From Marinobacter alexandrii (lineage in GTDB: Bacteria > Bacteroidota > Bacteroidia > Cytophagales > Cyclobacteriaceae): 64,000 nucleotides of DNA. The notes beneath the pieces were generated by a model. The model saw only the letters and a program-made list of their open reading frames with translations, did not search any database and had not been told where the DNA came from. Positions 1 to 64,000 of this stretch are shown here, piece after piece (the first letter of the stretch is position 1; each line of letters begins with the position of its first letter). The position numbers were made by a program, and so were the translations under genes. The stretch covers positions 1,806,501 to 1,870,500 of the forward strand of contig JBDWTN010000007.1 in NCBI GenBank assembly GCA_039984955.1, in the 5' to 3' direction.

Positions 1-2204
1 TCCATGAAACAGATTTACGTCTTTTTAGCGTGATGGGAAATTTCAAAAGCTCTGAAGGAATCAACACCTGGAATGGAATGCCTCCACCTCTGTCAAAGGC
101 TCTAAAAGAAGAATTCCCTGAAATCGATAAGGCAGTAAGTACCACTGATCCAAAGTGGCATATTGTTTTCAATCTTTCAACTGAAATTAAAAAATTGAAA
201 GCGGTAGGTAAATATGCATCAGAGGATTACTTCCATTTGTTTTCTTATGAGCTCCTCAAAGGAAATCAAAATCAAATCTTATCCGACCCAAATTCGATTA
301 CCATCTCAAGTCAATTAGCTAAGCGACTTTTTAAAACCGAGGATGATGCCATTGGAAAAACAATTGAATGGGCTACCCCTTCTCAGAACGGTGCTTCAAT
401 AATCACTGGTATTTTCAAAGCACCTCCTCGCAATTCTACAGATCAATTCGACTTCTTACTTCCTTTTGAGATTTATCAGAAAGAACAGCATGCTAATTGG
501 TACGCTCCAATCTCAGTCGCTTATGTCTTGCTAAAAAAAGAAGCAAACGTTCAGGCAGTGAATCAACGAATTTCCGATTTCATGCAATCTAAGGTAGCAG
601 ACTCCAAGATTAATTTGTTTTTAAAGCCTTATTCGGAAAGCTATCTCTATGGCAATTATGAAAATGGCGTCTTATCCGGTGGCAGAATACAGTATGTAAA
701 ACTCTTCTCAATCATTGCCTTATTCATTCTCATCATTGCCTGCATCAATTTTATGAACCTTTCTACGGCGAGAGCTTCAAGAAGAATAAAGGAGCTTGGA
801 GTAAAAAAAGCCTCTGGCGCCAGTCGTGGAAATCTAATTGTCCAGTACTTAAGTGAATCGATTTTAATGACTCTGGTTTCTTTGATTGTGGCAGGGCTTA
901 TTGTTTTCATTCTAATGCCTCAGTTCAATTCGATTACCGATAAGCAGCTTGTTGTTTCATTTGATTTTAATCTTATAATATCAGCGTTGATAGTCGCCTT
1001 AGCTGCCGGCTTAATTTCAGGAAGCTACCCTGCTTTCTATCTATCTGGATTCAATCCAATAATGGTTCTCAAGGGAAACTTCAAAAGCTCTGTTGGTGAG
1101 ACCTTGCTAAGGAAAGGGCTTGTGATTTTCCAGTTTTCTATTTCTATTATTTTAATAGTTTCCGTGATTGTGGTCTTAAAACAAATCGAGTTTGTTCAAA
1201 ATAAGAATCTCGGTTATAACAAAGAAAACGTACTGCTTTTTGAAAGTAATGGGAAGATTTCAGAAAGTTTTGACACGTTCATTAATGAAATGAAAAAAGT
1301 CCCGGGTGTAGAAAATGCTTCCGGAATGACCAACGGAATGTTTCTTGCTCCAGGTGGAGAACTTGAATGGAACGGTACAGAAACGAGTTCAAGTTTTAGT
1401 CGGTTCATCGTCCATTATGATTTTATAGAAACATTGGGGCTCACCGTAAAAGAAGGGCGCAGCTTTTCTAGAGAATACACGGGGGATGCTAATATCATGA
1501 TCAATGAATCAGCTGCAAGACTCATGAATCTGGAAGATCCAATCGGTGCAACTTTGAAATTTTGGGGAAATGACGTAAAGATCATTGGAATAGTAGAAGA
1601 TTTTCATTTTCAATCATTGCATGAAAATATAGGTCCGCTTTTCTTTCATCTGGCACCTACACAGTACCTATCGAGCATCGTGATACGACTTAAGCCAGGA
1701 GATCAACAATATGCCATCTCACAATTAGAGGATTTTTACAGTGAATTCAATCCCGGTTATGAACTAAACTATCGATTCCTGGAGAGTGAATATCAGTACC
1801 TCTATGAATCAGAAAACAAGGTAAGTGAACTTTCAAAATATTTTGCTGGCATAGCTATCCTGATCTCTTGTCTAGGTCTCTTTGGCCTAGCTTCCTTTAC
1901 TGCAGAAAAAAGGATAAAAGAAATTGGCATTCGGAAGATATTGGGATCAAGTGTCTTCCAAATTGTAAAAATGCTATCTGGGGATTTTACTCGAATGGTT
2001 CTAATCGCCATTATTATCGCCCTTCCAATCAGTTATTTTATCGCAAGGAACTGGCTTCAAGGTTTTGCATTCAGCATTGAGCTTGAATGGTGGTTTTTCA
2101 TAGGCGCTGGATCTGTGGCACTTCTAATTTCATGGATTACAGTTGGATATCAAACGCTTAAAGCTGCTAAGACCAACCCAGCTAATACATTGAAATATGA
2201 ATAA
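1..2204 (+). CDS. FtsX/MacB-type permease, 5' end outside window (block A, gene 1)
   Basis: The reading frame is open to the left edge (from base 3), and the first visible residues, HETDLRLFSVMGNF, align with the region about 55 residues after the prefix junction of the permease at 30018. Roughly 130 N-terminal residues, including any prefix and the first membrane helix, therefore lie upstream. A methionine at 33 is internal and is not the start. The visible part contains the end of the first periplasmic domain (YLYGNYENG), helices 2-4 with NFMNLSTARASRRIKELGVKK near base 745, helix 5 (VIFQFSISIILIVSV), the second periplasmic domain, and the terminal helices with CLGLFGLASF and KEIGIRKILG near 1870-1950. 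The GVKK signature and YLYGNYENG place it in body group I with 10072, 22215 and 30018. It overlaps the next gene by 8 bases. The family exports or senses substrates across the inner membrane; the substrate is unknown. Confidence 0.93.
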   Translation, partial: HETDLRLFSVMGNFKSSEGINTWNGMPPPLSKALKEEFPEIDKAVSTTDPKWHIVFNLSTEIKKLKAVGKYASEDYFHLFSYELLKGNQNQILSDPNSITISSQLAKRLFKTEDDAIGKTIEWATPSQNGASIITGIFKAPPRNSTDQFDFLLPFEIYQKEQHANWYAPISVAYVLLKKEANVQAVNQRISDFMQSKVADSKINLFLKPYSESYLYGNYENGVLSGGRIQYVKLFSIIALFILIIACINFMNLSTARASRRIKELGVKKASGASRGNLIVQYLSESILMTLVSLIVAGLIVFILMPQFNSITDKQLVVSFDFNLIISALIVALAAGLISGSYPAFYLSGFNPIMVLKGNFKSSVGETLLRKGLVIFQFSISIILIVSVIVVLKQIEFVQNKNLGYNKENVLLFESNGKISESFDTFINEMKKVPGVENASGMTNGMFLAPGGELEWNGTETSSSFSRFIVHYDFIETLGLTVKEGRSFSREYTGDANIMINESAARLMNLEDPIGATLKFWGNDVKIIGIVEDFHFQSLHENIGPLFFHLAPTQYLSSIVIRLKPGDQQYAISQLEDFYSEFNPGYELNYRFLESEYQYLYESENKVSELSKYFAGIAILISCLGLFGLASFTAEKRIKEIGIRKILGSSVFQIVKMLSGDFTRMVLIAIIIALPISYFIARNWLQGFAFSIELEWWFFIGAGSVALLISWITVGYQTLKAAKTNPANTLKYE

Positions 2205-4935
2205 GACACCTCCAAAATATCCCCTTCGCTTCTTTCGCTGGTTCTGTCATCCGGACTATGTGGAAGACATAGAAGGCGACCTATTAGAGCGATTTGAAAA
2301 AAGGACTAATGAAAAAAGGGCAGCCAAATGGCTGTTCACTATGGACGTGCTTAGGCTTTTCCGTCCAGGCATCATCCGAAATTTTGAAGGGGCTAAAAAA
2401 CTCAACTACTACGATATGTTTAAAAACAATTTAAAAATCGCTTGGAGAAATGCGATTCGCCAAAAACAATTTACTCTACTAAATGTACTTGGGCTCACCA
2501 TTGGTATAGCTACTAGTGTTGTGATAGGCCTCTATGTCTATGACGAAACCACGTATGATCAATTTCATGCAAATGGTGATCGCATCTACCGAGTCAATCA
2601 ACCAAATATCTGGTTAGATTGGACTGAGCAAATCTCCACCACCGGACCAAATGTAGCCACAGCATTGAGAGAGGAAGTCCCTGAGTTTGAACAAATAACA
2701 CGCGTGCTAAGTCTTGGCGCTCAAACGGTGAGCTCAGCCTCCAGAAACGTAAATGCAACCGTGTTTAAGGAATTGCAATTTTATGCCGCCGAGGAAAATT
2801 TCTTCGAAGTATTCTCATTTGAATTTCTTGAAGGAGATGCAAAAACTGCACTCAATGAGCCAATGAGCATGATCCTTACCTATGAAACTGCAAAAAAATA
2901 CTTCGGTGAAGATTACTCACCATCCGAAGCTATTGGCAAATCGATAGAAGTAAAAGACTGGGACAATTCCTGGGCAACTTATGTAGTCAGCGGAATTTTA
3001 GCGGACGTTCCAATCAAGTCACACCTACAATTTGATATGCTTGTCTCCCTCAGCAGCTTTCCTGAAATGATGCAGGCCCACGGTTGGAAATGGATTTGGA
3101 ATGCATTTGCTACCTATGGACTTGTCGTTGAGAACACTGACATTCCCTCACTCATTAGCAAACTTCAAGCAATCCCACCAAAATGGGCAGCACCTACCAC
3201 AGAGCGGATTTTCAATCAGACGGTCGAAGAATTTACCGGGGGTCTCCCATGGAGATTGGATCTTCAGCCCTTGAGCGAAATCTATGTATCTGGATCTCCT
3301 ACAAATTCCTTCGGCCCTACGGGCAATCCAGCATTCATTAAAATATTTGGTGCTATTGGATTACTTGTTCTCATCTTGTCTGTCATCAATTTCATGAACC
3401 TCTCAACTGCCAGATCTTCCAACCGTGCAAAAGAAGTTGGGGTAAGAAAAGTGCTGGGGTCGGAAAGAAAGGCCTTGTTGTATCAGTTCATTTTTGAATC
3501 TGTATTTTTTGCTTCAATAAGTACCTTATTGGCCATTTTAACCGTCTATTTTTCCCTTGATGCATTCAATGCACTGGCCGACAAAAACATTGAATTAACA
3601 GGGCATTTGAATAATCCATTTTTCTATGGGATTATTATTGGATTTGTGCTGATCATCGGAATTTTTGCAGGAAGTTATCCCGCCTTCTATCTCTCTTCAT
3701 TCAAACCTATAGAAACGTTAAAAGGAAAAATCAGTGCAGGATTCAAGGGTAAAGGAATTAGAAATGGACTGGTTATTTTCCAGTTTACCATTTCAATTGC
3801 ACTGATCGTATGTACATTTTTCGTGCAGAAACAATTGGCTTATGCTTCTTCCATGGATGTGGGATTTGCAAAAGATAACGTCCTACAAATACACAACATC
3901 GAACAAATGGGGTTTGATACAGAAAAGCTGAAAGCACGATTGGAAACAAATCCTGCTTTTACGAAAGTAGGAAAATCCTTTGGGCTTCCTCCTCGGGTAT
4001 CTTCAGGAGACAGGTACAAGACTCCAGGTGCTGAAAGTGAAGTGTTCCAATTGAGAAACCTCCGTACTGAAGAAGACTATCTTGATCTGCTCGGCTTGGA
4101 ATTTCTTGCAGGTAGAAATTTCGATCCATCCCGTCCAAATGACAAATACAAGGTGGTTCTCAATGCTGAAGCAATTCGCCTATTAGGTTGGGGATCGGTG
4201 GAATCTTTTGCCAGTGATTCCCTTGTCGGCAAAAAACTAGCTCTTGCATCAGGAGACGAAGATGAGTTTGAGGTCATCGGAGTAGTGAAAGACTTCAATT
4301 TTAACAGTGTGAAACAGGAAATTCTACCTCTGGTGATTATCCATCATTTGAATGATAAAGTATGGGATTATGGCAGAGGTCTATCTTATTATTCCATGAG
4401 GATGAATCCTGAAAAAATTAGAAATGGTGAGGATCTTGACCTGCTCATTGAAAATGTGCGAGATGAACTGACACAGGTGGATCCATCAGTCCCTTTTGAG
4501 TACAGTTTCATGGATCAGGATTTTGAAAATACATTCCGTTCTGAGCAACGTATGGGCCAGATATTAAACCTCTTCACCTTCATGGCTCTGGTTATTGCTT
4601 GCTTGGGCTTATTTGGACTTGCTGCTTTCTCAGCAGAACAGCGGACAAAAGAACTGGGAATAAGAAAAGTATTGGGTGCCAGAGTTTCTGAGCTTGTCAT
4701 TACATTTTCCACAGAATTTACCAAACTCATCCTGATTGCCATTCTTATTGCTTCACCTATTGCTTACTTTCTTGTAGATAGCTGGTTGGGAAATTTCGCT
4801 TATAGAACACCAATTGATCTTTGGGTTTTTGCGGTAGCGACAATGGCTGCATTAGTGATAGCGATAGTAACCATTAGCTTTCAATCGCTTAAGGTAGCAA
4901 ACAAAAATCCTGCAGAGACACTAACGAATGAATAG
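2197..4935 (+). CDS. Prefix-domain FtsX/MacB-type permease (block A, gene 2)
   Basis: At 912 residues this is the longest permease in the window. The cytoplasmic prefix (about residues 1-73) has FFRWFCHPDYVEDIEGDL and a short insert (RTNEKRAAK) that the other block A prefixes lack. Met74 begins the permease body proper, and the first membrane helix follows at about 95-115. The first periplasmic domain is followed by NFMNLSTARSSNRAKEVG (about residue 398), GSYPAFYLSSFKPIETLKG, helix 5, an enlarged second periplasmic domain, then CLGLFGLAAF and KELGIRKVLGA (about 802-828). Both KE(V/L)G(V/I)RKVLG segments correspond to the cytoplasmic coupling segment that touches the ATPase in MacB and LolCDE, so coupling to an ATPase is probably retained. 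Its body resembles those at 16189 and 59583 rather than its immediate neighbours. The start codon lies inside the preceding stop region. Confidence 0.95.
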   Translation: MNKTPPKYPLRFFRWFCHPDYVEDIEGDLLERFEKRTNEKRAAKWLFTMDVLRLFRPGIIRNFEGAKKLNYYDMFKNNLKIAWRNAIRQKQFTLLNVLGLTIGIATSVVIGLYVYDETTYDQFHANGDRIYRVNQPNIWLDWTEQISTTGPNVATALREEVPEFEQITRVLSLGAQTVSSASRNVNATVFKELQFYAAEENFFEVFSFEFLEGDAKTALNEPMSMILTYETAKKYFGEDYSPSEAIGKSIEVKDWDNSWATYVVSGILADVPIKSHLQFDMLVSLSSFPEMMQAHGWKWIWNAFATYGLVVENTDIPSLISKLQAIPPKWAAPTTERIFNQTVEEFTGGLPWRLDLQPLSEIYVSGSPTNSFGPTGNPAFIKIFGAIGLLVLILSVINFMNLSTARSSNRAKEVGVRKVLGSERKALLYQFIFESVFFASISTLLAILTVYFSLDAFNALADKNIELTGHLNNPFFYGIIIGFVLIIGIFAGSYPAFYLSSFKPIETLKGKISAGFKGKGIRNGLVIFQFTISIALIVCTFFVQKQLAYASSMDVGFAKDNVLQIHNIEQMGFDTEKLKARLETNPAFTKVGKSFGLPPRVSSGDRYKTPGAESEVFQLRNLRTEEDYLDLLGLEFLAGRNFDPSRPNDKYKVVLNAEAIRLLGWGSVESFASDSLVGKKLALASGDEDEFEVIGVVKDFNFNSVKQEILPLVIIHHLNDKVWDYGRGLSYYSMRMNPEKIRNGEDLDLLIENVRDELTQVDPSVPFEYSFMDQDFENTFRSEQRMGQILNLFTFMALVIACLGLFGLAAFSAEQRTKELGIRKVLGARVSELVITFSTEFTKLILIAILIASPIAYFLVDSWLGNFAYRTPIDLWVFAVATMAALVIAIVTISFQSLKVANKNPAETLTNE

Positions 4936-7504
4936 AACGCCTCCTAAATATCCCTTGCGATTCTTCCGCTGGTTCTGCGATCCAGACTATGTGGAAGATA
5001 TTGAAGGTGATCTTTTGGAACGTTTTGAAAAACGACCTTCTACACTTCGATTCGGAATTGAGGTGTTAAAACTCTTTCGGCCAGGCATCATTCGAAAATT
5101 AGAAGGAACTAGAAAACTCAATTACTACGATATGCTAAAACATGATTTAAAAATCGCCTTTAGAAATCTGAAAAGACAAAAAAGTATTTCATTTATCAAT
5201 ATTAGTGGCTTGGTTTTAGGCTTGCTAGTCACGCTCATGATTGGGCTGTGGGTGGAAGACGAATTGTCATGGGATAAAGACAATGAAAACTATGACCGAG
5301 TAGTTAGGGTCATGCAAAAAAGAGTCTTCAATGAAGATCTTGCAGTAACACGTGCAGTGCCTCATCCACTAGCAACAACGCTTAGCAAAACGTACGATGA
5401 TGTTTTTGATCATGTCGTGCTCTCTTCTTTTTATTATGATGTTCTCATAACCCAAGGAGAAGATGCAGTAAACATGACTGGAGTTCTTATGCAATCAGCA
5501 GCACCTCATGTAATGTCGCTCGAAATGATTAGCGGATCCAGAAATGGGCTCAAAGAAGAAGCGGCTATACTTCTTTCGAAAAGCTCCGCCCTTGCGCTTT
5601 TTGGGGATAGTGATCCGATGAATCAAATGGTAAATATGAATGATTTAGGCATGATTGTCCGTGGCGTATATGAAGATATACCACGTACTAGTCGTTTCAA
5701 CGGAATAGGTTTCATAGCATCTTTGGATTTTTATCTGACAAATAATGACTGGATGAGAGAAAAAGCAGAACAAGCTGATTGGGATTCCAACATATATCAA
5801 ATATTTGCTACGACCGCTGAGAATGTCGCAATTGAGACCACTAATGAAAAAATACAAACCCTGATTAATGATCATTTACCAGATGGCAAAAAAAATGAAA
5901 AAAATACGGTGTTTCTACATCCAATGAAAGACTGGCACCTAAAATCTTCATGGAATAATGGTGTTCAATCAGGGGGTGGTATCCAATATGTTCGCTGGTT
6001 CAGCTTGATAGGTTTGCTGGTATTGTTTCTAGCCTGTATCAATTTCATGAATTTAAGTACTGCACAATCTATCCGAAGAGCCAAAGAAGTGGGAATAAGA
6101 AAATCACTTGGATCTGTTCGCAATCAGCTGGTTGCTCAGTTTATGACTGAGTCTACGCTATTGGTATTCCTCTCATTCTTAGTCGTGACTGGAATCTCCT
6201 ATCTCATTACTCCTTATTTTAATCACCTAACTGATAAGCAAATAAGCGTTCCGTTAGACACCTGGCAATACTGGGGTTATGGATTAGGTACTGTATTAGT
6301 TGTGGGTATTTTATCAGGCAGCTATCCTGCCCTTTACCTTTCTTCGTTCAGGCCCATTCACGTATTAAAAGGAACTTATCAGAGTCATTTATCCGCTAGC
6401 ATTTTTAGAAAAGCCATGGTTGTTTTTCAGTTTACCATTTCCATCGCTCTGATCATTGGAACCATGGTCATTACACGGCAGATCGAACATGCAGTTAACA
6501 GACCGTTAGGATATGATGGTGAAGGCACTATTTCGATTGCGGGGAACTCTACTAAGCTTCTTGAAGATGAGCTCATGCGATCAGGAGCAATTGTTCACCT
6601 TGCAGAATCTTCTAACCCACTTACTGAGACCTGGATGATGAACAATGACTTTTCCTGGGTAGGCAAGGATCCTACCTATACACCTATGGTTAATACCATC
6701 TATGTTACTCATGATTTTGGGAAGACGATCAACTGGGAAACTGTAGAAGGAAGAGATTTTGATCAGGCTTTTTCTTCGGATTCAAGTGCGGTGATACTCA
6801 ATGAAACGGCCGCTCGAACCATGGGTATAGAAAACCCAGTTGGGATGGATATTAAGTGGCAAGGAAACACCTACAAAGTCATTGGTATGGTGAAAGATCT
6901 TCTCCTTGACTCTCCTTTTAAAAACAATAAACCTACCTTTTATTTTTTTATCCTAGAACATTTTAGAAGCTTTACTCTGATAAGACTAAATGATCAGCTT
7001 GCAAAAGTAGAAGCGATCAATAGGGTAGCTGAAGTCTATGAAAAAGTACATCCCAATGTTCCTTTTGAGTTTGAATTTATACGTGACGAACATGAACGTA
7101 AGTTTCGATCCATTAACAGAATAAGTTCACTCTCTGGTATTTTCTCCTCATTTGCTATCATTATCAGCTGCCTTGGGCTTTTTGGTTTGGCTTCTTTCCT
7201 GGTAGAACAGCGGACCAAGGAGATCGGTATACGGAAAGTACTGGGAGCATCCGTACTTACCCTATGGCGATTAGTGTCAAAAGAGTTTGTTTTGCTAGTT
7301 CTCCTATCTAGTCTTATTGCTATTCCAATTTCCATTATTGCTCTGGGCAACTGGCTGGAAAGCTACGAGTACCGAATTGGGTTGGAATGGTGGGTTTTTG
7401 TATTAGCAGCTATGGGTGCTTTGGTATTGACTATCACAACAGTAAGTCTTAAATCTGTTGGGGTTGCTAAACTCAATCCGGCAAAGACACTAAAGGATGA
7501 ATAA
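4928..7504 (+). CDS. Prefix-domain FtsX/MacB-type permease (block A, gene 3; body group II)
   Basis: 858 residues. The prefix (1-68) reads FFRWFCDPDYVEDIEGDLLE, and Met69 marks the junction to the body. Membrane helix 1 is about residues 87-107. The first periplasmic domain ends in HPMKDWHLKSSWNNG followed by a GG-IQYVRWFS segment, shared only with 7497 and 27413 (group II). NFMNLSTAQSIRRAKEVG lies near residue 370 and CLGLFGLASFLVEQRTKEIG near 748. The C-terminus NPAKTLKDE is coded so that its last codons and stop supply the next start (ATGAATAA). The first 110 nucleotides differ at about 11 positions from those of the next gene, far closer than the bodies. The start ATG sits in the previous stop overlap (ATGAATAG), which supports coupled translation. 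Confidence 0.95.
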   Translation: MNRTPPKYPLRFFRWFCDPDYVEDIEGDLLERFEKRPSTLRFGIEVLKLFRPGIIRKLEGTRKLNYYDMLKHDLKIAFRNLKRQKSISFINISGLVLGLLVTLMIGLWVEDELSWDKDNENYDRVVRVMQKRVFNEDLAVTRAVPHPLATTLSKTYDDVFDHVVLSSFYYDVLITQGEDAVNMTGVLMQSAAPHVMSLEMISGSRNGLKEEAAILLSKSSALALFGDSDPMNQMVNMNDLGMIVRGVYEDIPRTSRFNGIGFIASLDFYLTNNDWMREKAEQADWDSNIYQIFATTAENVAIETTNEKIQTLINDHLPDGKKNEKNTVFLHPMKDWHLKSSWNNGVQSGGGIQYVRWFSLIGLLVLFLACINFMNLSTAQSIRRAKEVGIRKSLGSVRNQLVAQFMTESTLLVFLSFLVVTGISYLITPYFNHLTDKQISVPLDTWQYWGYGLGTVLVVGILSGSYPALYLSSFRPIHVLKGTYQSHLSASIFRKAMVVFQFTISIALIIGTMVITRQIEHAVNRPLGYDGEGTISIAGNSTKLLEDELMRSGAIVHLAESSNPLTETWMMNNDFSWVGKDPTYTPMVNTIYVTHDFGKTINWETVEGRDFDQAFSSDSSAVILNETAARTMGIENPVGMDIKWQGNTYKVIGMVKDLLLDSPFKNNKPTFYFFILEHFRSFTLIRLNDQLAKVEAINRVAEVYEKVHPNVPFEFEFIRDEHERKFRSINRISSLSGIFSSFAIIISCLGLFGLASFLVEQRTKEIGIRKVLGASVLTLWRLVSKEFVLLVLLSSLIAIPISIIALGNWLESYEYRIGLEWWVFVLAAMGALVLTITTVSLKSVGVAKLNPAKTLKDE

Positions 7505-10079
7505 AACACCTCCTAAATATCCCTTACGATTCTTCCGCTGGTTCTGCCACCCAGACTATGTGGAAGATATTGAAGGTGATCTGCTGGAGCGATTCGAAAA
7601 AAGACCATCAAGATGGCTTTTTACGCTCGACGTATTAAGACTGTTTCGGCCCGAAATAATTAAACCTGTCAGTGGAATGCAAAAACTCAACAATTACGGT
7701 ATGCTAAAGCATCACCTTAAAATCAGTTATAGGAATCTACTCAGAAGAAAATCATTCACACTAATAAATATTGGTGGACTTGTAATGGGTTTGACTATTA
7801 CCATTCTCATTAGTCTTTGGATAAACTATGAGTTTTCGTTTGATCGACAAAACGATCATTATAATCGTATAGCTCGAGTCATGTTACATCAAAGCGTCAA
7901 TGAAGAAGTACAGACAAAAGGCACTATCCCTTTTCCGCTCTCCATTGAACTGGAAAAACAATATGCTGATGATTTTGAACATGTTGTACTATCAACTTGG
8001 TCAGGTGATTTTACCTTATCGAGCAATGAGGTAGAGGTCACTACTCGCGGTGCATTTATGGGTGAAAGTGCCCCGAATCTCATGTCTTTAAATATGTTAT
8101 ATGGAAATCGAAATAGCCTATCAGAAGCAAGTAGTGCATTGATCTCAGCGTCTACCGCTAAGTCCTTATTCGGTGGTGAAGATCCTATCGGAAAAACCAT
8201 CACTACTCATCAAAATTGGAGCATGACCGTAACAGGAATTTTTGAAGATATTCCTTCAAATAGTCGCTTTCATCGAATCAATTTTATTGGTAGTTGGAGT
8301 GTTTATGAAGCTTCGATTCAATGGATCAACAAAATGAGTTGGAATGGTGCTTCTTTTCACTTGTTTGTACAATTAAGAGAAGGAGTAAATATGGATGTCG
8401 TCAGTGAGAAAATATCTCCTATAGTTCAGGACCATTTAACTCCCGAAAGGAAGCAGTACAATACAAAAATATTTCTTCACCCTATGAAAGACTGGCATTT
8501 GAGATCAAATTGGAAAAATGGAATAAGGACAGGAGGTGAAATCCAGTATATCTGGTGGTTTGGGATCATTGGTGGTTTTGTACTGCTTTTGGCTTGTGTC
8601 AACTACATGAATCTAAGCACTGCTCAGTCCATCAAGAGAGCTAAAGAAGTAGGAATTCGAAAATCTATAGGAACTAATCGTGTACAACTAATTACCCAAT
8701 TTCTAACTGAATCCGTATTCATTGTATTTATTGCCTTCCTCATTGCTTCTCTAGCAACTTTTTTCGCATTGCCTTACTTCAATTTATTGACAAGTAAAGA
8801 TATTATCATGCCATTAAGCTCACCTTACTTTTGGGCGTTTGGGCTAGGATTCGCTGTACTTGTGGGCCTTCTATCCGGCAGTTATCCTGCACTTTACCTG
8901 TCATCTTTCAATGCTACTCAAGTATTAAAGGGAACTTACCAAAACACGCTTTCAGCTGTTTTATTTAGGAAATTTCTAGTGGTTTTTCAATTCACAATTG
9001 CGATGATTTTAATCATCGGAACGCTTATTATAGCCCAGCAAATCAATTATGCGGGTAAAAGACTACTTGGTTATAATCAAAGTGGCATCATCTCGATTCA
9101 AATGAAGACTGGAGATCACTGGAACAAGAATGAAGTAATTAAAAATGAGTTATTGTCTTCAGGGTTGATTTCCCACTTCACGCAAACATCAGCCTCGCTA
9201 ACTGAAGTGTGGACTGAATATGGTGATATTAGCTGGAAAGGCAAAGATCCCAATTTTCAATCTTGGTTTTGTGCATTCTTTGTCAATCATAATTATGGAG
9301 AAACAATTAGTTGGAAAATTATTGATGGTAGAGACTTTTCTACAGAAATGAGCAGCGATTCCTCAACCATAATCATTAATGAAGCTGCTGCTAACTATAT
9401 GCAATTAAATGACCCAGTAGGCAAAATCGTCAAATGGAATAAAAATTTCAAAATTATTGGTGTAGTTAAAAATCTATTAGTGGAGAGTCCATTTAGCGAA
9501 GTGAGGCCTACTGTGTACGTAGTTAATCGAGGCGACATGGCAAATCATCAATTATTAAAACTCAATCCTAAGGTTCCTACACTTAAAGCAATTGAGGGCA
9601 TTGAAGATATTTATAAGCAACATGTATCAAAAGTGCCTTTCACATTTGAGTTCGTAAGTGATGTTCATGAAGAAAAATTTAAATCAATCAATCGAATTGG
9701 GATGCTATCTACAGTTTTCGCTGTATTGGCCATATTTATAAGTGGCCTTGGCTTGTTTGGGCTGGCAGCTTATATAGTGGAACAACGAACAAAGGAAATA
9801 GGCATTAGAAAGGTATTAGGAGCATCAATTTTTAGTTTATGGAAGCTCCTGTCTAGCGAGTTTGTATTACTTGTGCTAATCGCCTGCTTTATTGCACTAC
9901 CATTCGCTTATTACTTTCTAAGTGACTGGCTTGAAGATTATGAGTATCGAATTCAAATTCAGGAATGGTTATTAGTAGCCTCTTGTTTAGGAGCACTTTT
10001 CATCACCTTACTCACCGTAAGTGCTAAATCAGTCAAAGCAGCATTTGCAAATCCGGTAGAGTCACTGAGAAATGAATAA
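7497..10079 (+). CDS. Prefix-domain FtsX/MacB-type permease (block A, gene 4; body group II)
   Basis: 860 residues, with prefix (1-68) FFRWFCHPDYVEDIEGDLLE and junction Met69. It is a close relative of the preceding gene in both prefix and body, including HPMKDWHLRSNWKNG and the STAQSIKRAKEVGIRKS segment at about 370, so a local duplication is likely. Final helices carry GLGLFGLAAYIVEQRTKEIG near residue 749; the Cys that most paralogues have before LGLFGL is replaced by Gly. The C-terminus is NPVESLRNE. Its stop overlaps the following start by 8 bases. Eight membrane helices (1+3+1+3) with two periplasmic domains are expected from the hydrophobic pattern. The substrate cannot be read from sequence. 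Confidence 0.95.
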   Translation: MNKTPPKYPLRFFRWFCHPDYVEDIEGDLLERFEKRPSRWLFTLDVLRLFRPEIIKPVSGMQKLNNYGMLKHHLKISYRNLLRRKSFTLINIGGLVMGLTITILISLWINYEFSFDRQNDHYNRIARVMLHQSVNEEVQTKGTIPFPLSIELEKQYADDFEHVVLSTWSGDFTLSSNEVEVTTRGAFMGESAPNLMSLNMLYGNRNSLSEASSALISASTAKSLFGGEDPIGKTITTHQNWSMTVTGIFEDIPSNSRFHRINFIGSWSVYEASIQWINKMSWNGASFHLFVQLREGVNMDVVSEKISPIVQDHLTPERKQYNTKIFLHPMKDWHLRSNWKNGIRTGGEIQYIWWFGIIGGFVLLLACVNYMNLSTAQSIKRAKEVGIRKSIGTNRVQLITQFLTESVFIVFIAFLIASLATFFALPYFNLLTSKDIIMPLSSPYFWAFGLGFAVLVGLLSGSYPALYLSSFNATQVLKGTYQNTLSAVLFRKFLVVFQFTIAMILIIGTLIIAQQINYAGKRLLGYNQSGIISIQMKTGDHWNKNEVIKNELLSSGLISHFTQTSASLTEVWTEYGDISWKGKDPNFQSWFCAFFVNHNYGETISWKIIDGRDFSTEMSSDSSTIIINEAAANYMQLNDPVGKIVKWNKNFKIIGVVKNLLVESPFSEVRPTVYVVNRGDMANHQLLKLNPKVPTLKAIEGIEDIYKQHVSKVPFTFEFVSDVHEEKFKSINRIGMLSTVFAVLAIFISGLGLFGLAAYIVEQRTKEIGIRKVLGASIFSLWKLLSSEFVLLVLIACFIALPFAYYFLSDWLEDYEYRIQIQEWLLVASCLGALFITLLTVSAKSVKAAFANPVESLRNE

Positions 10080-12636
10080 AACACCTCCAAAATATTGGCT
10101 AAAGTTTTTCCGCTGGTTCTGTAATCCAGACTATGCGGAAGATATTGAAGGTGATCTATTGGAACGATTTGAAAGAAGGCCTTCAAGATGGCTTTTTACG
10201 CTCGATGTACTGAGGCTGTTTCGGCCAGGGATTATCCGACAATTAGAAGGGACTAAACGATTAAATTATTACGGTATGTTTAAACATAATCTACTTATCA
10301 CATTTAGAGGATTCAAAAGACACAAGACCGTCTTTACAATTAATCTTGTTGGCCTTGTAGCTAGCTTAACCTGCATTTTATTCAGCGCAATCTGGATCAA
10401 TGATGAACTTCAAAAAGATCGGTTTCATGATGGCTCAGATAAATTATTCCAAGTTTATTCCAAATTCAACAATACAGATGGAATAAATGTATGGCGTGGT
10501 GTGTCGGGTTTACTTGAGACAGAAATTGAAGCTCAAATTCCACAAGTAAGCCATTCAGCAGTCTCAACAGATGTCCATGAATATACTTTAAGTGTAGAAA
10601 ATCAAGGATTTAAGGTTGGCGGTAGATTTGGTGATAAGGACTTTCTGAAAGTATTTAACTACCCATTGTGGAAAGGCGATAAAGAGGCGCTAGCAGATCC
10701 TTCAAATATTTTGATCACAAGATCTTTGGCAAAACGAATGTTTGGGGAAGAAGATGTCATTGGGGAATCTATCAAATGGTATTTTTGGAATACTGAAAAA
10801 ACGTTCCGTATTGCAGGCATCCTAGAAGATATCACTTCGGCCACTTCTGAGCAATTCAATTTCATTTTGCCCTGGTCATTTTATCATGACGAACTAATCA
10901 ATTTCAAGGGATGGGGTAATTACTATGGAAGAGCTGTGGTGAAGCTAACTGACCTTTCACAGAAAGAGCTGATAGAAGAAAAAATCAACGAGATTTTTAA
11001 AAGTAACACTGAAAATGAACAAGTCGAATTATTTCTTACAAGTTATTCTGACCAATATCTTTATGGAAACTATGAGAATGGCGAACAGGCCGGAGGAAGA
11101 ATTGAATATGTGCATTTAACCATTATTGTTGCTGTCTTTATCCTTTTAATTGCTTGTATCAACTTCATCAATCTATCTACAGCTTTTGCTTCGCTTAAAG
11201 TCAAAGAAATTGGTGTCAAAAAAACCTTTGGTGCAACAAAAGGCGTATTGGCATTTCAATTTTTTCTTGAATCAGTAATACTAAGCACAATAGCTATTTC
11301 AATCGCCATTCTATTGGTTGCCATTTTGTTAGATCCATTCAATCAATTGACTGGTAAGCAATTAGATTTCAGTTTTGATCTAAGATTTGTTGGGTTCGTT
11401 TTCTTGTTTGTTCCATCTATTGGTTTAATCGCGGGATTGTACCCAGCAGTCTATTTGTCTGGAATGGAGGTTATTTCAGCACTAAAAGCTAAAACGTTTA
11501 CTCGCCAGCTAGGTGGAATATGGAGTAGGAAAATTCTTGTTTTTGTCCAATTCTCACTTTCCATTATTCTGATCGTAGGCACATTAGTTGTTAGCCAACA
11601 AATGGATTATGCCTTAAACAAAAACTTAGGATATGACCGTGATAATTTACTCTATTTATTAAGAGAGGGTCGTCTTTTACAAGACGGTAATGCTTTTACC
11701 ACAGAACTTGAAAGTATTCCAGGCGTTTTATTGGTTTCTGAAAGTGGCTTTTCGGTTGGTCCAGATATGCAAAACAGAACTGCTGGTATTAGCTGGGAAG
11801 GTAAACCCGAAGATCAACAAGTACAATTTTGGGAAAACAACGGGGATGCTAAGTCAATAGATATTTTGGGATTAGAGTTGATAGCAGGAAGATCATTCAG
11901 TGAACAACTGAGTAACGAAGAGAATAGCATCATATTCACCGAAACTGCTATCAAAATTATGGGTCTAGAAGACCCTATTGGTAAAATAGTAGAACATTAC
12001 TCGGGAAAGAAAGAAATCATTGGTGTTGTTAAAGACTTTACCACAGAATCTATTCACAATCCTATGGAGCCCGCCATGTTCATGTATCGACCAGAAAGAG
12101 CTCACTATGTCATGGCAAAAATTGAAAAGGGAAAAGAGCTTCAAGCAATAGAAAAGATAGAATCTCTTTACCAAAAGTTTAATCCCAACTACCCGTATGA
12201 GCCCAGATTCGTAGATCAAGATTATCAAGCTATGTATGATTCTGAGATGCGGGTTTCAAGTCTTTCTAAACTCTTTTCTGGATTGGCTATTTTAATTTCA
12301 TGTATGGGGCTATTTGGGCTCACCATTTTTCAAGTTAAGCAAAAAGTAAAAGAGGTGGGAATAAAAAAGGTACTTGGATGCAGCAGCTGGAATCTCACAC
12401 TAGCCATGACCTATGACTTTACTAAATCCGTGTTCATGGCACTGCTTGTTGCTATCCCTGCAAGTTATTTCTTAGGAAGAAAATGGCTTGAAAACTTTGC
12501 GGATAGCATTGAAATCAGTTGGTGGATGCTGGCGCTCGCTGGAATCATTGCGATCTCTATTGCTTTGATTACTGTGGGCTCTCAAACATTGAAGGCAGCA
12601 AATGCCAATCCTATAGATGCACTAAGGGATGATTAG
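10072..12636 (+). CDS. Prefix-domain FtsX/MacB-type permease (block A, last gene; body group I)
   Basis: 854 residues. The prefix (1-68, FFRWFCNPDYAEDIEGDL) matches its block A neighbours, but the body after Met69 is group I: FKHNLLITFRGFKR, the INDEL segment after helix 1, YLYGNYENG in periplasmic domain 1, and FASLKVKEIGVKKTFGA at about 365. The terminal half has CMGLFGLTIF and KEVGIKKVLGC near 743, with Lys where most paralogues have Arg. It ends NPIDALRDD with stop TAG and does not overlap another gene, which fits the last gene of the tandem set. Immediately downstream lies a copy of a PadR-operator-like sequence and then an unprefixed permease. Confidence 0.95.
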   Translation: MNKTPPKYWLKFFRWFCNPDYAEDIEGDLLERFERRPSRWLFTLDVLRLFRPGIIRQLEGTKRLNYYGMFKHNLLITFRGFKRHKTVFTINLVGLVASLTCILFSAIWINDELQKDRFHDGSDKLFQVYSKFNNTDGINVWRGVSGLLETEIEAQIPQVSHSAVSTDVHEYTLSVENQGFKVGGRFGDKDFLKVFNYPLWKGDKEALADPSNILITRSLAKRMFGEEDVIGESIKWYFWNTEKTFRIAGILEDITSATSEQFNFILPWSFYHDELINFKGWGNYYGRAVVKLTDLSQKELIEEKINEIFKSNTENEQVELFLTSYSDQYLYGNYENGEQAGGRIEYVHLTIIVAVFILLIACINFINLSTAFASLKVKEIGVKKTFGATKGVLAFQFFLESVILSTIAISIAILLVAILLDPFNQLTGKQLDFSFDLRFVGFVFLFVPSIGLIAGLYPAVYLSGMEVISALKAKTFTRQLGGIWSRKILVFVQFSLSIILIVGTLVVSQQMDYALNKNLGYDRDNLLYLLREGRLLQDGNAFTTELESIPGVLLVSESGFSVGPDMQNRTAGISWEGKPEDQQVQFWENNGDAKSIDILGLELIAGRSFSEQLSNEENSIIFTETAIKIMGLEDPIGKIVEHYSGKKEIIGVVKDFTTESIHNPMEPAMFMYRPERAHYVMAKIEKGKELQAIEKIESLYQKFNPNYPYEPRFVDQDYQAMYDSEMRVSSLSKLFSGLAILISCMGLFGLTIFQVKQKVKEVGIKKVLGCSSWNLTLAMTYDFTKSVFMALLVAIPASYFLGRKWLENFADSIEISWWMLALAGIIAISIALITVGSQTLKAANANPIDALRDD

Positions 12637-12644
12637 ATAGCGTA

Positions 12645-12662
12645 CAACACTTCAATTAGGAA
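12645..12662. promoter_or_regulatory. Lone copy of the PadR-operator-like repeat
   Basis: The sequence caacacttcaattaggaa matches the repeat pair before the PadR gene at 59242 (caacactgcaattaggaa) at 17 of 18 positions. It lies in the 71-bp gap between block A and the permease at 12708, ending 45 bp before that start codon. No PadR gene is adjacent. A weaker resemblance to the 19-kb repeat (actacataagaat at 12695-12707) touches the start codon and may be a degenerate second copy. The operator role is inferred, not shown. Confidence 0.6.
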
Positions 12663-12707
12663 ACAACCTGAACAAGTTCTCGTTGACATTAGCTACTACA
12701 TAAGAAT

Positions 12708-15113
12708 ATGTTAAAGAACTTCCTGCTTATTACCCTACGCAATATTTTAAAGAACAAAGGGTCTTCCTACCTAAATATTGCCAGTCTGACCTTTGGAATA
12801 GCAGTATGTCTCTTCATATTTCACTACATCTATTTTGAATTAAACTATGATACTTCTCCTTCTGAAAACAATGTTTATAGAGTTGAATCTCAGTTTTTTG
12901 ATGATGAGGGACTATCCTATCAGGAAGCACGGACATCAATGTCTGCAGCTCCATTTTTACAGCAAGAGTTTGCCGAAATCAAAGACTATACTCGTATCAT
13001 TTCATTTTCAGAGGAAGGTACTGGCTTGTTCCGAAAACAGAAAAATGATAGTGTTGAAGTAGGTGTCTATATCCCTAAAGTATTTTACGCTGAACAATCG
13101 ATTTTCAGTGTATTTAGCTTACCTCTCGAAGAAGGAGATAAATCAACATGCCTAACCGAGCCTAATTCAATTCTACTCTCCAGTAAAACAGCAAATGACA
13201 TATTTGAGAAAGAGCTAGCTTCAGGTAAGTCAATCATTGGAAAAAAGCTTAAATCTCCTGGAATCGGAAATGTAGTAGAGGAATTTGTGATAACCGGAAT
13301 TTTCACTGATCGTCCAACCAATACACATATAAAATTCGATGCACTTGTAGCCAAGCCTATGGATAGAAAAGTCCATAGAATCGAATCGGAAGAAAAAAAC
13401 AATACCTACTCTTATGTAGCTATTGCTAACCAGGTGCTTTCAGAAGATTTAACCAATGGGGTGAATTATCCGGAAAAAGTAAGCTTAAATAAGCTGGCAC
13501 TACGCCCTATCAATGAAGTCCATCTGGCTTCTGGAATTTCTGGCAATACAGAGCCTGGTGCAAATAAGCGATTAATCACATTTTTATCAATCATCGCCGT
13601 AATTATTCTCTTACTTGCTTCTACCAATCATACTAACAATTCCATTTTCAATTCCATAGATAGAGCAAAAGAGATTGGCGTGAGAAAGCTTCTTGGCATA
13701 AAACCAAAACAGCTTTTCTTTACTTTATTGGGTGAGGCTTTCTTAGTCAATTTGATTTCGACAATCGGTGCAATTGTCATATTTCTGATAGGCGTTCAAT
13801 CGGTTCAAGTACATACAGGCATTGCATATCCTTCATTCAAAGATGCTGATCTAATTGTCTACTTAGAAGCTATTCTTTCCTTGCTTATCATTAGCACAGT
13901 TTTGTCAGGAACTTATCCTTCTTTCTACCTCACTTCTCTGAGTCCTATAGCATCTTTAAAAAGTAAGTATGAATTGATGAGTTCAAGACAGTTCAGTTCT
14001 GCTGGTCGAGTCATTAAGTATCTTTTAATTTTTCAATTGGGTGTATCTATTTGTTTCTTGTCTGGATTGTACATTGTTTATGCACAGCTACAATATCTAA
14101 AAGAGAGTGGTCGCTCTCCACTAGAGGTCTCGATTACTGGCATTTTTCCAGGTTCCTCAGGTGCCGGCGAAAAATTTACAGAGGAAGCCTATTTTGGACT
14201 AAATGAGTATCAAAAAACAAATGCATTAGAAGCATATGCTATTTCTAACCTTTACAAAAATGAGATTAAAACCGTACAATGGTTAAGGCTTGATTCAATT
14301 GACGAGCTTATTAAAATCAGTGTAGTAGATCACGCATACATTCAGAAATCAGATATCTCTTTCTTATCTGGAAGAAACTTTCATCATGTATTTGGAAGCG
14401 ATGCTGGAAATGCAATCATCACCCGCGAAGCAATGTACATAGCAGGGTATAATCATCCGGATAGCATTATAGACAAAACACTCATTTCTAAAGGGAGTAG
14501 ATGGAAGGTAATCGGAGTAATAAAAAACAGAAGTAGTTCTAAGGAACCTGAAATTTACGTGACAGGCTTTCGCTACCGAACTTATGTAGATGTAATTTTA
14601 AATTACCCAGGAGGTAAAGGGGAAACACTGAATCAGTTTTTGGACAAAAATGAATATTACTTAGCAAAAGCTCTCCCATTCTTTTCCTTATTCAAGAGAA
14701 ATTATCAAAATCAAGCAACCTCTGAAGAGTCCATGATGAAACTGTTTCTGTTTCTATCAATAATGACATTAGTGATTGCAAACATGGGTATGCTCGGATT
14801 GTCTTCTTTCATTGCCCAAAAGAAACAGAAAGAAATAGGTATTCGGAAAATACTTGGCGCTGAATCTATGCACATCCTGGTGGTTCTCCTTTTAGATTTC
14901 CTTAAACTCATTGGTTTGGCTTCAATTATTGCAATCCCATTAGTACTGGTCGGAAGCAAAAATTGGTTGGAAAACTATGCCTTCAGAATCAGCGTGGATC
15001 CTTCAATGATTTTGATTCCACTTTTAATTGTATTCCTTATTGCTCTAGTGGTAGTGGCAGAGAAGTGTTTCAAATTAGCAATGGCTAGTCCATTGAAATC
15101 GCTGAAAAATTAG
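12708..15113 (+). CDS. FtsX/MacB-type permease without prefix domain
   Basis: 801 residues, starting MLKNFLLITLRNILKNKG, which corresponds to the internal junction Met of the prefixed paralogues; there is no FxWxC/GDL prefix upstream in frame. It is the most divergent body in the window: the usual NFMNLSTAR segment is replaced by STNHTNNSIFNSIDRAKEIG (about 304-325), although KEIGVRKLLG is kept. The second half has NMGMLGLSSFIAQKKQKEIGIRKILGA (about 691). The C-terminus ends SPLKSLKN, without the usual final acidic residue. It has its own 71-bp leader region containing a PadR-operator-like site, so it is probably transcribed separately from block A. Function within the permease family is unknown. 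Confidence 0.93.
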   Translation: MLKNFLLITLRNILKNKGSSYLNIASLTFGIAVCLFIFHYIYFELNYDTSPSENNVYRVESQFFDDEGLSYQEARTSMSAAPFLQQEFAEIKDYTRIISFSEEGTGLFRKQKNDSVEVGVYIPKVFYAEQSIFSVFSLPLEEGDKSTCLTEPNSILLSSKTANDIFEKELASGKSIIGKKLKSPGIGNVVEEFVITGIFTDRPTNTHIKFDALVAKPMDRKVHRIESEEKNNTYSYVAIANQVLSEDLTNGVNYPEKVSLNKLALRPINEVHLASGISGNTEPGANKRLITFLSIIAVIILLLASTNHTNNSIFNSIDRAKEIGVRKLLGIKPKQLFFTLLGEAFLVNLISTIGAIVIFLIGVQSVQVHTGIAYPSFKDADLIVYLEAILSLLIISTVLSGTYPSFYLTSLSPIASLKSKYELMSSRQFSSAGRVIKYLLIFQLGVSICFLSGLYIVYAQLQYLKESGRSPLEVSITGIFPGSSGAGEKFTEEAYFGLNEYQKTNALEAYAISNLYKNEIKTVQWLRLDSIDELIKISVVDHAYIQKSDISFLSGRNFHHVFGSDAGNAIITREAMYIAGYNHPDSIIDKTLISKGSRWKVIGVIKNRSSSKEPEIYVTGFRYRTYVDVILNYPGGKGETLNQFLDKNEYYLAKALPFFSLFKRNYQNQATSEESMMKLFLFLSIMTLVIANMGMLGLSSFIAQKKQKEIGIRKILGAESMHILVVLLLDFLKLIGLASIIAIPLVLVGSKNWLENYAFRISVDPSMILIPLLIVFLIALVVVAEKCFKLAMASPLKSLKN

Positions 15114-15206
15114 ACTCTTGATAAGCTCAAATTTGGTTTAGAGGAAAATAATTGAACCTTAGCACACTGTAAGAAGTATTATGACAGAGGCTTAAACAAA
15201 ATAACC

Positions 15207-16091
15207 ATGAAAATCTTCATTTTCCTATCTGTCCAATTTTTCCTGTTCTTCAACCTTTACGCTCAAGAAAGCAGCACTTATCTTGGTCAAGATACTCCAG
15301 ATTTAGATCCTCAGGTTTTCGCCGAAGAATTTCTACCAAAAGGGGCTTACCTACATACAGTAAGCTTCACTGCTGATGGTAAGGAATGCTATTTCACTGC
15401 TGAGTCTCGAGCATATAATGGGGGAACAATCATGGTTTCTAAACTTGAAAATGGAAAGTGGACCAATCCGAAACCTGCACCGATTCCTGGTACTTATCGA
15501 GAGATTGATCCATTGATTACACCAGATGGATCAGCAATGCTTTATTGTACAAATCGACCTGTTAATGAGGGAGACGCTGTTACTGGCAACATGGATATTT
15601 GGATGATAAAAAGAGTGGGGCAGTCATGGGGAAAACCGATGTATTTAGGAGCCGATGTAAACACGGAAGGTCAGGATTGGTTTCCAACCATTACTCGGTC
15701 AGGTACGCTATATTTTTCTCCTTGGATCGGAGATGTGAGCAATATTCACACCTCGATGATGAAAGATGGAAAATACCAGAAAAGTAGAAAGCTCAGCGAT
15801 CAAGTGAACTCACCCAATTTAGATTATGACCCGCTCATTTCACCCGACGAAAGCTTCCTTATTTTCTGCTCCGACCGACCAAATGGGTATGGTGATGTTG
15901 ACCTATATGTGTGCTTCAAAAAAGAGAATGGCTCGTGGACCAAAGCCAAAAACATGGGAAATAGGATCAATACAGAGGGTGCCGAATTTGCTCCAACCAT
16001 TTCCCCTGATGGAAAATATTTGTTCTTCGCAAGGGATAAGCAGATTTATTGGGTCAAGTCAGATATCATTAATCAGTTTAAATCTAGATGA
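15207..16091 (+). CDS. Secreted WD40-like (PD40) beta-propeller protein
   Basis: 294 residues with a clear signal peptide (MKIFIFLSVQFFLFFNLYAQ, cleavage likely after AQ). The rest is built of repeats of the PD40/TolB type: SFTADGKECYFTAES, LITPDGSAMLYCTNRP, TITRSGTLYFSP, LISPDESFLIFCSDRPNGYGDVDLYV and TISPDGKYLFFARD. In Bacteroidota such blades form periplasmic or surface beta-propellers. No catalytic motif is visible and no OmpA-like peptidoglycan domain follows. It lies between two permease genes on the same strand with separate gaps of 93 and 97 bp, so co-transcription is possible but not shown. The ATG at 15207 is chosen because it begins the signal peptide. Confidence 0.88.
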   Translation: MKIFIFLSVQFFLFFNLYAQESSTYLGQDTPDLDPQVFAEEFLPKGAYLHTVSFTADGKECYFTAESRAYNGGTIMVSKLENGKWTNPKPAPIPGTYREIDPLITPDGSAMLYCTNRPVNEGDAVTGNMDIWMIKRVGQSWGKPMYLGADVNTEGQDWFPTITRSGTLYFSPWIGDVSNIHTSMMKDGKYQKSRKLSDQVNSPNLDYDPLISPDESFLIFCSDRPNGYGDVDLYVCFKKENGSWTKAKNMGNRINTEGAEFAPTISPDGKYLFFARDKQIYWVKSDIINQFKSR

Positions 16092-16141
16092 GAATCTATA
16101 TTGTGTAAGATGTGCTAAAGGCAATTAAATCACTCTTTTTT

Positions 16142-16184
16142 AACTATAAAAATAGTTGTATTACTATAATTATAGTTATGTTTG
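16142..16184 (+). promoter_or_regulatory. Inverted repeat with -7-like element before the permease at 16189
   Basis: Perfect 8-bp arms aactataa (16142-16149) and ttatagtt (16170-16177) flank an AT-rich spacer. TATGTTTG at 16177-16184 fits the Bacteroidota -7 consensus TAnnTTTG exactly. With a start site about 5-8 bp downstream, transcription would begin at or near the ATG at 16189, implying a leaderless or nearly leaderless message. The palindrome may be a regulator-binding site. This is sequence inference only. Confidence 0.45.
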
Positions 16185-16188
16185 CGCA

Positions 16189-18627
16189 ATGTTCAAAAAC
16201 AATTTCAAAATAGGGCTAAGAAATCTCTACAAAAGAAAGGGCTTCACAGCGATTAACACATTTGGCTTAGCAATTGGTTTGACAAGCTGCATACTGATTG
16301 GCCTTTACCTTCAAAACGAATTCTCCTACGATAAGTCTTTTGAAGATGGTGATAGGATCTATCGAATGTTGGAAGAGCAAACTGTCAATGGTGATACAGA
16401 AATCAACAATAGGATTCCTTATTCATTTGTGGGAATTGTGCCGAGAGACTATCCAGAAGTAGATGGTGCCACGGCAGTAGCTGGTCCATTCGAAAGTCAG
16501 ACTGTAGGAATAGTAGATGAAAAAGGACAGAAAACGAGTTTCCTAGAGGACAATGTATTGATAGCTGATAGCAGCTTCTTTGCTGTTTTCAGCTTTGAAA
16601 TGCTCAGAGGAGATAGAAATTCGGCTCTTAAGAATCCGAATAGTGTTGTTTTAAGTAAAAGCACAGCCAAGCGTTTCTTTGGAGAAATTGATCCTCTGGG
16701 AAAACCTATTGCAATAGGCCGACGAAGTTGTATTGTTACTGGTGTTTCTGTGGACGCACCACCAAACTCCCACATTAAATTTTCCTATATCTTATCCTCA
16801 ACGTCTATTCAGTGGTTTAGTCAAAACCACTTCAACTTGCGGGGAGCATTGTGTTATTTTAAGTTGAGGTCAGGTACTGATCCACGAACACTGGAAAGCA
16901 AACTACCAGATATGGTAGATACCTATATTGCTGCGGAAATCGAACGAATCAACAGAGTCACTTGGAAAGACTACAAAGAAGCAGGAAACGGATTTAGATA
17001 CTTCATCAGACCTATCTCAAGCATTCATTTAGACCCTGATATTTCTGGGGGAATGAAGGCTGGCGGAAATATTGTAACACTTAGGATACTGATTGCAGTT
17101 GCAATTTTGGTCTTTGTGATTGCTTGTATCAATTTCATGAACTTGTCAACTGCCCGATCTATGGAACGTGCAAAGGAAGTTGGTGTAAGAAAAGTAATGG
17201 GTTCGTTCAAAACGCAATTAATTTTTCAATTTTTGACTGAGTCGTTGATTATCAGCTTTGCTAGTCTGGTTGTCGCAATTGGTCTTACACTTCTGGCTCT
17301 TCCCTACTTCAATATCCTCAGTGACTCATCTCTATACTTAGCTTTTAACTGGATCAACGTAATAGTATTCTTTTCAACAGCCATGTTTATTGCACTAATA
17401 GCAGGTATTTATCCAGCTTTTATTCTCTCCTCATTTAAACCTATTAAAGTACTAAAAGGAAATTTTACTGGAAATACGAGTGGGAAATGGCTTAAGGATG
17501 GTTTAGTAATTTTTCAATTTTGGATATCAATTATCCTGATCTCGAGCACCTGGGTTCTGTACAAGCAAATCCAGTTTCTGTCAGAAAAGGATCTTGGATA
17601 TGATACAGAAGAGCTACTGGTCCTGAAGGGCGCCTTTCATATGGATCCTAATTTCACCAAATCTTACCTAGATGAAATAAGAGAAATTCCAGAGGTAAAG
17701 GAAGTCGCTGGAACACTTTGGATGCCCGGATTTCAAGGAGTCTGGAGGGATGAATATCGATTTCAGGAATCAACGGAAGTACACACTTTCAACAGAGGGG
17801 CAGTTGGTGATCGCTTGTTGAAAACCATGGGCCTAGAGCTTGCTATGGGAAAGTTCTTTGATCCAAGGACTAACGATTCCACATCCGTGGTTCTGAATGA
17901 AAGAGCTGTCAAAGTCTTGAATATCATTGATCCTGTAGGAAAGAAGCTTATCATGCTCGACCATGACGAAGGACAACTGGTTGAAATTCCATTTACAATT
18001 AAAGGTATAGTGAAGGATTTCAACTATGGAACCTTGCGTACGGATATTGAACCCCTTGTGCTTCTAAGTAATGAAAAGTTCTTTGGACGAGTCAGCAGTA
18101 TTGCAATCAAAATTGAAGGAAGCAATTTGAAAAGTACGATTTCGCAGCTCGAAGAAAAGTGGAAAAAACTAATTCCTGATCGCCCCTTTGCTTTTCGATT
18201 TGTTGATGATGTTTTGCATGCAGATTACCTGAGAGAAGAGCGACTTGGGACAGTATTTACCCTTTTCTCAGGGCTAAGTATTTTCATTTCCATCATTGGG
18301 CTTCTAGCGCTTTCCATCTATTCGTCGGAGCTTAGAAAAAAGGAAATTGGCATAAGAAAAGTTCTAGGCGCTAGCATCAATGATCTATTGAAGTTGCTCT
18401 CAAAAGACTTCACAAAAGTCATTTGCATTTCCATCCTTTTAGCAACCCCTGTTGCATGGTATCTGATGGACAATTGGCTAACAGACTTTGCTTATCACAT
18501 AAAGTTGCAGTGGTGGATATTTCCTCTTACAGGCTTAGGAACTTTAGTTGTTACATGGCTTACGGTCGGTATTCATACCTATCAGGCGTCCAAAACCAAT
18601 CCAATAGATTCCTTGAAGGATGAGTAG
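16189..18627 (+). CDS. FtsX/MacB-type permease without prefix domain
   Basis: 812 residues from ATG 16189 (MFKNNFKIGLRNLYKRKGF). A longer reading from TTG 16156 adds 11 unlike residues and crosses the inverted repeat, so it was not chosen. The start coincides with the junction Met of prefixed paralogues. Helix 1 is followed by a first periplasmic domain, NFMNLSTARSMERAKEVGVRKVMGS (about 312-338), YPAFILSSFKPIKVLKG, helix 5 (VIFQFWISIILISS), periplasmic domain 2 and IGLLALSIYSSELRKKEIGIRKVLGA (about 703). The C-terminus is NPIDSLKDE with stop TAG. The body is closest by eye to 2197 and 59583. It has no PadR neighbour and converges on the minus-strand gene at 18629, one base away. Confidence 0.94.
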   Translation: MFKNNFKIGLRNLYKRKGFTAINTFGLAIGLTSCILIGLYLQNEFSYDKSFEDGDRIYRMLEEQTVNGDTEINNRIPYSFVGIVPRDYPEVDGATAVAGPFESQTVGIVDEKGQKTSFLEDNVLIADSSFFAVFSFEMLRGDRNSALKNPNSVVLSKSTAKRFFGEIDPLGKPIAIGRRSCIVTGVSVDAPPNSHIKFSYILSSTSIQWFSQNHFNLRGALCYFKLRSGTDPRTLESKLPDMVDTYIAAEIERINRVTWKDYKEAGNGFRYFIRPISSIHLDPDISGGMKAGGNIVTLRILIAVAILVFVIACINFMNLSTARSMERAKEVGVRKVMGSFKTQLIFQFLTESLIISFASLVVAIGLTLLALPYFNILSDSSLYLAFNWINVIVFFSTAMFIALIAGIYPAFILSSFKPIKVLKGNFTGNTSGKWLKDGLVIFQFWISIILISSTWVLYKQIQFLSEKDLGYDTEELLVLKGAFHMDPNFTKSYLDEIREIPEVKEVAGTLWMPGFQGVWRDEYRFQESTEVHTFNRGAVGDRLLKTMGLELAMGKFFDPRTNDSTSVVLNERAVKVLNIIDPVGKKLIMLDHDEGQLVEIPFTIKGIVKDFNYGTLRTDIEPLVLLSNEKFFGRVSSIAIKIEGSNLKSTISQLEEKWKKLIPDRPFAFRFVDDVLHADYLREERLGTVFTLFSGLSIFISIIGLLALSIYSSELRKKEIGIRKVLGASINDLLKLLSKDFTKVICISILLATPVAWYLMDNWLTDFAYHIKLQWWIFPLTGLGTLVVTWLTVGIHTYQASKTNPIDSLKDE

Positions 18628-18628
18628 A

Positions 18629-19099
18629 TCAAAGCTTATCAATCTCGTATTGGTAGTCAGCCTGCAAGTCTTCATGTAGAGACGATAGCGCTTTTTCGAT
18701 GCGTTTAATTTCTCTATGATATAGATTATTGATAGTGGTATGTCGGGTGATTTTGATCCCTTCCTTCCTAATGCATTGACAGAAGTATAGTCGTACTTCA
18801 ACTTCTGTTTGCTTCTGCCCTGAGTATCTCAGCGACTTGTTAAGTGACCTTACTATTTTCTGAAGTCCTTTTTTGACGTAATAGAGATGTGTAGTATTGA
18901 TCTCATCCATCATATCATCTACATCTTCTTTCAATAGCTTAGCATAGCCTCCTTCATCCTGCGCTTCAAAAAGCAAGTAGGTAAGCAGTTCTTTATTGTC
19001 TTTTTTGAATCGACCAAGACGGAGACACAGTTGAAGGATTTCCTCTGAATCACGGTCTTTTAGTTCTCGCTTTATTTCTGCCAGTGAAGCTGCTTTCAT
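18629..19099 (-). CDS. Helical hypothetical protein
   Basis: 156 residues, charged and apparently all-helical, with no signal peptide or membrane segment (MKAASLAEIKRELKDRDSEEILQ at the start). The sequence resembles no family I can name. The reading frame is long for chance, begins with ATG and exactly fills the space between the 16189 permease stop and the divergent PadR promoter. Its start is only 36 bp from the first of two repeats that precede PadR 19291, so the same protein could regulate both directions. A role linked to the permeases is possible but is not shown by the sequence. Confidence 0.8.
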   Translation of the reverse strand: MKAASLAEIKRELKDRDSEEILQLCLRLGRFKKDNKELLTYLLFEAQDEGGYAKLLKEDVDDMMDEINTTHLYYVKKGLQKIVRSLNKSLRYSGQKQTEVEVRLYFCQCIRKEGIKITRHTTINNLYHREIKRIEKALSSLHEDLQADYQYEIDKL

Positions 19100-19135
19100 A
19101 ACCCGAAGTTAAGCCCCTCTTTTAAAAATAATTTT

Positions 19136-19195
19136 ACTACAAATAGGAATTTATAACCAAAATTCTCTTTATTCGTAAACACTACAAATAGGAAT
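19136..19195. promoter_or_regulatory. Two 15-bp direct repeats in the divergent PadR promoter region
   Basis: The sequence actacaaataggaat occurs at 19136-19150 and again, identically, at 19181-19195 (45 bp start to start). The pair lies in the 191-bp gap between the minus-strand gene at 19099 and PadR 19291. The repeats share the core CAA(A/T)TAGGAA with those at 12645 and 59175-59235. A 95-bp leader separates the second copy from the PadR ATG. Autoregulation by PadR is the likely role, by analogy with the family. Confidence 0.6.
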
Positions 19196-19290
19196 CAATT
19201 ATAAGCGTGCCGCTTAACCCAATTATTGAGAACACCAAATCGGATATAATCAAAAGGGTGGCAAATCGCTAATTTTCAACTTTTAGACAA

Positions 19291-19644
19291 ATGAAAAAAT
19301 TTCAATTAGGCGAGTTTGAAGAAGTGGTCATGCTTACGGTAGCCATTCTTTATGAAAATGCATATGGAGTTTCCATCAAAAAAGAAATCGAGAATAGACT
19401 GGGTAGAAATGTAAGCGTTGGAGCACTACAATCTGCCCTCAAAAGATTGGAAGACAAAGACTATCTGGTGTCACACGACAAAGATGCCACACAGGAAAGA
19501 GCCGGTCGTCCAAAGCGATATTTTAAAATCACCTCTTTAGGTAAACAAGCCATGCAGTATACCAAAGAGACACGTAACTCGCTTTGGGATGCCATTCCTT
19601 CCATTTCATTGGAAGTAAAATTTTCTGAAGTATACAATGCATAA
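19291..19644 (+). CDS. PadR-family transcriptional regulator (block B)
   Basis: 117 residues, typical of the short PadR winged-helix proteins. It starts MKKFQLGEFEEVVMLTV and has YGVSIKKEIENR (helix 2), VSVGALQSALKRLEDKDYL (recognition helix, about 42-60), and a wing containing RAGRPKRYFKIT. The recognition segment VSVGALQSALKRLE is the same as in PadR 59242, and the two promoters carry related repeats. PadR proteins are usually repressors that bind palindromic or repeated sites at their own promoter. The gene overlaps the first permease of block B by 8 bases (ATGCATAA), so regulator and permeases should be translated from one message. The inducing signal is unknown. Confidence 0.95.
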   Translation: MKKFQLGEFEEVVMLTVAILYENAYGVSIKKEIENRLGRNVSVGALQSALKRLEDKDYLVSHDKDATQERAGRPKRYFKITSLGKQAMQYTKETRNSLWDAIPSISLEVKFSEVYNA

Positions 19645-22222
19645 TCCTCCCAAACTATTTCTCCATTTTTTCCGATGGTTTTGCCACGCAGATCTACAAA
19701 AACCGATTGAAGGCGACCTCATGGAACTCTATGAAGAAAGAGTAAAGGATATAGGAAAAAAGAAAGCTGATAGAAAGTTCAAATTAGATGTACTTCAACT
19801 TTTCCGACCGAGTATCATAAAGCCAGCAGATGGCACTTACAGACTTAATAATTACGGCATGTTAAAGAACTATTTTAAGGTAACAGTAAGAAATCTGTTG
19901 CGTCAAAAACTCTACTCTGTTATCAATATCGGAGGACTTTCCATCGGTATAGCATCGTTTCTTTTGATCTTCATTTATGTACAATATGAACGTTCTTTTG
20001 ACAAATTCTATCCCAATGCAGATAATATTTATAATATCTATCAGCAGCAGCCAGGAAATCATTCATTAGGAACCGACTTATATGCAGTAACCCCTGCTGC
20101 ACTAGCATCCACTATTGAGGTTGAGTATCCCGAAATACGATATGCGACCACAATTCTCTCTTATTCCACGCTTTTAGAGGCTAAGGATGAGCATCATTTT
20201 AAACAAGTTATAATGGCAGATGAGCACTTCTTCAATGTGTTCAAACACACTTTCATAGCTGGTGATCCTAAGACAGCATTGAACACAGCAGAGGGTATCG
20301 TTCTTACACAATCGTTTGCCAAAAAACTATTCGGTGATGAAGACCCTATCGGAAAAGAAATCAAGTTTTGGGCAGGGCCAGCCTATGTTACGGGGATCAT
20401 CAAAGACCAACCTAAGAATTCTTCAATTAAGTTTTCTGCAATCCTTAGCATTCAAGCTAGTGAATACTACAGAAGCGAACGAATAAAAGAAAAGTGGGAT
20501 GGTAATTCCTACTATACTTTTTTCACATTTGAAGAAGCGGCAGATCCTGTAGCATTTGAAAAAAAACTAGTCGATCTTCTTGCTGTTCGGTGGATGTATT
20601 CCAAAGAAATTCCCAACAAATACTTCGTAGATCCTTTCTCTAAATTTCATTTGAGAGATAGTGTCAATGAAGACTTTGGGACAAAGGGAAATGCAAAACA
20701 ACTTAGCCTATTTTCAGTGATTGCTGTCCTCATCCTTTCATTAGCTGCAATCAACTATATGAATCTTGCAGTAGCAAGATCTATTAATAGAGCAAAAGAA
20801 GTTGGACTCAGAAAAGCTATTGGGGCTAGAAAAAACCAGCTAGTATTTCAATTTTTGACTGAATCAATCTTTCTCTCTGTATTAGCCTTTCTCATTGCAT
20901 TGGGAATCACTCAGTTGTCACTCCCTATCTTCGGAAGTTTGGTAGAGCGCCAAATGGAAATAGGTCTTCTTAACGAATTAAACCTCATACCATTCCTATT
21001 CATTACTGTCGTGATGTTAGGTATAATTTCAGGTAGCTATCCGGCTTTATTTATGTCCTCTTTAAAGCCTGTTCACGTTTTAAAAGGTAGGTTGGGAAGA
21101 AGAAAATCTGGAGGGAAGCTGCAAAAACTTCTGATCATTTGTCAATATTCTATTTCAATCATCATGCTAATATGCACGCTAATCGTATATCAGCAAATGC
21201 GATTTATCAGTGAAAAGGAGCTGGGAATCAGTAAAGACCAAATTGTAGTAGTTCGTGTGAGAGGGAATGAGATGCGAGAGAATATCGAGCTGATTAAAGA
21301 ACGGTTTTCAAACTATTCCAATGTTCAATCAGTCAGTTCGGTAAGTAGCTTCCCGACTAATATACAATCCAGCACCTTTTTTAATGCTGATTGGACTGGG
21401 GGTAACATCTATAGGCTATATACCGATCATCAGTTTTTGGATGTTTTCGAAGTTGAGTTGCTCGCTGGTCGTTTTCTCGACTCTGACCTTCCTACTTCCA
21501 ATGAAAAAGACTTTGTAATCAACGAAACTGCAGCAAAAGCACTAGGTTGGACCGCAGAATCCGCCATCGGTCAAGAGTACATCAACGGAGATGGAGATCA
21601 AAAAAACATCATTGGAGTTATTGCAGACTTTCATATGCACAGCTTGCATATGCCCATCGAACCATTAGTCATTGGCAAGCGTGATCTGCTTCGATACATA
21701 TCAGTAAAGATTAGCACCGGAAAAATTGCCGAGACTCTTCAATACTTACAGGAGACCTCTGAAGAGTATTCAAACTATCCATTTGATTATCAATTCATGG
21801 ATAATCATTTCGACCAAATCTATAAAGAAGATCAGCGGCAAAGCCAGTTACTAGGGTTCTTTGCTCTGCTAGCGATGCTTATCGCAGGTTTAGGACTTTT
21901 TGGACTTGCAGCTTTTGAGGCAGTTCAGAATCAAAAAGAGGTTGGTATCAGAAAAGTCCTTGGTGCCACGATCCAAAACATCGTGTGGATTTTCGGGAGG
22001 AAGTTTTTATCTCTTGTTACCATCGGGTTTCTTTTAGCAGTTCCAATCTCATGGTTCCTCATCAATGGTTGGTTGCAAAATTTTGCCTATAGGATCACTC
22101 CAAGCTGGTGGATATTTGGGCTTGGAGGTGCTTTTGCTATCCTTATAGCCTTCCTCACTATTAGCAGTCAGTCGATAAAAGCGGCACTAGTTAATCCAGT
22201 AGAGTCCTTAAAGAATGAATAA
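19637..22222 (+). CDS. Prefix-domain FtsX/MacB-type permease (block B, gene 1; body group III)
   Basis: 861 residues. The block B prefix (1-74) has FFRWFCHADLQKPIEGDLMELYEERVKDIG, a longer helical linker than block A, and junction Met75. The body pairs with 24811 (group III): YFKVTVRNLLRQKLYSVINIGGL around helix 1, INYMNLAVARSINRAKEVGLRK at about 372, and ADFHMHSLHMPIEP in periplasmic domain 2. Final helices carry GLGLFGLAAFEAVQNQKEVGIRKVLGA (about 751). The ATG overlaps the PadR stop, so the first permease is directly coupled to the regulator. The stop overlaps the next start by ATGAATAA. Confidence 0.95.
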   Translation: MHNPPKLFLHFFRWFCHADLQKPIEGDLMELYEERVKDIGKKKADRKFKLDVLQLFRPSIIKPADGTYRLNNYGMLKNYFKVTVRNLLRQKLYSVINIGGLSIGIASFLLIFIYVQYERSFDKFYPNADNIYNIYQQQPGNHSLGTDLYAVTPAALASTIEVEYPEIRYATTILSYSTLLEAKDEHHFKQVIMADEHFFNVFKHTFIAGDPKTALNTAEGIVLTQSFAKKLFGDEDPIGKEIKFWAGPAYVTGIIKDQPKNSSIKFSAILSIQASEYYRSERIKEKWDGNSYYTFFTFEEAADPVAFEKKLVDLLAVRWMYSKEIPNKYFVDPFSKFHLRDSVNEDFGTKGNAKQLSLFSVIAVLILSLAAINYMNLAVARSINRAKEVGLRKAIGARKNQLVFQFLTESIFLSVLAFLIALGITQLSLPIFGSLVERQMEIGLLNELNLIPFLFITVVMLGIISGSYPALFMSSLKPVHVLKGRLGRRKSGGKLQKLLIICQYSISIIMLICTLIVYQQMRFISEKELGISKDQIVVVRVRGNEMRENIELIKERFSNYSNVQSVSSVSSFPTNIQSSTFFNADWTGGNIYRLYTDHQFLDVFEVELLAGRFLDSDLPTSNEKDFVINETAAKALGWTAESAIGQEYINGDGDQKNIIGVIADFHMHSLHMPIEPLVIGKRDLLRYISVKISTGKIAETLQYLQETSEEYSNYPFDYQFMDNHFDQIYKEDQRQSQLLGFFALLAMLIAGLGLFGLAAFEAVQNQKEVGIRKVLGATIQNIVWIFGRKFLSLVTIGFLLAVPISWFLINGWLQNFAYRITPSWWIFGLGGAFAILIAFLTISSQSIKAALVNPVESLKNE

Positions 22223-24818
22223 CCAACCACCCAAATATTTCCTCCGATTCTTCCGGTGGTTTTGTCATCCACGATTGCAAAAACCGATCGAGGGTGACCT
22301 AATGGAACTCTACGATGAGCGACTAAAAGAAATGGGAAAAAGGAAGGCAGATCAAAAATTTAGAAGAGATGTACTTCAGCTTTTCCGGCCAAGTATTATA
22401 AAGCCAGCAGATGGCACTTACAGACTAAATAACTACGGCATGTTTAAACATAACTTAATTATCTCCTTTAGAAGCTTTCTAAGATTTAAAAACACATTCC
22501 TTATTAACCTGCTAGGACTAGCAAGTGGTTTAGCGAGTGCTATATTGATTTTATTATGGGTAAATGATGAGTTGAACATGGACAGATTCAGTGAGAAGGA
22601 TAGCCATCGCCATGTTCAGGTGATACATACTTACCCTACATCGGGTACATATCACACCAATGCCAATGGGTCTACGCCCAACCCTTTATTTGAAGCATTA
22701 CCTAAAGCAATTCCTGAAATTGACTACTCTTTTCCTGTAAAAGCACATGCAAGCTATCAAGGCGTTCTCACCACAGGTGAAAATAATGTAAGAGCAAGCT
22801 ATCAATTCATCGGGGATGGATACTTCAATGTATTTCCAGCAGACTTTATTCAAGGCAACAAATACAAGGCACTATCGGACAAGAACGATATTGTGATATC
22901 GGAAGAAATGGCACTAGGTCTGTTTGACTCTACTGAAGAAGCCATAGGACAAATAATTGAGTTGAAAGATGAAGATTTTGGGGGTTCGTACATGGTGACG
23001 GGTGTATTTATCCCTATCTCAAATTCTTCTCATCAATCTGACGTTCTATTTCATTATGACCTTTTCCGTGAGGCCGACTACATGCAGTGGTACAATGGTG
23101 GCACACAAGCTCATTTGGTATTGAAGGAAGGGGTCGACCTTGCTCAGTTTAATGATAAAATCAAAAGCTTTTTAAAGACGTTAGCCCCAAATTGGGAGGA
23201 CATCTTGTATGCACAACCCTACGCAGAAAAATACCTCTATGGAAAATATGAACAGGGAGTACCTGTAGAAGGAAGAATTACCTATGTCAAACTCTTTTCC
23301 ATTATAGCCATCTTCTTACTGGCCATTGCATGTATCAACTATATGAATTTTTCTACCGCGAAAGCCTCTAGAAGAATAAAGGAAATAGGAGTAAAAAAAG
23401 CCATGGGAGCAGGACGAAAATCACTCATTTTCCAATACTTCGGAGAATCCCTTTTTATGTCATTCATATCATTAATAATGGCGCTTGCGATTGTAGCCAT
23501 CTTGCTTCCTCAATTCAATGAAATTACTGGGAAGCAACTTGCATTCAATCTTACAGGAAATGTGTTAGGATGGGTACTTGGCATCACATCACTTACTGGT
23601 TTAATTTCAGGTAGCTACCCTGCTCTCCATCTTTCAGGGTTTAAACCTGTTCTCGCATTAAAAGGAAAACTAAAGGGTGATTCGAAAGGCTTATTGATCC
23701 GCAAAGCCTTAGTCGTTTTTCAATTTTCCATCTCCGTGATATTGATCGTTTCAGTTATTGTCATCTATAAGCAAGTAGAGTTTATACAGACTTCCAATCT
23801 GGGTTATAATAAAGATCACATCATCACATTTCCTCGCGAGGGCAATCTCAAAAAGGATCATAGTGCTTTTTTCTCGGAGATCAGAAGTACCCCTGGAGTG
23901 GTCATGGCGTCTCACATGAGTGGAGACCTTCCAGGAAGAGTGGGTTTCTCACAAGGATATAAGTGGGAAGGCATGGGCGCTGAAGACAAAAGCCTACGGT
24001 TTTATCAGATTCGTGGCGGGTATGATTTGATCGAACTACTTGGTATCAAGATAAAAGAAGGGCGGAGTTTTTCTAGAGATTTTCCTACAGACAGAGATGC
24101 ATACCTCTTTAATGAAGCCGCAATTCAGATGACCCAATTGGCAGAGCCTATTGGTCAAAAAATTGGAAATTTTAATACAAATGCAAACACCAAAGAAGTG
24201 ATTGGCGTTGTTAAAAATTTTCATTTTCAATCGTTTCAAGAAGAAATACGTCCTTTTATTTTTTCTCTTACAGAAAAATCTGAAAAGTTCGTCATCAAAA
24301 TACAAGAAGGTACAGAGCAAGAAACCATTGAGCGGATTAGAAAGATTTATCAAAATTATAATGACGGATATCCTTTTGAGTACACGTTTTTAGATGACGA
24401 TTACCAAGCGATTTATGCTGCAGAGGAGCGGATCACAGTGTTATCAAAGTATTTCGCAGCGATTGCTATAGTCGTTTCTTGTCTAGGCCTACTGGCTCTT
24501 ACTTCATTTAGTACACAACAAAGGTTCAAAGAAATTGCCATCCGGAAAGTACTTGGATCTAGTAATACTGGAATTGTACGACTTCTTTCAAGTGATTTCA
24601 CTTCACTTGTTTCAATCGCCATCATCATTGCATTACCTATCGCATACTATTTAATGAAAATATGGCTGAATGATTTTGCCTATCGCATAGAACTAACACC
24701 AATCTACTTCGCAGCAGGTGGAGCATTGGTTTTTTTGTTGGCAGTTTTCACCATTACCATCCAAACTGCAAAGTCGGCCAAGGTAAATGTAACCGAAAGC
24801 TTAAGGGCCAATGAATAA
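22215..24818 (+). CDS. Prefix-domain FtsX/MacB-type permease (block B, gene 2; body group I)
   Basis: 867 residues. The prefix (1-75) is almost the same DNA as that of 27413 (about 14 differences in the first 107 nt), yet the bodies belong to different groups. After Met76 it has FKHNLIISFRSFLRFKNTF, the VNDEL segment after helix 1, YLYGKYEQGV in periplasmic domain 1 and NYMNFSTAKASRRIKEIGVKKAMGA (about 373), all group I features shared with 30018 and gene 1. The second half has CLGLLALTSFSTQQRFKEIAIRKVLGS (about 755), where EIA replaces the usual EIG. The C-terminus reads VNVTESLRANE, two residues longer than most. The stop overlaps the next start by 8 bases. Confidence 0.95.
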   Translation: MNNQPPKYFLRFFRWFCHPRLQKPIEGDLMELYDERLKEMGKRKADQKFRRDVLQLFRPSIIKPADGTYRLNNYGMFKHNLIISFRSFLRFKNTFLINLLGLASGLASAILILLWVNDELNMDRFSEKDSHRHVQVIHTYPTSGTYHTNANGSTPNPLFEALPKAIPEIDYSFPVKAHASYQGVLTTGENNVRASYQFIGDGYFNVFPADFIQGNKYKALSDKNDIVISEEMALGLFDSTEEAIGQIIELKDEDFGGSYMVTGVFIPISNSSHQSDVLFHYDLFREADYMQWYNGGTQAHLVLKEGVDLAQFNDKIKSFLKTLAPNWEDILYAQPYAEKYLYGKYEQGVPVEGRITYVKLFSIIAIFLLAIACINYMNFSTAKASRRIKEIGVKKAMGAGRKSLIFQYFGESLFMSFISLIMALAIVAILLPQFNEITGKQLAFNLTGNVLGWVLGITSLTGLISGSYPALHLSGFKPVLALKGKLKGDSKGLLIRKALVVFQFSISVILIVSVIVIYKQVEFIQTSNLGYNKDHIITFPREGNLKKDHSAFFSEIRSTPGVVMASHMSGDLPGRVGFSQGYKWEGMGAEDKSLRFYQIRGGYDLIELLGIKIKEGRSFSRDFPTDRDAYLFNEAAIQMTQLAEPIGQKIGNFNTNANTKEVIGVVKNFHFQSFQEEIRPFIFSLTEKSEKFVIKIQEGTEQETIERIRKIYQNYNDGYPFEYTFLDDDYQAIYAAEERITVLSKYFAAIAIVVSCLGLLALTSFSTQQRFKEIAIRKVLGSSNTGIVRLLSSDFTSLVSIAIIIALPIAYYLMKIWLNDFAYRIELTPIYFAAGGALVFLLAVFTITIQTAKSAKVNVTESLRANE

Positions 24819-27420
24819 CCATCCGCCAAAATATTTCCTCCGCTTCTTCCGGTGGTTTTGTCACCCTCGATTGCAGAAACCTATCGAGGGTGATTTAATG
24901 GAACTGTATGAAGAGCGGGTAAAAGAACTAGGCCCGAAGAAGGCAAATCGCCTCTTTGGAAAAGATGTGCTTCTCCTATTCAGAAAAGACATCATCAGAC
25001 CCTCAGGAGGCACTTACAGATTAACCAATTACGGAATGTTCAAGAACTATTTCAAAACCACAATACGAAGCTTAACGCGTCAGAAGCTATATGCAGCCAT
25101 CAATATCGGTGGCTTGTCCCTTAGTATTGCTTGCGTACTCCTCATTCTATCGTTCATTCAGTATGAATTTTCTTACGATCGTAATTTTGAGAATCACGAT
25201 AAGATCTACCGCGTCTACAATTCCCCAACAGGCAGTGATTTTCTGGGAAAAAACATAAATGCAATTACTCCGCTACAGCTTGCCTCCGCACTAGAGAGCG
25301 AATGTCCTGAAGTCAATAGCGCTACGGTATTTGATTGGTACAAGACGCTAATCGGGAAAAGTGAAGATAACCTTTACTATGAGTCCGGGATTTTTTCAGA
25401 CAAACACTTTTTCCATGTGTTTCCACATGATTTCGTAGCGGGAGATTCTCAAACCGCATTGGAAGATCCTACAAGTCTGGTTTTGACAGAGTCCTTGGCC
25501 AGGAAAATCTTTAACCACGAAAATGCAATGGGTCAGCAACTGATCCATGGTGATCAGGTCTATCAGGTGACAGGGGTAATAAAAGACCCACCTAAGAACA
25601 CCTCATTTCCTCTTGAGTTTGTCATGAATGCTGAGGGAGAGAACTGGTACAAAGAGTCCATGAATCGGGAAAAATGGAGAAGCAACGGGTACAACACCTT
25701 CTTTACCCTAAACGAAGGAAGTGATCTTTCACTACTCGAAAGTAAGATGCCGAAGTTGCTTGAAAAGTACTGGATTAACCTTGAGTTGTACCCTCAGCAG
25801 TACAGATTCGAAGCACTCAAAGACGTTCACTTGCAATCAGAATTCAACTTTGATTTTGCAGGAAAGGGAAGCAAAAAACAACTCCTCCTCTTTTCAACCA
25901 TTGTCTTGCTTATTCTCATTCTGGCCCTTGTCAACTATACCAATCTGGCAGTTGCACGATCAATGAGTCGCTCAAAGGAGGTTGGCTTGAGAAAGACGGT
26001 TGGAGCGGGGAGAGGACAGTTGATCTTCCAATTCTTATTCGAGTCCACTTTCCTCACGTTTATCGCGATGATTGTTGCACTTCTTATCACCTCTGTATCG
26101 CTACCCATTTTTGGAGAACTTTTGGAAAGGCCTCTTCAACTGGAGATGGAGGCGCTAGTGACTGCAGCCCCATACCTCTTGGGACTTGTATTCTTTTTAG
26201 GAATTCTTTCAGGCTATTACCCCGCTTTTTTGACCTCTCGACTTCAGCCTATTAACGCGCTAAAAGGCAAGACCAAAGGCTTAACCAAAAGTCGTCTTCA
26301 AAAATGGTTGATTGTCGGCCAGTATGCGGTTTCAATTGCCATGATCATCTGCGCCATAGAGGCTAATCAGCAGTTTCAGTTCATTCAGGATAAAGATTTG
26401 GGGTTCCAAAAAGAAAACATTCTTACCCTACGAAATAGAAGTCGTGAAGTCACCGACAACTTTGAAGTACTTAAAAGTCAATGGCTCAATCATCCTAACA
26501 TACTGGCCGTCGCAGGTTCGCAAAATCTGCCAATAAACCTACGTCAGGGTACTGTGGTCAATGATGATCAGGGAGGAGATCCCAACGACGATTTACACAT
26601 CTATCAAATGCGAGCTGGTTACGATTTCCTGGATCTCTACGACATAGAGTTACTTGCAGGTAGAGGTTTTTCGAGGGAATTGAACGATTCACTAAACCTG
26701 TGCATCATCAATGAAACCACAGCCAAAGCGATGGGCTGGACTCCAAATGAGGCTGTCGGCAAGCGTTTTACAGAAGACTGGGACCTAAAGTATCGAGAGG
26801 TTATTGGAGTAATCAAAGACTTTCACATGCACTCGATGCATATGGAAATTGAACCGATGTTTATCGAACGAAGGAGTGCCAGGTCTTTTAGATATATCTC
26901 ACTAGAGATAAAACCAGAAAATCTTCAAGAAACCATTGCTTACCTCGAAGAAACAATCAAACCCTATTCTTCTTACCCTTTCGATGCGAGGCTGCTGTCA
27001 GATCGGTATGACCAACTGTACGCTGAAGACATCAGTCAAAGCAAGATCTTCAACTTCTTTACGCTACTGGCCATTGTCATTGCCTCTCTTGGCCTCTTCG
27101 GGCTAGCCACCTACACCATTCACTTGAGAGTGAAAGAGGTCGGAATAAGAAAAGTTTTAGGTGCTTCCATATCCAGCATTGTATCACTGGTATCATTGGA
27201 TTTTCTAAAACTGGTTGGCTTAGGATTTCTGATTGCCATCCCCTTAGCATGGATGGCTGTAGAGGAGTGGCTGGAAGATTTTTCCTATCACATCGCCATC
27301 CAGTGGTGGGTCTTTGCACTATCTGGCATTATAGCAGTAATCATCGCTTGTCTTACCATAAGCGCCCAATCGATCAAAATAGCATTATCAGATCCTGCTG
27401 AAATTCTAAAAGATGAATAG
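24811..27420 (+). CDS. Prefix-domain FtsX/MacB-type permease (block B, gene 3; body group III)
   Basis: 869 residues with block B prefix (FFRWFCHPRLQKPIEGDL, 1-75) and junction Met76. The body matches 19637: YFKTTIRSLTRQKLYAAINIGGL, NYTNLAVARSMSRSKEVGLRKTVGA (about 372) and KDFHMHSMHMEIEP in periplasmic domain 2. The second half has SLGLFGLATYTIHLRVKEVGIRKVLGA (about 758). Block B therefore alternates group III, I, III, II and I bodies behind a nearly constant prefix. The stop (TAG) is within ATGAATAG, which starts the next gene. GC appears slightly higher here than in neighbouring permeases, judged by eye only. Confidence 0.95.
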   Translation: MNNHPPKYFLRFFRWFCHPRLQKPIEGDLMELYEERVKELGPKKANRLFGKDVLLLFRKDIIRPSGGTYRLTNYGMFKNYFKTTIRSLTRQKLYAAINIGGLSLSIACVLLILSFIQYEFSYDRNFENHDKIYRVYNSPTGSDFLGKNINAITPLQLASALESECPEVNSATVFDWYKTLIGKSEDNLYYESGIFSDKHFFHVFPHDFVAGDSQTALEDPTSLVLTESLARKIFNHENAMGQQLIHGDQVYQVTGVIKDPPKNTSFPLEFVMNAEGENWYKESMNREKWRSNGYNTFFTLNEGSDLSLLESKMPKLLEKYWINLELYPQQYRFEALKDVHLQSEFNFDFAGKGSKKQLLLFSTIVLLILILALVNYTNLAVARSMSRSKEVGLRKTVGAGRGQLIFQFLFESTFLTFIAMIVALLITSVSLPIFGELLERPLQLEMEALVTAAPYLLGLVFFLGILSGYYPAFLTSRLQPINALKGKTKGLTKSRLQKWLIVGQYAVSIAMIICAIEANQQFQFIQDKDLGFQKENILTLRNRSREVTDNFEVLKSQWLNHPNILAVAGSQNLPINLRQGTVVNDDQGGDPNDDLHIYQMRAGYDFLDLYDIELLAGRGFSRELNDSLNLCIINETTAKAMGWTPNEAVGKRFTEDWDLKYREVIGVIKDFHMHSMHMEIEPMFIERRSARSFRYISLEIKPENLQETIAYLEETIKPYSSYPFDARLLSDRYDQLYAEDISQSKIFNFFTLLAIVIASLGLFGLATYTIHLRVKEVGIRKVLGASISSIVSLVSLDFLKLVGLGFLIAIPLAWMAVEEWLEDFSYHIAIQWWVFALSGIIAVIIACLTISAQSIKIALSDPAEILKDE

Positions 27421-30025
27421 CCAACCACCCAAATATTTCCTCCGCTTCTTCCGGTGGTTTTGCCATCCTCGATTGCAGAAACCCGTGGAAGGCGACCTCA
27501 TGGAACTCTATCAGGAGCGGGTAAAGGAATTGGGAAAAAAGAAAGCGGATCGACAATTCATCAAAGATGTATTGCTCCTTTTCAGAAAAGATATTATTAA
27601 GCCAACAGATGGCACTTACAGATTAAATAACTACGGTATGTTTAAAAATTATTTCAAAGTCGGATACAGAAACCTCATTCGAAATAAATCTCACGGATTC
27701 ATCAACATTGGTGGCCTATCGATCGCCATGACAGTGGTCATTTTAATAAGTCTTTGGATCACAGACGAACTCAGTTTCAATCATAATCATAAAGAGCACC
27801 AGCGAACTGCAAAAGTGCTGAAAAAACGTACCCTAAACGGAGACACGCAGGTACGTTTTGCATTGCCAATTCCAATTGTGGATGAGCTAGATGATAATTA
27901 CAGAGATGACCTTAAAAATGTAACTGTAGCAGCATGGCAAGGGTCATCTCTTGTTGATACAAAAGACAAACAGCTTAATCTGATTGGCAATTACATGAGT
28001 GCCAATGCTCCAAAGCTCTTGGATCTGGATATGAAGGCAGGTTCGCATGAATCGCTTTCTGAAAAATTTAGTGTAATGGTATCTGTTCAAGCCGCCAATT
28101 CCCTTTTTGATTCAGAAGATGTCATCGGAAAACAGCTAATCATAGATGGAGAAGTCACAATGAACATCACTGGAGTTTATAAAGATTTACCCTCACAATC
28201 TTCCTTTCATGGACTATCATTTATTGGAAATTTCGAAGGTTATGCCTCTACCCAAGATTGGATTCAACGCGCTATAAAGAACAGGAGATGGGATAGTAAT
28301 TTTTGTCAAGTTTTTGTTCAGCTTCAAGATAACGCCTCATGGCAGTCTGCTAATAAGAAGATCGAAAAATTGATCTACAATAATTCTAGTGATAGAGATA
28401 AACAGAACAATCCCATCGTATTCCTCCACCCAATGGACGACTGGCACTTGAGGTCCAACTGGGAAAATGGAGAGCAAACAGGGGGTGCAATTCTATATGT
28501 TTGGCTTTTTGGCGTAATTGCTGTTTTTATATTGTTTCTGGCATGCATCAACTTTATGAACTTGAGTACTGCTCAAGCTGAAAAAAGAGCCAAAGAAGTT
28601 GGCATCAGAAAGTCATTGGGATCGCTTCGTTCGCAGCTAATCGGCCAATTCCTGATAGAGTCTTTTTTGATTGTCTCTCTATCCTTTGTCATATCTGTGT
28701 TCTTGGTAAACATTGTCCTGCCATACTTCAATATGCTATCAGGCAAGCAAATGAATTTCCCATTTTCACAATCATTTTTTTGGCTATCCGCTGCTCTTTT
28801 TATTGCTTTTACAAGTCTTGTATCAGCTAGCTACCCAGCTTTTTATCTATCAGGTTTTAGACCTGTAAAAGTGCTGAAAGGTACATTCAAAACAGGAAGA
28901 GCTTCTGCTGTCTTTCGTAGGATATTGGTTGTTGGACAGTTTGCTGTCAGTATTACATTGATTGCTGGAACTTTCATTGTGTATCAGCAAATAAATCATA
29001 GCAAAAATCGGCCGATTGGATACGATGCTAAAAACCTTTTATCTGTACGTTCTTCGCCAGAAGCATTTAGGAACAAACATCATGTCATTCAGGATGAATT
29101 GCTGAAAACTGGTGCAGTAATTTCTATGTCACAATCATCAAGTCCCTTGACGGAGCTAAATAGCTCAACAGGTGGGTTTAGCTGGGAAGGAAAAGATCCG
29201 GACTTGAAAGTAAATTTTGTCTTCTCATATGTCACTCACGAGTTTGGTAAAACTGTAGGTTGGAACATTCGTTCAGGACGAGATTTTAAAAATCAAAAAT
29301 CGGATGAAAAAGCATATGTCATCAACCAAGCTGCAGCAGATTTCATAGGTCTAACAGATCCTGTAGGCAAAAGTTTAGCATGGTACGATGGCCCACATAA
29401 AATCATAGGTGTTGTTGATAACCTAATCCTTGAGTCACCTTTCCAACAAATAGAACCAGCGATTTATACCATGAATATGGAGGAAACAGAGTGGATGCAA
29501 ATCAAGCTTGCTGAAAATCAACCAACAGCTGAGTCTATTGCCAGAGTTGAGGAAGTTTTTCAAAAAATTATGCCCAATGTCCCGTTCGGTTTTGAATTTA
29601 TTTCAAGCCTTCACGGAGAAAAATTTGCTTCTATCTCCCAGGTTGGCAATCTCTCAAGCATATTCACCTTCCTCGCTATTTTCATTAGCTCACTTGGGCT
29701 ATTCGGACTGGCATCTTATGTAGTGGAAAGGAAAACGAAAGAGATTGGGATACGCAAAGTACTTGGAGCAAAGGCCAGTAGAATTGTTTTATCACTGTCC
29801 TTGGATTTTGCTAAAATGGTGATCATAGCTTCTATCATTGCTGTTCCTATAAGTTACATAGTTGGCCATCGCTGGCTCGAAAGCTTTGCCTATCGAATCA
29901 ATCTGGAGTGGTGGTATTTTGCTCTTGCAGGGTTCATCGCCCTTATAATTGCCGGTATTACTGTAAGCAGTAAAACCATTCAAGCGGCTACAGCAAATCC
30001 TGTTAAATCATTGAAAGATGAATAA
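27413..30025 (+). CDS. Prefix-domain FtsX/MacB-type permease (block B, gene 4; body group II)
   Basis: 870 residues. The prefix is of the block B type, but the body is like the block A genes 4928 and 7497: LWITDELSF after helix 1, FLHPMDDWHLRSNWENG in periplasmic domain 1 and NFMNLSTAQAEKRAKEVGIRKSLGS (about 378). The terminal half has SLGLFGLASYVVERKTKEIGIRKVLGA (about 759). A 29-bp tract spanning the junction ATG (27632-27660) is identical to tracts in 34467 and 56117, whose bodies belong to another group; this marks the junction as a possible recombination seam. The C-terminus is NPVKSLKDE, and the stop overlaps the next start by ATGAATAA. Confidence 0.95.
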   Translation: MNSQPPKYFLRFFRWFCHPRLQKPVEGDLMELYQERVKELGKKKADRQFIKDVLLLFRKDIIKPTDGTYRLNNYGMFKNYFKVGYRNLIRNKSHGFINIGGLSIAMTVVILISLWITDELSFNHNHKEHQRTAKVLKKRTLNGDTQVRFALPIPIVDELDDNYRDDLKNVTVAAWQGSSLVDTKDKQLNLIGNYMSANAPKLLDLDMKAGSHESLSEKFSVMVSVQAANSLFDSEDVIGKQLIIDGEVTMNITGVYKDLPSQSSFHGLSFIGNFEGYASTQDWIQRAIKNRRWDSNFCQVFVQLQDNASWQSANKKIEKLIYNNSSDRDKQNNPIVFLHPMDDWHLRSNWENGEQTGGAILYVWLFGVIAVFILFLACINFMNLSTAQAEKRAKEVGIRKSLGSLRSQLIGQFLIESFLIVSLSFVISVFLVNIVLPYFNMLSGKQMNFPFSQSFFWLSAALFIAFTSLVSASYPAFYLSGFRPVKVLKGTFKTGRASAVFRRILVVGQFAVSITLIAGTFIVYQQINHSKNRPIGYDAKNLLSVRSSPEAFRNKHHVIQDELLKTGAVISMSQSSSPLTELNSSTGGFSWEGKDPDLKVNFVFSYVTHEFGKTVGWNIRSGRDFKNQKSDEKAYVINQAAADFIGLTDPVGKSLAWYDGPHKIIGVVDNLILESPFQQIEPAIYTMNMEETEWMQIKLAENQPTAESIARVEEVFQKIMPNVPFGFEFISSLHGEKFASISQVGNLSSIFTFLAIFISSLGLFGLASYVVERKTKEIGIRKVLGAKASRIVLSLSLDFAKMVIIASIIAVPISYIVGHRWLESFAYRINLEWWYFALAGFIALIIAGITVSSKTIQAATANPVKSLKDE

Positions 30026-32612
30026 CCACCCTCCAAAATTTTTCCTCCGTTTCTTCCGATGGTTTTGCCATCCAGGCTTGCAAAAACCTGTGGAAGGTGA
30101 CCTAACGGAACTGTACGAAGAGCGGGTGAAGGAGTTTGGAAAACAAAAAGCAGATAGGTTATTCATAAAAGATGTAATCCTACTTTTCAGAAAAGACATT
30201 ATCAAGCCAGCACATGGCACATACAGATTAACTAACTACGGTATGTTTAAACACAACTTAAAGCTCGCCCTAAGAAGTTTCAAACGCTTCAAAACTTCTT
30301 TTCTTATCAACTTAGTTGGTCTGTCTAGTGGGCTCGCGTCTGTCTTTCTCATTTATCTATGGATCAATGATGAACTGTCTATGGACACATTTCATGAGAA
30401 CGATGATCAACTGTATCAGGTAATGCAGAACATCAACAACCCCGACGGTGTAATGACCATAGAATATACGCAAGCACTTCTTGGTCAGGCACTAGTTGAG
30501 GAGATGCCTGAAGTAGAAATGGCAGCTTCTGTTGTCCCCGTTGGATCGTATGGGTCCGATAGAATTATTCAACATGAAAATAAGAAGTTGAAAATACTAG
30601 ATCAGTATGCCAGTAAGGACTTCTTTAATGTATTCTCTTACCCTCTCTTATTTGGAAAAGCTTCTGAAGTACTAAAAACTAAAGATCAGATAGTCATCTC
30701 TCAAGTTTTTTCTGAAAAACTATTCGGCTCTGACGTAGACCCTACGGGTGAAACTGTAAAAATCTTAGAAGAGGATGAGCCTCAGTCCTTCATAGTATCA
30801 GGTGTCTTCAGAAACCTTCCAAGGAATTCAAGCAAAAAATTTGATGTGATATTAAGTCTGGACCTTTTTCTGGAAAGACACCCACATGTCCTAAAGTGGG
30901 AAAATAGTGACCCAGAGACCTATTTAATTTTAAAAGAGAATACAGATATTGCTACACTTTCACAGAAAGTAGAAAAATTCGTTGCAACCAAAGAAGAAGG
31001 CTATCGGCATACGCACTTTATCCAGAAATATTCTGATAGATATCTCAATGGAAAGTATGAAAATGGTGTGCCCATCGGAGGACGAATTCAGTATGTTAAG
31101 TTATTCTCCATCATAGCCGGTTTAGTACTTTTGATCGCCTGCATCAATTTCATGAATCTCTCCACAGCCAGAGCTTCCAGAAGGTTGAAAGAAATAGGCG
31201 TGAAGAAGGCAATGGGTGCAAAAAGAGGTTCACTCATTTCTCAGTATTACATTGAGGCATTTTTGATGACTTCTATTGCGATTGTAGTTGCTAGTGCAAT
31301 TGTCTTGCTGATACTTCCTGCTTTTAATACGCTCACCGGAAAAGCACTCGAAATAGGCTGGAATAGCGGTTTAGCTTTCTCTATTTTATCAATTGGAACC
31401 ATCACAGCCCTTCTTTCTGGCAGCTATCCAGCGCTATACCTATCGGGTTTTGATCCCATCAAAATTTTCAGAGGAAAAGTAACAGGTTCAATAAGTGATC
31501 TATGGGCCCGTAGAGGATTGGTAATTTTTCAATTCTCGATCTCCATTTTACTAATTACCTCTGTTGCAGTGATCTCCTCACAGATCAACTTCATTCAAAA
31601 TAAAAATCTTGGTTTCAAAAAAGACCATGTGATCTACTTCAACATAGATGGAGAGTTGCAAAAAAGTGCAACCTCTTTTATCAGTGATTTAAAAAAGGAA
31701 ACCGGTGTAATCAATGCTGCCATGTTTGGTCATGACTTTCTGGGAGGTAGTGGTGGTACATCTGGCATCAGATGGGAAGGAAAAGGAGAAGACGAGTATA
31801 TTCAGTTTAATAACCTTGAAGTAGGCTATGGTCTGATTGAAACCTTTGGACTGGAACTCGTTGAAGGTCGAACGTTTTCTCGTGAGTTCGGCGATGAAAG
31901 TTCTAAAATTCTTTTTAATGAAAAGGCAATTGAAGCAATGGGGCTGGAAGATCCGATAGGCAAAATCGTTAACCTCTGGGGTCGAAACAGAGAAATAATT
32001 GGAGTAGTGAAAAACTTTCATTTCAAATCACTACACGAAGAAATCAGCCCATGTTTCTTTCAGCTTGATGGGCCATTGTCTACAATTGTTGTCAGAATAC
32101 AATCAGGAAATGAATTGGAAACCATTGATCGAATTGAGAAGCTTTATCGAGATCGCAATCCGGGTCTGACCTTCAACTTCAAATTCTTTGATCAGGAGTA
32201 TAACGCACTGTATCATGCAGAGCAGCAAATCGCAAGCCTTTCCAAATCCTTTGGTGCAGTAGCGATTCTTATTTCATGTCTTGGACTGTTTGGACTTGTT
32301 GCATTCACTTCTGAAAGGAGACAAAAGGAAATTGGCATCAGAAAAGTGCTGGGTTCCAGTGAGTATCGACTAGTGATACTTCTAACCAGCGATTTCTCAA
32401 AAATGGTTGGAATTGCTATTTTCATATCTCTCCCAGTGAGCTACTTCCTGATGAAATTCTGGCTAGAGTCCTTCGCCTATCGAATTGAGCTTAATCTTTG
32501 GTTTTTCATTGGTTCAGGCATTTTCTCAATGCTGATCGCCTTGCTTACCATGAGTGCTCAAACTATAAAAGCAGCAAAAGCAAATCCGGTAGAAGCCTTG
32601 AAAACAGAATAG
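30018..32612 (+). CDS. Prefix-domain FtsX/MacB-type permease (block B, last gene; body group I)
   Basis: 864 residues, block B prefix with junction Met76. The body carries the group I marks FKHNLKLALRSFKRFKTSFLIN, a WINDELSMD segment, YLNGKYENGVPIGGRIQYVKLFS and NFMNLSTARASRRLKEIGVKKAMGA (about 374). The second half has CLGLFGLVAFTSERRQKEIGIRKVLGS (about 753). It ends NPVEALKTE with stop TAG, followed by a 108-bp gap rather than an overlapping gene, so it closes block B. No strong intrinsic terminator was found in that gap. Confidence 0.95.
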   Translation: MNNHPPKFFLRFFRWFCHPGLQKPVEGDLTELYEERVKEFGKQKADRLFIKDVILLFRKDIIKPAHGTYRLTNYGMFKHNLKLALRSFKRFKTSFLINLVGLSSGLASVFLIYLWINDELSMDTFHENDDQLYQVMQNINNPDGVMTIEYTQALLGQALVEEMPEVEMAASVVPVGSYGSDRIIQHENKKLKILDQYASKDFFNVFSYPLLFGKASEVLKTKDQIVISQVFSEKLFGSDVDPTGETVKILEEDEPQSFIVSGVFRNLPRNSSKKFDVILSLDLFLERHPHVLKWENSDPETYLILKENTDIATLSQKVEKFVATKEEGYRHTHFIQKYSDRYLNGKYENGVPIGGRIQYVKLFSIIAGLVLLIACINFMNLSTARASRRLKEIGVKKAMGAKRGSLISQYYIEAFLMTSIAIVVASAIVLLILPAFNTLTGKALEIGWNSGLAFSILSIGTITALLSGSYPALYLSGFDPIKIFRGKVTGSISDLWARRGLVIFQFSISILLITSVAVISSQINFIQNKNLGFKKDHVIYFNIDGELQKSATSFISDLKKETGVINAAMFGHDFLGGSGGTSGIRWEGKGEDEYIQFNNLEVGYGLIETFGLELVEGRTFSREFGDESSKILFNEKAIEAMGLEDPIGKIVNLWGRNREIIGVVKNFHFKSLHEEISPCFFQLDGPLSTIVVRIQSGNELETIDRIEKLYRDRNPGLTFNFKFFDQEYNALYHAEQQIASLSKSFGAVAILISCLGLFGLVAFTSERRQKEIGIRKVLGSSEYRLVILLTSDFSKMVGIAIFISLPVSYFLMKFWLESFAYRIELNLWFFIGSGIFSMLIALLTMSAQTIKAAKANPVEALKTE

Positions 32613-32720
32613 AAACAGCATTTACGATCCTGACGTGGGACTAGTAATTTCAATTAGATAAAAGAGGTCTGGGAACTTAAAAGTGACTTTTTTGTTGTAC
32701 TCGATCTAACTATTATAGAC

Positions 32721-33587
32721 ATGAAAAAACTTAACCTCCTACTATCTATTTGTATCATCACACTCGTTTCAGCTTGTGGTGGATCCACCAATCAATCAGA
32801 AGAATCTTCTGACCCTGAAACAGAAGAATCTTCTGACCCTGAAATTAAGCTTTACGTTTTTGAAGTAGGCGATATTTTGGTGAAAGATATCTCCCTATTT
32901 AACCCCGGTGTAGATACAGGACAAACAAAGAACTTCACAAATTCTGCATACTTAATCAGACACCCAAAAGGAGATCTCATTTGGGACACAGGCCTTCCAG
33001 ATGCTCTTGCTCAAGCTCCTGATGGGAATGATTCGCAAGCTTTTCTCATGAAAATGCCAAAGACTTTGAGCGCTCAGCTAGAAGAGATTAATGTGTCTCC
33101 GACAGATATAGAATTTCTTGCGGTTTCCCATTTGCATGGCGATCATACTGGAAATATGAATTTATTCACTTCGGCTACTTTGTTATTGCAAAGTGAGGAA
33201 TACGAAGGATTGTTTGAAGGTGAGACGGTAGCTCCTGCTGTTGATTCATTGCGGAATAATGAGTTTGTAAAACTCACTGGCGATCATGATGTATTTGGAG
33301 ATGGAAGTGTTGTTATCAAACGTGCTCCCGGTCACACGGCTGGTCATCAAGTCCTTTATGTGAATCTTCCAGAAACTGGACCAATTGTGTTGTCAGGAGA
33401 CTTGTATCATTTTACTAAAAACAGAGAATTGCGAGGCGTTCCAGCTTTTAATGCAGATAAAGAGCAAACCTTAAAATCCATGGATTCGGTAGAGGCATTT
33501 TTGAAAGAACAGAGTGCTGTACTATGGATACAGCATGATAAAGAGCAAAATGAAGGCATTGCACACTCGCCAGAGTTTCATAAATGA
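32721..33587 (+). CDS. Metallo-beta-lactamase-fold hydrolase, lipoprotein
   Basis: 288 residues. The N-terminus is a lipoprotein signal (KKLNLLLSICIITLVSAC, lipobox LVSAC with Cys19), so the protein is probably anchored in a membrane facing the periplasm. A short acidic linker with two copies of EESSDPE follows. The fold motifs are complete: SHLHGDHTGN (HxHxDH, about 136-145), GHTAGH (about 204), LSGDLYH (bridging Asp) and IQHDKEQ near the C-terminus. This arrangement fits the N-acyl homoserine lactonase-like subgroup of metallo-beta-lactamases, but lactone hydrolysis cannot be assigned from motifs alone. It follows block B by 108 bp and converges on 33634. Confidence 0.9.
   Translation: MKKLNLLLSICIITLVSACGGSTNQSEESSDPETEESSDPEIKLYVFEVGDILVKDISLFNPGVDTGQTKNFTNSAYLIRHPKGDLIWDTGLPDALAQAPDGNDSQAFLMKMPKTLSAQLEEINVSPTDIEFLAVSHLHGDHTGNMNLFTSATLLLQSEEYEGLFEGETVAPAVDSLRNNEFVKLTGDHDVFGDGSVVIKRAPGHTAGHQVLYVNLPETGPIVLSGDLYHFTKNRELRGVPAFNADKEQTLKSMDSVEAFLKEQSAVLWIQHDKEQNEGIAHSPEFHK
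32797..32844 (+). repeat. Perfect 24-bp tandem duplication within the lipoprotein gene
   Basis: Two identical 24-bp units, 32797-32820 and 32821-32844, begin cagaagaatcttct and together encode the repeated SEESSDPE/TEESSDPE linker behind the lipidated Cys. The unit is a multiple of three, so the frame is kept. Perfect identity suggests a recent slippage event, making copy number likely to vary between strains. Confidence 0.85.
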
Positions 33588-33596
33588 ATAATGATA

Positions 33597-33632
33597 GTAA
33601 TCATAGGAAGAAATTTTTAATCCTGTGATTAC
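33597..33632. terminator. Hairpin between convergent genes
   Basis: Arms gtaatcatagg (33597-33607) and cctgtgattac (33622-33632) pair over 11 bp with one G-U wobble and a 14-nt loop. It lies between the stop of 32721 and the stop of the minus-strand ABM gene. The T tract is poor in both directions, so efficient intrinsic termination is uncertain. Confidence 0.5.
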
Positions 33633-33633
33633 T

Positions 33634-33951
33634 TCATTTCTTTGTCTCATACTTCATTTCGAAATGCTTGACCTGAGTATCAAATCGCAGCAATTTTGAT
33701 TTACAGCGATCAGGAACATGAGCTTTTTCCAGATCATCCCCTACAAAGGAGGCTACATTTTCTAATTTTTCAAACCATATGATAGAAACAAATTCAACTT
33801 CATCTGCATGATCATGTCTGAGTAACTGAGCTCCTCTATAACCTGGTATTTTTTTCTTCTCTACCTTCTCAAACACCTCAACTTTTATCAACATTTCATA
33901 GTCATCAGCATCTCTTGGAAGGGTCCAACCGTGCCATATTCGTGCTATCAT
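33634..33951 (-). CDS. ABM-like small alpha/beta-barrel protein
   Basis: 105 residues beginning MIARIWHGWTLPRDADDYE. It resembles the antibiotic biosynthesis monooxygenase (ABM)/dimeric alpha-beta barrel superfamily: a start strand MIARIW, a strand with EFVSIIWFEKLE, then a helix and a closing strand KHFEMKYE. These proteins are cytosolic dimers of varied function, and here no cofactor-binding feature defines a reaction. The broken paralogue at 58813 aligns along the whole length. It is transcribed away from PadR 34125, with 173 bp between the two starts. Confidence 0.85.
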   Translation of the reverse strand: MIARIWHGWTLPRDADDYEMLIKVEVFEKVEKKKIPGYRGAQLLRHDHADEVEFVSIIWFEKLENVASFVGDDLEKAHVPDRCKSKLLRFDTQVKHFEMKYETKK

Positions 33952-34068
33952 AGGATTGTTTTTCTAAATATACAATGCTAAAACTGATATTAAAAGAGCC
34001 TATTGCAGGCTTTTTCTAAATGAAAGAAGTCCCCAATAAAACTATTTCCTAATATATGGTATATTTTA

Positions 34069-34123
34069 TATAACAAATAATTTCACTTTGCGTATCTATG
34101 TATTATACAAAGTATAACAAATA
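34069..34123 (+). promoter_or_regulatory. Two direct repeats at the block C PadR promoter
   Basis: The sequence tataacaaata occurs at 34069-34079 and 34113-34123 (44 bp apart). The second copy ends one base before the PadR ATG, so a bound protein could also mask translation initiation or early transcription. TCACTTTG (34083-34090) between the copies resembles the -7 element TAnnTTTG with one mismatch. Confidence 0.5.
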
Positions 34124-34124
34124 G

Positions 34125-34463
34125 ATGAGCAAGGAACATTTAGGTGAATTTGAGGAGTTAGTTTTATTGATGATTGTTCTTCTTAAAGATGATGCATATG
34201 GATTGGCCATTCGCAATGCATTGAAGGAACACGCAAATAGAACAGTTACCATTGGCGGGGTGCATGGTACAGTGAATAGACTTCAAGGCAAAGGGTTTAT
34301 TGAATCCAATTTAGGAGGTGCTTCCGAATTGCGAGGCGGTAGACATAAACGGCTTTTTACCATTACTTCTTCTGGTAAAAGCATGTTAGAGAAAAGTCAG
34401 GAAATGAAGATTTCCCTGTGGTCTAAAATCCCCGATTTTGCACTTCAAAATACGAAAGGCTAG
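34125..34463 (+). CDS. PadR-family transcriptional regulator (block C)
   Basis: 112 residues starting MSKEHLGEFEELVLLMIVLL. The winged-helix core includes YGLAIRNALKEHANR and the recognition segment TIGGVHGTVNRLQGKGF, of the VHxT type also seen in PadR 49806 and 62356, unlike the ALQSALKRL type. The wing ends GGRHKRLFTIT. The stop TAG is followed directly by TTGATG; the ATG three bases on starts the permease, so coupling to the single permease of block C is tight. Promoter repeats abut its start codon, consistent with autoregulation. Confidence 0.95.
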   Translation: MSKEHLGEFEELVLLMIVLLKDDAYGLAIRNALKEHANRTVTIGGVHGTVNRLQGKGFIESNLGGASELRGGRHKRLFTITSSGKSMLEKSQEMKISLWSKIPDFALQNTKG

Positions 34464-34466
34464 TTG

Positions 34467-37145
34467 ATGAAAAACCGTAGAATCACACCTCCCAAACTTT
34501 CTGGACAAATTCTTAAATGGTTTGTTAAGGAAGATTTACGAGATGAGATACTGGGTGATCTCTATGAATACTATATGGAGATCGGACATAAATCAAAATG
34601 GAAACGGACTATTCTGTATTGGTTTCATCTGCTGAATTTTCTCCGACCTTTTGCCATCAAAAAATTAGAAGGAACTCAAAAACTCAACACGTACGGTATG
34701 TTTAAAAATTATTTCAAAGTAGGGATTAGAAATATCCTGAAGTACAAGACATTCTCTTTCATCAACATTTTTGGTTTGGCTGTAGCTATGGCTGTATCGC
34801 TTCTTATTATTCTCATGTTGGTAGATCAGCATCAGTATGATCAGTTCCATACCAAGAAGGATCGAATCTATCGAGTACATACCAAAATTGAAGGTTCAGG
34901 TATTGCAAATGCTTCCAGCCCATTCCCTCTAGCTACAACCCTGAAAGAAGGCTACTCCATGGTGGAAAATGCCACGAATCTGGTGCCCGGAATTGGAGGT
35001 GATGCCGTATTCACTGTTGATAAATACGCTGAGGTCAGGGGGTTTTTTGCTGACGCGGCATTCTTTGATGTATTTGATTTTGCACTTAAGGAGGGAGAAC
35101 CAAACACTGCTCTTTCGCTACCAAACAGTATGATTATCACTTCTGATGTAGCATACAAACTATTTAATACACAACCAGCTGTCGGTAAAACAGTCAACTT
35201 TCAGGATAGGAGTCTGGGATTGATGAAAATTGACATTGGCACTGGGAAAGAAGAAATAGCAGAAGATTGGGGAGAGTTTGTCATTACTGGAGTCGTTGAT
35301 TTAGAAAAGTATAAGAGTCATATTGATTTTGACATGTTAGTTTCTGCCGCTACACTTCCACGATTGTATCGAGAAGAAAGGATGACTGACAAATCAGATT
35401 CATGGGAAAATTACTCTCTAGGATATACCTATCTGCTTCTTGAAGAAGGATCTTCTCAAGAACAGCTACAAGGATCTTTGAATGAATTATCAGATGCTAA
35501 ATACAGTGCATTTCCACAGCTAGAAGGGATGCAGTTACTTTCTAGAAATCTCAATGATATTACTCCTGGACAGTTCGTAGGAAATCCAATTACGCTGAGA
35601 TTACCGATTGAAGCATATTATGTTCTAATTGGTCTCGCCCTTGTTGTCATGTTCTCAGCCTGTTTGAACTATACCAATCTTTCCATAGCAAGAGTCTTAA
35701 CTCGAGCAAAAGAAATTGGTGTACGGAAAGTAAATGGAGCACGCAGGGGGAGTTTGATTTTCCAATTTTTAACAGAATCTGTTCTTACATCTTTCTTTTC
35801 GCTTATTATGGCGAATCTGATTCTACTACTACTTCGTCCTGCCCTTCGTTCACTTTGGATTAGTGATATTCTAAATTTTGATTTAACCGCTAACCTGACC
35901 GTCTTTGCCTCTTTCTTTGGCTTAGCCATGGTCATAGGATTGGTTGCAGGATTGTATCCTTCATTAGTGCTTTCCGGTTTTGCTCCGCTAAAAGCTTTGA
36001 AAAATTTGAACGCTGAAAAGCCGGGTAAAATTGGCTTGCGAAAAGTATTGAATGTGACACAGTTTACCTTCTCGCTATTCTTCATCATTACATCTCTTCT
36101 TATAGCTAAACAGTTCAGTCATATCATTGATTTTGAATATGGATTTGAAACAGAAAATGTGGTGAACATTCCAATCCAAGGAAACGACTATCAAATTCTT
36201 CAAAATGAGTTTGCTTCTGTTCCAGGGGTGGTTGGCACCTCAATGTGCGAATTTATTCCTGCCCTGCTGCACACCAATGGTGCTTCTATCAGCAATGAGG
36301 TAACAGAAGAAAACCTTTTCAACGCAGAATATATCAGTGTAGATCACAACTTCACAGAGAATATGGGCTTGGAAATTATTGCAGGAGAAAACCTCCCGCA
36401 AAATCAGACCAATGGAAATTTCATCTTGATAAATGAGATGACAGTAGAGAGATTAGGTTTTGAGACCCCTCACAATGCCATTGGAAAAAACGTTTACTTA
36501 GGTGGTCAGCGGCCCATGACTGTAAAGGGAGTAATCAGGGATATCAAATTTCAAAACCCTGTGATGGGAGAAGGAGATCTCCCTCTAATCCTGAGAAACA
36601 AGCCGGAACTTTTCAGTTTTATCAATGTCCGATTTGATTCGCAAAATCAACAGGTAATGAAAGCTTTGGAGGATAAATGGGAAGTACTAGATCAAACGCA
36701 TCCATTCAAATCCTATATCTACGACGAGCAGCTTTCCCGATCCACCAAATGGTTTGGTGATCTTGTAGCCATCATCGCTTTTATTGCTTCACTCGCTGTG
36801 ATTATCTCCTGCCTCGGGCTTTTAGGAATGGCTATTTACACGACTGAGAGACGGGCTAAGGAAGTAGGCATCCGTAAGGTGTTAGGAGCAAGTGGCTCTC
36901 AATTAACCTTGGCACTTGGTAAGTCTTTCCTCCTAGTTCTTTTCATTGCCATTGTTATAGGCGGACCGTTAAGCTATCTCGCCAACAATCTATGGCTGGA
37001 GAGTTTTCCAAATCGAGTAGATTTTGGTTTCGGAACTGTCATCATCGGATCATTATCGCTCTTCCTCATCGGTTTGTTAACTATTAGTTCTCAAATCATC
37101 TCTGTGAGTCGAAGGAATCCGGTAGAGTCATTGAAGGATGAGTAA
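34467..37145 (+). CDS. Prefix-domain FtsX/MacB-type permease (block C; body group IV)
   Basis: 892 residues from ATG 34467; the in-frame TTG at 34464 is possible but adds only one residue. The prefix (1-77) is the divergent form ILKWFVKEDLRDEILGDLYEYY and lacks the usual Cys. The body after Met78 closely matches 56117 in block D: YFKVGIRNILKYKTFSFINIFGL with high DNA identity, NYTNLSIARVLTRAKEIGVRKVNGA (about 398) and YGFETENVVNIPIQGND in periplasmic domain 2. The second half has CLGLLGMAIYTTERRAKEVGIRKVLGA (about 781). It ends NPVESLKDE and is the only permease in its operon. The two periplasmic domains are slightly enlarged compared with groups I-III. Confidence 0.95.
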   Translation: MKNRRITPPKLSGQILKWFVKEDLRDEILGDLYEYYMEIGHKSKWKRTILYWFHLLNFLRPFAIKKLEGTQKLNTYGMFKNYFKVGIRNILKYKTFSFINIFGLAVAMAVSLLIILMLVDQHQYDQFHTKKDRIYRVHTKIEGSGIANASSPFPLATTLKEGYSMVENATNLVPGIGGDAVFTVDKYAEVRGFFADAAFFDVFDFALKEGEPNTALSLPNSMIITSDVAYKLFNTQPAVGKTVNFQDRSLGLMKIDIGTGKEEIAEDWGEFVITGVVDLEKYKSHIDFDMLVSAATLPRLYREERMTDKSDSWENYSLGYTYLLLEEGSSQEQLQGSLNELSDAKYSAFPQLEGMQLLSRNLNDITPGQFVGNPITLRLPIEAYYVLIGLALVVMFSACLNYTNLSIARVLTRAKEIGVRKVNGARRGSLIFQFLTESVLTSFFSLIMANLILLLLRPALRSLWISDILNFDLTANLTVFASFFGLAMVIGLVAGLYPSLVLSGFAPLKALKNLNAEKPGKIGLRKVLNVTQFTFSLFFIITSLLIAKQFSHIIDFEYGFETENVVNIPIQGNDYQILQNEFASVPGVVGTSMCEFIPALLHTNGASISNEVTEENLFNAEYISVDHNFTENMGLEIIAGENLPQNQTNGNFILINEMTVERLGFETPHNAIGKNVYLGGQRPMTVKGVIRDIKFQNPVMGEGDLPLILRNKPELFSFINVRFDSQNQQVMKALEDKWEVLDQTHPFKSYIYDEQLSRSTKWFGDLVAIIAFIASLAVIISCLGLLGMAIYTTERRAKEVGIRKVLGASGSQLTLALGKSFLLVLFIAIVIGGPLSYLANNLWLESFPNRVDFGFGTVIIGSLSLFLIGLLTISSQIISVSRRNPVESLKDE

Positions 37146-37287
37146 CAAGACGTTGCTCTTATAGTCAAGATTTGTGAAGGCTTACATACCATCAGCAATA
37201 ATCATCTCGTTCAATAGTCAAACATTGTGACTTAGCCTAAAACTAAAAAAGCTGTGAATTTGTGTTAGCCACAGCTGGTGTTATCGT

Positions 37288-38673
37288 ATGAATAGATGTT
37301 ATGCAACCTCCATTGTCGGAGCAGGACTGGTGTGTCTATGTCTCTGCTCCTCTGCCCAAACAACCAACCGTATACCCTACAGAGAAAAGAAGGTGCAGTT
37401 TTCTACCTTTCCGGGAGTAAGCACTGCAGGATTTGAAAGTGCGAAATACACCTATAATTTTTCCTTTAACCTTTTCTCAGGAATAGCCGCAGGAACCAGG
37501 TATTTCTCTTTTTCTACGATATCCAATCTTGGAACTCGCTCTAGCTCGGGTTTGCAACTCGCAGGGCTTGCCAACATCATAGGTAGTCAGAGCTATCTAC
37601 ATTTAACCAACTTCGAGCAAAAGGAACTCGAGAATGAAGGCAAAACACCCAATCAGAAGGGAATTCAACTTGCCGGCGCACTCAATCTCGTAAGAGGCGA
37701 ATCTTCTGGAGTGCAAGTTGCAGGAGGGATGAATACTGTCTATCGGAGCAGTTCCGGATTTCATCTTGCGGGTATTGGCAATTTTTCAGGAGGGAATATG
37801 ATCGGTCTTCAACTAGGCGGGTTGTATAACGTATCTCAAAAGCTGGTACTTGGGGGCCAAGTAGCTGTCTTCAACGCAGCAGGCAGCAGGCTGAGTGGCT
37901 TTCAATTTGGCCTATTAAATCGCGCAAAATATGTAGAAGGAAAAGCAGATAATTCCTCCGTAAAGTCTTTTGGAATTCAACTTGGTATCATCAATCATTC
38001 AAAAACTAATAATGGAATTCAAATAGGTATTATCAATCGTGCTAGAAGAATGCGAGGAGTGCAATTTGGACTTATAAATATTTTTCAAAATGCTCCATAC
38101 GATGGGGCTAACCGGTACAATGGTGTTCCGATTGGCTTGTTAAACATTGGCAGTAAAGACAGTAGGTTAAGAATTTCAAGATCTGATTTACTTCCTTTAA
38201 TGGTTGAGTACACCACAGGAAATTGTCAAAATTGTTCCTTTACTGAATCTCAAATGCCCATTGGCGATATATTTTATAAAACGAATCAAAATGCACTGAT
38301 CTTTGGATACGAATTCTCAGATGACGAAGAGCTTAACTGGGCGGTAGGCTATGGCTTCCAACGAGTTTATTATTATAAATCTTCTATGAGTGCTTTTGAT
38401 CCTAAAAACAAGAAGTACTTTTTTAGCCCCTCCATTCGGTTTCTTCATCTAAACAGAGAAAAGAAATTTGATCCCACACTTAGCTTGCTTACTCAGTTTC
38501 AATTCGATGTTGGTTATCGATTTGGCTGGTTTACCTTATATACCGGGCTCAATATGAATGCCTTCTTGTATAAAGATGGATTGCCCTTGGATGTAAATTT
38601 CGAAATCGCAAGCCGTCAATCCGGAACTCAGTATCAAATTTGGCCTGGATACATTTTTGGCATTCAATTATAA
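37288..38673 (+). CDS. Secreted beta-repeat protein with GxQxG(L/I)xN repeats
   Basis: 461 residues with an N-terminal signal sequence ending near SSAQ (about residue 24). The first two thirds contain repeats such as GLQLAGLAN, GIQLAGALN, GVQVAGGMN, GLQLGGLYN, GFQFGLLN, GIQLGIIN, GIQIGIIN and GVQFGLIN, each a short beta strand and turn. The pattern resembles the LA_2272-type surface repeat proteins. The C-terminal part looks like outer-membrane beta strands with aromatic-rich ends (FGIQL final). A surface or outer-membrane location is inferred. It stands alone after block C with a 142-bp gap, and no regulator is adjacent. Confidence 0.85.
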   Translation: MNRCYATSIVGAGLVCLCLCSSAQTTNRIPYREKKVQFSTFPGVSTAGFESAKYTYNFSFNLFSGIAAGTRYFSFSTISNLGTRSSSGLQLAGLANIIGSQSYLHLTNFEQKELENEGKTPNQKGIQLAGALNLVRGESSGVQVAGGMNTVYRSSSGFHLAGIGNFSGGNMIGLQLGGLYNVSQKLVLGGQVAVFNAAGSRLSGFQFGLLNRAKYVEGKADNSSVKSFGIQLGIINHSKTNNGIQIGIINRARRMRGVQFGLINIFQNAPYDGANRYNGVPIGLLNIGSKDSRLRISRSDLLPLMVEYTTGNCQNCSFTESQMPIGDIFYKTNQNALIFGYEFSDDEELNWAVGYGFQRVYYYKSSMSAFDPKNKKYFFSPSIRFLHLNREKKFDPTLSLLTQFQFDVGYRFGWFTLYTGLNMNAFLYKDGLPLDVNFEIASRQSGTQYQIWPGYIFGIQL

Positions 38674-38707
38674 TTTTTTGCCAACAAGTAAGTACTCCGA
38701 TAGTTAA

Positions 38708-39805
38708 TCACCTCTTATACCTTCTTTCGAGATTATCGTAAAAATCTTTCTGAAAATTCTTCACGGAGATATTGAGCGATCGCTTGATGTCTCCATTTGT
38801 TTTTATCAAATCAAGCACTGCAGTCCAACCATATGTTGAATCGATATATTCAATCAAATAATAACCTAGTACGTATTTCAACTGAGACGTTCGATCTCTT
38901 TCAATCTGTTTTAGTGAAGGATATTTGCCTTCTTTCAGGAATTCAAGTTCGTATGGATTGTCGGTCCATTTACAACATCCTTTATATACTGCGATACCTT
39001 CCCACAACCACCCAGGAGCTCTTTGAGTATCAGAAATTAAGCTTAAATGAATACAATGGATAAACTCATGTAAAATCATTTCGTAGGGATCTATTTTCTC
39101 TTCCCTTATCTCTTCTGCCACAATTGTAGATAGCATCCTTATCTCGTTTTCATCCCAAGCTCTTCCCATTTGCCACTGAGGAGCTCCTGGTGTTAAAACT
39201 GCATTGTGGTAAGTTTTAAGATCTGGATAAATCCGTATAGTGGTAATAGGAAATCCCGTTATTTCAAAGTCCCTGATCAAATCTTCAAACTTCTCTTCGA
39301 GTGCCACAGCTACCGCTGGAGTCTTTGCCGTATCTATCACACTATACTCCAATAGGAAATGATCAGTATTATAGGAATAGCGCAATTCACTCTCTGTATT
39401 AACTGCCAAATCGCTTAAGTCTTCATTTCTGTACCCATACAAATCAGTAGGCCATTCACTTCTCGGTCTGAACACACGAAAACTCTCCAGTTGGTCGTTC
39501 TCAAAATTTAGTACTAAATAGTACGTCGAATCACTATCGGTAATTTTCATTTCCCCCTCTGATAAAAAGATAGTTGGCTTTAGCCCTCCATTTTCATAGG
39601 GAATAAGTTCCCGATCTATATCTGAGTCATAGATGATAAACAGTCGGTCATCTTTTAGGTACCAGCGACTTCTAAATAATGGTTTGTTTGGTCTGACACC
39701 TACATCATAGTAACCTACAAACTGATCGAGCGCGGGGAGTTGATCAGACTGAGAAAAGCTTTGAAGTAATAGAATTGAAAAAGCAAATGAAAGTACGGTT
39801 CGCAT
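38708..39805 (-). CDS. Secreted peptidase MA-like metalloprotein
   Basis: 365 residues with a signal peptide (MRTVLSFAFSILLLQSFSQ). The second half carries ILHEFIHCIHLS (HExxH zinc motif, about 244-248) followed by GWLWEGIAVYKG, whose Glu fits the third zinc ligand of gluzincins of the peptidase MA type. The N-terminal 130 residues form an apparent beta-rich domain of the kind that follows signal peptides in Bacteroidota hydrolases. Proteolysis is plausible but the substrate is unknown. It is the last gene of a minus-strand series, 75 bp after the AraC regulator at 39881, and ends next to the convergent gene 37288. Confidence 0.85.
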   Translation of the reverse strand: MRTVLSFAFSILLLQSFSQSDQLPALDQFVGYYDVGVRPNKPLFRSRWYLKDDRLFIIYDSDIDRELIPYENGGLKPTIFLSEGEMKITDSDSTYYLVLNFENDQLESFRVFRPRSEWPTDLYGYRNEDLSDLAVNTESELRYSYNTDHFLLEYSVIDTAKTPAVAVALEEKFEDLIRDFEITGFPITTIRIYPDLKTYHNAVLTPGAPQWQMGRAWDENEIRMLSTIVAEEIREEKIDPYEMILHEFIHCIHLSLISDTQRAPGWLWEGIAVYKGCCKWTDNPYELEFLKEGKYPSLKQIERDRTSQLKYVLGYYLIEYIDSTYGWTAVLDLIKTNGDIKRSLNISVKNFQKDFYDNLERRYKR

Positions 39806-39880
39806 AAAGAGTTTTGAAATGTTTAAGTCACGAAAAAACTCAATACTTCATCGTCATGCGTCCCAATAGGTAGAATGGCA

Positions 39881-41035
39881 CTAATTCTTTGACACTTTTC
39901 TTAAGTATTGACTTGGTGTATCTCCAGTCATTTCTTTAAAAACACGATTAAAGGATGTTTTCGAATTGAAACCACATTCCAATGCAATGGCCAACAATGT
40001 GAACCTATTTCCATCATTTCTCATCAACCTCTGTTTGACAGCTTCTATCCGATATGAATTCACTAGTTCAAAAAAACTCTTCTTCAAATGTGTGTTGATC
40101 ACAAACGAAACCAAGTTCGGATCTTTGGCTAAAACACTGGCAAATTCTTTGAGTGAGAGCGTTGCATTCATGAAAAGGTCGTTCTTCTCCATCTCCGTTT
40201 TTATCGCTGCAATTAATTCTGATATTTCACTTTGAGCTAGATGGTGATAGCCTCCTTTTATATTTTTTATTAGATCACCAATATTCATAACGAACCCCTT
40301 TTTCAGTCCTTGAAGTCCAACCCAATAGGTAAGGTAAGTAAGCAGGGTCAAGAGGAAATAGGTAACAGCAATTGTAAATACATTTTGAATTTGCCCTCTG
40401 AAGAGGATTAAAAAACTCACAGCAAATGGAATCCAGATCAACCAAAACAATCTGTAATATTCCAAAAGCTTAATCAACCATTGCAACGTCTTTTTCCGAA
40501 TCTCCGAAAACTGCTGTACCAACAATTTTTCATGAGATTCAATTTCCTTCATCGACCTTCTCAAATAATAGAATATAGAGATGGAAGCCGAGACATAAAT
40601 AAGCGGTGTAATGATCCGATCAGTAGGCACATTGTAATAAATCTCCCTTGAAAGTATTGCCCAACATATCTGAAAGAGCTGTAATATCAACTCTATTCCC
40701 AAAGGAACGAAGTGCAGCATCTCTTTTTTCGAAAGCTTGAAACCAGAGCGAGTAAATGAGCACGTGTAAAAGAACAACAATGGACCTATCGCCAATAAAA
40801 ATGAATATGGAATCCACAGCAACCAAGGAAATAGGTTGTCCAAATTTAAATCCAGAAGCATCAAATATGTCAAATGTAAATTGACTACCAATATTAGAAA
40901 AGCAAGTAAACGGTTGCTTCGTTTATTATCCGCTTTGCTAAAGATTAGAATCCCCGAGAGAATAAAAATCTGCACTATTCCTGAAACAATGAAAAAGTTG
41001 ATGGGATGCAGGTTGAAGTATATCTCAGTTTTCAC
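39881..41035 (-). CDS. Membrane-bound AraC-family regulator
   Basis: 384 residues. The N-terminal two thirds hold about seven hydrophobic helices (FFIVSGIVQIFILSGILIF, then LLAFLILVVNLHLTYLMLL and onwards), and the C-terminal 100 residues are a double helix-turn-helix AraC domain: SLKEFASVLAKDPNLVSFVI, FFELVNSYRIEAVKQRL and LECGFNSKTSFNRVFKEMTG. Such 7TM-AraC proteins in Bacteroidota are thought to link a membrane signal to transcription of neighbouring genes. It lies downstream of the TonB-type receptor 41173, and an intrinsic terminator between them suggests separate transcription. The ligand is unknown. Confidence 0.92.
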   Translation of the reverse strand: MKTEIYFNLHPINFFIVSGIVQIFILSGILIFSKADNKRSNRLLAFLILVVNLHLTYLMLLDLNLDNLFPWLLWIPYSFLLAIGPLLFFYTCSFTRSGFKLSKKEMLHFVPLGIELILQLFQICWAILSREIYYNVPTDRIITPLIYVSASISIFYYLRRSMKEIESHEKLLVQQFSEIRKKTLQWLIKLLEYYRLFWLIWIPFAVSFLILFRGQIQNVFTIAVTYFLLTLLTYLTYWVGLQGLKKGFVMNIGDLIKNIKGGYHHLAQSEISELIAAIKTEMEKNDLFMNATLSLKEFASVLAKDPNLVSFVINTHLKKSFFELVNSYRIEAVKQRLMRNDGNRFTLLAIALECGFNSKTSFNRVFKEMTGDTPSQYLRKVSKN

Positions 41036-41154
41036 CTAAAATTATTTTGTGAGCTGAGACAAAAATGATGCTAAAGATCATCACTTAAAGGGTTTGGTGG
41101 ATTTTAAGATATATCAGTAAAGCTCACAAAAATTGAAGCTTTTTTTAAAAGATG

Positions 41155-41187
41155 AAAATCAAAAAGTGGAGGCTATAAGCCTCCACT
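41155..41187 (-). terminator. Intrinsic terminator overlapping the receptor stop codon
   Basis: Arms agtggaggct (41165-41174) and agcctccact (41178-41187) form a perfect 10-bp stem with a 3-nt loop. On the minus strand the stem is followed by TTTT-GATTTT. The stop codon of the TonB-type receptor (41173-41175) lies within this hairpin, so the last codons and the terminator share bases. Confidence 0.85.
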
Positions 41188-43566
41188 ACTTTTCTTTTCG
41201 TTGTTGTCTCGCTTTTTGCGCTTAAGTGACTGTCTCTTCCCACTCCCAAACCTATGAGAATATCCTATAAAGAATGTTTGACTATCCCAATCAAAAACAC
41301 CGCTTTGTAGAACAGGTCTCTCTCCTTCAAACGAGAACTGCTGAGTATGAAAAATATCATTAAAATTTATGCTGAGTGTCCCTTTACCTTTGAACATTGA
41401 GTACCTGGTACCTGCATTCACAAAATAGAAAGCGAGTGTTTCATATTGAAGATTGGTGTTAGCTCCTCGGTACAAGCCGATTAGCTGAAAAGTCAATCTC
41501 TTGCTCGCCTTGAAACTGTGGTTCATCCGAAAATTGTAAAGGACATTTTGAACTTCTCTAAATTCACCTTGCGCCACACCTCTTTGTGTTTGAGCATAAA
41601 GATCAAAGCTTGAGGTAAGACTCCACCATGACGCCAGTTGATAGTTACCACTAAGCTCAAACCCATAAGCTGAGTTATTACGATAGTTGTTGTACGAGAA
41701 TAAAATGTTGTCTGAATTATCCGGATCATTGAAGCCAAAACGGGTGATCTCATCATGAATTCTTCGATAAAATATCCCAGAAGTTATACTTCCTGCTTTT
41801 AATTGTCTCGTGTAGTTTAATTCTGCAGAATTAGTGAATTGTGGTATCAATGCAGGGTTACCAACATTCGTGATTCTTGCCGAACTCCATGCTCGCATCG
41901 GATTTACCTGATCAAGATTGGGCCGATCCACTCTCCGACTGACACTGAAATTGAAGGCGTCACGCTGTTTCTCAGGATCAGGGACATAACTCAGGAAAAT
42001 AGATGGATAAACTGAAAAAATCTGATCATCAAATCGTTGCTCCAAGTTATCTATTTCATTGAAACCCCCAAGTGTTCTAAAATCTTCTAGCCTCGCACCT
42101 AATTGATACGACCATTTACCCAGATCATTTCCGAAACTAAAATAGATAGCATAAATATCTCTATCAAAATCATACCCAGAATTCCGAAAGTTTGGATTGG
42201 TTGTTTTATAGGTATTGTCTGTAAGTTGCAATCGTACTTCGGCACCAGCCTCTAGCTTCTTTGTTTCTCCCAGACTCAATTCATAATCCAGGTTGATCGT
42301 GGTATTTTCTCGGTCAGTGCTGATATTTTCCTCTGCATTATCGACAGCAATTTCGTTCCCGTAAAAGTCGAAGTTGGCTTTTTCAACTCCTTCAAATCGA
42401 CTATAATCAACCTCTACTTCCAATGAAGACTGGCCGCTGAATTGATGCTTGGCATCAACATTAAATGTCGAAGTGTAATTATCAACTTCACTGGCATACT
42501 CTTGCCCAAATTCCGAATCTTCATTCCCCGGAAACTGGATATCCGTTGAACGAAAAGCTGCATTATCAAACCAATTTTGAACGGTGTAGCCAGACAAAAC
42601 TGTGCGCTCACCCAGCTCATAATCTACGCCAATCTTGGCTAAATGAGAGGTCCTATCATTGATCGTAAACCATACTTCCTCTGACGGATCTCCAAGTCTT
42701 GTTATTGAACCCCATGTGGGTGAGGGACCATCTGTGAGACCATAGTTGAGATAGTAGTTGGCTTTCTTGGTTTTATAATTTGTGTCTACCGACCCGTTCC
42801 ATCTTTGCTCATGACCACTTGTCAAGCCACTTGTCATACTTCCATTGAATCCCAAATTGGTGTTTTTATGCAAGATGATATTAATAATCCCACTCATACC
42901 TTCGGGGATGTATTTAGCAGATGGATTGGTGATCAATTCGATTTGTTTTATCGAACCGGAGGGAATTTGCTGTAATAATTGCGAGGTACTTAGGTTGGTC
43001 GGCTTACCATCCACAAGTACCATTACATTGTCATTCCCCCTTAAAGATACAGTCCCATTTTGATCCACATCAACCGATGGGATATTGACCATCAGATCTA
43101 CTGCACTTGGACCCGTGGTGGCCAGATCCTTCCCGATGTTGATTACTTTTCTATCAATCTTTTGCTGGATAGTAGATCGTTCAGCAACAACCTCTACTCC
43201 TTCGAGCTGAGTAGCCTCCTCAATCATGAAAATGTCACCTATTTCTACCTTCTCGTTTCTCTCAGAAATCGTAACCTCTTTACGCAACGTTTTATAACCA
43301 ATAAACTGAAACTCTAACACATAATTACCCATTGGTATATTCTTGATTCGAAATGTCCCGGTCTCATCAGAAATCTGTCCTCCAATGATTCTATCAAAAT
43401 CTTTCGATTTTATCGCTACTGTCACATACGGTAGTACCTCTTCCAAATTTTGGTCAATGACTGAACCAGTTACTTCGGCTTTTGCATTGTCTTTTTGTCC
43501 GTAGATTACGGAAGAAGAAAACAGAAATAATAAGGTTAACAGTTTATTTTTATTTATTTTTTTCAT
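41173..43566 (-). CDS. TonB-dependent receptor-like outer membrane protein
   Basis: 797 residues from the ATG at 43566 (MKKINKNKLLTLLFLFSSSVIYGQ signal peptide); a further in-frame start 27 bp upstream adds residues before the signal peptide and was not chosen. The order is signal peptide, carboxypeptidase-regulatory-like domain (AEVTGSVIDQNLEEVLPYVT, about 30-110), plug (PSAVDLMVNIPSVDVDQNG, VSLRGNDNVMVLVDGKPTNL, about 150-210) and a long C-terminal beta-barrel of the OMP_b-brl_3 kind, ending in a basic tail rich in Lys and Arg. The substrate is not indicated. It lies between two membrane AraC genes on the same strand. Confidence 0.92.
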   Translation of the reverse strand: MKKINKNKLLTLLFLFSSSVIYGQKDNAKAEVTGSVIDQNLEEVLPYVTVAIKSKDFDRIIGGQISDETGTFRIKNIPMGNYVLEFQFIGYKTLRKEVTISERNEKVEIGDIFMIEEATQLEGVEVVAERSTIQQKIDRKVINIGKDLATTGPSAVDLMVNIPSVDVDQNGTVSLRGNDNVMVLVDGKPTNLSTSQLLQQIPSGSIKQIELITNPSAKYIPEGMSGIINIILHKNTNLGFNGSMTSGLTSGHEQRWNGSVDTNYKTKKANYYLNYGLTDGPSPTWGSITRLGDPSEEVWFTINDRTSHLAKIGVDYELGERTVLSGYTVQNWFDNAAFRSTDIQFPGNEDSEFGQEYASEVDNYTSTFNVDAKHQFSGQSSLEVEVDYSRFEGVEKANFDFYGNEIAVDNAEENISTDRENTTINLDYELSLGETKKLEAGAEVRLQLTDNTYKTTNPNFRNSGYDFDRDIYAIYFSFGNDLGKWSYQLGARLEDFRTLGGFNEIDNLEQRFDDQIFSVYPSIFLSYVPDPEKQRDAFNFSVSRRVDRPNLDQVNPMRAWSSARITNVGNPALIPQFTNSAELNYTRQLKAGSITSGIFYRRIHDEITRFGFNDPDNSDNILFSYNNYRNNSAYGFELSGNYQLASWWSLTSSFDLYAQTQRGVAQGEFREVQNVLYNFRMNHSFKASKRLTFQLIGLYRGANTNLQYETLAFYFVNAGTRYSMFKGKGTLSINFNDIFHTQQFSFEGERPVLQSGVFDWDSQTFFIGYSHRFGSGKRQSLKRKKRDNNEKKSSGGL

Positions 43567-43640
43567 AACGGTATTGATTATAAAACAAGCCAATAATGCA
43601 TCGAATTCCAGATAGGAATAAGTCCAAATGCAGTATAGAT

Positions 43641-44750
43641 TTAGTTTAATTCACGAGCGAAGTATTCCCTTGGGGAAGTGCCCATCAGTTTTTTGAATGA
43701 TTTATTAAAGGTGGTTTTGGAGTTAAATCCTGCCTCCTGTGCAAGCCCAAAAAAGGTTAGGTTTTTAGCTCTATCTGTTTTCGCCAATTCTACAAATTCT
43801 TTAATTCGATGATAATTGACATACTCAAAGAAATTCATGCCAATCCTCTCATTAAGTAATCTTGCCACTTCTGGATTGTTCACCCCAAGCATTTCAGCCA
43901 GGTCAGCTTTCATCAGGTTTCTATTGAGATAGGGCTTCTTTTCCTCCATCAGTTGATCCAGTTTTACTTTCAGCTTATCTAAATCTCGTGTTGAGAGCTT
44001 TGACTGAATGTACTTTTTAGGACTGATGTGTTCTGTCACTTTGAAAAGTTCTGGCTCCTTCATAGTGTAGTAGGTTATGAACAAAATGATCAGCGCTATA
44101 CTCGTCCATATGTAATTCCGAGCGTTTATTTCCAGCTTCTCAAACCCAAACATGCTAACGAAGTACACTATGACCCAAAATGCCAGACAAATACCGATGG
44201 CTATCAGGAAGTTTCTAAAAAACTTTGTTTTTACCACATAACTTAACTCATTCCCAAGTTCTTCACGGAAGCGAAGGAATATCCTAAAACTGGCAATCCA
44301 ATAGGCAATATTGAATATCAATGCAAAGCCAATAAATGTAATGACATGTTCGAAAAGTCCACCATCTTTAAATCGATCGCGGATTTCTTCATTACTAGGA
44401 AGGATAAATATGACCGAGATCAACGAACTGTAGATCACAGCAGGTATGTAATGAACCAACTCTTTGTATGAAAACCGTTTGTTGAGCAACGATGATTTTG
44501 TAAATAAATACACCGTTGAACCAAACAGTAGATTGGCAAATTCAGAAATGGTAATAAAACGTCTATTTGATCCAAAGATCTCCGTTGCACTCAAGACCCT
44601 TCCCGACAACCCTACTATCAATACGACAATCAAAAAAATCAGATATCCATTCATGTTTCTTCTGTTCTTCTCAGAAAAGGCATAAATGCCTAACAGAAAG
44701 AGGGCTTGAAGAAAACCGAAATATACCAGTTGATTTAAAAGTAACTGCAT
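43641..44750 (-). CDS. Membrane-bound AraC-family regulator
   Basis: 369 residues: about seven N-terminal hydrophobic helices (FGFLQALFLLGIYAF, MNGYLIFLIVVLIVGLSG and others) and a C-terminal AraC domain with KADLAEMLGVNNPEVARLL, FFEYVNYHRIKEFVELA and AQEAGFNSKTTFNKSFKKLM. It shares architecture with 39881 but is only distantly similar. Its 3' end lies 74 bp before the receptor start on the same strand, so it is the better candidate for control of the receptor. A 22-bp palindrome lies 15 bp upstream of its start. Confidence 0.92.
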   Translation of the reverse strand: MQLLLNQLVYFGFLQALFLLGIYAFSEKNRRNMNGYLIFLIVVLIVGLSGRVLSATEIFGSNRRFITISEFANLLFGSTVYLFTKSSLLNKRFSYKELVHYIPAVIYSSLISVIFILPSNEEIRDRFKDGGLFEHVITFIGFALIFNIAYWIASFRIFLRFREELGNELSYVVKTKFFRNFLIAIGICLAFWVIVYFVSMFGFEKLEINARNYIWTSIALIILFITYYTMKEPELFKVTEHISPKKYIQSKLSTRDLDKLKVKLDQLMEEKKPYLNRNLMKADLAEMLGVNNPEVARLLNERIGMNFFEYVNYHRIKEFVELAKTDRAKNLTFFGLAQEAGFNSKTTFNKSFKKLMGTSPREYFARELN

Positions 44751-44765
44751 GAGCGCGCTAATTTA

Positions 44766-44787
44766 GGCTCATGTTAAAACATGAGCC
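44766..44787. repeat. 22-bp palindrome upstream of the AraC gene at 43641-44750
   Basis: Arms ggctcatgtt (44766-44775) and aacatgagcc (44778-44787) are perfectly complementary with two bases between. The site sits between the stop of 44799 and the AraC start at 44750 (minus strand). No T tract follows on the minus strand, so a terminator is less likely than a regulator-binding site or an intercistronic RNA hairpin. Confidence 0.65.
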
Positions 44788-44798
44788 CTCTTAAGTGA

Positions 44799-45497
44799 TT
44801 ATTGAATAGCGAATTGATTGACGTGTTTTACGGAGCTATGATCCATGCCTTTGTTCTTTGCATTGAAAGAGTCAAAAGCTTGTTTACTTTCCCACTCTAC
44901 GATCGAAAGAAAGTCGGGATTGTATTCATAGCCAAAAGGTGAAGAGCCCTTCAGAAACCCAATCAGTTTATTACCTCCAGATTCTTTTACCTGCTTAAGC
45001 CAGTCCTTTCTAAATTTTTGAAACTCTGCATCGTCAATTCCCCAGTACGCTGTGACCACATTAAATTTTTCTGGATTCACATCAAACGAGTAATCTTGGC
45101 TCACCTCCCAGTAGGTAAGATCAAAATTGGACCAGATCGCACGTCGCATTTCATGAAAGTTGGGAACTGACTTGTCAATGTTGGCAACAAACTTCTCGCG
45201 TAATTCAATGGACTCCCATGCTCCAAATACCATTACTTCCGGATGGTAGTTACCTTGTAAGGAACTGTCGATGGCGAACCCATTGAGAGGCGTATACCCT
45301 CCTTTCTCAGCAATTGGAAAGGCTAATTTGAAGTAGTCCTTCTGAATATCGTCAGTGCCGTCTTTTGTGCTGAGGAAGATGATATCGAATACCTGACCCT
45401 TTTTTAGCGAGTACGATTTTATTTCCGATTGAGCTTGAACTCCGAGGGAGAGAATAAAAAGAAGAGCAGATAATAAGTAGCTTTTTGTCATTGTCAT
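44799..45497 (-). CDS. Secreted protein with two ABM/DUF1330-like barrel domains
   Basis: 232 residues from the ATG at 45497; a longer reading to 45533 places 12 residues before the signal peptide, and ATG 45491 is another option. The signal peptide is TKSYLLSALLFILSLGVQAQ. Two halves repeat the same strand-helix pattern: VMVFGAWESIELREKFVANI in the first and FLSIVEWESKQAFDSFNAKN in the second, the form of dimeric alpha-beta barrel proteins fused in tandem. A periplasmic location is expected. No catalytic site is recognised. It may be co-transcribed with the AraC gene 48 bp downstream. Confidence 0.82.
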   Translation of the reverse strand: MTMTKSYLLSALLFILSLGVQAQSEIKSYSLKKGQVFDIIFLSTKDGTDDIQKDYFKLAFPIAEKGGYTPLNGFAIDSSLQGNYHPEVMVFGAWESIELREKFVANIDKSVPNFHEMRRAIWSNFDLTYWEVSQDYSFDVNPEKFNVVTAYWGIDDAEFQKFRKDWLKQVKESGGNKLIGFLKGSSPFGYEYNPDFLSIVEWESKQAFDSFNAKNKGMDHSSVKHVNQFAIQ

Positions 45498-45961
45498 AAT
45501 GTATATTTTTCGTTTGGCCAATGTTACGGCCACAAAACCTGCTGGTTTGGAAAAAAGCCCTCTGATACGTTCTTATACCGTATGCGTACTCCATTTAGGA
45601 TGATTGATCATGTAAAAAGATTTTTCTACTCTTTTGATAGACTCCCGTTCGCAATAAATAAATCATTCTGTTTTCGTAGCTAAATTTTGTTGTGATGTTG
45701 TCACCTTTTGTCTACTTCATCAATATTGAATACTTCATTTGATTCTATTCTTTTGCTTAAGAAAGAGTGCAAAAGCTTTCTAATTTGGTTTGACATCTCA
45801 AGAATCATTTGCTTACTACACTTGATTACAGTTCTCTACTGATTGCTTGCGATGAATAATAGAGTTCTTGATGGATATAGAGCAAACATAATTGGCTCAC
45901 GCAACCACTTTTAAAAACATGACGTCTTGAAAAAGAGATCGGATAGATCTTAGGTTAACAA
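45498..45961. other. 464-bp intergenic region between divergent genes
   Basis: No open frame here has convincing coding character. The region must hold the promoters for the minus-strand gene at 45497 and the ECF sigma gene at 45962. CAAACATA at 45883-45890 is a -7-like match on the minus strand but is about 390 bp from the nearest minus-strand gene. ACTCCATTTAGGAT (45588-45601) faintly resembles the PadR-operator core. I see no RNA gene or strong hairpin. Confidence 0.5.
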
Positions 45962-46525
45962 ATGAATAAAGTAAAACTCTCTCAAATGGTTATTGACTGC
46001 AAGCAGGGGAAAACTGGCAGTGAGAGAGTGATTTATGAGCACTTTTATTCTTATGGAATCAGTATCAGTATGCGGTACAGTTCAAATTACGAAGAGGCAG
46101 TAGAGGTTTTGAATGATAGTTTTCTCAAGGCATTTAAAAATATCAAAAAGCTAAAGGAAGACAATTTTAGGGGATGGCTGAGGCGTATCATTATTAATTC
46201 CGCAACTGATTATCACAGAAAGAATAAAAAGTACAGTTTTATTGAAAATGATTACGATTTAGCAAATAGTGAAATCTATGCAGAAGAGGTGATCATGGCG
46301 CAGCTGTCTTACGAAGATCTCCTTCAGGTAGTACAGCAGCTTACGCCAGCGTACAGGACCGTCTTTAATCTATATGTAATGGACGGGTATAAACACGAGG
46401 AAATAGCAAAAATGGTAGGTATTTCAGTGGGAGCATCGAAATCCAACCTTTCTCGTGCACGACAAATGCTCAAGGACTTGTTAAAAAAAACATTGAATAA
46501 TGAGTACTCGGAAGCTATCGGATAA
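45962..46525 (+). CDS. ECF-type RNA polymerase sigma factor
   Basis: 187 residues, usual for ECF sigma factors. Region 2 is NYEEAVEVLNDSFLKAFKNIKKL with FRGWLRRIIINSATDYHRKN, and region 4 is LTPAYRTVFNLYVMDGYKHEEIAKMVGISVGASKSNLSRARQML, the helix-turn-helix that reads the -35 element. It overlaps the next gene (46500) by 26 bases, an operon arrangement usual for a sigma factor and its membrane regulator. Bacteroidota ECF factors of this kind often answer to cell-envelope cues. The target promoters cannot be identified from this window. Confidence 0.93.
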   Translation: MNKVKLSQMVIDCKQGKTGSERVIYEHFYSYGISISMRYSSNYEEAVEVLNDSFLKAFKNIKKLKEDNFRGWLRRIIINSATDYHRKNKKYSFIENDYDLANSEIYAEEVIMAQLSYEDLLQVVQQLTPAYRTVFNLYVMDGYKHEEIAKMVGISVGASKSNLSRARQMLKDLLKKTLNNEYSEAIG

Positions 46526-47807
46526 CGAATTTGATAAGTATGCCAAGAACATCCTGAAACGTCCGGATGTTGTACCATTCGATCAATCGGCTTGGGCCGC
46601 TATGGAGTCAAAGTTAGCTTCTCAGCCAATTCCAGGCTGGAAGGGAACCATATCTCAATGGACATCTTACGTAATAAACTCCGTAATTCTTTTCAGTCTG
46701 ATGTTCATCATTTCTCACAATGGAGAAACCTCTGCTTCCAAAGTAAGTTTGATTCAATCTGAAACATTAACGCCATTAAACATACGTAGCGAGGATAGTG
46801 TAATCGACACTGCTTTAGTTGGTTTAGAAAAACCTATACAAGAGCACACATCGAATACCACTCAGGCTGATACAAACATAGATAAGGAACTAATATCTAA
46901 TTCATCACAAGATTCAGGTTTTGAAATTGTAACAAACACCAAAAAAAATAATGTTACGGAGGAAGCCAGTACTGTTGAACTATACAGTCAAAGTACTACC
47001 ACTACAGAAAAATCACAACTACCGAAGGCCGATCCAATTATCCTTATTCGGAATTCAAATGCTGCATTAAATAATGAGCACTCGTTTATAATGCGCAGAG
47101 GTGTAGACATCAAAACTGCAGAATTATCTATCCCAAAGTTTTTACTATTTCAAACAGATTCCGTCTCTACAGAAGAGCAAGTCACAAAATCAATTAGAAA
47201 AAAAGGAATTAATCTAGGAATTGTTCTTTCACCTGACTTCACAACAGTGGGTGGATTCAATGAGTTTGATTCACCAGGATTGGATTACGGGATTACTTTT
47301 GAATACTATGTTCTGGATAGGTTCTCTGTGTCCAGTGGAGCGGTTGTTACTAGCAAACTTTATCGGACGACAGATTTAAACGAATATCAACTCCCGCAGG
47401 GATTTTGGAGTGGTGCAATTCCAGAGCAGATTAATGCAGACTGTCGTGTCATAGATATTCCGTTGAACTTGAGGTACTATGCGATTGAAGGAAAGCGAAA
47501 CACGCTATTCCTCAGCGCTGGTATGTCTAGCTACATTATGCTAAATGAAGTGTACTCGTACGATTATCCACAACAATACGCCAACGATCCGAATCGCAGA
47601 GATGCAGTTACAGTCACAAATGAGAATAATCATTTCTTTGGAGTCTACAATCTATCTGCGGGTATTCAAAGACAAGTCAGCGAAAAATTTTTTATCGAGT
47701 TTGAACCCTACTTAAAACAATCCTTGGATGGGGTTGGCTGGGGACAAGTTCAACTGAATAGCACAGGCGTGCTATTCAACATTAAATATCACTTTAATAC
47801 AAACTAA
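46500..47807 (+). CDS. Anti-sigma-like membrane protein fused to a beta-barrel-like domain
   Basis: 435 residues. Residues 1-50 (MSTRKLSDNEFDKYAKNILK) are polar, like the cytosolic part of Bacteroidota anti-sigma-type proteins. One hydrophobic helix follows at about 54-74 (YVINSVILFSLMFIISH), then a long Ser/Thr/Asn-rich linker (about 75-230) and a C-terminal 200-residue region of alternating strands with aromatic ends (FEYYVLDRFSVSSGAVV, GVLFNIKYHF at the end), like PorT-type outer-membrane barrels. An inner-membrane helix and an outer-membrane barrel in one chain would span the periplasm. The gene overlaps the sigma gene, and the role as its regulator is inferred from that context. Confidence 0.88.
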   Translation: MSTRKLSDNEFDKYAKNILKRPDVVPFDQSAWAAMESKLASQPIPGWKGTISQWTSYVINSVILFSLMFIISHNGETSASKVSLIQSETLTPLNIRSEDSVIDTALVGLEKPIQEHTSNTTQADTNIDKELISNSSQDSGFEIVTNTKKNNVTEEASTVELYSQSTTTTEKSQLPKADPIILIRNSNAALNNEHSFIMRRGVDIKTAELSIPKFLLFQTDSVSTEEQVTKSIRKKGINLGIVLSPDFTTVGGFNEFDSPGLDYGITFEYYVLDRFSVSSGAVVTSKLYRTTDLNEYQLPQGFWSGAIPEQINADCRVIDIPLNLRYYAIEGKRNTLFLSAGMSSYIMLNEVYSYDYPQQYANDPNRRDAVTVTNENNHFFGVYNLSAGIQRQVSEKFFIEFEPYLKQSLDGVGWGQVQLNSTGVLFNIKYHFNTN

Positions 47808-47820
47808 ATTTTAAATTAAA

Positions 47821-49581
47821 ATGAACGTAAGAAAGAAACGGAATTTTTTCCGAACGCAACAAGTGTGCTCAAGATTTGGAGCATTGATCATGATAGCCTT
47901 AGTGCTAGTCAGTTGTGGTGATGATGATGGTGGCACAGATCCAGCAAATCTCACAAATGTGAGGCTACTGAATGTAGATGCGCCAAACAATCAAGTAACA
48001 CTTAAGAATTTTGGAAGTGAGACTGCAGATATCAGTGGATACTGGTTTTGCTTAAAGCGATCATACAGTGCACTGGAAGAGGCTACTACAGATGCTGCAG
48101 ACTTAAACCTGGATGCAAACGAAGAAATAACCTTTACTATCAATATAGACGATGAAGCTTCTGATGTATCTATCTATAACGTGAATGGGAGCTTCGGTTC
48201 TGCGGATGCTCTGATTGACTTTATGCAATTCGGCTCTTCGTTTGCAGGAAGTACTGGCAGAGAAGATGTTGCCGTGACTAAAGGCATCTGGACCGCAGGT
48301 GATTTTTTAGAAGTTGGCGATGAGTATAGTTACACCGGAAATGGAGCAACAAGTGGACTAAATACGTGGGATAGTGATTCAGAACCAGCAATAGCTCCCG
48401 CTGTAAGAATCGTTTCGATAGACCCAGCTAATGATAAAGTAGTTCTGAAAAATTTTGGAGGATCTCAAGATATTTCAGGATACTTCTTCTGTAGAAGAAA
48501 AAGCTATCAGGCGCTTGCTGGACTTACTCCCACTACAGGTGATTTAGTTTTAGATCAAGATGAAGAAGCAGAATTTACCATTAGTATCGATGACATTTCT
48601 TCTGATTTTGCTTTGTATAACACTGGTGGTTCATTTACCTCTGAAACTGCTATTGTTGATTTTATGATGTTTGGTGATGATATTGATGACGCAGGAAGAG
48701 AAGCTGTAGCGATAGCGGCCAGCATATGGGTAGAAGATACTTATGTTAATGGTGTAGGACCTTTCACTTATACAGGTGATGGATCTAACAGTGGTGCAGG
48801 TGAGTGGTCTTCAGCAGAAGCAGGTTCACCAAGTGTAAGACTGCTAAATGTAGACCCTGCAAATAATAAGGTGACTTTAAAGAACCTTGGAAACGCTTCA
48901 CAAAACCTGACAGATTATTGGTTTTGTGCAAGAAAGCAATATGATCAGTTAAATACACTAACAATTTCAGAAGGAAACTTGATTTTGGCACCTAATGAGG
49001 AGCTTGAATTTACACTTGAAGTAGATGACACCTCTTCTGATGTAGCACTTTATAATACGGGAGGTGCTTTTGCCTCAGCGACTGCCATCGTAGACTTTAT
49101 GATGTTTGGTGAAGACATAAATGATGCAGGAAGAGAAAGTGTAGCTGTCGAGGCAAATATTTGGACAGAAAATGATTTCGTAGATGGGACTGGCTCATAC
49201 ACTTTCATTGGTGAGGCAAACGAGAATGGATCAGAGTTTTGGGAGGCATCTACAGTTGCTGATGCCACCTTTGCTGTAACCAATACTGGTGCAACAGCAT
49301 ACGTTTTTAATGGAGGGGACCTTACCAACTCTTCCAACCCAGACCTGACTTTCAAGAGAGGAAATACCTATGTTTTTGAGGTAAGTGCTTCTGGTCATCC
49401 ATTCCTGATCAAATCTGTACAAGGAACCGGAACCGGAAATACATACGATGTAGGAGTAACCAATAATGGTATAGCTACTGGTACCATTACTTTCACAGTT
49501 CCTTCATCAGCTCCAGATCAATTATTTTATAATTGTGAATTTCATGGTTCAATGACGGGCGTCATAACCATTACGGATTAA
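47821..49581 (+). CDS. Lipoprotein with three lamin-tail-like repeats and a cupredoxin-like end
   Basis: 586 residues with a lipoprotein signal (GALIMIALVLVSC, Cys about 37) followed by a short acidic stretch. Three repeats of about 130 residues follow, each starting like VRLLNVDPANNKVTLKNLG, and each with a (W/F)FC(A/L/R)(R/K) motif and an IVDFMMFG-like segment; they resemble lamin tail domains. The last 95 residues form a cupredoxin-like domain: YVFNGGDL, a TYVFEVSASGHPFLI strand with a His, then YNCEFHGSMTG, giving the H, C, H and M ligands of a type I copper site. It is the third gene of the ECF operon (13-bp gap) and is followed by a strong terminator. Binding of copper is inferred. Confidence 0.9.
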   Translation: MNVRKKRNFFRTQQVCSRFGALIMIALVLVSCGDDDGGTDPANLTNVRLLNVDAPNNQVTLKNFGSETADISGYWFCLKRSYSALEEATTDAADLNLDANEEITFTINIDDEASDVSIYNVNGSFGSADALIDFMQFGSSFAGSTGREDVAVTKGIWTAGDFLEVGDEYSYTGNGATSGLNTWDSDSEPAIAPAVRIVSIDPANDKVVLKNFGGSQDISGYFFCRRKSYQALAGLTPTTGDLVLDQDEEAEFTISIDDISSDFALYNTGGSFTSETAIVDFMMFGDDIDDAGREAVAIAASIWVEDTYVNGVGPFTYTGDGSNSGAGEWSSAEAGSPSVRLLNVDPANNKVTLKNLGNASQNLTDYWFCARKQYDQLNTLTISEGNLILAPNEELEFTLEVDDTSSDVALYNTGGAFASATAIVDFMMFGEDINDAGRESVAVEANIWTENDFVDGTGSYTFIGEANENGSEFWEASTVADATFAVTNTGATAYVFNGGDLTNSSNPDLTFKRGNTYVFEVSASGHPFLIKSVQGTGTGNTYDVGVTNNGIATGTITFTVPSSAPDQLFYNCEFHGSMTGVITITD

Positions 49582-49616
49582 CAAAATATATTTAGGTAGT
49601 ACCGCTTTAGCGGGGG

Positions 49617-49646
49617 CCATCTACTTGACAGTAGATGGCTTTTTTG
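49617..49646 (+). terminator. Rho-independent terminator of the ECF operon
   Basis: gccatctact (49617-49626) and agtagatggc (49631-49640) form a perfect 10-bp stem with a 4-nt loop, directly followed by six T residues. It lies 36 bp after the lipoprotein stop and ends the 45962-49581 operon. Confidence 0.93.
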
Positions 49647-49727
49647 TTTTATATCAAAGCCGTACTCAGGCCTTTTTACAATAGAACTGCCTGCCTCTCA
49701 ATAGGCAGAAAAAGAGTCTTCATTTCT

Positions 49728-49794
49728 AAATAAACACTAGTTGTTTATTTGTTTTACAACTTAAATAGAAATGGTTCGTATATTTGTTTTACAA
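49728..49794 (+). promoter_or_regulatory. Promoter and repeated elements before the block D PadR gene
   Basis: TATATTTG at 49779-49786 matches the -7 element TAnnTTTG exactly, 20 bp before the PadR ATG. The sequence tatttgttttacaa occurs at 49746-49759 and again at 49781-49794, the second copy covering the -7 element. An inverted repeat aaataaaca/tgtttattt (49728-49736, 49742-49750) lies just upstream. A repressor bound to the second repeat would block polymerase directly. Confidence 0.6.
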
Positions 49795-49805
49795 ATTCAA
49801 TAATA

Positions 49806-50144
49806 ATGGGTAGAACAAATTTTTTAGGTGAATTCGAGGAGCTAATACTGACTATGGTCATGATCCTTGATGAAAATGCATACGGCAATACAATTGTAAA
49901 AGCCATTAAGGAACACCAGAATAGAGACGTAAATCTTAGCTCTGTACATATCACCATGTACCGACTCGAAGAAAAAGGATTCCTTGAATCATATATGGGA
50001 GGAGCCACTAAAGAAAGAGGTGGTAGAAAAAAACGCTACTTCAAAATCACCAATGCGGGCAAGGTATTGCTTCAAGAAATGAAGGACTCGAGAACCAACC
50101 TTTGGAAGCTCACCACACAGTTAAACTTTCAATCCATTTTATAA
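49806..50144 (+). CDS. PadR-family transcriptional regulator (block D)
   Basis: 112 residues from ATG 49806 (MGRTNFLGEFEELILTMVMIL). A TTG-started reading from 49749 would add 19 residues encoded by the promoter repeats and the -7 element, so it is rejected. The core has YGNTIVKAIKEHQNR and recognition segment NLSSVHITMYRLEEKGF, VHIT type as in 62356. The wing is GGRKKRYFKIT. Two bases separate its stop from a secreted HExxH protein that precedes the permeases of block D, an arrangement unlike the other blocks. Confidence 0.95.
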   Translation: MGRTNFLGEFEELILTMVMILDENAYGNTIVKAIKEHQNRDVNLSSVHITMYRLEEKGFLESYMGGATKERGGRKKRYFKITNAGKVLLQEMKDSRTNLWKLTTQLNFQSIL

Positions 50145-50146
50145 AA

Positions 50147-50899
50147 ATGAATAAACTGCCATTTATCCTTCTTCTTGGATTTTTAGGAATTCTTCGTGCA
50201 TCGTTTGGGCAAGAGAAGGTTATCCTAAGAATTTCTTCCTTGGAAGAGGAGGTGGACTACATCTGGCAAAATATTCAGGATATTCAATTCTTTGAAGAAA
50301 AGGGATATCAAGTTGTTTTTCCAAAGTTGAAATACATTGACTTATTAAAAGAAAAATCTGAGGATGCTGAACTCAGTAGCAATGACTATGAAAGGCTAAA
50401 ATCTCTGTTTACTGACTCAATCTATAAATCCGTAGATTATTTGGCTGGGTTAGAAAAGATGAAGCAAAATCAATCACTCATTGAAAAGATGATTGGTATG
50501 TTAGGGCAACTAGAATTGGATTGGAATTTCAAGATTCATCAACCTTATGTAGTCAAGTTGACCCTATATGGTCCCGGCGGAAGTTACAATCCAGACACTG
50601 GTCATATTGTACTATTTACTACTACTGAAGGAGGTTTTAAACAATATGAGAATCCTGCATGCACCATCATTCATGAGATTGTTCATATGGGTGTAGAGCA
50701 ATCACTGATACAAAAACTTAGGATCCCACATACATCCAAAGAACGGATTGTCGATCAATTTGTCTTGCTCAATTTTCAGAATTTGATTCCATCCTATCAA
50801 TTGCAAGATATGGGGGATTATAGAGCCGATGCATTTATGAATTCCTTAGATGATTTGAAGGATTTAGATCAAAAAATTAAAGATGCATTAGGTGAATAA
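50147..50899 (+). CDS. Secreted HExxH metalloprotein in a PadR-permease operon
   Basis: 250 residues from ATG 50147 (MNKLPFILLLGFLGILRASFGQ signal peptide); an upstream in-frame ATG at 50102 lies inside the PadR gene and delays the signal peptide, so it is not used. Near residue 180 is CTIIHEIVHMGVEQ (HExxH) followed about 20 residues later by KERIVDQFV, which may provide the third metal ligand. I cannot name the family. It overlaps the first permease of block D by 8 bases (ATGAATAA), just as the permeases overlap each other, so it is part of the operon and should act in the periplasm, possibly on the same cell-envelope target or peptide. Confidence 0.87.
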   Translation: MNKLPFILLLGFLGILRASFGQEKVILRISSLEEEVDYIWQNIQDIQFFEEKGYQVVFPKLKYIDLLKEKSEDAELSSNDYERLKSLFTDSIYKSVDYLAGLEKMKQNQSLIEKMIGMLGQLELDWNFKIHQPYVVKLTLYGPGGSYNPDTGHIVLFTTTEGGFKQYENPACTIIHEIVHMGVEQSLIQKLRIPHTSKERIVDQFVLLNFQNLIPSYQLQDMGDYRADAFMNSLDDLKDLDQKIKDALGE

Positions 50900-53507
50900 G
50901 CAATTACCTCTCATATCGAAAAAATTCTTCCTCTGGTACTGCATTCCGCGGCTTCAGGAAACTATTATGGGTGACTTGGAGGAGCAGTTCGAAGAAGATT
51001 TACAAAAGAAAGGTCCAGCTATGGCTAAGGCTAGATTCACCTGGAATGTGATTCGTTTTTTTAGACCCGGTATTATTAAGCCACTTGGTGGTATCACAAA
51101 ACTCAATTATTACGGCATGATCAAAAATGATTTTAAAGCAGCATTCAGAGTAATTAAGAGAGAAAGACTCTACAGTGGCATTAACATATTAGGACTTACA
51201 TCAGGATTTGTAATCGCTTTGTTGATTCTTTTCTACGTTCGTTTCGAGCAGAGTTATGAGGATTACAATCCGAACTCCGATAAGATAGTACGTATTACCA
51301 TGGACTACCTTGATGGTGAAACTCTCATTGATCAGGATTGTGAAACCTATCATAATCTCGGGCCAATGATCAAAGATGAGTTTCCAGAGGTTGAAGATTA
51401 CACAAGAGCTTTCGGTTTTGACGTATTAATGGAAATAGATGAACGATTTTTTCGCGAGTCGAAGGTATATGCTGTTGACGCGAGCTTCCTTTCCATATTT
51501 GGGTATCCTCTCCTCTATGGAGAACCCAAAACAGCACTAAAAGAACCCAACCAAGTTGTTCTAACAGAATCTACCGCATTAAAATACTTCGGGACTACCA
51601 ATGCGATAGGTAAAACCATTACCATGGATGAAAATACACTAACTAAAGTAGTTGGTGTAATAGCTGACAATCCGACAAACACGCATCTGAAATTCAACTT
51701 GGTTTTCTCATACAGCACTATGAAAAAAATGCTGAGTGAGCGTGAAGATATATGGAATAGCAACGACACATTCACCTACTTAAAACTTAGTAATTCGGAT
51801 AATTATCCAAGATTTAAAGAGAATCTTGCCACACTTTCCGATCAATTAAGAGCAGAGGATCATATACCGGATGAAAGAATCATTTCGCAAAAGATAGAAG
51901 ACATTCACCTTTATTCTCACAAGTCCTATGAGGCCGAGCAGAATGGAAGTTCCACACTTGTTATTTTCTTATTTGGAGTAGCCCTCTTAGTTATCCTAAT
52001 TGCCATTGTCAATTACATCAATCTATCTACCGTTAAATCAATGGATCGAGCAAAAGAGGTAGGTATTCGAAAAGTGGTAGGCTCCTCCGTAGCTCAATTA
52101 AGAATGCGATTCTTTCTGGAATCTATCATCATCAATTTAATTGCAGGATTGGCTTCTATTATGCTAATACTTGTCGTTTTTGATAGCTTTAAAACACTTG
52201 CAAACCTTCCAGAATCCACACAAATAATAAACGATTGGTCCACGTGGAAGCTGCTTGGGCTGCTATTTATACTGAGTACAGTGCTATCAGGAATATTTCC
52301 TTCATTGATACTCAGTTCACTGTCACCAACATCTGTTTTAAAAGGCAAGTTTTCCCATTCCTCCTCAGGTATTATTTTAAGAAAAGGATTGGTTATAGTA
52401 CAATTTTCAATAGCCACTTTCCTTCTCATCCAAACCTTTACAGCAAGTAAGCAGCTAAGCTTTATGATGAACAAGGACTTGGGCTTTGATGCAAACCAGG
52501 TAGTTGTCATGAATGGTCCTTCAATGGAAGAAAATAGGCAAGACTATATCTCCTTTAAGAACTCTCTGCTGGAAAGATCAGCATTTCAAAAAATAGGACT
52601 TTCTTCCACTGTCCCAGGTATGGCGACAGGAAATATGGGAAGCACAACGAATCTTAATCTGGACGAAGATGAGAGAGATCTTAAAAATAATTTTTACATC
52701 TATCATGTTGACTCTAGCTTTTTTGAGACTATGGGAATGGAAATAATTGAAGGAGAAAACTTTTCGAATAGTGTGAATTTTCAATACCCTATTCTGATCA
52801 ATGAAGAAGCACTAAGAGAGTGGGGTATATCTGATCCAAAGGATGTCATTCATAAAAAAATGACTTATTGGGGGAGAGAGAACACCATTATAGGAGTGGT
52901 GAGAGATTTTCATCAAATAGATGCAAAGTCAGGACACCTAGCTATGGCATTTAATTACTCTCTCAGTAGCGCAGATTACATAAGCGTGAAACTGGGACCT
53001 GGGAATGTTTTTGAACAAATTGAAGACTTAGAAGAGATTTATAAAAGCCACTTTGGGCATGATCCATTTGATCCTTTTTTCCTCGATCAGAATTTTGATG
53101 CTCAATACCGCGCAGATCAACAATTTCAACAAGTATTCGGAATATTAAGCGTTTTTGCAATCCTAATCACATGCTTAGGCCTTTTTGGTCTCGCTTCTTT
53201 TACTGTAGCCAAAAGAGCTAAAGAAATTGGCATTCGGAAAGTATTGGGAGCTAATGTGTCCCAACTCATTACACTTTTATCAAAAGATTTTGTGGCGCTG
53301 GTTTTAACCTCATCGATCATTGCCCTACCCATTACTTATTTTCTTGTAAAAAACTGGTTGGAGCAATACACATTTAGGATTGATCTCAGTTTTTGGCTAT
53401 TTGCCGGACCCACACTTTTCATCTTAGTAATCGCATTCTTTACTGTTTTTTCAAAAACCTTTCATGTATCGAATGCCAACCCTGTGAATTCCTTGAAAGA
53501 TGAATAA
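50892..53507 (+). CDS. Prefix-domain FtsX/MacB-type permease (block D, gene 1)
   Basis: 871 residues. The block D prefix (1-75) reads FFLWYCIPRLQETIMGDLEEQFEEDL with junction Met76. The body is not clearly a member of the four groups; it has NYINLSTVKSMDRAKEVGIRKVVGS (about 370) and ends its first half with FPSLILSSLSPTSVLKG, where the usual GSYPA is GIFPS. The second half has CLGLFGLASFTVAKRAKEIGIRKVLGA (about 760). It ends NPVNSLKDE, with an 8-bp overlap to the next gene. Its start overlaps the HExxH gene stop. Confidence 0.95.
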   Translation: MNKQLPLISKKFFLWYCIPRLQETIMGDLEEQFEEDLQKKGPAMAKARFTWNVIRFFRPGIIKPLGGITKLNYYGMIKNDFKAAFRVIKRERLYSGINILGLTSGFVIALLILFYVRFEQSYEDYNPNSDKIVRITMDYLDGETLIDQDCETYHNLGPMIKDEFPEVEDYTRAFGFDVLMEIDERFFRESKVYAVDASFLSIFGYPLLYGEPKTALKEPNQVVLTESTALKYFGTTNAIGKTITMDENTLTKVVGVIADNPTNTHLKFNLVFSYSTMKKMLSEREDIWNSNDTFTYLKLSNSDNYPRFKENLATLSDQLRAEDHIPDERIISQKIEDIHLYSHKSYEAEQNGSSTLVIFLFGVALLVILIAIVNYINLSTVKSMDRAKEVGIRKVVGSSVAQLRMRFFLESIIINLIAGLASIMLILVVFDSFKTLANLPESTQIINDWSTWKLLGLLFILSTVLSGIFPSLILSSLSPTSVLKGKFSHSSSGIILRKGLVIVQFSIATFLLIQTFTASKQLSFMMNKDLGFDANQVVVMNGPSMEENRQDYISFKNSLLERSAFQKIGLSSTVPGMATGNMGSTTNLNLDEDERDLKNNFYIYHVDSSFFETMGMEIIEGENFSNSVNFQYPILINEEALREWGISDPKDVIHKKMTYWGRENTIIGVVRDFHQIDAKSGHLAMAFNYSLSSADYISVKLGPGNVFEQIEDLEEIYKSHFGHDPFDPFFLDQNFDAQYRADQQFQQVFGILSVFAILITCLGLFGLASFTVAKRAKEIGIRKVLGANVSQLITLLSKDFVALVLTSSIIALPITYFLVKNWLEQYTFRIDLSFWLFAGPTLFILVIAFFTVFSKTFHVSNANPVNSLKDE

Positions 53508-56124
53508 GCCCTATCCTCCATCGATTGCAAGGAGATTCTTCCAATGGTATTGTAACCCACGATTACAGGAAACTATACTAGGTGATTTGGAAGAGCAATT
53601 TGAGGAAGACCTCAAAGCATCTGGTCCTCGAAGAGCTAAAGCAAGATTTACTTGGAATGTCTTACGATTCTTTAGACCTGGTATCATTAAATCATTTAAT
53701 AATGGTCAAAAATTAAACACCTACGGCATGTACAAACATTACCTCAAAATAGGATGGAGAACGATTCTTCGAAACAAACTCCATTCGTTCATCAATGTAA
53801 TAGGGCTCTCTACTGGAGCAGCCATATGCTTAGTGACGTTGCTTTTTTACAACTACGAAACATCTTTTGATCATCATCATGCAAATGCTGATCAAACCTA
53901 TCGTGTTGTACAGCACACTCACAAATCTGATCAAGAGCTTTATTGGAACACCACGGCCTATCCGTTAGCTGCGGCATTGAGAAACGATTTTCCTGATTTT
54001 GAACATGTGACTCAGGTAGCTGGTCCTATGAAAAGGCTTTTCAAACTAGAATCGGAGAAAACTGAGGTCGTACGTTTTGAAGAAGAACATGTATTATTTG
54101 CTGATCGTCATTACCCTGAAGTCTTCGATCTTGAATGGATTTCTGGTAGCAAAGAATCTGCATTAGATCTACTCAATTCGGTCGTGATTACTGAAAAAAT
54201 TGCCGAAAAGTGTTTCGGTCAAAATTTTAGATCTTCCAGGGTAGTCGGACAAACACTGTTGCTAAACAATAAAGATGCTTTAATCATCACTGGTGTAGTA
54301 AAAAATCCTCCACCCACAACGAGCTTAAAATTTAACATGCTCATCTCCTATGAATTTTTCAAAAAACATAACCCGTATCCTAGCGGTAACTGGTCAGGCA
54401 ATTATCAAGGTACCACATTCGTCACATTGAAAGACCAAAGTCAAGAATTACTAGTAGAAGATAAAATCAATAATTGGAAAGGCAATTACTTAAATGAGGT
54501 CGATAATGAGCAGATCTCGTACTTTCTGCAGCCTCTCAAAGAGATACACACTGAAACCCTTTACGGAAGTGTTCCAACGGGTTATCAAATAGATAAAAAA
54601 ACATTGAACATTTCTATCATGGTAGCTTTGTTCATCTTATTTATTGCAGTAGTCAATTTCATTAATCTAGTAACCGCCAGAGCGTCTATCAGATCTAAAG
54701 AGGTAGGAATCAGAAAAGCAATTGGAAGTAGTCGAGGCTCTCTTATTAAGCAGTTCCTTTTTGAAAACAGTATACTCGTAATTATCGCGATGATTGTAGC
54801 TTGTGTACTATCCTGGCAGCTGTTAGTGCTTCTGAATAATTCGCTTTCTATTATCGGCATGAAATTATCATTTCATCTCCAGGAAGTCGTACTGATTATT
54901 GGAGCATGTTTTCTCATAATCGTTTTATCGACTGTTTATCCTGCGTTTGTCCTTTCATCATTCAAACCGATAAAAGCCCTCAACAATAGTGGCGCAGGAG
55001 GAATAAAAGGATTTTCCTTCAGAAAAGGACTCACTTTGTTTCAGTTCACACTCGTTCAGATTTTTGTAATTTCTGCTTTGATTGTTGGTATTCAAATCAA
55101 TTATTTCAATAGTAAGTCGCCCGGTTTCACTTCCGATCAAATCGTGATGATTCCCATTCCAAGTCATGATAAAATCGATGTGATCGCAAATCGATTTTTA
55201 GAAAACAACCAGGTTAGTCAAGTGTCCTTTGGATCAGGTCCTCCCATGGCAGTAAATAATTTTGCATTGGGCACCAATTGCTGGCTTCCTCATCAGGAAA
55301 AATTAGATGCTATTAGCACTCAAATGAAAATTGCAGACCCAGCATATATTCAATTATACGATCTGGAATTAGTTGCCGGAAGGAATTTCATAGAGAATAA
55401 ACCTCAATTTGATGAATTTATCATCAATGAAAAGCTAGCCAAGTCATTCGGATGGAAAAATCCAGAAGATGCTTTGGGACAATCATTACGAATTAATGAA
55501 GGCGAAGCTAAAGTTGTTGGTGTGATCAAAGATTTCCACAACCAGCCATTTCAATATGAATTGACTCCTGTCGTACTGATGAACTGGACAGCTTGGCAAT
55601 GGCGAGCTTTTGCTAAAATTAATTCGTTTGATGCCTTAATCCACATAGAGGAGACATGGAAATCACAATTTCCAGAGTCAATCTTCACTTACAACTTTTT
55701 AGATGACTCAATCAAAAAAGAATATCTGTTAGAAAATCTCATATATAGAGGCTTCAAGCTTTTTTCCATGCTTGTAATCATCATAGGGTGCTTAGGTCTA
55801 CTTGGATTGATGTCTTTCATCACACTCCAAAAAACCAAAGAGATTGGTGTGAGAAAAGTACTAGGTGCTAGTGTCGTTCAGATTATTAGCAATCTATCAA
55901 AGGAATTCTCAATAATCATTTTTATCGGATTCATTGTAGCTGTACCAGTCGTCTACTATTTCATGGGGATATGGTTGAATAATTTTTCCTATCGCATTGA
56001 ATTATCTCTGTGGATATTTATCGCAGGCGGCTTGATCACCTTTCTATTCGGAATAGGTATTTCATCACTCAAGTCTGTCAAAGCTGCAAGAGCCAATCCA
56101 ATAGAATCATTAAAGTATGAATAA
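53500..56124 (+). CDS. Prefix-domain FtsX/MacB-type permease (block D, gene 2)
   Basis: 874 residues; prefix FFQWYCNPRLQETILGDLEE (1-76), junction Met77. The body is divergent: NFINLVTARASIRSKEVGIRKAIGS (about 383), STVYPAFVLSSFKPIKALN with STV in place of SGS, and a helix 5 of LTLFQFTLVQIFVISAL. The second half has CLGLLGLMSFITLQKTKEIGVRKVLGA (about 763). The C-terminus is NPIESLKYE. Start and stop both lie in 8-bp ATGAATAA overlaps with neighbours. Confidence 0.95.
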   Translation: MNKPYPPSIARRFFQWYCNPRLQETILGDLEEQFEEDLKASGPRRAKARFTWNVLRFFRPGIIKSFNNGQKLNTYGMYKHYLKIGWRTILRNKLHSFINVIGLSTGAAICLVTLLFYNYETSFDHHHANADQTYRVVQHTHKSDQELYWNTTAYPLAAALRNDFPDFEHVTQVAGPMKRLFKLESEKTEVVRFEEEHVLFADRHYPEVFDLEWISGSKESALDLLNSVVITEKIAEKCFGQNFRSSRVVGQTLLLNNKDALIITGVVKNPPPTTSLKFNMLISYEFFKKHNPYPSGNWSGNYQGTTFVTLKDQSQELLVEDKINNWKGNYLNEVDNEQISYFLQPLKEIHTETLYGSVPTGYQIDKKTLNISIMVALFILFIAVVNFINLVTARASIRSKEVGIRKAIGSSRGSLIKQFLFENSILVIIAMIVACVLSWQLLVLLNNSLSIIGMKLSFHLQEVVLIIGACFLIIVLSTVYPAFVLSSFKPIKALNNSGAGGIKGFSFRKGLTLFQFTLVQIFVISALIVGIQINYFNSKSPGFTSDQIVMIPIPSHDKIDVIANRFLENNQVSQVSFGSGPPMAVNNFALGTNCWLPHQEKLDAISTQMKIADPAYIQLYDLELVAGRNFIENKPQFDEFIINEKLAKSFGWKNPEDALGQSLRINEGEAKVVGVIKDFHNQPFQYELTPVVLMNWTAWQWRAFAKINSFDALIHIEETWKSQFPESIFTYNFLDDSIKKEYLLENLIYRGFKLFSMLVIIIGCLGLLGLMSFITLQKTKEIGVRKVLGASVVQIISNLSKEFSIIIFIGFIVAVPVVYYFMGIWLNNFSYRIELSLWIFIAGGLITFLFGIGISSLKSVKAARANPIESLKYE

Positions 56125-58777
56125 AAATACTCCTCCATCGATCCCTCGTAAATTCTTTCTATGGTATTGCAAAGAGCGATTTCAAGAATCTATTATGGGC
56201 GACTTGGAGGAACAATTTGAAGAAGATCTAGAGAACCATGGACTAATAAAAGCCAGGCGAAAGTTCGTTTGGAATGTTCTTAGATTTTTCAGACCTGGAA
56301 TTATTAAAGCTGCCTTTGGCGGTCAAAAACTCAACACTTACGGTATGTTTAAAAATTATTTCAAAGTAGGGATCAGAAATATCCTGAAGTACAAAATGTT
56401 CTCATTTATCAACGTCTTTGGGTTGGCAGTAGCCATGTCTGTATGCATGTTGATCATTCTCATGCTTTATGATCAAAAAAGCTATGATCAATTTCATGAA
56501 AAGAAAGATCAGGTACACAGAATACTCGGAAAACCTGAAAAAGGGAGCATGCCATATGCCACTATTCCATTGCCACTTTCAAAAACACTAAAAGAAGATT
56601 ATCCAATTATAGAAGAGGCTATAGCGCTTAGAAGAGGTGTAGGGGGTGACGCATCTTTCAATCAAAAAACCGTGGAAATGAAAGGTTATTTCGCGCCAAG
56701 TTCATTTTTCAACATTTTTAGTTTCCCATTAGTAAAAGGAGATCAATCCACAGCACTAGATGAGCCCAATTCGCTAATTATAACCAAGGAAAAAGCTTAC
56801 CAGTTATTCAATAGTGAGAATCCAATAGGCAAGCAAGTCACTTTTGAGGATCGAGGATTACATATCATGGATATTGAAGATGGAAGAAGTCCAGTTGATT
56901 GGGGTTCATATACGGTTACTGGAGTAATCGATCTATCTTCTTACAAGACTCATCTAAAGTTTGATGCTTTAGTTTCATCCGCAACATTACCCGCTCTATA
57001 TAAGGATAGCTTATTGGCAGATGTATCAGAAAAATGGGAAACATACTATACGGCATACTCTTTCATTTCGCTAAAAGAAGGAACACAAAGAGCCGAGTTA
57101 GATATCGCTCTTGCCGATCTTGCACAAAGGAAATATGCAGATTCAGAGAACTACCCTGACTTCACATTCATTTCTCAAAGTCTCTCAAAAATTACTCCTG
57201 GCATACTAGTAAATAATGAAGCTACATTTAGATTGCCAGAGGTAGCCTATTACATTCTATCGCTACTCGCACTGGTCATTATGATAATGGCTTGTTTGAA
57301 TTATACCAATCTTTCAATAGCTCGTTCACTATCCAGAATGAAAGAAATTGGTGTGAGAAAGGTGACTGGTGCTACTCGTAAAAATCTAATATTTCAATTT
57401 CTTACAGAATCAATCATTACAGTGATGATAGCGTTAATCATTGCTACAGGCATGCTCTATTTCACCAAAGAAGCTTTTATGGGACTTTGGTTCAATAAAT
57501 ACCTCAATTTTGATTTGTCTTCTTCGCTTCCAGTTTATTTGATCTTTGTGGTTTTCGCGTTTTTAATTGGAATTATTGCAGGAACATATCCAGCACTTCT
57601 TCTTTCCAAAAGACAGCCAATACATGCATTGAAGACAAACGCTACTCCCGCTGGTAAATGGGGAATGCAAAAGATTCTTAATGTTTCTCAGTTTGTCGTA
57701 TCACTTATTTTTATTGTGACTTCTATGGTCATTTACAATCAATTCAAATTCTATACAGAGTTTGAATATGGCTTCCAGTCCGAAAACATTGTAAACATTC
57801 CTCTTCAAGGAAATGATCATGAAATGCTAACAAATGAGCTATCATCAGTGGCAGGTGTTACTACTATTTCTGCGTGCGATTATGTACCTGCCACAGGCGT
57901 CACCAATATTACAGAGTTCACATCTCCTGAAGAAGGGGCTGATCCATTTGTCCTCCTCAAATTGAATGTAGATGAGGATTTTATGAAAAATCTAGAACTG
58001 GAATTGCTCGCTGGAAAAGGTATTTCTAGCACTGATAATTCTGGGAAGTATGTCGTAATAAATGAGTCTGCAGTAGAAAAACTAGGCTATGAAAATCCGC
58101 AAGAGGCCGTTGGCAACATATGGGATAGAGAGTCTGGTGGTTCAGTGCAGATAGTTGGAGTTGTAAAGAACTTCCGCGCATCACTTCTTGTCAATGGTAC
58201 TGAAATTAGACCTCTTGCATTGGCGAATGATGCGTCTACTTTCAATTACTTAAATGTAAGAATTTCGGAGGGCAGTCCTCTTGGGACAATTGCTGACATT
58301 GAGCAAGTCTGGAAGAAAATAGATCCCGTCCATGAATTCAAATATGAGTTTTTTGACAATGAGCTATCCAATACAAATCTTGCCATTTTCGATATCGTAT
58401 CGATTATTGGTTACATCTCCTTTTTGGCAATCCTCATTGCTTGTTTAGGAATGCTTGGAATGGCTACCTATTCAACCGAGAGGCGAATGAAAGAAGTAGG
58501 AATAAGAAAAGTGCTTGGTGCCGCCGAGATGAGAATCATCCTGATTTTATCCAAAAGCTTTCTTAAGTTGTTAGCCATTTCCATCCTAATTGCGGCCCCA
58601 CTGAGTTACTTTATCAATCAGTTTTGGCTGGACAATCTTCCAAATCGGATGGACTTTGGATTCGGTACAGTCGTCATTGGTTCACTCCTCATGTTGGGGC
58701 TTGGTTTGCTCACTATTGGTTCACAAACTATTCGTGCTGCAAGACAAAACCCTGTAGAATCATTGAAGGATGAGTAA
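56117..58777 (+). CDS. Prefix-domain FtsX/MacB-type permease (block D, last gene; body group IV)
   Basis: 886 residues. The prefix (1-76) is of the block D type (FFLWYCKERFQESIMGDLEEQFEEDL), but the body from Met77 is nearly the same kind as 34467 of block C: YFKVGIRNILKYKMFSFINVFGL, NYTNLSIARSLSRMKEIGVRKVTGA (about 393), YGFQSENIVNIPLQGND. DNA identity between the two is very high from just before the junction onward and is absent in the prefixes. The second half has CLGMLGMATYSTERRMKEVGIRKVLGA (about 775). It ends NPVESLKDE with ATGAGTAA and no further overlapping permease. Confidence 0.95.
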   Translation: MNKNTPPSIPRKFFLWYCKERFQESIMGDLEEQFEEDLENHGLIKARRKFVWNVLRFFRPGIIKAAFGGQKLNTYGMFKNYFKVGIRNILKYKMFSFINVFGLAVAMSVCMLIILMLYDQKSYDQFHEKKDQVHRILGKPEKGSMPYATIPLPLSKTLKEDYPIIEEAIALRRGVGGDASFNQKTVEMKGYFAPSSFFNIFSFPLVKGDQSTALDEPNSLIITKEKAYQLFNSENPIGKQVTFEDRGLHIMDIEDGRSPVDWGSYTVTGVIDLSSYKTHLKFDALVSSATLPALYKDSLLADVSEKWETYYTAYSFISLKEGTQRAELDIALADLAQRKYADSENYPDFTFISQSLSKITPGILVNNEATFRLPEVAYYILSLLALVIMIMACLNYTNLSIARSLSRMKEIGVRKVTGATRKNLIFQFLTESIITVMIALIIATGMLYFTKEAFMGLWFNKYLNFDLSSSLPVYLIFVVFAFLIGIIAGTYPALLLSKRQPIHALKTNATPAGKWGMQKILNVSQFVVSLIFIVTSMVIYNQFKFYTEFEYGFQSENIVNIPLQGNDHEMLTNELSSVAGVTTISACDYVPATGVTNITEFTSPEEGADPFVLLKLNVDEDFMKNLELELLAGKGISSTDNSGKYVVINESAVEKLGYENPQEAVGNIWDRESGGSVQIVGVVKNFRASLLVNGTEIRPLALANDASTFNYLNVRISEGSPLGTIADIEQVWKKIDPVHEFKYEFFDNELSNTNLAIFDIVSIIGYISFLAILIACLGMLGMATYSTERRMKEVGIRKVLGAAEMRIILILSKSFLKLLAISILIAAPLSYFINQFWLDNLPNRMDFGFGTVVIGSLLMLGLGLLTIGSQTIRAARQNPVESLKDE

Positions 58778-58812
58778 CTTTCTACGCTAACAACAATTGA
58801 AATTAAAAGACT

Positions 58813-59122
58813 ATGATTGCTAGAATTTGGAATGGCTCCACCCGATTGGATCACTACGAGGGATACACAGAATTTATGAAATCCAGAGCCATTCCAGATT
58901 ATCAAAATACAGTCGGATTTATAAAGCTTACTTTCTTGAGAAGAAAGGAAGAAGAAACAGCCAAATTCACCTTAATTACCTATTGGGAAAATATTGAGGT
59001 CATTAAAAATTTCGCTGGTGATGAATATGAGCTAGCTAAGTACTACCCGGAAGGATGAGAGATTTCTTTTAAAATTTGAAGAAAACGTCACGCACTATGA
59101 AGTGTTTGCTGAGGAAAGCTAA
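58813..59122 (+). pseudogene. ABM-like small barrel gene with a one-base frameshift
   Basis: The intact frame gives 81 residues (MIARIWNGSTRLDHYEGYTE to KYYPEG, stop at 59056-59058). After one surplus G in the run near 59053-59054, the next frame continues with DERFLLKFEENVTHYEVFAE and stops at 59122. The joined product of about 102 residues aligns end to end with the intact 105-residue paralogue at 33634 (for example KLLRFDTQVKHFEMKYE). This is either a real frameshift that removes the last helix and strand or a sequencing error at a short G run. The gene follows block D by 35 bp. Confidence 0.8.
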
Positions 59123-59135
59123 GTCCAAAAATGAG

Positions 59136-59166
59136 AAGAGCCACATATTTTAAGTGACTCTTTTTT
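59136..59166 (+). terminator. Intrinsic terminator after the ABM-like gene
   Basis: aagagccac (59136-59144) pairs with gtgactctt (59154-59162) with one mismatch, 9-nt loop, followed by four T residues and GTTT. It would end transcripts from block D and the ABM-like gene before the PadR promoter of block E. Confidence 0.7.
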
Positions 59167-59174
59167 GTTTAAAC

Positions 59175-59235
59175 CAACACTGCAATTAGGAATTAACCTA
59201 TTTCTCTTTTATTATTGCAACACTGCAATTAGGAA
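59175..59235. promoter_or_regulatory. Two perfect 18-bp direct repeats at the block E PadR promoter
   Basis: The sequence caacactgcaattaggaa occurs at 59175-59192 and 59218-59235 (43 bp start to start, about four helical turns). TATTATTG (59210-59217), one mismatch from the -7 consensus TAnnTTTG, directly precedes the second copy. The second copy ends 6 bp before the PadR ATG at 59242. This is the clearest operator candidate in the window. Confidence 0.72.
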
Positions 59236-59241
59236 AGAACT

Positions 59242-59580
59242 ATGGGAAAGTATCAATTAGGTGAATTCGAAGAAATTGTGCTGCTTACTGTTGGAGTCTT
59301 ATTTGGTGACGCATACGGCGTGTCTATTAAGCTTGCTATTGAGGAGAAACTCAACAGGAAAGTGAGTGTAGGTGCACTTCAATCCGCATTGAAAAGGTTG
59401 GAAGAAAAAAGTTACCTCACTTCGAAAGAAGGGGAGTCTACGAGCGAAAGAGGTGGAAGACCAAAACTGTATTTTACCTTAACGGCCGCAGGACGAGATG
59501 CTATTGAGCACGCACGCGAAGTAAGAAACGAACTCTATAATGAAATACCAAAGATTGCATTAGACCTGAAAATGGTCTAG
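59242..59580 (+). CDS. PadR-family transcriptional regulator (block E)
   Basis: 112 residues (MGKYQLGEFEEIVLLTVGVLF). The core includes YGVSIKLAIEEKLNR and recognition segment VSVGALQSALKRLEEKSYL, identical across VSVGALQSALKRLE to PadR 19291, and wing GGRPKLYFTLT. The two regulators share related promoter repeats, as expected if they bind similar DNA. Two bases separate its stop from the permease 59583. It probably represses its own operon through the 18-bp repeats. Confidence 0.95.
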   Translation: MGKYQLGEFEEIVLLTVGVLFGDAYGVSIKLAIEEKLNRKVSVGALQSALKRLEEKSYLTSKEGESTSERGGRPKLYFTLTAAGRDAIEHAREVRNELYNEIPKIALDLKMV

Positions 59581-59582
59581 CA

Positions 59583-62228
59583 ATGAACACATCACATTCA
59601 AATCCGCCAAAACTATTACTACGGTTTTTTAAATGGTTCTGCGATCCTCGACTTCACAAATATCTAGAAGGAGATCTATTAGAACTATATGAATATAACA
59701 TTGAAAAACAAGGACTAAAAAAAGCCAAATGGAAGTTTAGTTGGGAAGTATTCAAGCTATTTCGTCCTGGCATTATCAAATCATTCGAAGGAACTCAAAG
59801 ACTAAATAATTACGGTATGATCAAGAACTATTACAAAGTAAGTATGCGAAGCATACTCCGAAATAAGACATTCTCATTCTTAAATATCTCAGGACTCAGT
59901 GTAGGCATTGCCAGCTGTATTTTAATCCTCATTTACGTAAATAATGAGCTATCGTACGATACGTACAATAGTAACTATGAAAATACCTATCGCGTCATTC
60001 ATTACTACGGTGAACAAGGTGCTGAACCTAATTTTTCTTCTCTTCCTACAAATGAATATCAGGTATGGGGGAATGCTCCAGCCGCTCCTAGTATGCAATC
60101 GTTCTTCCCTGAGGTACATCAAGTTTTCAGGTTTACCAGTGATTCTCCTTGGTTAATTTCTTATAATGGGATCACTTTTTCTGAAACAGGTATCTTATTT
60201 GCAGATTCGACTGCTTTTGATGTCTTCGACTGGAAGATGCTGGCGGGCGATCCAAAAACTGCGCTTGTGAGACCAAACACGGTAGTGCTTACCAAAGAGC
60301 TAGCTAAAAAATATTTTGGAGATGAAAATCCAGTGGGGAAGACAATCATAATGGACACTGAAGACCCCTTTGAAGTAACGGGCGTAGTGGAGGTTCCTTC
60401 GAATTCACACTTCTTCTTTAATGGGTTAATATCTATGAGCACATTTAAAAACAGAAGACCCGGAATATTTGATAGCTGGGGATATGTGGATTTCTATACG
60501 TATTTCACACTAAAGCCAGGAGCTAGTATTGACATACTAAAACAAAAAGTTCCAGAATTCCTTGAGGCTAACTATACCGATGATCAAAATTACTACATTG
60601 ATTTTGAACCGCTATCTGATGCGTATCTACATTCAGAGGCAGGTCGTCAGCCGGGAGCTATTGGTAGCATTGGCAACATCTATATTTTCACGTCTGTTGC
60701 AATCTTCATATTACTGATCGCTTGCATCAATTTTATGAATCTTTCTACTGCCAGATCAGTGGAACGCGCTAAGGAAGTGGCTATTCGGAAAACCATAGGA
60801 TCACAACGTAGCGCATTGATTTATCAATTTTTAGTCGAGGCTATTATAATCACATTAATTGCCTCTCTGTTTGCAGCAGTGCTTGTTTTCGCCGGGCATT
60901 CTCTGTTGGAGACCATTTCTGGAAAGACGTTACCAATTAACTGGTTGTTTTCCATTCAAAACGTCCTTTTAGGACTTGCAGCCGTCTTGTTTATTGGAGT
61001 TGTTGCAGGAAGCTATCCCGCATTTGTTCTTTCTACATTCAGGCCCATAACAGTGCTAAAAGGGTCATTCAAGGCCTCTTCCAGCGGCATCTGGCTAAGA
61101 AAGTCCTTGGTTGTACTACAGTTTTCTCTATCTATTATTCTACTAGCTGGAGCAGCTGTTGTTTCATCCCAACTGGACTTTCTCCAAAAATACAATATGG
61201 GTTTCGATTCAGATCAGATGCTTGTAGTGGACTTTGGTTATGATGGTTTAGTACAGCAGAAAAGAGAATACATCAAGCAGCGGTTTAATAATCATAAAGA
61301 TGTGGAAATGGCATCTGTGTCACGTGCAGCACCTGGAGATTTTTTTCCCAACGCAGGTACGGGAATTACCGATCCTATCTCTGGGGAGATCGTATACAAG
61401 GGTCCCGCGATTTACGAAGTAGATGAAGATTTTATTCCTACCTACAAAATGAATATAGTAGCTGGAAGAAATTTCTCCGATGACTTCCCACTGGATTCTG
61501 CAAATGCCTTAATCCTCAACGAGTCTGCAGCTAAGTTATATGGCTACTCTAATCCGGAAGACATCATCGGCAAATCTTTTGAACAATGGGGAAGAGAAGG
61601 AAAAGTCGTTGGAGTCGTGAAAGATTTCAATTACGTGTCTTTGCACGAAGAGGTAGAGCCACTCTCTCTTCGCTTTGGTACCCGGTATAATGTGTCTGTC
61701 TTTTCATTGAAAATCAACAGTCAAGACTTTTCTAAAACGCTTGCAGAATTAGAAAGTATATGGCAAGAGATCATCCCTCATAGACCCTTTGATACTCGTT
61801 TTGTTGATCAAAATTTTAACGCACAATATGAATCTGACGAACGATTCGGAATGATTTTTTCCATTTTTTCTGGGCTGGCCATTTTTGTTGCTTGCTTAGG
61901 TCTTTTTGGATTAACCATTTACAGTACAGCACAAAGAAACAAAGAGATTGGTGTGAGAAAAGTGCTGGGTGCTACCACTACTCGAATTGTAGCCCTTCTT
62001 TCAAAAGACTTCCTTACTCTTTTCATCATCTCTTTAATCATTTCAATACCACTATCGTGGTATGTCATGAACAGTTGGCTAGATGGATTCGCTTATCGGA
62101 TTTCATTGGGCTTTGAAATCTTTGCAACTTCAGCGCTGATAACCTTACTGGTTGCTTTTATTACCATGAGCTTCAAGACAGTGAGTGCAGCGCTATCAAA
62201 TCCTATTGATTCTTTGAGAGATGAGTAA
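59583..62228 (+). CDS. Prefix-domain FtsX/MacB-type permease (block E)
   Basis: 881 residues. The prefix (1-78) reads FFKWFCDPRLHKYLEGDLLELYEYNIEKQG, a sequence intermediate between the block A and block B prefixes, and junction Met79 follows. The body has an enlarged first periplasmic domain, NFMNLSTARSVERAKEVAIRKTIGS (about 381, with EVA for EVG), SYPAFVLSTFRPITVLKG, and CLGLFGLTIYSTAQRNKEIGVRKVLGA (about 770). It resembles 2197 and 16189. The C-terminus is NPIDSLRDE with ATGAGTAA. It is the only permease of its operon and is followed by an intrinsic terminator. Confidence 0.95.
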   Translation: MNTSHSNPPKLLLRFFKWFCDPRLHKYLEGDLLELYEYNIEKQGLKKAKWKFSWEVFKLFRPGIIKSFEGTQRLNNYGMIKNYYKVSMRSILRNKTFSFLNISGLSVGIASCILILIYVNNELSYDTYNSNYENTYRVIHYYGEQGAEPNFSSLPTNEYQVWGNAPAAPSMQSFFPEVHQVFRFTSDSPWLISYNGITFSETGILFADSTAFDVFDWKMLAGDPKTALVRPNTVVLTKELAKKYFGDENPVGKTIIMDTEDPFEVTGVVEVPSNSHFFFNGLISMSTFKNRRPGIFDSWGYVDFYTYFTLKPGASIDILKQKVPEFLEANYTDDQNYYIDFEPLSDAYLHSEAGRQPGAIGSIGNIYIFTSVAIFILLIACINFMNLSTARSVERAKEVAIRKTIGSQRSALIYQFLVEAIIITLIASLFAAVLVFAGHSLLETISGKTLPINWLFSIQNVLLGLAAVLFIGVVAGSYPAFVLSTFRPITVLKGSFKASSSGIWLRKSLVVLQFSLSIILLAGAAVVSSQLDFLQKYNMGFDSDQMLVVDFGYDGLVQQKREYIKQRFNNHKDVEMASVSRAAPGDFFPNAGTGITDPISGEIVYKGPAIYEVDEDFIPTYKMNIVAGRNFSDDFPLDSANALILNESAAKLYGYSNPEDIIGKSFEQWGREGKVVGVVKDFNYVSLHEEVEPLSLRFGTRYNVSVFSLKINSQDFSKTLAELESIWQEIIPHRPFDTRFVDQNFNAQYESDERFGMIFSIFSGLAIFVACLGLFGLTIYSTAQRNKEIGVRKVLGATTTRIVALLSKDFLTLFIISLIISIPLSWYVMNSWLDGFAYRISLGFEIFATSALITLLVAFITMSFKTVSAALSNPIDSLRDE

Positions 62229-62253
62229 GTCTCAATAGCAAATTATATACTAG

Positions 62254-62285
62254 AGCCTGATGCTATTTCCATTAGGCTTTTTTTT
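62254..62285 (+). terminator. Intrinsic terminator of block E
   Basis: agcctgatg (62254-62262) pairs with cattaggct (62270-62278) over 9 bp including one G-U pair, with a 7-nt loop, followed by seven T residues. It lies 26 bp after the permease stop. Confidence 0.88.
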
Positions 62286-62299
62286 GCTTGAAATCGAGC

Positions 62300-62353
62300 T
62301 ATTTGTATATGTGAGTATTTCTTATAATTTTGTATATTATACATTATTATAAG
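62300..62353 (+). promoter_or_regulatory. Bacteroidota-type promoter with palindrome before the block F PadR gene
   Basis: TTTG (62302-62305) and TAATTTTG (62325-62332) fit the -33 and -7 elements with 19 bases between them, the expected distance. A start near 62339 would give a leader of about 16 nt to the PadR ATG at 62356. Arms cttataat (62321-62328) and attataag (62346-62353) form a perfect inverted repeat across the -7 element and start site. tttgtatat occurs at 62302-62310 and 62329-62337, overlapping both promoter elements. A bound repressor would block initiation. Confidence 0.68.
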
Positions 62354-62355
62354 TA

Positions 62356-62685
62356 ATGAAAAATAAAGGACTCGGAGAATTTGAAGAATTGGTATTACTC
62401 GCGGTTTGCATCTTAGAAGATTCGGCTTATGGTATATCAGTAAAAAAGGAAGTTGAAAAACACTCAGGAAGGTCTATACTTCTTGGTGCCGTTCACATCA
62501 CCTTGTATCGCTTACAAGACAAAGGTTTTCTAAAATCAGAATTGGGCGGCAATACAGAGAAACGAGGAGACCGTAGAAAACGACTTTTTCAAATCACACA
62601 AGCTGGCATGAAACAGCTTAAAGCATCTCAAGAAGTACGACAAAAAATGTGGCAATTTATTCCACAACTAAAACCAAGTACTTAA
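62356..62685 (+). CDS. PadR-family transcriptional regulator (block F)
   Basis: 109 residues (MKNKGLGEFEELVLLAVCIL). The core has YGISVKKEVEKHSGR and recognition segment LLGAVHITLYRLQDKGF, close to PadR 49806. The wing is GDRRKRLFQIT. Its stop and the next ATG share one base (TAATG), so translation of the following permease is probably coupled. The promoter upstream is the best consensus match in the window. Confidence 0.95.
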   Translation: MKNKGLGEFEELVLLAVCILEDSAYGISVKKEVEKHSGRSILLGAVHITLYRLQDKGFLKSELGGNTEKRGDRRKRLFQITQAGMKQLKASQEVRQKMWQFIPQLKPST

Positions 62686-64000
62686 TGAAGCAAAGAGAAA
62701 ACAAGAGCCTTCGATTTGCTAATTGGGTATTCTCAAAGTTTATTGGCCAATCCTATCTGGAAGAATTCCTTGGGGATCTTCAGGAAATCCATGAAGATAG
62801 GCTTGAATACAAGAGTAGGTTTTACTCCTCATTCATGTATTGGATAGATGCTTTTCACTTAATGTTCGGCTTCTCTTCCATCCGTTTTTTCAAAACTCAA
62901 AACAATACGACTATGCTAAAAAGCTATTTTAAAATCGCTTATCGAAATATGCTGAAGTACAAGTTTTACTCAGCAATTAATGTAATCGGACTTTCTATTG
63001 GGATATCCATGAGCTTACTTATTGCCGTTCATGTCTTCAATGAACTTGGCTATGAAACTTCATACCCCAAACATAAACTGATCTATCGCCTCGCTTCCAC
63101 CAACTGGGCTAAAAAACCCCCGGTTATGGGAACTGAATTCAAAGAACAAATGCCCGAGGTAAAAGAAGTCGCCCGACTCTTTTCCTTTGGTCCAAGTGTG
63201 TTATCACATGAAAAAAAAGAACAGCTCATAGAGCGCCCATTTCTTGGCGACCCATCTATGATAGAAATGTTCGACCTGGAGTTTATTGAAGGGACGAAAG
63301 ATGCTCTCGATGAACCCTCCACCATCCTATTGACAGAATCCGTAGCAAATCGCCTTTTTAAACCAGGAGAAAAACGGTTGGGTGAAGTGGTTGTTTTCGA
63401 TGATGGCTGGAGACAAACTGTAACGGGAATCATTAAGGATTTTCCCAAAAACACACACCTTAAAATAGATTGTATATCCTCTTCCACAGGATCATTTATT
63501 GCTAAAAACACCGATCTTAGCTGGGCTGGTGTATCCGTTTTTGCACTTTTTGAGTCTCAAGTGGATGTTAAGAAAGTAGAGGAAAGACTCATGGATTTTC
63601 ATGTCCAATTCTATGAGGGGTTAGCTCCAGAAGAACAGATCAGACAAGAAATAACCGAATCAGGTGAGTTCCTTGAATTACATCCTATTGCTGACATCCA
63701 TCTCCATTCTCACAGAGAAAAAGAGATTGAAGCGAACAGCAATGTTATATTTATTTATGTGTTTTCAGCCCTTGCAGTGTTTATTTTATTGGTTGTCATT
63801 ATCAACTTTATCAATCTTTATGTAGCCCAAACCTTGAACAGAATCAAAGAAATTGGTTTAAGAAAAGTCATGGGTGCCTACAGGGGTCAGCTCATTTTTC
63901 AATTTCTCGCAGAAGCCTTTTTCCTCGTATTGGTAAGCAGCTTTTTTGCGGTTGGTCTTGCCATTTTATCCCTTCCTTTTTACAATGAATTAGCCAGTAT
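62685..64000 (+). CDS. Prefix-domain FtsX/MacB-type permease, 3' end outside window (block F)
   Basis: An open frame runs from ATG 62685 to the right edge (438 complete codons). The prefix is the most divergent: NWVFSKFIGQSYLEEFLGDLQEIHEDR keeps GDL but lacks the WxC pair. Met77 (NNTTMLKSYFKIAYRNMLKY) starts the body. Helix 1, a complete first periplasmic domain and INFINLYVAQTLNRIKEIGLRKVMGA (about 372-398) are visible before the cut. The missing part should hold helices 3-8 and the second periplasmic domain. The start of the body resembles group IV (IRNILKYK/YRNMLKYK). Confidence 0.93.
   Translation, partial: MKQRENKSLRFANWVFSKFIGQSYLEEFLGDLQEIHEDRLEYKSRFYSSFMYWIDAFHLMFGFSSIRFFKTQNNTTMLKSYFKIAYRNMLKYKFYSAINVIGLSIGISMSLLIAVHVFNELGYETSYPKHKLIYRLASTNWAKKPPVMGTEFKEQMPEVKEVARLFSFGPSVLSHEKKEQLIERPFLGDPSMIEMFDLEFIEGTKDALDEPSTILLTESVANRLFKPGEKRLGEVVVFDDGWRQTVTGIIKDFPKNTHLKIDCISSSTGSFIAKNTDLSWAGVSVFALFESQVDVKKVEERLMDFHVQFYEGLAPEEQIRQEITESGEFLELHPIADIHLHSHREKEIEANSNVIFIYVFSALAVFILLVVIINFINLYVAQTLNRIKEIGLRKVMGAYRGQLIFQFLAEAFFLVLVSSFFAVGLAILSLPFYNELAS

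Follow-up and report, generated by a model that had tools for sequence, protein, structure and literature searches.

The 64,000-nucleotide stretch of Marinobacter alexandrii DNA analysed here, referred to below as the window, raises the question of why neighbouring permease genes share an N-terminal prefix that goes with the operon, while the permease bodies behind it are distributed across operons. The window holds 15 prefixed permease genes and one body whose prefix lies just upstream (16 genes altogether), and the source genome (4.88 Mb, 8 contigs) encodes 53 prefixed genes spread over 41 operons, as determined by a profile search. In these operons, a PadR regulator usually precedes 1 to 6 double-length MacB/FtsX-type permeases, which are 851-912 residues long in the window blocks, where neighbouring genes overlap by 8 nt. 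Copy number varies widely among congeners, from 26 to 77 prefixed genes in seven, with none in two smaller genomes. A first-pass annotation of the window had sorted the bodies into groups I-IV and had offered two mechanisms for the pattern, namely gene conversion of the 5' ends and swapping of bodies behind a fixed prefix. The relevant features, in window coordinates, are as follows.

1-2204, + strand: block A gene 1, of which the window contains the body alone (group I); the A-type prefix of this gene is found about 150-350 bases before the window start
2197-2415, + strand: A prefix of gene 2; body 2416-4935
4928-5131, + strand: A prefix of gene 3; body 5132-7504, group II
7497-7700, + strand: A prefix of gene 4; body 7701-10079, group II
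10072-10275, + strand: A prefix of gene 5; body 10276-12636, group I
19291-19644, + strand: PadR regulator at the head of block B
19637-19858, + strand: B prefix 1; body 19859-22222, group III
22215-22439, + strand: B prefix 2; body 22440-24818, group I
24811-25035, + strand: B prefix 3; body 25036-27420, group III
27413-27637, + strand: B prefix 4; body 27638-30025, group II (full-length model, pLDDT 88.8)
30018-30242, + strand: B prefix 5; body 30243-32612, group I
34125-34463, + strand: PadR regulator at the head of single-gene operon C
34467-34697, + strand: C prefix; body 34698-37145, group IV
49749-50144, + strand: PadR regulator upstream of block D, with ORF 50102-50899 intervening
50892-51116, + strand: D prefix 1; body 51117-53507
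53500-53727, + strand: D prefix 2; body 53728-56124
56117-56344, + strand: D prefix 3; body 56345-58777, group IV
59242-59580, + strand: PadR regulator at the head of single-gene operon E
59583-59816, + strand: E prefix; body 59817-62228
62356-62685, + strand: PadR regulator at the head of operon F
62685-62912, + strand: F prefix; the body runs beyond the window end

Two duplicated permeases without a prefix (12708-15113 and 16156-18627) are located between blocks A and B. Their N-termini look like the body starts of the prefixed genes, and no PadR gene was found directly upstream of either. The ORF that separates the first block D permease from its upstream PadR encodes 265 residues and overlaps that permease.

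Judging from profile scores, the prefix is the named domain NF038404, perm_prefix_2: 15 of the 16 genes scored above the curated cut-off of 35 bits (44.5-69.1 bits), and the prefix of the F gene scored 22.9 bits, under the cut-off. It is predicted to form a cytoplasmic three-helix unit of ~70 residues, joined to the permease body by a flexible linker. In the full-length model of gene 27413 (pLDDT 88.8, pTM 0.82), the prefix comprises helices 7-16, 19-40 and 42-55, followed by a linker at about residues 59-72 (pLDDT 62-71), after which the body starts. The nearest solved folds to this model are E. coli YbbAP and MacB; the ABC permeases YbbP and MacB work with an ATPase. Folded alone, the prefix gave a poor model (pLDDT 71, pTM 0.43), for which no PDB fold match was found at E ≤ 0.001 (best E 3.3). 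Likewise, no Pfam match was found for 3 prefixes at E ≤ 10, and no PDB sequence match for the prefix at E ≤ 10. Relatives lacking a prefix align from about query residue 60-70 onward, which fits a prefix that was added ahead of an older start.

As for the bodies, FtsX matched in two stretches in all 6 complete permeases scanned, and MacB_PCD did so in 5 of these 6, the unprefixed gene 12708 having one MacB_PCD stretch. The four complete prefixed permeases scanned contained two MacB_PCD and two FtsX stretches apiece, and the gene cut by the window end contained one of each. No ABC ATPase match was found within 3 kb of the gene start for any of the 53 prefixed genes of this genome, and for one of the 53 within 6 kb.

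The block-wise prefix motifs described by the first-pass annotation (FFRWFC-PDY-EDIEGDL in block A, FFRWFCH-LQKPIEGDL in block B and FF-WYC-QE-I-GDLEEQFEEDL in block D) were confirmed, as were their coordinates. Prefixes are 71-81% identical among themselves in block A, 73-84% in block B and 64-69% in block D. The bodies within these blocks are 27-48% identical, and bodies of one operon show 43-56% nucleotide identity. Bodies of the same group from different operons are 36-48% identical, and their prefixes 37-57%. Two pairwise counts from the annotation proved exact: there are 14 differences in the first 107 nt between genes 22215 and 27413, whose bodies belong to groups I and II, respectively, and 11 in 110 nt between genes 4928 and 7497. 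Body groups II, III and IV were recovered as proposed; group I, in contrast, held only after the addition of one unlinked permease, C5_31667m, located elsewhere in the genome.

Trees of prefixes and bodies were inferred for the 53 prefixed genes of this genome. The prefix tree, with its small number of columns and a bootstrap that had not settled, showed each of blocks A, B and D as one clade (support 95/88, 99/98 and 98/97, respectively). The body data rejected these same blocks as clades (p-AU 7e-51, 5e-52 and 3e-8). The body tree, the product of a quick search in which long branches meet, recovered groups II (support 79), III (100) and IV (100); for the four named group I genes alone as a clade, the body data gave a p-AU of 0.017. 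With the prefix data, a clade was rejected for body group I (p 4e-4) and body group II (1e-4) but not for group III (p 0.17) or group IV (0.054), although group III is confined to block B and thus tells little about exchange between operons. A single-breakpoint scan of the 16 genes peaked at column +1 from the prefix/body junction (dAICc 701). Forcing the prefix data (75 columns) onto the body topology cost 291 lnL and forcing the body data onto the prefix topology cost 1106 lnL, compared with 23 and 39 lnL for a control in which body halves were placed on each other's topology. The separate phylogenies and breakpoint test suggested with the first-pass annotation thus returned trees that are incongruent both ways and a breakpoint at the junction, and not congruent prefix and body trees. 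Prefix and body have separate histories, and the linker, near the point at which unprefixed relatives start, marks the switch between them.

An operon-matched prefix on an exchangeable body is the general pattern among the relatives examined, those with names including Cyclobacteriaceae, Ekhidna, Roseivirga and Algoriphagus. Pairs were compared among 259 of 272 prefixed genes in 159 operons, yielding 171 within-operon pairs from 54 multi-gene operons. The 13 genes left out were shorter than 500 aa, had unknown residues near the start or were duplicates, and pairs with fewer than 30 aligned prefix codons or fewer than 300 aligned body codons were excluded. Six named loci repeating contigs of other sampled genomes were skipped, and the 72 named loci found through prefix/linker patterns are biased to that prefix type. 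Mean identity within operons was 0.70 for the prefix and 0.34 for the body, the prefix being the higher in 170 of the 171 pairs; between operons (33,240 pairs), the respective values were 0.375 and 0.319. Within-operon mean prefix identity remained at 0.65-0.77 in every body-identity bin. At 45% body identity, 33 of 36 multi-member body clusters included more than one prefix type, and 28 of 35 prefix types occurred in more than one body cluster; when the threshold was 60%, 16 of 41 body clusters still included more than one prefix type. Of the 54 multi-gene operons, 39 were uniform in prefix type (58% threshold) and 2 were uniform in body cluster. The comparison was repeated in three whole genomes, covering 53 of 53, 35 of 36 and 27 of 28 prefix matches (the two genes not covered are short open frames). 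Prefix identity exceeded 99% of between-operon pairs in 24/25, 6/6 and 32/32 within-operon pairs, whereas bodies did so in 4/25, 0/6 and 1/32. As a control for rate, 57 gene pairs with PadR identity of at least 0.75 and body identity of at least 0.6 were compared, and gave 0.70 for the prefix and 0.74 for the body. Since the prefix evolves about as fast as the body, a body of 34% identity should carry a similarly diverged prefix. Prefix identity is indeed near body identity between operons, but not within them.

Within blocks of the window, 21 of 23 prefix pairs had a dS that was above 1 or not computable, indicating that copying there was not recent, and purely recent conversion inside the window was ruled out on this basis. 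Many within-operon prefix pairs have saturated silent sites, as is mostly the case in the window (pS 0.47-0.91). Prefix copying between neighbours, as envisaged by the first of the two mechanisms offered, was seen in relatives. Neighbouring genes g1 and g2 of locus L046 (relative G034) share 139 nt of uninterrupted prefix identity with a prefix pS of 0.13, and their bodies are 32-35% identical. Four more such pairs have identical prefix runs of 92, 86, 82 and 35 nt. Some of the clearest cases come from metagenome-assembled genomes, in which misassembly is possible; conversion-like pairs in named isolates are those of Algoriphagus sp. A40 (the 86 nt run) and A. iocasae (35 nt). In 22 listed within-operon pairs, prefix pS was 0.13-0.39 vs 0.72-0.85 for the body. 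Identity in converted pairs rises past the start codon and drops at the junction, and it is likewise reduced ahead of the start. At the 3' end of the gene the effect was small, the last 12 residues being 0.556 identical within operons vs 0.483 between operons. In block A, a net deletion of 5 residues provides a further marker: it is present in 4 of the 42 A-type prefixes listed, each of them one of the five of this block, and the four prefixes bearing it sit on group I and group II bodies, relatives of which lie behind A-type prefixes without the deletion elsewhere. The signature of gene conversion, that is, a bounded tract of unusual likeness in paralogues of one operon combined with incongruent trees, was accordingly found. 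These sequence comparisons show that prefixes are homogenised within operons, at least sometimes through recombination that copies the ~200-nt prefix between neighbours. In Roseivirga spongicola (L093:6840 onward), two adjoining prefixed genes have an odd, near-identical N-terminal extension ahead of the prefix, as if one repeat had entered both genes.

The second mechanism, in which bodies are swapped behind a fixed prefix, was likewise borne out by relocated bodies in relatives. The body of gene 2197 stands behind an A prefix and an A-type PadR in this genome; its relative in Ekhidna lutea (66% identical) stands behind a B prefix and a B-type PadR, and its relative in genome G003 (70% identical) behind an F prefix and an F-type PadR. 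The prefixes attached to these three bodies are 21-45% identical. Similarly, an A-type gene of Ekhidna lutea carries a body 82% identical to the body of gene 59583, which has an E prefix; between these two genes, prefix identity is 49% and PadR identity 50%. Altogether, 135 between-operon pairs combined a body identity of at least 0.55 with a prefix identity of 0.50 or less. Pairs from Algoriphagus (body 0.90-0.91, prefix 0.58-0.61, PadR 0.62-0.66) are mild cases of exchange, their prefixes belonging to one cluster at the 58% threshold. The nucleotide similarity of exchanged bodies begins around the prefix/body junction. Among four pairs inspected for a 3' limit at the stop codon, this limit was clear for E. 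lutea vs 59583 and for A. iocasae vs A. terrigena; similarity sinks already ahead of the stop codon for G003 vs 2197, and it continues into the next gene for A. iocasae vs Algoriphagus A40, where a 3' limit is absent. Alignments of this kind show that bodies relocate behind other prefixes.

The sole constant neighbour found for the prefixed permeases is PadR. A PF03551 PadR match heads 39 of the 41 operons of this genome, or 40 of 41 with a purpose-built PadR profile, and 39 of its 42 PadR matches head a prefixed operon. Of these matches 41 of 42 exceed the PF03551 cut-off; the PadR at 19291-19644, for example, scored 45.7 bits against a Pfam gathering score of 27. At C7:2297839-2302900, the top-scoring Pfam PadR of this genome (G000) is followed by permease frames of 887 and 894 residues, which have no perm_prefix_2 match and may have a prefix of a different type. 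The prefix is co-inherited with PadR; the bodies, for the most part, are not. Across 140 operons with a PadR of at least 90 residues, PadR distance correlated with prefix distance at r = 0.73 and with body distance at 0.26. In 50 multi-gene operons, the last gene, which can be several kilobases away from PadR, gave values of 0.81 and 0.13. Between PadR identities of 30-40% and 90-100%, the prefix rose from 0.31 to 0.70 in identity, and the body from 0.30 to 0.42. The correlations between genomes largely reflect operon orthology. Inside single genomes, the Spearman correlation of PadR with the prefix of the first gene was 0.10, 0.11 and 0.32 (75, 73 and 41 of 1000 permutations as high), and that with the prefix of the last gene was 0.08, 0.13 and 0.28 (136, 45 and 64 of 1000); in the third genome, PadR tracked the body of the last gene (0.36, 24 of 1000) better than its prefix. 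In this genome, the Pearson correlation between PadR and prefix was 0.22, and the partial correlation 0.23, with 0 of 2000 permutations as high. The link between PadR and prefix is one of co-inheritance, for which within-genome support as independent co-evolution is weak.

We regard it as very probable that recombination shaped these genes through both prefix conversion and body exchange. Homologous recombination would take place mainly in the prefix, the best-conserved stretch remaining, because the bodies of one operon are too diverged. The prefixes would be kept matched because an operon's permeases use them to contact a common partner, of which the cognate PadR is the most likely. One regulator might then be served by exchangeable permeases that act as its membrane sensors or that sequester it. 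That the prefix docks the cognate PadR is a tentative proposal. We advance with slightly more reserve the idea that the prefix could constitute an operon-specific docking code for its PadR repressor, the operon being a rack of interchangeable membrane receptors that feed one regulator. The combination of a recombining prefix and body with a putative PadR docking function is nonetheless likely to be the best explanation as a whole. An account without recombination, in which whole genes were recently duplicated in tandem, bodies diverged quickly and the prefix evolved slowly, would explain the tandem arrangement and the 8-nt overlaps in the window blocks. However, other species and operons contain relatives of the different-group bodies that share one operon, the silent sites of the bodies are saturated, the prefix evolves as fast as the body among orthologues, and the topology tests contradict a shared history of prefix and body. 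Recent duplication with slow prefix evolution is refuted by the topology and rate tests, and we consider an explanation of this type extremely improbable.

A serious rival is neutral homogenisation, by which tandem prefixes convert simply as the sole well-conserved homologous stretch and PadR tracks the prefix because the two share an operon, with no need for functional matching. Mean prefix identity does fall with gene separation, from 0.717 for 100 neighbouring pairs to 0.628 for 6 pairs four genes apart; moreover, tract ends coincide with the loss of homology, and PadR-prefix correlations within genomes are weak. Against this, at saturated silent sites (pS of at least 0.8) prefixes share 0.63 of their residues within operons vs 0.37 between operons, a likeness that leans towards constraint. 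In addition, only 4 of 171 within-operon prefix pairs fall below 0.5 identity, such that mismatched intermediates are scarce even though bodies move; both observations are compatible with neutrality. On balance we judge neutral homogenisation to be possible, if somewhat doubtful. The prefix could alternatively be matched to a partner other than PadR, either in permease hetero-oligomers of one operon or in a shared ATPase or cytoplasmic partner. Such matching would agree with the sharing of one prefix type by several permeases of an operon and with a body fold that resembles the ABC permeases YbbP and MacB, and no ATPase gene is nearby, making a trans-acting partner plausible. We nevertheless think it unlikely, as a within-operon pairing tag would be useless in the 36 of 41 operons of this genome that have a single prefixed permease, and PadR is carried by 40/41, 29/30 and 12/12 operons in the three whole genomes.

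Under the proposed docking of PadR, the findings suggest that the prefix may be a plug connecting permeases to the regulator of their operon. If the docking code is true, recombination at the linker would plug new specificities behind the resident prefix, and the plugs would stay matched through gene conversion. A testable role is thereby offered for the prefix domain and for a permease family annotated as orphan. The pattern predicts a binding partner for the prefix and hints at how genomes accumulate dozens of such operons; it also provides a clean natural system in which to measure gene conversion tracts between bacterial paralogues.

The component families and the process are already known. 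The arrangement was not found in our searches of the open-licence literature, and the co-inheritance of PadR and prefix is new here. Searches of that literature returned no stated function for the permease prefix domain, and nothing on TIGR03434 or on PadR combined with FtsX-like, MacB or orphan permeases or with gene conversion. The NCBIfam entry NF038404 (permease prefix domain 2-containing transporter) describes the same domain as the prefix here; compared by name alone, the entry does not include operon-wise matching, conversion or the PadR link. The ADOP family (TIGR03434, duplicated orphan permease) and its PadR (TIGR03433) both gave matches. The resemblance lies in a double-length MacB/FtsX permease, an adjoining PadR and the lack of a nearby ATPase; the duplicated MacB_PCD/FtsX architecture without an adjacent ATPase, a feature that we infer from the model name, was found in our permeases. 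In contrast, scores here are well under the cut-offs, with 8 of 8 permeases scanned missing the 622 bits of TIGR03434 (115-270 bits) and the one PadR scanned reaching 33.6 bits against TIGR03433 (cut-off 101.8). A taxonomic paper on Dyadobacter mentions many ADOP copies (PMC11573002). Concerted evolution by gene conversion, of which mammalian CEACAM and TLR1/TLR6 are given as examples, likewise homogenises one part of a gene among neighbours as the rest diverges; the paralogues described here differ in being bacterial, in being homogenised operon by operon and in having the homogenised domain co-inherited with a regulator. TonB-dependent transducers have an N-terminal signalling domain that is matched to an anti-sigma factor. 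While no homology is claimed and PadR is another kind of regulator, the prefixed permeases would work like these transducers, with an N-terminal matching domain placed ahead of an exchangeable membrane body.
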